The notes beneath the pieces were generated by a model. The model did no database searches, was not told the origin of the DNA, and saw only the letters and a list, made by a program, of their open reading frames with translations. From contig SKOL01000394.1 of assembly GCA_007120055.1 (NCBI GenBank), positions 1 to 18,112 on the forward strand: a stretch of DNA of 18,112 nucleotides, given 5' to 3'. Positions 1-18,112 of this stretch are shown piece after piece. The position numbers were made by a program, and so were the translations under genes. Positions within the stretch are counted from its first letter, which is position 1. Each line of letters opens with the position of its first letter. This DNA comes from Anaerobacillus sp. (GTDB lineage: Bacteria > Bacillota > Bacilli > Bacillales_H > Anaerobacillaceae).

Positions 1-190
1 GATACCCAATTTTTTAATAATCTTGTAAAAGAATTACCGTACATATTCTGCTTGAAACGAGTTATCACCTGCATGAACTGATAGGAGTGTATTTGCATAT
101 CCGACTAAACGGTTAACTAGTAAATAACACTTATAAGAATGAGAACAAGTTAAATATGACCACTTAATTTAAAGCGAAGATTCTGACAAA
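1..190. other. Region without a recognised gene
   Basis: Short open frames occur on both strands. On the plus strand a frame is open from base 1 to a TGA at 79-81. On the minus strand a frame of about 44 codons lacks a usable ATG/GTG/TTG start with a ribosome binding site. None resembles a family I can name. One of them may be the decayed end of a neighbouring gene outside the window. Confidence 0.3.
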
Positions 191-228
191 AGGGTAAAGG
201 CAGTCGCTAAATCTTACTCCTTTACCCT
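191..228 (-). terminator. Hairpin at the end of the sulfonate operon
   Basis: AGGGTAAAGG (191-200) and CCTTTACCCT (219-228) form perfect 10-bp arms around an 18-nt loop, starting about 10 nt after the stop codon of the last operon gene. On the minus strand only a short T run (TTT) follows, so termination efficiency is uncertain. On the plus strand a T-rich stretch follows, so it could also stop transcripts from the other side. The placement directly after the last gene is the best support. Confidence 0.55.
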
Positions 229-238
229 AATTTTAATA

Positions 239-1117
239 TTATTTTTCTGTTACTTTTTCTTTTTCAAATATTTTGTACACAGCCGCACAATCTTCATCCC
301 CAAATCCTAGTTTTTGGGCTTCTTCAAAATGCTTTACAGCCAATGAAACGTGAGGCGCACTTTGCTTGAAGTATTCAGCCATTCCAACACCTAAACGGAC
401 ATCTTTTAGGGCTAAATTAACAGAAAATCTAGTATCATAATCATTATTTAATATCCAAGGTGCCCGTAAGTGAAGTTGATACGAGTCTGCTCCTGTATCG
501 TGTAGTAATTGCTTTAGTAAAACAGGTTCTATACCTGCCTCAATTCCTAACTTCAACCCTTCACTCATTACTACTAAGTTTGTCATTCCAATCATGTTAC
601 TTATTAATTTAAAGGCTGTAGATTGTTCAACATCTCCCAAATAAAAAACCGGATCACCAATCTTGTTTAACATTGACTCAAAAGATTCATAAACCTCTTT
701 ATCTCCACCAGCAAAAATGGGTTCTGTTCCTTCTTCAGCTTGAGCAGGTCCCTTTCCTAAAGGACAAGCTAAGAAATTAATTTTATTCTCTTTTGCAATA
801 TTAGCAATTAATCTAGCAGTCTGTGGATCGATAGTACTGACATCAATTAATGTCGAACCCTTTTTCATCATTGTAAACAATGCTGTTTCTTTAATCATTA
901 AATCAATTAAATGTTTTGGAAGCGGTAAACTAGTAAACAAGACATCAACATTAGAAGCAAGTTCAACTGGTGATTCAGAACAATTTCCACCCACAGCCAA
1001 TGTCTGTTTAATTGCTTCTTCATTAATATCAAAAACGGTAACCTCATAACCTGAACGAATTAAATTTCTAGCTAATCCTCCACCCATTTTTCCTAATCCA
1101 ATAAAACCTACTTTCAT
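239..1117 (-). CDS. Beta-hydroxyacid dehydrogenase (HIBADH/YihU family), candidate DHPS dehydrogenase or sulfolactaldehyde reductase
   Basis: NAD(P)-dependent cytoplasmic enzyme of the 3-hydroxyisobutyrate dehydrogenase family, 292 residues. I chose the ATG at 1117 because AAGGGAG lies 9 nt upstream; longer in-frame starts run into the preceding gene and lack a site. The N-terminus has the Rossmann motif G7-x-G9-x-x-G12, with Asp30 at the end of the second strand favouring NAD. The catalytic Lys is K170, with N174 four residues on. The substrate loop that usually reads P-V-S-G-G reads P-L-G-K-G (119-123), so G121-K122 replace Ser-Gly. In E. coli YihU, as I recall it, the same place reads G-R, and a basic residue there contacts the sulfonate. 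This suggests a sulfonated substrate (inference). It is last in the operon, 25 nt after the aldehyde dehydrogenase. Alternatives are tartronate semialdehyde or hydroxyisobutyrate dehydrogenase. Confidence 0.8.
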   Translation of the reverse strand: MKVGFIGLGKMGGGLARNLIRSGYEVTVFDINEEAIKQTLAVGGNCSESPVELASNVDVLFTSLPLPKHLIDLMIKETALFTMMKKGSTLIDVSTIDPQTARLIANIAKENKINFLACPLGKGPAQAEEGTEPIFAGGDKEVYESFESMLNKIGDPVFYLGDVEQSTAFKLISNMIGMTNLVVMSEGLKLGIEAGIEPVLLKQLLHDTGADSYQLHLRAPWILNNDYDTRFSVNLALKDVRLGVGMAEYFKQSAPHVSLAVKHFEEAQKLGFGDEDCAAVYKIFEKEKVTEK

Positions 1118-1142
1118 CCTACTCATCTCCCTTATACGTCTT

Positions 1143-2579
1143 TTATTCAACATCAATAGATAGAAACTTAGTTTCAAAAAATTCTTCTACCCCTTGGTGT
1201 CCACCTTCTCTTCCTACTCCACTCTCTTTCATTCCACCGAATGGTGCCTGAACTGTAGTCGGTACAGCATCATTAATACCTATAATACCGTAATCTAACT
1301 TTTCCGAAACACGAATTGTACGTCCTAAGTTTTTCGTATAAAAATAAGCTGCTAATCCATAGTTTGTATTGTTTGCGGCTTTACAAACTTCATCTTCATT
1401 ATCGAACACATAAATAGGAGCTACAGGGCCAAATGTTTCATCGTAAGTGATCATCATATCCTCAGTTACATCTGAAAGGAGTGTTGGTTCATAAAAATGA
1501 CCAGCTAGGTTAACTTCAACTCTTTTGCCTCCTATTAATACTTTGGCTCCCTTTTTAACTGCATCTTCTACATGCTGTTCTACTTTTTCTAATGCGCTTT
1601 GATCAACTAAAGGTCCTACATCTGTGGTTTCATCAAACCCATTACCTACCTTTAGGCTTTCGATTTTTTGTTTTAAAATTGTTTCAAACTTTTCTTTTAC
1701 TGAGCGGTGAACATAGAGTCGATTTAAACAAATACAAGTTTGCCCTGCGTTTCTATATTTACTAACTAAAGCACCTTCCGCTGCCTTATTAAGATCAGCA
1801 TCTTCAAAAACAATAAATGGTGCATGCCCGCCGAGTTCCATAGAAACTCTCTTCACTTGATCAGCTGCGCCCCTTAGTAACTCTTTACCAATTTCAGTTG
1901 AACCTGTAAATGTAATTTTTTTAATTTTTTGATTCTGTAAACATTCATTACCTATACTACTTGATCTTCCCATAACTAAATTTACGACCCCTTTAGGTAT
2001 ACCAACTTGCTCTATTAATTCAAACAATCGAACTGCACTTCCAGGGGTTTTACTCGCTGGTTTTAAAATTACAGTACATCCTGCAGCTAAAGCCGGACCA
2101 ATTTTTCTAGTTAACATTGATACCGGAAAGTTCCAAGGAATAATAGCTGCAACTGGCCCAATAGGTTGCTTAATTACATGAATTCGCTTTCCGCTACTTG
2201 ACGCTGGAACAATTTCTCCGTATACTCGCTTAGCTTCTTCTGCATTCCACAATAAGTATTCCGCAGCTAACTGTACTTCTCCTCTTGATTCTCTTAGTGG
2301 CTTTCCCATTTCTAATGTAATTAGTTCTGCAATGCTTTCCTTTTCTTTAAGCATTAAATCATATAAATTATATAAATATTGTGAACGATCTTTAGCTGTT
2401 AATTTTGACCATGATTCAAATGCATCTGATGCACTTTGAATAGCATAAGCGGCATCCTCCTTATCCCCATAAGCAGCCTTTGCAACAACTTCGCCATTGG
2501 CAGGGTTTACAACATCATACGTCTTTTGTGAAATTGCATTGACCCACTCTCCATTAATAAACATTTGTCTGTGCTCCAT
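1143..2579 (-). CDS. NAD(P)-dependent aldehyde dehydrogenase, GabD (succinate-semialdehyde dehydrogenase)-like; candidate sulfolactaldehyde dehydrogenase
   Basis: Cytoplasmic aldehyde dehydrogenase of 478 residues, the usual length. Key residues are N150 in the I-P-W-N-F-P motif, the cofactor-binding K173, the general base E248 in M-E-L-G-G-H-A-P, and the catalytic Cys282 in G-Q-T-C. R158 in the T-R-K-I-G-P-A-L-A-A-G-C segment corresponds to the arginine that succinate-semialdehyde dehydrogenases use to hold the distal carboxylate; here it could hold a sulfonate (inference). Known sulfolactaldehyde dehydrogenases (SlaB, and GabD-type enzymes of sulfoglycolysis) belong to this branch. AAGGGAGAG precedes the ATG at a good distance. 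The gene lies between the TRAP large subunit and the YihU-like dehydrogenase, so a DHPS to sulfolactaldehyde to sulfolactate route is a natural reading. A plain succinate-semialdehyde dehydrogenase cannot be excluded. Confidence 0.85.
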   Translation of the reverse strand: MEHRQMFINGEWVNAISQKTYDVVNPANGEVVAKAAYGDKEDAAYAIQSASDAFESWSKLTAKDRSQYLYNLYDLMLKEKESIAELITLEMGKPLRESRGEVQLAAEYLLWNAEEAKRVYGEIVPASSSGKRIHVIKQPIGPVAAIIPWNFPVSMLTRKIGPALAAGCTVILKPASKTPGSAVRLFELIEQVGIPKGVVNLVMGRSSSIGNECLQNQKIKKITFTGSTEIGKELLRGAADQVKRVSMELGGHAPFIVFEDADLNKAAEGALVSKYRNAGQTCICLNRLYVHRSVKEKFETILKQKIESLKVGNGFDETTDVGPLVDQSALEKVEQHVEDAVKKGAKVLIGGKRVEVNLAGHFYEPTLLSDVTEDMMITYDETFGPVAPIYVFDNEDEVCKAANNTNYGLAAYFYTKNLGRTIRVSEKLDYGIIGINDAVPTTVQAPFGGMKESGVGREGGHQGVEEFFETKFLSIDVE

Positions 2580-2637
2580 AATTTTATCTCTCCCTTTAAT
2601 GATTTATGAAATCTTTTTGAAAAACAAAACAGTGTTA

Positions 2638-3924
2638 TCAATATCCATATAATAACCTTGGTAAGAATAAAACAATATCCTCGAAACGAGCAATAATTAA
2701 TGTCATAATAACTAGGACAATAACATAAGGAATAACTGATTTTGCAATCCTTTCAAATGAAAGGTCAGTAAGACTCTTTGCAACAAATAAATTAATTCCT
2801 AAAGGAGGTGTTAATAAAGCAACTTCATTTGTCATTACAATAATAATACCAAAGTGAATTGGATCAATTCCAAGTTCTACAATTAACGGTAATAATACCG
2901 GGACAAGAATTACGATGGTTGCTAACGTCTCCATAAACATACCGAGTACAAACAAAACTAAAATAATCAATAGTAATACTAAAAAAGGTTCGCTTGTAAT
3001 TGATAAAACTGTATCAGCTAACCGCTGTGGGACATGATACATAGTTAAAAATCGACCAAATAAGAATGAGACTCCAACAACAATAATAACCATACCAGTT
3101 GAAATATTTGCTAGATGAAGGCTTTCCCATATCCTCTTAAGAGTTAATTGTCGGTTAATAACAACCCCAATTACAAAAGCATAGACAACTGCAACAACAG
3201 AAGCTTCAACAGGTGTAAAAATCCCTGCATATATCCCACCGAGAATTATTATTGGGGTGAGCAATGACCAGATGTTTTTATAACAAACTTTAAGGATTTC
3301 TTTTCCTGTATAAACTTTATCTGAACCTTTAAACCCATGTCTTCTAGCAATTAAGTAAGCAGTAAGCATTAACGCGGTAGCCACAAACGCTCCTGGAATA
3401 AAACCTGCTGCGAAAAGACCTGAAATTGATACGTTAGCAATAACTCCATAAATAATCATCGGGTTACTAGGCGGTATTAAGATACCAAGTGCTCCACCTG
3501 TACAACAAACCCCAGCAGCATAGTCCTTACTATATCCATGTTTAATCATAGAAGGTATCATTATAGCTCCCATTGCGGCGACAGTTGCTGGTGCAGAACC
3601 AATCATTGCTGCAAAAAAAACACAGCCTAATATTGTAACAATTCCCAACCCCCCACGTTTTCTTCCAACAAGCATGGAAAACACTTGGACAATTTGTTTA
3701 GACATACCTGCTTTTTCCATTAAAGCACCAGCTAAAATAAAACATGGAATTGCTATTAGTGGAAACATTTCAGAAACTTTATAAAGGTCAAGTGGTATAA
3801 TACTTAATGGTATCGATGTCTGTGTAATAACAATTAAAGTTGCCATACCTAAACTTACGAAGATAGGAACACCGAGCAATATTAACCCAAATAACGCTAT
3901 CCAAACTAACAGGTCGAGACTCAT
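2638..3924 (-). CDS. dctM: TRAP transporter large permease subunit (DctM family)
   Basis: Integral membrane protein of 428 residues, the normal DctM length, hydrophobic throughout with roughly a dozen transmembrane segments. Recognisable family segments include the N-terminal G-V-P-I-F-V-S-L-G stretch, a P-S-N-P-M-I-I-Y-G helix break near residue 150, and a C-terminal T-P-P-L-G-I-N-L-F motif. It forms the Na+-coupled translocation channel with the small subunit and takes substrate from the extracytoplasmic binding lipoprotein. The start is preceded by AAGGGGGA, and its ATG overlaps the stop of the small-subunit gene as ATGA, implying translational coupling. In the sulfolactate degrader Chromohalobacter the corresponding TRAP system is called SlcHFG. 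The substrate here is inferred from the neighbouring enzymes. Confidence 0.92.
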   Translation of the reverse strand: MSLDLLVWIALFGLILLGVPIFVSLGMATLIVITQTSIPLSIIPLDLYKVSEMFPLIAIPCFILAGALMEKAGMSKQIVQVFSMLVGRKRGGLGIVTILGCVFFAAMIGSAPATVAAMGAIMIPSMIKHGYSKDYAAGVCCTGGALGILIPPSNPMIIYGVIANVSISGLFAAGFIPGAFVATALMLTAYLIARRHGFKGSDKVYTGKEILKVCYKNIWSLLTPIIILGGIYAGIFTPVEASVVAVVYAFVIGVVINRQLTLKRIWESLHLANISTGMVIIVVGVSFLFGRFLTMYHVPQRLADTVLSITSEPFLVLLLIILVLFVLGMFMETLATIVILVPVLLPLIVELGIDPIHFGIIIVMTNEVALLTPPLGINLFVAKSLTDLSFERIAKSVIPYVIVLVIMTLIIARFEDIVLFLPRLLYGY

Positions 3925-4427
3925 TGAAATCCCCCTTGCTCGCTTGACTCATTTTTAAAAGCTTTGAATTGCACATAATGGTTCTGTAATATCCTAATAG
4001 AGGCTAATAAAAAACTAATAGGAATTACTAGAAAAATATACTTAAGATCCCAATCTAGTACCGCTGAAAACAATCCATATTGACCCATATTTACAAACAA
4101 TTTAAACCCTTCTATAACAACAATAAAATTAAAGGTTAACCATATTAAATCTGCAAACAAAATAATGCCTATTGTCACTTTTTTTGGTAGTTTTTTAAAA
4201 TGATCAATAATACGGATATGTTGACCTTCTTTAGCTCCTAAACTTACCCCCATAAATACCATCCATAAAAAGACATACCGTGACAGTTCTTCAGTCCATG
4301 GAATAGAAACACTAAAAACATATCTAGAAACAACCTGAGTAAAAAGAAGCACAACTAATGTTAACAAGAACAAAGAGCATAAAACTTGTTCAAAATTATT
4401 AATCAACCATAATAATTTTTTTTTCAA
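3921..4427 (-). CDS. dctQ: TRAP transporter small permease subunit (DctQ family)
   Basis: Small four-helix membrane partner of DctM. The motif S-R-Y-V-F followed by P-W-T-E-E-L-S-R-Y-V-F-L-W is the diagnostic DctQ signature. The start is uncertain because there is no ATG. A TTG at 4466 opens the longest frame (181 residues). A TTG at 4427 lies 9 nt after GGGGGT and gives a Lys-rich N-terminus directly before the first helix, as in typical DctQ proteins (168 residues). A GTG at 4436 is too close to the same site. I prefer 4427. The C-terminus ends in the ATGA overlap with the large-subunit gene. The 119-nt or longer gap upstream to the binding-protein gene holds two hairpins. Confidence 0.85.
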   Translation of the reverse strand: MKKKLLWLINNFEQVLCSLFLLTLVVLLFTQVVSRYVFSVSIPWTEELSRYVFLWMVFMGVSLGAKEGQHIRIIDHFKKLPKKVTIGIILFADLIWLTFNFIVVIEGFKLFVNMGQYGLFSAVLDWDLKYIFLVIPISFLLASIRILQNHYVQFKAFKNESSEQGGFQ

Positions 4428-4477
4428 TTCAAGCACACCCCCAGTGTGATCTCTGAAAATACCCAAACATGGAATGA

Positions 4478-4540
4478 ATTTCCGACTATTATCCTAAGGT
4501 GAAATGTTATATTTTTCCACCTCAAGATAAAGTCGGAAAT
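4478..4540 (-). other. Intercistronic hairpin upstream of dctQ
   Basis: ATTTCCGACT (4478-4487) pairs perfectly with AGTCGGAAAT (4531-4540). Inside, AGGTG (4497-4501) pairs with CACCT (4518-4522), making a long interrupted stem. No T run follows on the minus strand, so it looks more like an mRNA-stabilising or processing structure than a terminator. Confidence 0.5.
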
Positions 4541-4547
4541 ATTTAAG

Positions 4548-4572
4548 ATAAAGGTACAGTATTTACCTTTAT
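4548..4572 (-). terminator. Weak terminator-like hairpin after the TRAP binding-protein gene
   Basis: ATAAAGGTA (4548-4556) and TACCTTTAT (4564-4572) form perfect 9-bp arms around a 7-nt loop, 13 nt after the dctP stop codon. It is AT-rich and followed on the minus strand by CTTAAATATTT. A partial terminator would leave more message for the binding protein than for the permease subunits, a common need in TRAP operons (inference). Confidence 0.4.
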
Positions 4573-4585
4573 TTTATGAAAACCA

Positions 4586-5632
4586 TTACGGTAACTCACG
4601 TCCTAATACATCCATTACTTCTATTAGTAGATCTGTACCGCCGATTCTGTCGTAAAATTGTGGCCACAGTGCCATTGCGGCTTCTACCCAATCTTCTTCA
4701 TCAGCAGGTGCTCCATTATATTGCATTCCTGCGTCAATAAGTCGCTCTAATGTTTCCTGTTCTTTCTCAATGATAAATTCACGCACAGCTAATGAGGCTT
4801 CTTGACCCGCTCTAATAATTGCTTCCTTAATTTCTTCAGGCAAGTTTTGCAACCATTGTTCATTTACAACAACAGGTCCGATCCACATTTTATAATGAAT
4901 ATCTGTAACGTATTCTTGAACTTCTTGGAATTTACTACTGTAAATAACTGAATATGGGTTTTCTTGCCCATCAACAACACCTTGTTGTAGTGCACTGAAA
5001 GTTTCATCCCACGAGATTGGTGTAGGTTGTGCCCCCCATGCATTAAACGATTCAAGCATCATTGGATTTTGTGGAACCCGAATCTTTAAGCCTTTTAAAT
5101 CATTCATATTGTTAATTGGTCTTTCTGAATTAGTAATAACTCTAAACCCTTGGTCAAACCATATAATCGCTCTATTCCCCGACTCTTCTATCATTTGATC
5201 ATTAATTTTGTCCCAAAGTTGATCCACCACTTTATAAAAGTCATTACGGCTCTGAAAAATGTATGGTAAATCAAACATACCGAGACTTGGTGCAAAAGCA
5301 GTTGCGTTATTAACAGCTAGAGAGGTAGCTTCAACAATGCCATTTTGTACATCTTGAAATCCTCTTTGTTCACTACCTAACTGACCAGCTGGAAAAATTT
5401 CAACGTTAACTGCTCCATCTGTATATTCTTCAACAAGTTCTTTGAATTTTACCGCGGTCCATTGGTGGGGATCGTCTAAAGTTGCCCCAACACCATGTGT
5501 ATATTTAATCGTAATCGTTTCTTTCAATCCATTTTCACCACCAGTAGCTTCCCCAGAGCATCCAACTACAAGTAGAATACTAATTAAACCTATAAACAAA
5601 ACAAAGATTTTATAACTTTTCAACTCTATCAT
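4586..5632 (-). CDS. dctP: TRAP transporter substrate-binding lipoprotein (DctP family)
   Basis: Extracytoplasmic solute receptor of 348 residues. The N-terminus has a hydrophobic signal (residues 9-24) ending in lipobox L-V-V-G-C with Cys25, so the mature protein should be lipid-anchored to the outer face of the membrane, as in Gram-positives. The mature part carries the G-L-K-I-R-V-P-Q-N-P motif; R185 is the family's conserved arginine that salt-bridges an acidic group of the ligand. Downstream N225 lies in the G-Q-E-N-P segment. This fits an anionic ligand such as a sulfonated hydroxyacid, although most DctP ligands are carboxylates. GGGGGGG lies 8 nt before the ATG. It sits 24 nt after the comC-like gene and precedes the two membrane subunits after two hairpins. 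Confidence 0.93.
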   Translation of the reverse strand: MIELKSYKIFVLFIGLISILLVVGCSGEATGGENGLKETITIKYTHGVGATLDDPHQWTAVKFKELVEEYTDGAVNVEIFPAGQLGSEQRGFQDVQNGIVEATSLAVNNATAFAPSLGMFDLPYIFQSRNDFYKVVDQLWDKINDQMIEESGNRAIIWFDQGFRVITNSERPINNMNDLKGLKIRVPQNPMMLESFNAWGAQPTPISWDETFSALQQGVVDGQENPYSVIYSSKFQEVQEYVTDIHYKMWIGPVVVNEQWLQNLPEEIKEAIIRAGQEASLAVREFIIEKEQETLERLIDAGMQYNGAPADEEDWVEAAMALWPQFYDRIGGTDLLIEVMDVLGRELP

Positions 5633-5656
5633 TGATAAATCCCCCCCTTTAAATTG

Positions 5657-6718
5657 TTAACTTATTGAAACTTTAAAACTTGGAAAAGATACATTAACTA
5701 AATTGCTTATTTCCCTTAACTCCTGCTCAACTTCTTCTGAGATCATAATTCCTTCTTTTAATCTTTTCTGATATTCTCGCTCTCTCCTTTCTCCTGGATA
5801 AAGAATTTCTTCAACTCCATCTTTTTTCGGTGTTGCTTTAATTTCTTCAATAAAACCTTTCATCATGTAGTTAAACGTATCAAGTGGCATAAATTTCTCT
5901 ATATCTAGGAGAATAAAAAAGTGACCTACATTTGCGTGTTCATTTTTCTCACTATAAATATTGTGAACATTTGGTCCATAAGCAGCACCTGATAAGATAC
6001 CGGTCAATACTTCGACCGCAAGAGCTAGCGCATAGCCTTTTGCTCCACCAACTGGTAAGACTGCTCCTTTCAAAGCTTCATGAGGGTTGTCAGTTTCTTT
6101 ACCTTTTTCATTGATGGCCCAACCCTTTGGTATTGATTGATTTTCTTTTGCTGCAAGAATAATTTTCCCTCGTGCAACAACACTTGTTGACATATCAATA
6201 ATTACGGGGGCACTCGTTCCATTAGGAAAACCAAACGCAATGGGATTAGTACCAAAAAACGCTTTCGTTCCCCCCCATGGTGGAATTCCTGGTGGGGAGT
6301 TTGTAAATGCCATAGCTACAAGCCCTTCTTTCGCTGCCATTTGACAGAAATACGACGCCGTTCCAAAATGATTACTATTACGAACCGCAATGGAAGCGTT
6401 TCCACTTCTCTTCGCTAAAGAAATACCTGCTTGAATTGCTCTTGCTGATACAATTTGCCCTAGGCCATTATCACCATCAACAAGTAAAACAGCTTCTCCT
6501 TTTTTTTCAATCTTAATGTTCGGTTCAGGGTTAATTCTTCTGTCTCTCATTCTTTTAGCATAAATCCCCAATCGACTAATACCGTGGCTATCTACACCTT
6601 CAAGATTTGCTCTGATTAATGCATCCGCCGCATTAAAAGCGTCTTCATTTTCAGAACCAATACTAGTTAAAACATTTTTACAAAACTCCCTTAAATCATC
6701 GGAATTATAGAGGGGCAT
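5657..6718 (-). CDS. comC: Ldh2/ComC-family malate/L-lactate-type dehydrogenase, candidate (R)-sulfolactate dehydrogenase
   Basis: NAD(P)-dependent 2-hydroxyacid oxidoreductase of the unusual non-Rossmann Ldh2 fold, 353 residues. The ATG at 6718 is chosen because GGAGGT lies 7 nt upstream; a longer frame to 6766 has no such site and lies wholly inside the regulator gene. Family marks are D-S-H-G-I-S-R (43-49, with H45 and R49), S-N-H-F-G-T (115-120, with H117), G-T-N-P-I-A-F-G (156-163) and D-M-S-T-S-V-V-A-R-G-K (175-185). ComC of methanogens interconverts sulfopyruvate and (R)-sulfolactate, and in Chromohalobacter a ComC works with SlcC as a two-enzyme racemase. A D-2-hydroxyacid dehydrogenase lies two genes upstream, which supports that role. 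The start overlaps the end of the GntR gene by 14 nt. Other hydroxyacids (malate, ureidoglycolate, lactate) are possible substrates if context is ignored. Confidence 0.8.
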   Translation of the reverse strand: MPLYNSDDLREFCKNVLTSIGSENEDAFNAADALIRANLEGVDSHGISRLGIYAKRMRDRRINPEPNIKIEKKGEAVLLVDGDNGLGQIVSARAIQAGISLAKRSGNASIAVRNSNHFGTASYFCQMAAKEGLVAMAFTNSPPGIPPWGGTKAFFGTNPIAFGFPNGTSAPVIIDMSTSVVARGKIILAAKENQSIPKGWAINEKGKETDNPHEALKGAVLPVGGAKGYALALAVEVLTGILSGAAYGPNVHNIYSEKNEHANVGHFFILLDIEKFMPLDTFNYMMKGFIEEIKATPKKDGVEEILYPGERREREYQKRLKEGIMISEEVEQELREISNLVNVSFPSFKVSIS

Positions 6719-7433
6719 TATCTTTACCTCCGTCTTCTTTATTAGACAATATTGACTTTTCGACACTTTCTAAATGCTCAAACATGTATTTCTCTGCTAA
6801 TACACCATCGTGACTTAACATCGCTTCAAGTATTTTAATGTGCTGCTTTAATGAGATTTCCGCTCGACCTGGAATATGAAGCGTTTCAAACCTTGCTTCA
6901 TCTAACAAATCTATTAAGTTCATCATTATTCTTAATAGAATTGAATTTCCTGAAATTCTAGTGATTGTTAAATGAAGTTTTTGATCTAGATTAGATAACT
7001 CTTCATTGGATGGTTCCTCTTTTAGGGCTTGCTTTGTTACATCAAGGATATATCTTAGTTTCACTTCGTTTTTTTCATGTAGATTTTGCATAGCGAGACT
7101 TACTGCAGTGGTTTCTAAGACTTTTCGAATAGTAAATAGCTCAACGACTTGGTTTTTTTTAAGAAGGATATTTTTTGTAATATTCAGAACACTTTCCTCG
7201 TAATTCTCCACATAAACACCGTTCCCATGCTTAATTTTCAAATAACCCATCGCAGCTAAAATTTTATAAGCCTCACGAATTGTATTTCTACTTACATTCA
7301 ATGTTTTAGCCATTTCCCGCTCACTAGGAATTCTGTCTCCAGCTTGAAACTTCCCCTCTTCAATAAGGCCTTTTATATAATCAGCCACAGTGTCTGAGAT
7401 GCTTTTTCGATCGACCTTAAACGTATTAAACAT
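6705..7433 (-). CDS. GntR-family transcriptional regulator, FadR/FCD subfamily, likely operon regulator
   Basis: DNA-binding regulator of 242 residues. Residues 10-75 form the winged helix-turn-helix, with the GntR hallmark I-P-S-E-R-E-M-A and the recognition helix S-R-N-T-I-R-E-A. Residues from about 90 to 225 form an all-helical FCD ligand domain. Its likely metal-binding residues are the Asp/His of D-Q-K-L-H-L and His in the Q-H-I-K-I-L and F-E-H-L segments. FCD domains sense small organic acids through the metal, which fits sulfolactate or a related intermediate (inference). It is embedded in the operon, 16 nt after slcC and overlapping comC by 14 nt, so it would autoregulate. The inverted repeat downstream of the suyA promoter (10032-10052) is the best operator candidate. 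Confidence 0.92.
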   Translation of the reverse strand: MFNTFKVDRKSISDTVADYIKGLIEEGKFQAGDRIPSEREMAKTLNVSRNTIREAYKILAAMGYLKIKHGNGVYVENYEESVLNITKNILLKKNQVVELFTIRKVLETTAVSLAMQNLHEKNEVKLRYILDVTKQALKEEPSNEELSNLDQKLHLTITRISGNSILLRIMMNLIDLLDEARFETLHIPGRAEISLKQHIKILEAMLSHDGVLAEKYMFEHLESVEKSILSNKEDGGKDNAPL

Positions 7434-7449
7434 CTAATTCACCACTCAT

Positions 7450-8397
7450 TTATTTAACAACACAAAGCGCATTTTCACCTTGAAGAATTTTCAAAACTTC
7501 TTCAGCCACTAATACTGAAGTTCTAATTTGTGATTCTTCTGTTAAGCCTGCTACATGAGGGGTAATGACGACATTTTCACACGTTAAAAGTGGATTAACA
7601 GGATGTACGGGTTCCTCTTCTAATACATCGAGATAGGCTCCAGCAATTAGATGACTGGTTACTGCCTCGTATAATGCCTGTTCATCGATAATTCCACCTC
7701 TAGAACTATTAATGATGTAAGCATTTTTCTTCATTGTTTTAAATTCCGTTTTAGAGAAGAGATTTTTGGTTGACTCAATTAGTGGTACATGAATACTAAT
7801 AAAATCAGCGTTTATTAACAGTTCTTCAAACGAAACTTGTTGAATGCCTGTTTCTGAAAATGGAAAATCATATTCAGTGAAAAATGGATCATACCCCACA
7901 ACGTTCATGCCAAAAGCCAATGCCCGTTTGGCTACACGATGTGCAATTTCTCCTGTTCCTACTAAACCAATCGTCTTTTGGTATAGTTCAGCGCCTGTAA
8001 ATCTTTTTCGGTCCCAATTTCCCGACTTAACATCCTTATCAGCTAAAAATAAAGGACGATTCGCTTCTAACATTGCCGCCATTACGTACTCCGCAACAGA
8101 AATTGCATTCGCATTTCTCGCAAAAGCGACGATTATATTAGATTCTTTGGCTGTTTGAAGATCAATATTATCAAGACCAACACCTAAGCGTCCTACTACT
8201 TTAAGCTTTTGTCCTGCATTTAATAATATATTGTCGACCTTCGTTTGATTTCTTACAATAATTGCGTCTACATCTTTCACTTTTTCAAGCAATAATTCTC
8301 GATTACTCCATAATGAAGGGTCATATTCAACCTGAGCATAATGTTTTAGCTTTTCAATTCCAACCGGCCAAATGATTTCCGTAATTAAAACCTTCAC
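7450..8397 (-). CDS. slcC: D-isomer-specific 2-hydroxyacid dehydrogenase (SerA-like), candidate (S)-sulfolactate dehydrogenase
   Basis: NAD-dependent cytoplasmic dehydrogenase of 315 residues, close to the length of SlcC as I recall it (about 310). The start is a GTG with GGGAGG at a good distance. The dinucleotide fold has G-L-V-G-T-G-E-I-A at 144-152, where the third glycine of G-x-G-x-x-G is Ala, and D170 ends the second strand, favouring NAD. The catalytic triad is R233 (S-S-R-G-G), E262 (E-E-E-P) and H281 (T-P-H-V-A-G). SlcC oxidises (S)-sulfolactate to sulfopyruvate. Together with ComC it turns the wrong enantiomer into the (R)-sulfolactate that SuyAB cleaves. The position directly after suyAB supports this. 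By sequence alone it could be a phosphoglycerate or other D-hydroxyacid dehydrogenase. A short decayed copy of part of it lies at 13333-13376. Confidence 0.82.
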   Translation of the reverse strand: MKVLITEIIWPVGIEKLKHYAQVEYDPSLWSNRELLLEKVKDVDAIIVRNQTKVDNILLNAGQKLKVVGRLGVGLDNIDLQTAKESNIIVAFARNANAISVAEYVMAAMLEANRPLFLADKDVKSGNWDRKRFTGAELYQKTIGLVGTGEIAHRVAKRALAFGMNVVGYDPFFTEYDFPFSETGIQQVSFEELLINADFISIHVPLIESTKNLFSKTEFKTMKKNAYIINSSRGGIIDEQALYEAVTSHLIAGAYLDVLEEEPVHPVNPLLTCENVVITPHVAGLTEESQIRTSVLVAEEVLKILQGENALCVVK

Positions 8398-8420
8398 TAG
8401 GCACCTCCCTTTATTCTAAT

Positions 8421-8444
8421 GGGTAAGGGTGACACCCCTTACCC
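8421..8444 (-). other. GC-rich hairpin between suyB and slcC
   Basis: GGGTAAGGG (8421-8429) and CCCTTACCC (8436-8444) form a perfect 9-bp stem with a 6-nt loop in the 96-nt gap between suyB and slcC. There is no T run on the minus strand, so I read it as an intercistronic stabilising or processing hairpin, or a weak attenuator. The arms resemble those of the hairpin at 191-228 (GGGTAAnGG core). Confidence 0.5.
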
Positions 8445-8493
8445 ATATAAGTGTTTTTGTTTAAATTCTTTCTGTAAATATTAAGTATGTCCG

Positions 8494-9666
8494 TTAAATA
8501 CTTACCCCTACACGGTGAATAGCAAAGCCTGTTTGTTCTTTTAAAATTTCCGCTTTTGTAAGCTTTCCGTTACAAGTTTCAAGGACTTCGTTATAAATCA
8601 CCTCTCCTGCATCGGCAATTGTGAGTTCATCACGGAAAATGCCACTTAAATCTAATTCAACTGTATCTTCCATTAATTCAAATGACTCGTTATTACCCGT
8701 GATTTTAATGGTTGGCATGATTGGGTGAGAAATTGTATGTCCTCCTCCAGTACTAAAAACGAGTACTTGTGCACCTGCAGCCGCTATTGCTGAAATTGAC
8801 TCACTCCCGTGACCAGGAGTATACATTACATAAACACCTGGATCTTTTTGCTCAATATATTCTGCACACTCTAATCCGTTTACGATTGGCGCTTTACCTG
8901 ATTTCATGTAGGCTCCTAACGATTTTTCCTCAATTGTACTTAAGCCACCAATAATGTTATCACCTGTCGGCTGTGATCCTCGAATATCTTCTCCACTCGC
9001 TAATGCGCGCCTCTCCATATCGTTGATATAACCTACAATTTTCTCTCCTACCTCTGGTGTCACTGAACGTTCCTTAATAAAGTCTTCAGCTCCCATTAAC
9101 TCCATAACTTCTGCTAGGATTGAACGTCCTCCATGAGCAACAATCTTATCTGAACAAACCCCAAGTGCCACATTTGATCCAATTCCTGAACTCGTGTCAG
9201 ATGTTCCACAGTTTAAGCCGAATACTAAGTTTGAAATACTGACAGGTTCCCGAACTAAGTTAGATAGTTCACGCTTCATATTCATCGCTTTTCGCGTTGC
9301 CTCAGCAGTCGCTTCAATAGCCCCGCCAGATTTTCGAATATTGACTACTTCGACACGCTTCCCAGTTTTAGCTACTTCTGCAGCAATCTCTTCTGCAGTA
9401 CAACCTTCCTCACGGAAGTGATCAATCACGACAACTCCACCTACATTAGGATTTTTAGCTGTACCCACTAATGTTTGGAATGTTTGACGCAAATCAGGTC
9501 TTACTTGACAACGTCCTAGTGGATGAGTAATTGCAACCGCTCCGTCAATTGTTGCAGCAACACGTTCGGCCGTAGAGTTTGCGTAAATTGTTCCTGAAAG
9601 TATAAGAATGTGATTACGTATTCCCACTTGACCATCTGGACGAACATATCCCATAAAAGTACTCAT
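8494..9666 (-). CDS. suyB: UxaA-family lyase large subunit, probable (2R)-sulfolactate sulfo-lyase subunit beta
   Basis: Catalytic subunit of 390 residues matching the C-terminal UxaA/galactarate dehydratase domain without its SAF part. Family marks in order: G-Q-V-G-I-R-N-H (12-19), a H-P-L-G-R-C site (48-53) where sugar-acid dehydratases usually have H-x-x-G-C, F-G-L-N-C-G-T-S-D (149-157), G-G-R-S-I-L (179-184), E-E-K-S-L-G near 250, then T-P-G-H-G-S-E and S-T-G-G-G-H-T-I-S-H in the last quarter. The reaction inferred is (R)-3-sulfolactate to pyruvate plus sulfite in the cytoplasm. Sulfolactate sulfo-lyase is encoded as two genes of this type, while many altronate dehydratases are single fused chains. 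The sulfite-exporter-type genes and two hydroxyacid dehydrogenases nearby favour SuyB. The gene begins 2 nt after suyA. An altronate or galactarate dehydratase is the main alternative. Confidence 0.82.
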   Translation of the reverse strand: MSTFMGYVRPDGQVGIRNHILILSGTIYANSTAERVAATIDGAVAITHPLGRCQVRPDLRQTFQTLVGTAKNPNVGGVVVIDHFREEGCTAEEIAAEVAKTGKRVEVVNIRKSGGAIEATAEATRKAMNMKRELSNLVREPVSISNLVFGLNCGTSDTSSGIGSNVALGVCSDKIVAHGGRSILAEVMELMGAEDFIKERSVTPEVGEKIVGYINDMERRALASGEDIRGSQPTGDNIIGGLSTIEEKSLGAYMKSGKAPIVNGLECAEYIEQKDPGVYVMYTPGHGSESISAIAAAGAQVLVFSTGGGHTISHPIMPTIKITGNNESFELMEDTVELDLSGIFRDELTIADAGEVIYNEVLETCNGKLTKAEILKEQTGFAIHRVGVSI

Positions 9667-9668
9667 AA

Positions 9669-9992
9669 TTATACACGCTCCTTTTCAGCTTGATTTTTAA
9701 CAAATAAATCTCCACGGCCTCTATTACTCTCAATATTATGAATATGAACGTGATCCCCTACTTCGATGTCTTCTAAGGCTGTACCGATACTTAATCCATA
9801 TTTTAAGATTGCGTCTCCCTTTTTAATCGGACGAACAGCAATTTTGTGACCATATGGAATATCCTTTAATATTTCAACATGCTTAACATCACCATCAACT
9901 TCAACCGTAACACTTCTTCCTTGTTTCATACCTCTACTAATTACAGTAGCCGTATTGTCCAGTTGTTCTACTAAATGAACTTCTCTTGCCAT
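9669..9992 (-). CDS. suyA: SAF-domain small subunit, probable (2R)-sulfolactate sulfo-lyase subunit alpha
   Basis: A 107-residue protein consisting of one SAF domain, homologous to the N-terminal part of altronate dehydratase. Visible marks are D-N-T-A-T near residue 12, I-P-Y-G-H-K-I-A-V (about 45-53), I-K-K-G-D-A-I-L-K-Y-G, D-I-E-V-G-D-H-V-H-I-H-N, and a C-terminal N-R-G-R-G-D tail. In this family the SAF subunit helps hold the acid substrate while the large subunit does the metal-dependent elimination. GAGGAGG lies just before the ATG, the strongest ribosome binding site of the operon. It is the first gene, separated from suyB by 2 nt. A frame-shifted copy of its first half, plus the whole upstream region, is present at 13476-13838. 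Confidence 0.82.
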   Translation of the reverse strand: MAREVHLVEQLDNTATVISRGMKQGRSVTVEVDGDVKHVEILKDIPYGHKIAVRPIKKGDAILKYGLSIGTALEDIEVGDHVHIHNIESNRGRGDLFVKNQAEKERV

Positions 9993-10031
9993 TTAAACTC
10001 CTCCTCGATTATTGACTGAATTAATAGCTTT

Positions 10032-10052
10032 TTGGTTAAATGCCCCAACCAA
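10032..10052. promoter_or_regulatory. Inverted repeat, candidate GntR operator
   Basis: TTGGTT (10032-10037) and AACCAA (10047-10052) are perfect inverted arms 9 nt apart, about 15-35 nt past the -10 box of the suyA promoter and so around or just after the expected transcript start. The same dyad, with one more paired base on each side, survives at 13653-13675 in the decayed copy. TGGT/ACCA half-sites are typical of FadR-subfamily regulators, although this spacing is longer than in the FadR site itself. Confidence 0.5.
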
Positions 10053-10066
10053 TTGCTATTAAAGCT

Positions 10067-10095
10067 ATTAAAACACCAATAAACTTTTTTATCAA
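10067..10095 (-). promoter_or_regulatory. Sigma-A-type promoter of the suyA operon
   Basis: On the minus strand TTGATA (10095-10090) and TTTAAT (10072-10067) are separated by exactly 17 nt, each one base from the TTGACA/TATAAT consensus. The ATG of suyA lies about 75 nt downstream. The decayed copy keeps the same two hexamers and the same 17-nt spacer (13699-13727) even though the spacer sequence differs in part. Confidence 0.6.
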
Positions 10096-10215
10096 TATTT
10101 TTTGAATATTTTGTATTATTAGAATTTTTAATAAGTGATATCGAAAACTGCAATGATTTCTTTTATGATTTTTATGCTATTGTAATTACTAATACTAGAA
10201 AAAGGAGATGAAAGT

Positions 10216-11406
10216 ATGGGAGTTCCTGACAAAAAGAAAGTAGAAAAAAAATTAACAACTAAACACCTATACAAAAATTTGAAACAAATTAAAAACATCT
10301 TACCTGGAATTTTGTATTGTTTAGGGATTATGTTAGTCGGTATATTTTTAGCAGAATGGCTAGGCACTTGGGTTAATCAATTACAAGGGCTTCCAAGTAC
10401 AAGTTCAAGCCCCATATCTAGTATTTTCGTAGCGATTATTCTTGGTTTGTTAGTAAGGAATATCATTGGTTTACAAGAAGTATTTAAGGATGGCGTTACA
10501 TTTTCTATAAAATTTATATTAAGATTTGGAATTATCTTGTTGGGGATCCGGTTAAGTTTTATAGATGTTGTAAAATTAGGAGCCTGGGGCATTCCGATTA
10601 TCCTAGCGTGTGTCGCTGCAGGTTTATTCGTCACATTGTGGATTACCAGTAAGATGAAACAGTCTCACAGACTAGGGACCCTCGTAGCCAGTGGCACAGG
10701 AATATGTGGTGTTACGGCGATAGTCGCGATCTCACCTGGAATTAAAGCCAATGATGAAGAAGTAGCATATGCAATTGCAAACATTACACTTTTTGGCGTC
10801 ATCGCAATGTTCGCCTACCCATACTTGGCGTATTATTTATTTCAAGATGATCCTATTAAAGCAGGTCTTTTCTTAGGTACATCGATTCACGAAACGGCTC
10901 AAGTTGCAGGTGCTGCTCTTATTTATGACCAAGTGTTTGAAATGTCAAAGGTTGTTGATGTTGCAACAATTACAAAACTAACAAGAAATGTTTTAATTCT
11001 AGCGGTTGTACCATTATTATCATTTTATTATTTAAACAAAGTAGCAGACCGTACAAATGGACCGGTAACAACTCAAAAGTGGTATCAGTTAATTCCGTTA
11101 TTCGTATTAGGATTTTTAGGCATGGCTATTGCTCGTTCAATAGGAGATGCTGGTGTAACTAACCATGGTGTTGCTTTCGGATTGTTAAGCCCCGAACAAT
11201 GGAAAAATACCTGGACAACACTCAATACGTTAGGTTCTAAATATTTTTTAGGAATTGCGATGGCCGGAGTCGGCCTTTCTACAAGCTTTGGTGTATTTAA
11301 AGGATTAGGAATTAAGCCCTTCTTTATTGGGATGGTAGCAGCACTTGCGGTTGGCGTTGTAAGTTTAATCATGGTATCTCTATTAGGAGGTTTTATCTCA
11401 CTTTAA
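10216..11406 (+). CDS. PF03601 (YeiH-type) membrane exporter, candidate sulfite/sulfonate exporter
   Basis: Integral membrane protein of 396 residues with about ten hydrophobic segments after a basic cytoplasmic N-terminus (Lys-rich, residues 5-27). Family hallmarks include G-T-G-I-C-G-V-T-A-I in the middle, then I-T-L-F-G-V-I-A-M-F-A-Y-P, and G-T-S-I-H-E-T-A-Q-V-A-G-A-A. Members are annotated as putative sulfate exporters. In enteric bacteria yeiH lies beside the LysR gene yeiE, which is linked to sulfite tolerance. AAAGGAG lies 9 nt before the ATG. The gene is divergent from suyA across a 223-nt region, so both could share control. Exporting sulfite released by SuyAB is the simplest role (inference). 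A strong palindromic terminator follows. Confidence 0.85.
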   Translation: MGVPDKKKVEKKLTTKHLYKNLKQIKNILPGILYCLGIMLVGIFLAEWLGTWVNQLQGLPSTSSSPISSIFVAIILGLLVRNIIGLQEVFKDGVTFSIKFILRFGIILLGIRLSFIDVVKLGAWGIPIILACVAAGLFVTLWITSKMKQSHRLGTLVASGTGICGVTAIVAISPGIKANDEEVAYAIANITLFGVIAMFAYPYLAYYLFQDDPIKAGLFLGTSIHETAQVAGAALIYDQVFEMSKVVDVATITKLTRNVLILAVVPLLSFYYLNKVADRTNGPVTTQKWYQLIPLFVLGFLGMAIARSIGDAGVTNHGVAFGLLSPEQWKNTWTTLNTLGSKYFLGIAMAGVGLSTSFGVFKGLGIKPFFIGMVAALAVGVVSLIMVSLLGGFISL

Positions 11407-11410
11407 TAAT

Positions 11411-11461
11411 AAAAGGGCTGTCCCAAAAGGTCATTTTATGACCTTTTGGGACAGCCCTTTT
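11411..11461 (+). terminator. Perfect 24-bp palindromic terminator after the PF03601 gene
   Basis: Arms 11411-11434 and 11438-11461 are fully complementary with only a TTT loop; the left arm begins AAAAGGGCTGTCCC and the right arm ends in TTTT. It begins 4 nt after the stop codon. The near-perfect, bidirectional stem and the GGGCTGTCCC core resemble palindromes scattered through Bacillus-type genomes and at some insertion-sequence ends, so it may also be a repeat element. Confidence 0.85.
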
Positions 11462-11527
11462 ATATAATGTAAGCTAACTAATAACTTAGGGAGTAAGTGT
11501 TTCAATTTTAGTTCGATTCTAACATAA

Positions 11528-11668
11528 TTATTTCATTATAGGTTTAGGTTTCTCAAGATCTGTATCATTTAAAATTCTAATGAAGCCATAATTAATAGTA
11601 AGGTTTTGATCAGCTCCGTTGTATAGACACAATGGAAATTCTCCATTTATAACAATGTTCTAAGTAAT
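11528..11668 (-). other. Short open frame without a start downstream of the TauE gene
   Basis: After the TauE stop, a different minus-strand frame stays open for about 45 codons from an in-frame TAG to a TAA at 11528-11530. The amino-acid composition looks protein-like (G-E-F-P-L-C-L-Y near the beginning, E-K-P-K-P at the end), but there is no ATG, GTG or TTG start and I do not recognise it. It could be a degraded gene end. Confidence 0.15.
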
Positions 11669-12375
11669 AATGAAATCCCTGTTGACAAAAGAATTGTGTA
11701 AGTTATTAGTATAAAAAATTTCTTTGAAATTAACTTATGGACTTTATTTCCTACTAAAACCCCTAAATATGATACTGGTAATAATAATAGAAGATATTTT
11801 ACCATTTCCATTGTTATTGACCCACTTAAAAGTAACACCGTTAATGGAAATGGGTAAATGAAAAACAAAAATACTATTCCGTTGGCACGATAATAGACTT
11901 GATCAGCTTTTTTCGTTTCTAAATAAAGCATAATTGGCGGACCAGGTAATCCAACACTAAATGTTAAAAATCCAGAGAATGCACCAAAACACCAATCTTT
12001 TTTCTCGATTTTACTTAACCACCTGTCAAAATAATGTTTAAAGATTAATAAGAGTGTAATAAGAATAATTACAATGCTTATTAATAACCTTAAACCTTCA
12101 ACATCAAAATAAAAGAAGACGCCCCCCCCAATGGGTAGTCCGAGTAAACTTCCTAATAACAATCGTTTTTGCAATTTTCGATCTGAACCTTTATACACGC
12201 TTTTCACATTAATACTTAAAGTTAAAAACGAAATGAGCATCACTAGCGGTATTACCCACTGAGGAGCAAACATTAAAGATAAAATCGGAATTGAAATTAA
12301 AGCAAATCCAAAGCCTGTAGTCGATTGAATTAAAGCTGAGAAGAAAATCGCAACCGCACTCAAAAGTAGGTCCAT
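11647..12375 (-). CDS. TauE/SafE-family permease (first of two)
   Basis: A 242-residue membrane protein with about seven or eight hydrophobic segments and the two half-repeats typical of TauE/SafE (formerly DUF81). The first half carries T-T-G-F-G-F-A-L-I-S-I-P (19-30) and the second V-G-L-P-G-P-P-I-M-L-Y-L near residue 140. Members are linked to sulfite or organosulfonate export in taurine, sulfoacetate and sulfolactate pathways. AAGGTGG precedes the ATG by 7 nt. It follows the second TauE-type gene by 42 nt on the same strand, so the two are probably cotranscribed. It is not closely similar to its neighbour, so the pair does not look like a recent tandem duplication. It converges with the PF03601 gene. 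Confidence 0.85.
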   Translation of the reverse strand: MDLLLSAVAIFFSALIQSTTGFGFALISIPILSLMFAPQWVIPLVMLISFLTLSINVKSVYKGSDRKLQKRLLLGSLLGLPIGGGVFFYFDVEGLRLLISIVIILITLLLIFKHYFDRWLSKIEKKDWCFGAFSGFLTFSVGLPGPPIMLYLETKKADQVYYRANGIVFLFFIYPFPLTVLLLSGSITMEMVKYLLLLLPVSYLGVLVGNKVHKLISKKFFILITYTILLSTGISLLLRTLL

Positions 12376-12417
12376 ACTAAAACCACCTTACTTCATCCCT
12401 TTAAAAAGGCATATATA

Positions 12418-13179
12418 CTAATATAAAAATTGTATTCCAATAAAGAGTAACACTGTAGACAATAAATAAACTAATTTTTTCGAAGGCATACGATTAGAAA
12501 CAAACGCTCCTAATGGAGCCCCGATTACTGCTCCTAATACTAAATTAATCCCAATTGACCAGATAATATAGCCGTTAAAAATATAAAAAAGTACAGATAT
12601 AAAACCAATACATGTAACAACAAATTGAGAGGTAGGTACACCCCACTTTACAGGAAACCCTAAAATGTAAATGAGTATGGGCACCATGAAAGGGCCACCA
12701 CCAATTCCCATTAGCGACGAGATAATTCCAATTCCCGTTAAAGAGCAGAAACCTAAAACCTTTTTATTAAAATTGAGATTACTCCAATTAAATGAATAAC
12801 TCTCTTCGCTCTGTTGTTTTCCTAGTGAGTTTTTCCAAATCATCCATAGAGCCAGTATGATTACTAATATCCCAAATATGAGTTGAAACGTACGCGGTTC
12901 AATTTGAAAAGCTATATAAACTCCTAATAATATCCCTAAAAATGATAGTAATGAAAATTTAATCCCATTTTTTATGTCAACTTTTCCATAACGAATGTAG
13001 GATACTGTACCAAAAAAACCATTTAATACGACAAATAATAACGAGGTACCCGCAGCATATAAAGGTTCAATGTTTAAAAAAAGAATAAGGATTGGTATAG
13101 CTAGGAATCCGCCCCCCGCCCCTAAAATAGTGCCTATCATCCCTATTAATAAACCAATCCCTATAAAAATCAACTCCAT
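12418..13179 (-). CDS. TauE/SafE-family permease (second of two), sulfite-exporter type
   Basis: A 253-residue, eight-helix membrane protein with a clear internal duplication. G-A-G-G-G-F-L-A-I-P-I-L at 20-31 is mirrored by G-I-G-G-G-P-F-M-V-P-I-L near 160, the defining glycine-rich signatures of the family. A charged loop around residues 115-135 separates the halves. It is expected in the cytoplasmic membrane, exporting sulfite or a sulfonate (inference from family and neighbours). AAAGGAGTGG lies before the ATG. It is the upstream gene of a two-gene minus-strand unit. I find no confident promoter in the 150 nt upstream, which adjoin the decayed suy copy. Confidence 0.88.
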   Translation of the reverse strand: MELIFIGIGLLIGMIGTILGAGGGFLAIPILILFLNIEPLYAAGTSLLFVVLNGFFGTVSYIRYGKVDIKNGIKFSLLSFLGILLGVYIAFQIEPRTFQLIFGILVIILALWMIWKNSLGKQQSEESYSFNWSNLNFNKKVLGFCSLTGIGIISSLMGIGGGPFMVPILIYILGFPVKWGVPTSQFVVTCIGFISVLFYIFNGYIIWSIGINLVLGAVIGAPLGAFVSNRMPSKKLVYLLSTVLLFIGIQFLY

Positions 13180-13332
13180 CTTACCACTCCTTTAAATATA
13201 ATTGTTTTAGTAAATAGGATGGAGTACTAAAAAATATTCCCTTTGGAGTTGGTACTCGTAAAAAGTTTTTAAGTAGGAAATAAATAACAGTCCTCGTCAG
13301 ACGGAAAATAAGACCGTTTGTACCATAGCGTT
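13180..13332. other. Intergenic region upstream of the TauE pair
   Basis: No gene is visible. A loose inverted repeat GAGTAC (13222-13227) / GTACTC (13252-13257) is present, and a weak ACGG/CCGT repeat lies near 13301-13318. Any promoter for the TauE pair must lie here or in the adjoining copy of the suy region, but no clear hexamer pair stands out. Confidence 0.3.
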
Positions 13333-13376
13333 GTTACTGCCTCGTATAATGCCTGTTCACGATAATTCAACTATTA
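13333..13376 (-). pseudogene. Remnant of slcC (internal fragment)
   Basis: This stretch matches 7658-7707 inside slcC with several small deletions (the shared run beginning GTTACTGCCTCGTATAATGC is identical). It is out of any translatable context and directly joined to a suyB fragment. Confidence 0.75.
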
Positions 13377-13482
13377 ATTGCAACCGCTCCGTCAATTGTT
13401 GCTGCAACACGTTCGGCCGTATAGTTTTCGTAAATTATTCCTGAAAGTATAAGGATGTGGTTACGTATTCCCCCTTGACCAT
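13376..13482 (-). pseudogene. Remnant of suyB (codons about 11-45)
   Basis: The stretch matches 9531-9633, the early part of suyB, with about ten base changes. Its distal end is fused to the slcC fragment over a shared TAAT, and its proximal end is fused to the suyA fragment over a shared TGACCAT (present in suyB near 9628 and in suyA near 9846). The rest of suyB is missing. Confidence 0.85.
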
Positions 13483-13614
13483 ATGGAATATCCTTTAATA
13501 TTTCAACATGCTTAACATCACCATCAACCGTAACACTTCTTCCTTGTTTCATACCTCTACTAATTACAGTAGCCGTATTGCCACTTCTTCTACTAAATGA
13601 ACTTCTCTTGCCAT
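13476..13614 (-). pseudogene. Remnant of suyA (first half), frame-shifted
   Basis: The stretch corresponds to the first roughly 48 codons of suyA with its ATG at 13614 and an intact GGAGGAG site. A single missing base about codon 13 (GAC reduced to GC) shifts the frame into an early TAA. A two-codon deletion (Glu-Val before D-G-D) lies at a short repeat. From a downstream ATG (13552) the frame reads in phase through the junction into the suyB fragment, giving a 61-codon chimera that is probably not functional. Confidence 0.88.
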
Positions 13615-13652
13615 TTAGACTCCTCCTCGATTATTGCCTAATTTAATAGTAT

Positions 13653-13727
13653 ATTGGTTAAATGACCCAACCAATCCGCTATTAAGGATATTAGGAATAT
13701 TAAAGCATTAAAAAACTTTTTTATCAA
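13653..13727 (-). promoter_or_regulatory. Conserved promoter and inverted repeat in the decayed copy
   Basis: TTGATA (13727-13722) and TTTAAT (13704-13699) keep the 17-nt spacing of the functional copy. ATTGGTT (13653-13659) and AACCAAT (13669-13675) keep the dyad with its 9-nt centre. The distance between -10 and dyad is 9 nt longer than at suyA. It may still drive a short transcript or bind the regulator. Confidence 0.5.
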
Positions 13728-13918
13728 CGTTTTTTAAATCTTTAGTATTATTAGAATATTTAATGAGTAGCATCAAAAACTACAATGAATTCTTTTCATT
13801 TTCGTATGATATTGTAAAATTATATACCTAGAAAAGTAAGAAACGTGGTGCGTTTCAAAGTAAATACATTATTTTTGAATATTTTAATTTTTTTAAATAA
13901 AAGGACAACTTCATGGTA

Positions 13919-13924
13919 TATAAT
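13919..13924 (+). promoter_or_regulatory. Possible -10 box of the LysR gene
   Basis: TATAAT within TATATAAT, preceded by TGG, lies 36 nt before the TTG start. There is no good -35 hexamer at 17 nt, so it would depend on the upstream TG or on an activator. Confidence 0.35.
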
Positions 13925-13959
13925 GGAATAATAACAATTAAAACTTAGGGGGTAGTGCT

Positions 13960-14913
13960 TTGAATTTAGACCATTTAAAAGTTTTTTACACTGCAGCTAC
14001 TAAAAAGAACTTCTCTGAAACAGGAAAAATTCATCACCTTTCCCAACCTTCTGTTAGTCTTCAAATAAAAAGTCTTGAAGAAACACTAAAGGTTAAGCTC
14101 TTTAATAGAACTACAAAAAAAATTGAATTAACCGATTCTGGGATACTTCTCTTCGATTATGTAAGGCGGATTGTCGAAATTGTAGATAAAGCAGAAAAAG
14201 ACCTTGCATTATTGTCTGGATCTATTCATGGCAACTTGTTTATCGGTGCAAGTTTAACAATTGGAGAACATTTATTACCATATACATTAGGCAAATTTAA
14301 ACAAGAATACCCTCAAGTAAACCTCATCATGAAAATTTATAATTCAAAACAAATCATTAATAAAATAATTGATGAAGAAGTTGATCTCGGATTTATTGAA
14401 GCACCAATGTTTCACCCTTCATTAGAATGTAAGCCTTTTCTTGAGGATGAGCTTGTGATCATTTCATCAGGAAAATCTGACAACTCACTAATTGGGGAAA
14501 AAGAAATCCTAACTCCTGAAGAGTTATTTTCTCTTCCTTTTATTTTGAGAGAAGAAGGTTCGGGTACACGACAAGTAATGGAAGATACGCTAAGAAGTCA
14601 TCATCTAGATCCTACCAACCTAAATGTTGTATTAGAGTTAGAAAACACTGAATCGATAAAAGCTACAGTCGAATCTGGGATGGGAGTCTCCATTATCTCT
14701 TTGACAGCAATTCAAAAAGAATTAAAACTAGGGACACTTCGTAAAATAAAACTTCAAGGGCTTAATTTAAGAAGAAATTTTTATATTGTTCATAGCAAGG
14801 CCAAAGTTTTATCATTACCAAGTGAAGCCTTTTTGAATTATATAATGAATAGATTTTTTGAAAATAAAAATCCAGAATCAAATGTAATTCAAATCGGTAC
14901 GACTGGAATATAG
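13960..14913 (+). CDS. LysR-family transcriptional regulator, CysL/YeiE-like
   Basis: A 317-residue regulator starting with TTG, 6 nt after GGGGGT. Residues 1-60 form the winged helix-turn-helix (A-A-x-K-K-N-F-S-E-T-G followed by L-S-Q-P-S-V-S-L-Q-I-K-S-L-E). From about 90 on it has the LysR effector-binding fold. The segment R-E-E-G-S-G-T-R-Q-V-M-E (about 198-209) is characteristic of the CysL/YeiE/CbbR branch. CysL controls sulfite reductase genes in Bacillus, and YeiE is tied to sulfite tolerance and sits next to yeiH. A role in sensing sulfite and controlling the exporters here is therefore reasonable (inference). The last 15-20 residues extend beyond the usual end, and its frame leads past the TAG straight into an RHS remnant. 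Confidence 0.88.
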   Translation: MNLDHLKVFYTAATKKNFSETGKIHHLSQPSVSLQIKSLEETLKVKLFNRTTKKIELTDSGILLFDYVRRIVEIVDKAEKDLALLSGSIHGNLFIGASLTIGEHLLPYTLGKFKQEYPQVNLIMKIYNSKQIINKIIDEEVDLGFIEAPMFHPSLECKPFLEDELVIISSGKSDNSLIGEKEILTPEELFSLPFILREEGSGTRQVMEDTLRSHHLDPTNLNVVLELENTESIKATVESGMGVSIISLTAIQKELKLGTLRKIKLQGLNLRRNFYIVHSKAKVLSLPSEAFLNYIMNRFFENKNPESNVIQIGTTGI

Positions 14914-15018
14914 CCCGTTGTTTATGTTGTTGCAGAATAACAATATGATGCTTGGGGTAATATAGTTTCGCAATCTGGTTCTCTAGCTTCCGAGCTTCTA
15001 CAGAAGAACGACATGTAG
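14914..15018 (+). pseudogene. Remnant of an RHS/YD-repeat protein
   Basis: Directly after the lysR stop and in the same frame, the codons read V-V-A-E, a TAA, then Q-Y-D-A-W-G-N-I-V-S-Q-S-G-S-L-A, ending at a TAG (15016-15018). Y-D-A-W-G-N followed by S-G-S-L-A is the hallmark of the RHS repeat-associated core found in WapA-like wall and toxin proteins. Only about 35 codons remain, interrupted by a stop. Confidence 0.7.
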
Positions 15019-15350
15019 TAGCCGTTTATAGAGTGTAAAATGGCTTAATTACACATGTAAGATTTTTAAATTAATAGAGCAGTCGCTTAACCTCACCGTT
15101 TTTTTTGAAATCATAGTAATTTTTATCGTCACAGCTAACAATTGGGTACGCGATACCTACTCGCGTACCCTGCTCGAATCGTTGTTTTAATTTATTCACT
15201 TACATTCAGACTTATTTACCTTCATGAGCTTACCTGCGAAAATTCAGCCTTTTAAACCTTGTTTTACTTACCTTTTCCACTTCGGCTTTTGCAATTCGGA
15301 AACTTACACTCGGTCTCGCACGCTCTGTGAATTTACTTAGCCAATCTAAA
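15019..15350. other. Gene-poor stretch between the RHS remnant and topB
   Basis: No credible coding region or RNA gene is visible on either strand. The only clear structure is the hairpin at 15144-15170. The GC content is somewhat higher near topB. Confidence 0.4.
15144..15170. other. Strong GC-rich hairpin
   Basis: GGGTACGCGA (15144-15153) and TCGCGTACCC (15161-15170) form a perfect 10-bp stem with a 7-nt loop. Neither side has a T run, so a classical intrinsic terminator is doubtful. It lies about 180 nt after the topB stop and could mark a transcript end or be a small palindromic repeat. Confidence 0.5.
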
Positions 15351-17540
15351 CTATTTTTTCAACTTCGCTAGCGCCTCGGCAAACGGATTGTTAAACGGCT
15401 CGTCTTCTTCTTTGTTTTGTTGCTTCAAGTATTTCGAAACTTCTTTTTTCGAAACTTTCGTGTTTTTTTCTTTGTTTTTCCGTTCTTTAAATGTTGAGAG
15501 TTTCTCGCGATGGCCACATTTACATACGAAAATTTGTGCTTCACCTTCACCACGAAGCTCTAACTTCTTCTTACAATTTGGGCATCTAGCATTAGATGTT
15601 TGTGAAATTGTTTTTTTATAGCCACATTCGCGGTCCTGACAGACGTGCATTTTTCCACGTTTACCGTTTACCTCCAGTAACAACTTCCCACACTCTGGAC
15701 ATTTGCTACCTGTAAGGTTATCATGTTTGAACTTTTTCTTGCTATTTTTAATTTCACTTACAACGAGCTTTGCGTAGCTTTTCATATCATTAATGAAAAT
15801 ATTTTTATTTAATTTCCCTTTTGAGATAGCTTCAAGCTTCGTCTCCCATTCTGCTGTTAATTCCGGGGATTTTAAATCATCTGGTGCCAAATCAAGAAGT
15901 TGTTTTCCTTTACTTGTCACAAAGATGTCCTTCCCTCTTTTTTCAATAAGAAACGTATTAAACAACTTTTCAATGATATCTGCTCTTGTCGCTACAGTAC
16001 CTAATCCACCGGTTTTCCCTAGTGTTTTCACTAAGTTTTTATCATTTGAAACCATATATTTTCCCGGGTTTTCCATCGCCGAAAGTAATGTTGCTTCGTT
16101 AAACGGCGCCGGTGGCTTAGTTTCACCGTTTGTTTGTTTAATAGAAGTGATATTGAGCTTGTCACCCTTAACAATATTCGGTAATTGTTGGTCCTTTAGG
16201 TCACCTTCATCATCGTCTTCAAAACGATTTTCATACACTTCTTTCCACCCGAGTGACTGAACGATTCTACCGCTTGCGATAAATGCTTCTGAACCAATTT
16301 TGGCTTTCAACTTCGTCTGTTCGTACAAAAACGGTGGTGAAAGAACCGCTAGAAAGCGTTTCACGACTAGATCATATATTTTCCGTTCTTTATCTGAAAG
16401 TTTAGCTAGGTTGACAAACTCTTCGGTTGGCAAGATCGCGTGATGATCAGAAACTTTGCTATTATCGACGAATGATTTATTTGCTTTAATTGGTGCTTTG
16501 ACAATTTTGGCTGCAGCTTTTGCGTAAGGCCCGATACCACATGATTTGACGCGTTCTTTTAACGTATCAACAATATCCGTCGAAATAAATCGTGAATCCG
16601 TTCTCGGGTACGTTAAAATTTTATGTTGTTCATAAAGCTTTTGCATGATCGAGAGTGTCTCTTTCGCGGAATAGCCAAATGCTTTGTTTGCATCGCGCTG
16701 TAGCTCTGTTAAATCATAAAGCTGTGGTGCAAAGTTTTTTTTCGCTGTTTTTGTGACTTCAACTACCTCGGCACTTCTGATATTTTTTAACTGCTTTAGT
16801 AATTCATCACTTTTTACTTTGTCAAATGTTTTCAAATCATTTGACTTTTCATCTTGCCAAGTGAGTTTTAAATTTTTATCCGTTTGGGCAGTAATTCCGT
16901 AAAACTGTTTCGGCTTAAATTGTTTAATCTCTTCTTCACGTTTGGCAATAATTGCAATTGTCGGTGTTTGCACTCGTCCACATGAAAGTTGAGCGTTAAA
17001 CTTTGTCGTCAACGCTCTCGTAGCGTTCATCCCAACGAACCAGTCTGCCTCTGATCTTGCAACGGCAGATGCATATAGATTTTCGTACTGACTACCAGGT
17101 TTTAAGTTTTTAAATCCTTCTTTAATTGCCTTATCGGTGACAGACGAAATCCAAAGTCGTTTGACAGTTTTTTTTACATGTGCTTTTTCAATGATCCAAC
17201 GCGCTACTAATTCTCCTTCACGACCAGCGTCAGTGGCGATAATAATTTCATTTACATCTTTACGATTTAATTGCGTTTTTACCGTTTGAAATTGTTTGCC
17301 TGTTTTTTTAATGACAACTAACTTTAAATCCTTCGGGAGCATCGGTAAATCTTCTAACCGCCATGCTTTATATTTATCATCGTACGTTTCAGGGTCAGCT
17401 AGTGTCACTAAATGACCGAGCGCCCATGTGACGATATACTCGTTTCCTTCAAGGAAGCCGTTTCCTTTTTTCGAACAATTTAAAACGCGGGCAATATCCC
17501 TCCCTACAGAGGGCTTCTCACATAAAACTACTTTTTTCAT
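15351..17540 (-). CDS. topB: DNA topoisomerase III
   Basis: Type IA topoisomerase that passes single strands to resolve linked or recombining DNA; it acts in the cytoplasm on the nucleoid. Length is 729 residues from the ATG at 17540, which has GGA 8 nt upstream; an ATG three codons earlier overlaps that site. The TOPRIM domain shows E8 (L-C-E-K-P-S-V) and D104-A-G-R-E-G-E110. The catalytic tyrosine is Y311 in I-L-T-Y-P-R-T-D-S-R. The end carries two zinc-finger-like motifs, C-P-E-C ... C-x4-C and C-P-N-C ... C-K-C, followed by a Lys/Glu-rich tail. Length and layout match Bacillus TopB. There is no link to the sulfonate island; it is likely a monocistronic backbone or element-borne gene. Confidence 0.97.
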   Translation of the reverse strand: MKKVVLCEKPSVGRDIARVLNCSKKGNGFLEGNEYIVTWALGHLVTLADPETYDDKYKAWRLEDLPMLPKDLKLVVIKKTGKQFQTVKTQLNRKDVNEIIIATDAGREGELVARWIIEKAHVKKTVKRLWISSVTDKAIKEGFKNLKPGSQYENLYASAVARSEADWFVGMNATRALTTKFNAQLSCGRVQTPTIAIIAKREEEIKQFKPKQFYGITAQTDKNLKLTWQDEKSNDLKTFDKVKSDELLKQLKNIRSAEVVEVTKTAKKNFAPQLYDLTELQRDANKAFGYSAKETLSIMQKLYEQHKILTYPRTDSRFISTDIVDTLKERVKSCGIGPYAKAAAKIVKAPIKANKSFVDNSKVSDHHAILPTEEFVNLAKLSDKERKIYDLVVKRFLAVLSPPFLYEQTKLKAKIGSEAFIASGRIVQSLGWKEVYENRFEDDDEGDLKDQQLPNIVKGDKLNITSIKQTNGETKPPAPFNEATLLSAMENPGKYMVSNDKNLVKTLGKTGGLGTVATRADIIEKLFNTFLIEKRGKDIFVTSKGKQLLDLAPDDLKSPELTAEWETKLEAISKGKLNKNIFINDMKSYAKLVVSEIKNSKKKFKHDNLTGSKCPECGKLLLEVNGKRGKMHVCQDRECGYKKTISQTSNARCPNCKKKLELRGEGEAQIFVCKCGHREKLSTFKERKNKEKNTKVSKKEVSKYLKQQNKEEDEPFNNPFAEALAKLKK

Positions 17541-17619
17541 AAAAAACATCCTTTCAGCTTACTCCCCACTACTATACCATAACTTAAAGACCGAATCTGT
17601 TTGAACTCTTTTACAGCAC

Positions 17620-17651
17620 AGAATAACACCTGCAAGTACGGGTGTTATTCT
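17620..17651 (-). terminator. Hairpin at the stop codon of the Lys/Glu-rich gene
   Basis: AGAATAACACC (17620-17630) and GGTGTTATTCT (17641-17651) form perfect 11-bp arms around a 10-nt loop. On the minus strand the stem starts with the last sense codon and stop codon of the small gene. The following T content is low, so termination strength is uncertain. Confidence 0.55.
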
Positions 17652-17953
17652 TGGATCGGATCGGGAGTCAACCCTTCCTTTTTCACATTTTTATTCGTCT
17701 TCATATTTTCCATTTCTTTTCCAAGCTTTTTTACATCATCTAAATCACTAGCCATTGTATTTTCACTTTTGTCTTTCGGTTTTTTTTCTAATTCTTTTTC
17801 CTCTTCTTCCTTACCTTTACTCTTTTTTGAGATTGGATTTTCTAACTGCTCTTTATCCTTACAATCATCAATTTTACCTGCGCCTAGTCCTTCATTAATC
17901 ATCTCATCAATTTGTTCTTTTTCCGGTTTGATAAAGATCATCCTCCTAATCAT
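17645..17953 (-). CDS. Small Lys/Glu-rich hypothetical protein
   Basis: A 102-residue protein of unknown function. It is hydrophilic and very rich in Lys and Glu, especially residues 40-65, with no signal peptide or membrane segment. It is probably largely disordered or coiled-coil. The start is unclear: the first ATG (17953) has no ribosome binding site, while AGGAGG forms codons 3-4 and directly abuts a second in-frame ATG (17941), which is too close for normal initiation. A hairpin sits at the stop codon, supporting a real transcript end. It is on the same strand as topB, 104 nt upstream of the topB start. I do not recognise the family. Confidence 0.55.
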   Translation of the reverse strand: MIRRMIFIKPEKEQIDEMINEGLGAGKIDDCKDKEQLENPISKKSKGKEEEEKELEKKPKDKSENTMASDLDDVKKLGKEMENMKTNKNVKKEGLTPDPIQE

Positions 17954-18078
17954 TTTTACTAACTAAAGTAATTGCAACATTTACTAGTAAGAAGTTTACG
18001 TAATGGATAATCTCAATTGTTAGTAGCTTACTATTCTGTTCCCAAGCTTGTCCTAGTGTAAACATTAAATTTGCGAAA

Positions 18079-18112
18079 AAAAAGAGGGTGGCCCAAAACA
18101 AGTGTCAGACAC
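18079..18112. repeat. Possible end of a palindromic or insertion-type repeat, cut by the window
   Basis: The last bases contain GAGGGTGGCCCAAAAC and then the perfect palindrome GTGTCAGACAC (18102-18112) at the window edge. The style (GG-CC-AAAA followed by a GTGTC palindrome) recalls terminal repeats seen in Bacillus-type genomes, but the element is cut and cannot be assigned. Confidence 0.25.

Follow-up and report, generated by a model that had tools for sequence, protein, structure and literature searches.

A predicted C3-sulfonate catabolic operon in a Bacillales bacterium whose SuyAB-like lyase branches separately from classical SuyAB within the UxaA superfamily

The 18,112-nucleotide stretch of DNA analyzed here (the window) most likely encodes, judging by its genes, the uptake of sulfolactate and its conversion to pyruvate and expelled sulfite, with 2,3-dihydroxypropanesulfonate (DHPS) probably serving as an additional substrate. 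We hold with high confidence that the sulfolactate core is the function of the locus, and we consider it likely that the region as a whole is an operon for C3-sulfonate catabolism in a Bacillales bacterium, in which sulfolactate and/or DHPS would yield pyruvate and exported sulfite under the control of a promoter palindrome. The predicted pathway would be a new variant of a known one. An earlier note had proposed a C3-sulfonate catabolic island at this site; the gene set, the tree, the cysteine signature and the gene neighborhood bear this out, with the correction that the lyase is not an ordinary SuyAB. All the genes it named are present as uninterrupted open reading frames with Pfam matches above the gathering score, and the features of the window are as follows:

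239..1117 (listed ORF start 1177), minus strand: YihU-like beta-hydroxyacid dehydrogenase, candidate DHPS/sulfolactaldehyde oxidoreductase (PF03446, PF14833; NAD_binding_2/NAD_binding_11)
1143..2579, minus strand: GabD/SlaB-like aldehyde dehydrogenase, candidate sulfolactaldehyde dehydrogenase (PF00171)
2638..3924, minus strand: TRAP large permease DctM (PF06808)
3921..4466, minus strand: TRAP small permease DctQ (PF04290)
4586..5632, minus strand: TRAP solute-binding protein DctP (PF03480)
5657..6718 (listed ORF start 6766), minus strand: comC-like Ldh2-type dehydrogenase, candidate (R)-sulfolactate dehydrogenase (PF02615, Ldh_2)
6705..7433, minus strand: GntR/FCD-type regulator (PF00392, PF07729)
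7450..8397, minus strand: slcC-like D-2-hydroxyacid dehydrogenase, candidate (S)-sulfolactate dehydrogenase (2-Hacid_dh)
8494..9666, minus strand: suyB-like large lyase subunit (390 aa), placed on the sulfolactate-lyase side of the UxaA superfamily as a second branch (PF04295, PF20629, GD_AH_second/GD_AH_C; tree; residues)
9669..9992, minus strand: suyA-like small SAF-domain lyase subunit, 107 aa (PF08666)
10032..10052, no strand: palindrome TTGGTT-N9-AACCAA between suyA and suyZ
10216..11406, plus strand: suyZ-like PF03601 (Cons_hypoth698) exporter, divergent from suyA
11409..11463, no strand: perfect inverted repeat of 26 nt in the suyZ-tauE interval, resembling a terminator on either strand
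11647..12375, minus strand: TauE/SafE-family exporter 1 (PF01925)
12418..13179, minus strand: TauE/SafE-family exporter 2 (PF01925)
13375..13835, minus strand: partial, decayed copy of the promoter and start of suyAB (aligning to the suyAB region at 84% over 370 positions and at 93% over 113)
13960..14913, plus strand: LysR-type regulator (PF03466, PF00126)

Ten minus-strand genes run from position 9992 to 239 in the order suyA, suyB, slcC-like, gntR, comC-like, the TRAP genes dctPQM, gabD-like and yihU-like; the overlaps or gaps between them do not exceed 119 bases, and they would form a single transcript. Besides this run there are the divergent PF03601 exporter, the two TauE genes and the LysR gene. 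Two listed reading frames probably begin too far upstream, since the sequence and the lengths of homologues favor starts at 6718 rather than 6766 for the comC-like gene and at 1117 rather than 1177 for the yihU-like gene. A Bacillales host is supported by the 92% identity of SuyB to that of Halalkalibacter oceani and by TopB matches of 61-71% in 8 of 10 related genomes.

In the proposed pathway, the TRAP system would import sulfolactate and/or DHPS; DHPS would be oxidized to sulfolactaldehyde by the YihU-like enzyme and then, in a second oxidation by the GabD-like enzyme, to (S)-sulfolactate. Between them, the SlcC-like and ComC-like dehydrogenases would interconvert the sulfolactate enantiomers via sulfopyruvate. 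Cleavage of (R)-sulfolactate by the SuyAB-like lyase would give pyruvate and sulfite, the latter being exported by the PF03601 and TauE proteins. The promoters would be repressed through TTGGTT-N9-AACCAA until an inducer is present, most likely by the GntR protein. What the analysis shows is which genes are present, that the set recurs, that dehydratase cysteines are lost, where the lyase falls in the tree and that the promoter has a palindrome; all substrates, all reaction directions and the identity of the regulator that binds the palindrome are inferred.

The lyase is split into a short SAF protein and a GD_AH large subunit, the arrangement expected of SuyAB, and a suyA match was found at 75 of the 79 loci with suyB homologues. 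According to the excerpted text of PMC6336799, four cysteines are conserved across UxaA/GarD enzymes with the exception of sulfolactate lyase. The window protein has Y28, R52, E86 and C153 at these positions, so that one of the four is kept. This YREC signature occurs in all 86 members of the window-type branch, while the 11 classical SuyB proteins all have [IL]RIC, having lost the same three cysteines, and both members of a haloarchaeal sister branch have YRGC; CCCC is found in all 26 paralogues (25 loci of the host's order and a Priestia plasmid), as well as in UxaA and GarD. In the tree, the window-type branch and its haloarchaeal sister form a group that is joined to classical SuyB at 98/95, apart from the sugar-acid dehydratases; after thinning, with long rows removed, the values are 99/96. 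The earlier assignment to SuyAB is supported as to the sulfolactate-lyase side of the superfamily but not as to SuyAB proper: the window lyase lies outside the branch of SuyB from hpsN/slcC/comC clusters, in a separate, well-supported branch joined to it, and is for this reason named SuyAB-like. Since its large subunit shares only 37-42% identity with the SuyB proteins encoded in other sulfonate clusters, the name rests on the branch, the residues and the context, not on close homology. Cleavage of sulfolactate by this SuyAB-like enzyme is predicted; an assay of a member of the window-type branch was not found in the literature searched.

The cluster recurs in related genomes. Halalkalibacter oceani (L002) has lysR, suyZ and a divergent suyA-suyB-slcC-gntR-comC; Salirhabdus euzebyi (L004) and G058 (L131) share this arrangement but with comC ahead of gntR; and Brevibacillus massiliensis (L003) has suyA-suyB-slcC-gntR-comC-TRAP with lysR and lacks a suyZ match. 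In other genomes of the host's order, the same slcC, comC, gntR and exporter genes accompany a classical SuyAB, as in L129, where it lies amid homologues of gabD (69%), yihU (63%), slcC (61%), comC (58%), gntR (47%) and suyZ (31%) together with TRAP genes. Among the 397 genomes of the order, 14 have classical SuyAB and 5 the window type, with no genome having both. An exporter or HpsN was found within 8 kb at 6/8 Bacilli loci of the branch, 10/11 classical loci, 2/2 haloarchaeal loci and 0/24 control paralogue loci, and a suyZ-like gene within 8 kb of suyB at 5/8 Bacilli branch loci and 8/11 classical loci. Beyond the order, the Y-R-E-C type extends to Clostridia, Chloroflexi, Planctomycetes, Nitrospinae and other phyla, while its haloarchaeal sister lies next to DHPS genes. 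With moderate confidence, we propose that there are two separate sulfolactate-lyase lineages, exchanged in place amid the same dehydrogenases, regulator, exporter and palindrome, the second being a widespread desulfonating enzyme; if so, this enzyme is currently annotated as altronate dehydratase.

The palindrome between suyA and suyZ sits just downstream of a promoter-like TTGATA-17-TTTAAT (minus-strand reading), and the decayed copy, which faces the tauE pair, keeps it at 13654-13674. The pattern has 11 sites in 8 of the 397 genomes, with 0 for the backward control, and all 11 lie at suyAB/slcC/comC/gntR/suyZ clusters with either lyase type. Three of these eight genomes (G040, G223 and G384) were outside the set used to build the pattern and are newly found suyAB carriers. 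Of the 5 genomes that have the window-type lyase, 3 lack the pattern, as do 8 of the 14 that have the classical type. A GntR homologue is present in 8/8 of the palindrome-bearing clusters and a LysR homologue in 4/8, and from such co-occurrence the GntR protein is the best candidate for binding the palindrome. LysR homologues of 57-71% identity lie beside suyZ in L002, L004 and L131.

The slcC-like gene clusters with suyAB and comC, as expected of SlcC, and its specificity is predicted; the protein is 36-42% identical to homologues in Rhodococcus and Paracoccus clusters and 53-67% identical to those in Bacilli clusters of the same lyase branch. The ComC-like protein scores 303.5 bits against NF040650 (L-sulfolactate dehydrogenase), below the cut-off of 500 although this is its best-scoring NCBIfam model, and two malate dehydrogenases come slightly ahead of L-sulfolactate dehydrogenase in the PDB search. 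As to transport, TRAP genes adjoin hpsN (DHPS) in L083, L087 and L143, and TTT-type transporter genes accompany sulfolactate genes in L087, L148 and L141; homologues of the window DctP occur in mixed gene contexts, and TRAP genes are absent nearby in most relatives with the window-type lyase.

As the earlier note anticipated, automatic names hide the lyase: Pfam and NCBIfam offer galactarate/altronate families only, and close homologues go under the names 'UxaA family hydrolase' or 'altronate dehydratase large subunit'. Taken at face value, these names would make it a dehydratase of altronate, arabinonate or a similar sugar acid, which would also fit its identity of 44-45% with split dehydratases encoded in sugar-acid clusters (L084, L082), slightly above that with classical SuyB, and the AU tests, in which a forced grouping with two kdgT-type dehydratases was not rejected (p 0.077) and one with gucD-type dehydratases was only borderline rejected (p 0.048). 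We nevertheless regard this as very improbable given the tree placement, the loss of three conserved cysteines throughout the branch and the neighborhood, where sugar-acid genes lie within 8 kb at 23/24 control loci compared to 0/8 Bacilli branch loci, 0/11 classical loci and 0/2 haloarchaeal loci, and none was found at any of the 80 window-type branch loci (8 Bacilli and 72 others). The lyase also scores 135 bits against TIGR03248, on the UxaA/GarD side, short of the curated cut-off of 730.85. Against the sulfonate reading, 1 of the 24 control loci likewise has slcC-like and comC-like matches. A firm grouping with sugar-acid dehydratases, which the earlier note had said would speak against its reading, was sought in the tree, the cysteines and the gene neighborhood and was not found. 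It is quite unlikely, too, that the lyase expels a beta-leaving group other than sulfite from a 2-hydroxyacid, with the exporters carrying another anion, as the low identity to classical SuyB might suggest. The 72 non-Bacilli branch loci lend this some weight: an exporter occurs at only 6 of them and slcC plus comC at 4, while a GH4 glycosidase is encoded at 32 and a LarA homologue at 38, and the substrate may therefore vary across the branch. However, the neighbor types and the promoter palindrome are shared with classical SuyAB of the order, and the haloarchaeal sister branch is adjoined by HpsN with PF03601, or by TauE.

Whether the pathway extends to DHPS bears on the gabD-like and yihU-like genes, which might act on another hydroxyacid or semialdehyde and merely be co-located with a sulfolactate-only operon. 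Four loci of the same lyase branch (L002, L003, L004 and L131) have the sulfolactate core without yihU, six relatives with the window-type lyase have no close yihU genome-wide (best 29-33%), and in G012 gabD and yihU are on a different contig from suyAB. In the PDB, the YihU-like protein matches best a chain labeled 3-hydroxyisobutyrate dehydrogenase, and it scores 130 bits against the NF012005 sulfolactaldehyde-reductase model, its fifth best, below the cut-off of 348. We still find a sulfolactate-only operon doubtful, since yihU-like genes lie beside suyAB, slcC and comC in two loci of the host's order (L129, L130) and on two plasmids of Rhodococcus (L127, L138), three of these (L127, L129 and L130) also having an aldehyde dehydrogenase close by, and since the window protein has a basic residue, Lys, at the position of E. 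coli YihU Arg123, which we take to be the sulfonate contact and where GarR has Gly. This recurrence suggests DHPS as a further substrate, which leaves the earlier 'possibly' somewhat better supported. The GabD-like protein has, by alignment, Arg at both RlGabD R171/R289 positions, a pair proposed in the excerpted literature to bind sulfonate and common to succinate-semialdehyde dehydrogenase.

Sulfolactate and DHPS arise from sulfoquinovose breakdown and from algae. Sulfolactate is reported to make up about 5% of endospore dry weight (PMC9826295), and its production is known in Bacilli (PMC12890257); cleavage of sulfolactate by aerobic Bacillaceae did not appear among the literature matches listed. 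Like SuyAB of Paracoccus pantotrophus, Cupriavidus pinatubonensis and Desulfovibrio DF1, as far as the excerpted descriptions go, the window lyase has split SAF and large subunits, and it shares with SuyAB the loss of three dehydratase cysteines, the Arg at the second position and the slcC, comC and exporter neighbors, but it has Tyr and Glu at the first and third positions where classical SuyB has Ile/Leu and Ile. The pairing of D-2-hydroxyacid and Ldh2-type dehydrogenases near the lyase resembles the SlcC/ComC sulfolactate racemase of Chromohalobacter, as cited in the available text of PMC12421959, although the window pair is only 42% and 33% identical to that of Paracoccus seriniphilus and its specificity is predicted. 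The DHPS arm would parallel the pathway of Desulfovibrio DF1 (DhpA, SlaB, SuyAB), which according to PMC6278857 includes a GabD-type SlaB and leads from DHPS through sulfolactaldehyde and sulfolactate to sulfite and pyruvate; the window candidate for DHPS dehydrogenase differs in being named as a YihU-like beta-hydroxyacid dehydrogenase. The HpsN/HpsO pathway of Cupriavidus and roseobacters likewise feeds SuyAB, and no HpsN (histidinol-dehydrogenase family) was found in the window. The YihU-like protein belongs to the same superfamily as E. coli YihU, with the basic residue at 123 and the aligned Lys of the KL-N motif kept; it differs in having Lys rather than Arg, in a PDB search where YihU scores 92 bits and 16 other chains rank higher, and in the oxidizing direction expected of it. 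The residue signature and the promoter palindrome provide two simple tests for finding such clusters and for correcting 'altronate dehydratase' annotations.

The window carries the gene set for which the earlier note had claimed a C3-sulfonate pathway, as described there:

9992 down to 239, minus strand: ten co-directional genes, in the order suyA-like, suyB-like, D-2-hydroxyacid dehydrogenase, GntR/FCD regulator, Ldh2-type dehydrogenase, TRAP DctP, DctQ and DctM, GabD-like aldehyde dehydrogenase and YihU-like beta-hydroxyacid dehydrogenase
10032-10052: palindrome TTGGTTAAATGCCCCAACCAA, upstream of suyA
Divergent from suyA: PF03601 exporter gene (suyZ)
After the PF03601 exporter gene, minus strand: two TauE genes
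13375-13835: decayed partial copy of the promoter and of the starts of suyA and suyB; it retains the palindrome and points to the two tauE genes
13960: LysR gene

Neither tRNA genes nor Rfam families above the gathering score were found in the window. Two perfect inverted repeats were also present, one of 26 nt at 11409-11463, which lies between suyZ and tauE1 and resembles a terminator on either strand, and one of 11 nt with a 6-nt loop at 8419-8446 between suyB and slcC.

The pathway reading is most likely correct, as suggested by the branch to which the lyase belongs, its cysteine signature, its neighbourhood and the palindrome. The large subunit of the window was 37-42% identical to SuyB from clusters containing hpsN, slcC, comC or suyZ (Cupriavidus, Paracoccus, Methylobacterium, roseobacter SC52, Rhodococcus, and G343 and G183, two genomes from the order of Halalkalibacter oceani), 46% identical to two haloarchaeal proteins (L083, beside hpsN, suyZ and TRAP genes, and L147, beside TauE) and 44-45% identical to split dehydratases of sugar-acid clusters (Priestia, L084; Escherichia albertii, L082), and identity alone was therefore not decisive. 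Its identity to E. coli GarD and UxaA was 32-34%. The earlier note had proposed examining whether the lyase groups with sugar-acid dehydratases, and the trees placed it with classical SuyB, the lyase of known sulfonate clusters. In a 64-row tree, the window branch and the haloarchaeal pair (35 rows) were supported at 100/99 and joined to the classical SuyB branch at 98/95, the classical branch, which included one long Variovorax row, being supported at 96/74. In a tree without Variovorax and the other long rows, the window branch, the haloarchaea and classical SuyB made up the 36 rows on one side of a branch supported at 99/96. Forcing the window branch and the haloarchaea to group with the gucD-type dehydratases cost 23.1 log units (AU p 0.048), while the forced grouping with the kdgT-type cost 15.9 log units and was not rejected (AU p 0.077).

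According to the accessible text of PMC6336799, four cysteines are conserved across the UxaA/GarD superfamily enzymes, sulfolactate lyase excepted. We surveyed the four columns with Cys in both E. coli UxaA and GarD (UxaA 132, 166, 199 and 264) in 133 sequences. CCCC was the reading in all 26 paralogues, of which 25 come from loci of the order and share 40-45% identity with the window and one from a Priestia plasmid. UxaA, GarD, Sporomusa, Selenomonas and the two kdgT-type rows gave it as well. The window branch read YREC in 13/13 Bacilli members and 73/73 other members and classical SuyB read [IL]RIC in 11/11. The two haloarchaeal rows both read YRGC, Variovorax NRLC and Halarchaeum ATTC. The loss of three cysteines and an Arg at the second position are thus common to the window lyase and classical SuyB. 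At the column of UxaA R416, Arg occurred in 26/26 paralogues; no sequence from classical SuyB, the haloarchaeal pair or the window branch had it there.

An exporter (PF03601 or TauE) or HpsN lay no more than 8 kb from suyB in 6/8 Bacilli loci of the window branch, counting the window itself, in 10/11 classical loci and 2/2 haloarchaeal loci, in 0/24 loci of control paralogues, and in 6/72 other branch loci, where the misses are partly technical because several are short contigs. The pair slcC and comC occurred in 6/8, 8/11 and 0/2 of these Bacilli, classical and haloarchaeal loci, in 4/72 other branch loci and in 1/24 controls. Sugar-acid markers (KGSADH, FAH, DHDPS and KdgT) were present in 23/24 control loci and in none of the 8 Bacilli, 11 classical, 2 haloarchaeal and 72 other branch loci. 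The alternative that the lyase is an altronate or arabinonate dehydratase, for which the AU values of 0.048 and 0.077 leave a caveat, was rejected in view of the tree, the context and the cysteine signature. The key lyase is most likely a second branch of sulfolactate lyase, a candidate function in the setting of the classical enzyme. A genome of Salsuginibacillus kocurii has a window-branch suyB on each of two contigs, L008 and L005.

A GH4 glycosidase was present in 32 of the 72 other branch loci and a LarA homologue in 38; the loci bearing them were mostly from Chloroflexi/Anaerolineae. In Chloroflexi loci such as L010, L033 and L040, the window-branch suyAB genes lie near both the glycosidase and the homologue of LarA (lactate racemase). 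That these are sulfoquinovose clusters with a GH188 enzyme was considered and rejected, since the glycosidase matches GH4 families and structures, and it was therefore not counted as a sulfonate marker. LarA likewise failed as a sulfonate-specific marker because it occurred in 10/24 control loci. PFK and a Cgl0159-type aldolase were each found in 5/72 of the other branch loci. The Chloroflexi loci could possibly encode a sugar-sulfonate route in which a LarA-type racemase replaces slcC/comC. On the haloarchaeal plasmids L083 and L147, the SuyAB sister branch adjoins HpsN, PF03601 and TRAP, or TauE, making them candidates for archaeal DHPS/sulfolactate use. In the megaplasmid region of Ruegeria pomeroyi examined for SuyAB, no UxaA-type gene was found; its sulfonate genes are the cuyA and cuyZ of PMC4334477, as far as the accessible text goes.

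For the upstream steps, the YihU-like protein has Lys at the position of E. coli YihU Arg123, which we take to be a sulfonate contact and where GarR has Gly, and it keeps the Lys aligned with the presumably catalytic Lys of the family. In an alignment, the RlGabD residues R171 and R289 (comparison positions from the accessible part of PMC10599462) are both matched by Arg in the GabD-like protein, a pair that fails to discriminate between sulfolactaldehyde and succinate semialdehyde. The DctP homologues had mixed contexts with respect to the TRAP substrate, with polyol genes in two cases and xsc plus an exporter in one.

The window SuyB was 92% identical to that of H. oceani, compared with 61% for TopB at the right end of the window (up to 71% to other genomes; matches in 8/10 genomes searched), which suggests either that SuyB evolves slowly or that the island was transferred between lineages.

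A promoter-like stretch and a palindrome-like core upstream of suyA were common, by alignment, to the window, H. oceani (L002), Brevibacillus massiliensis (L003), Salirhabdus euzebyi (L004) and G058 (L131). Among ten genomes searched, TTGGTT-N9-AACCA gave 37 strand-matches in 9 genomes, a count uninformative by itself because the backward control gave 24. A site lay ahead of suyA or the suyA operon in five genomes, and the suyAB genes of G012 (L183) were first revealed by it. A narrower pattern, TGGTTNNNTGNNCCAACCAA, derived from the window, G001, G343, G183 and G012, had 11 sites in 8 of the 397 genomes sampled from the order (backward control, 0), and 11/11 were within or directly ahead of suyAB/slcC/comC/gntR/suyZ clusters. 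Its carriers outside the pattern-building set were G003, G040, G223 and G384; since the looser search had already shown a site in G003, the truly new carriers are the other three, which together hold six sites. The pattern was present in 2/5 genomes with a window-type lyase and 6/14 with the classical type, and absent from the rest. In G223 (L212), classical suyAB occurs twice in one cluster, with two palindromes.

In L129, L130 and L183, clusters with the classical lyase, the palindrome was read by eye just after a -10-like sequence, a common position for a repressor site. A GntR homologue was present in 8/8 palindrome-bearing clusters and a LysR homologue in 4/8 (G001, G003, G040 and G183), and GntR would for this reason be the better candidate to bind it. 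A word scan for promoters showed no excess (55 matches against 56.2 in shuffles), and the promoter claim therefore rests on the alignment of relatives and the three -10 readings. The palindrome at 13654 was rejected as an independent site, being part of the duplicated, decayed suyAB start, a copy that may now drive the two tauE genes.

The window-type lyase was found in 5/397 genomes (G001, G003, G058, G111 and G215; at least 75% identity) and the classical lyase in 14/397 (at least 72% to the G183 lyase); at these thresholds the two lists shared no genome. Close YihU-like homologues were absent from six genomes with the window-type lyase (best 29-33%) and occurred in 3/397 genomes of the order (G012, G183 and G343). 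In G343 and G183, the gene lies within the full set around classical SuyAB (percentages are identities):

L129 (G343): MFS gene, gabD 69%, yihU 63%, slcC 61%, suyAB, comC 58%, gntR 47%, suyZ 31%, TRAP
L130 (G183), first part: gabD 42%, MFS gene, yihU 58%, lysR 54%, suyZ 27%
L130 (G183), second part: slcC 61%, gntR 44%, comC 61%, suyAB

The SuyB of L129 was 38% identical to that of the window. In G012, the pair gabD and yihU and the group slcC-suyAB-comC-gntR-suyZ-TRAP lie on separate contigs. Plasmids of Rhodococcus koreensis and R. jostii RHA1 carry suyAB, yihU, slcC and comC in a single cluster, with genes for an MFS protein and an aldehyde dehydrogenase interspersed in R. koreensis and, in the unannotated RHA1 record, an aldehyde dehydrogenase match about 8.5 kb from suyB. 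Adjoining the suyAB cluster of L130, a gene at 2682-5351 encodes pyruvate-phosphate-dikinase and PEP-utiliser domains, and ppsA lies near the Haloarcula cluster L083; both would fit gluconeogenesis from pyruvate.

In Desulfovibrio DF1, DHPS is converted to sulfolactate by two dehydrogenases ahead of SuyAB (PMC6278857, accessible part); no precedent for a YihU-like first step ahead of SuyAB was found in the literature, as far as its accessible text goes. Among the literature matches listed, which left most subscription papers outside coverage, none described a sulfolactate lyase from an aerobic Bacillaceae, and no single paper joined sulfolactate, Bacillaceae and DHPS. SuyAB is already known from Firmicutes, the accessible texts naming Desulfotomaculum, Desulfitobacterium and Desulfosporosinus (PMC6278857) and also Thermanaeromonas (PMC9826295). 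The more interesting part is a candidate second lyase branch in the same setting, and under the same palindrome, as classical SuyAB elsewhere in the order.
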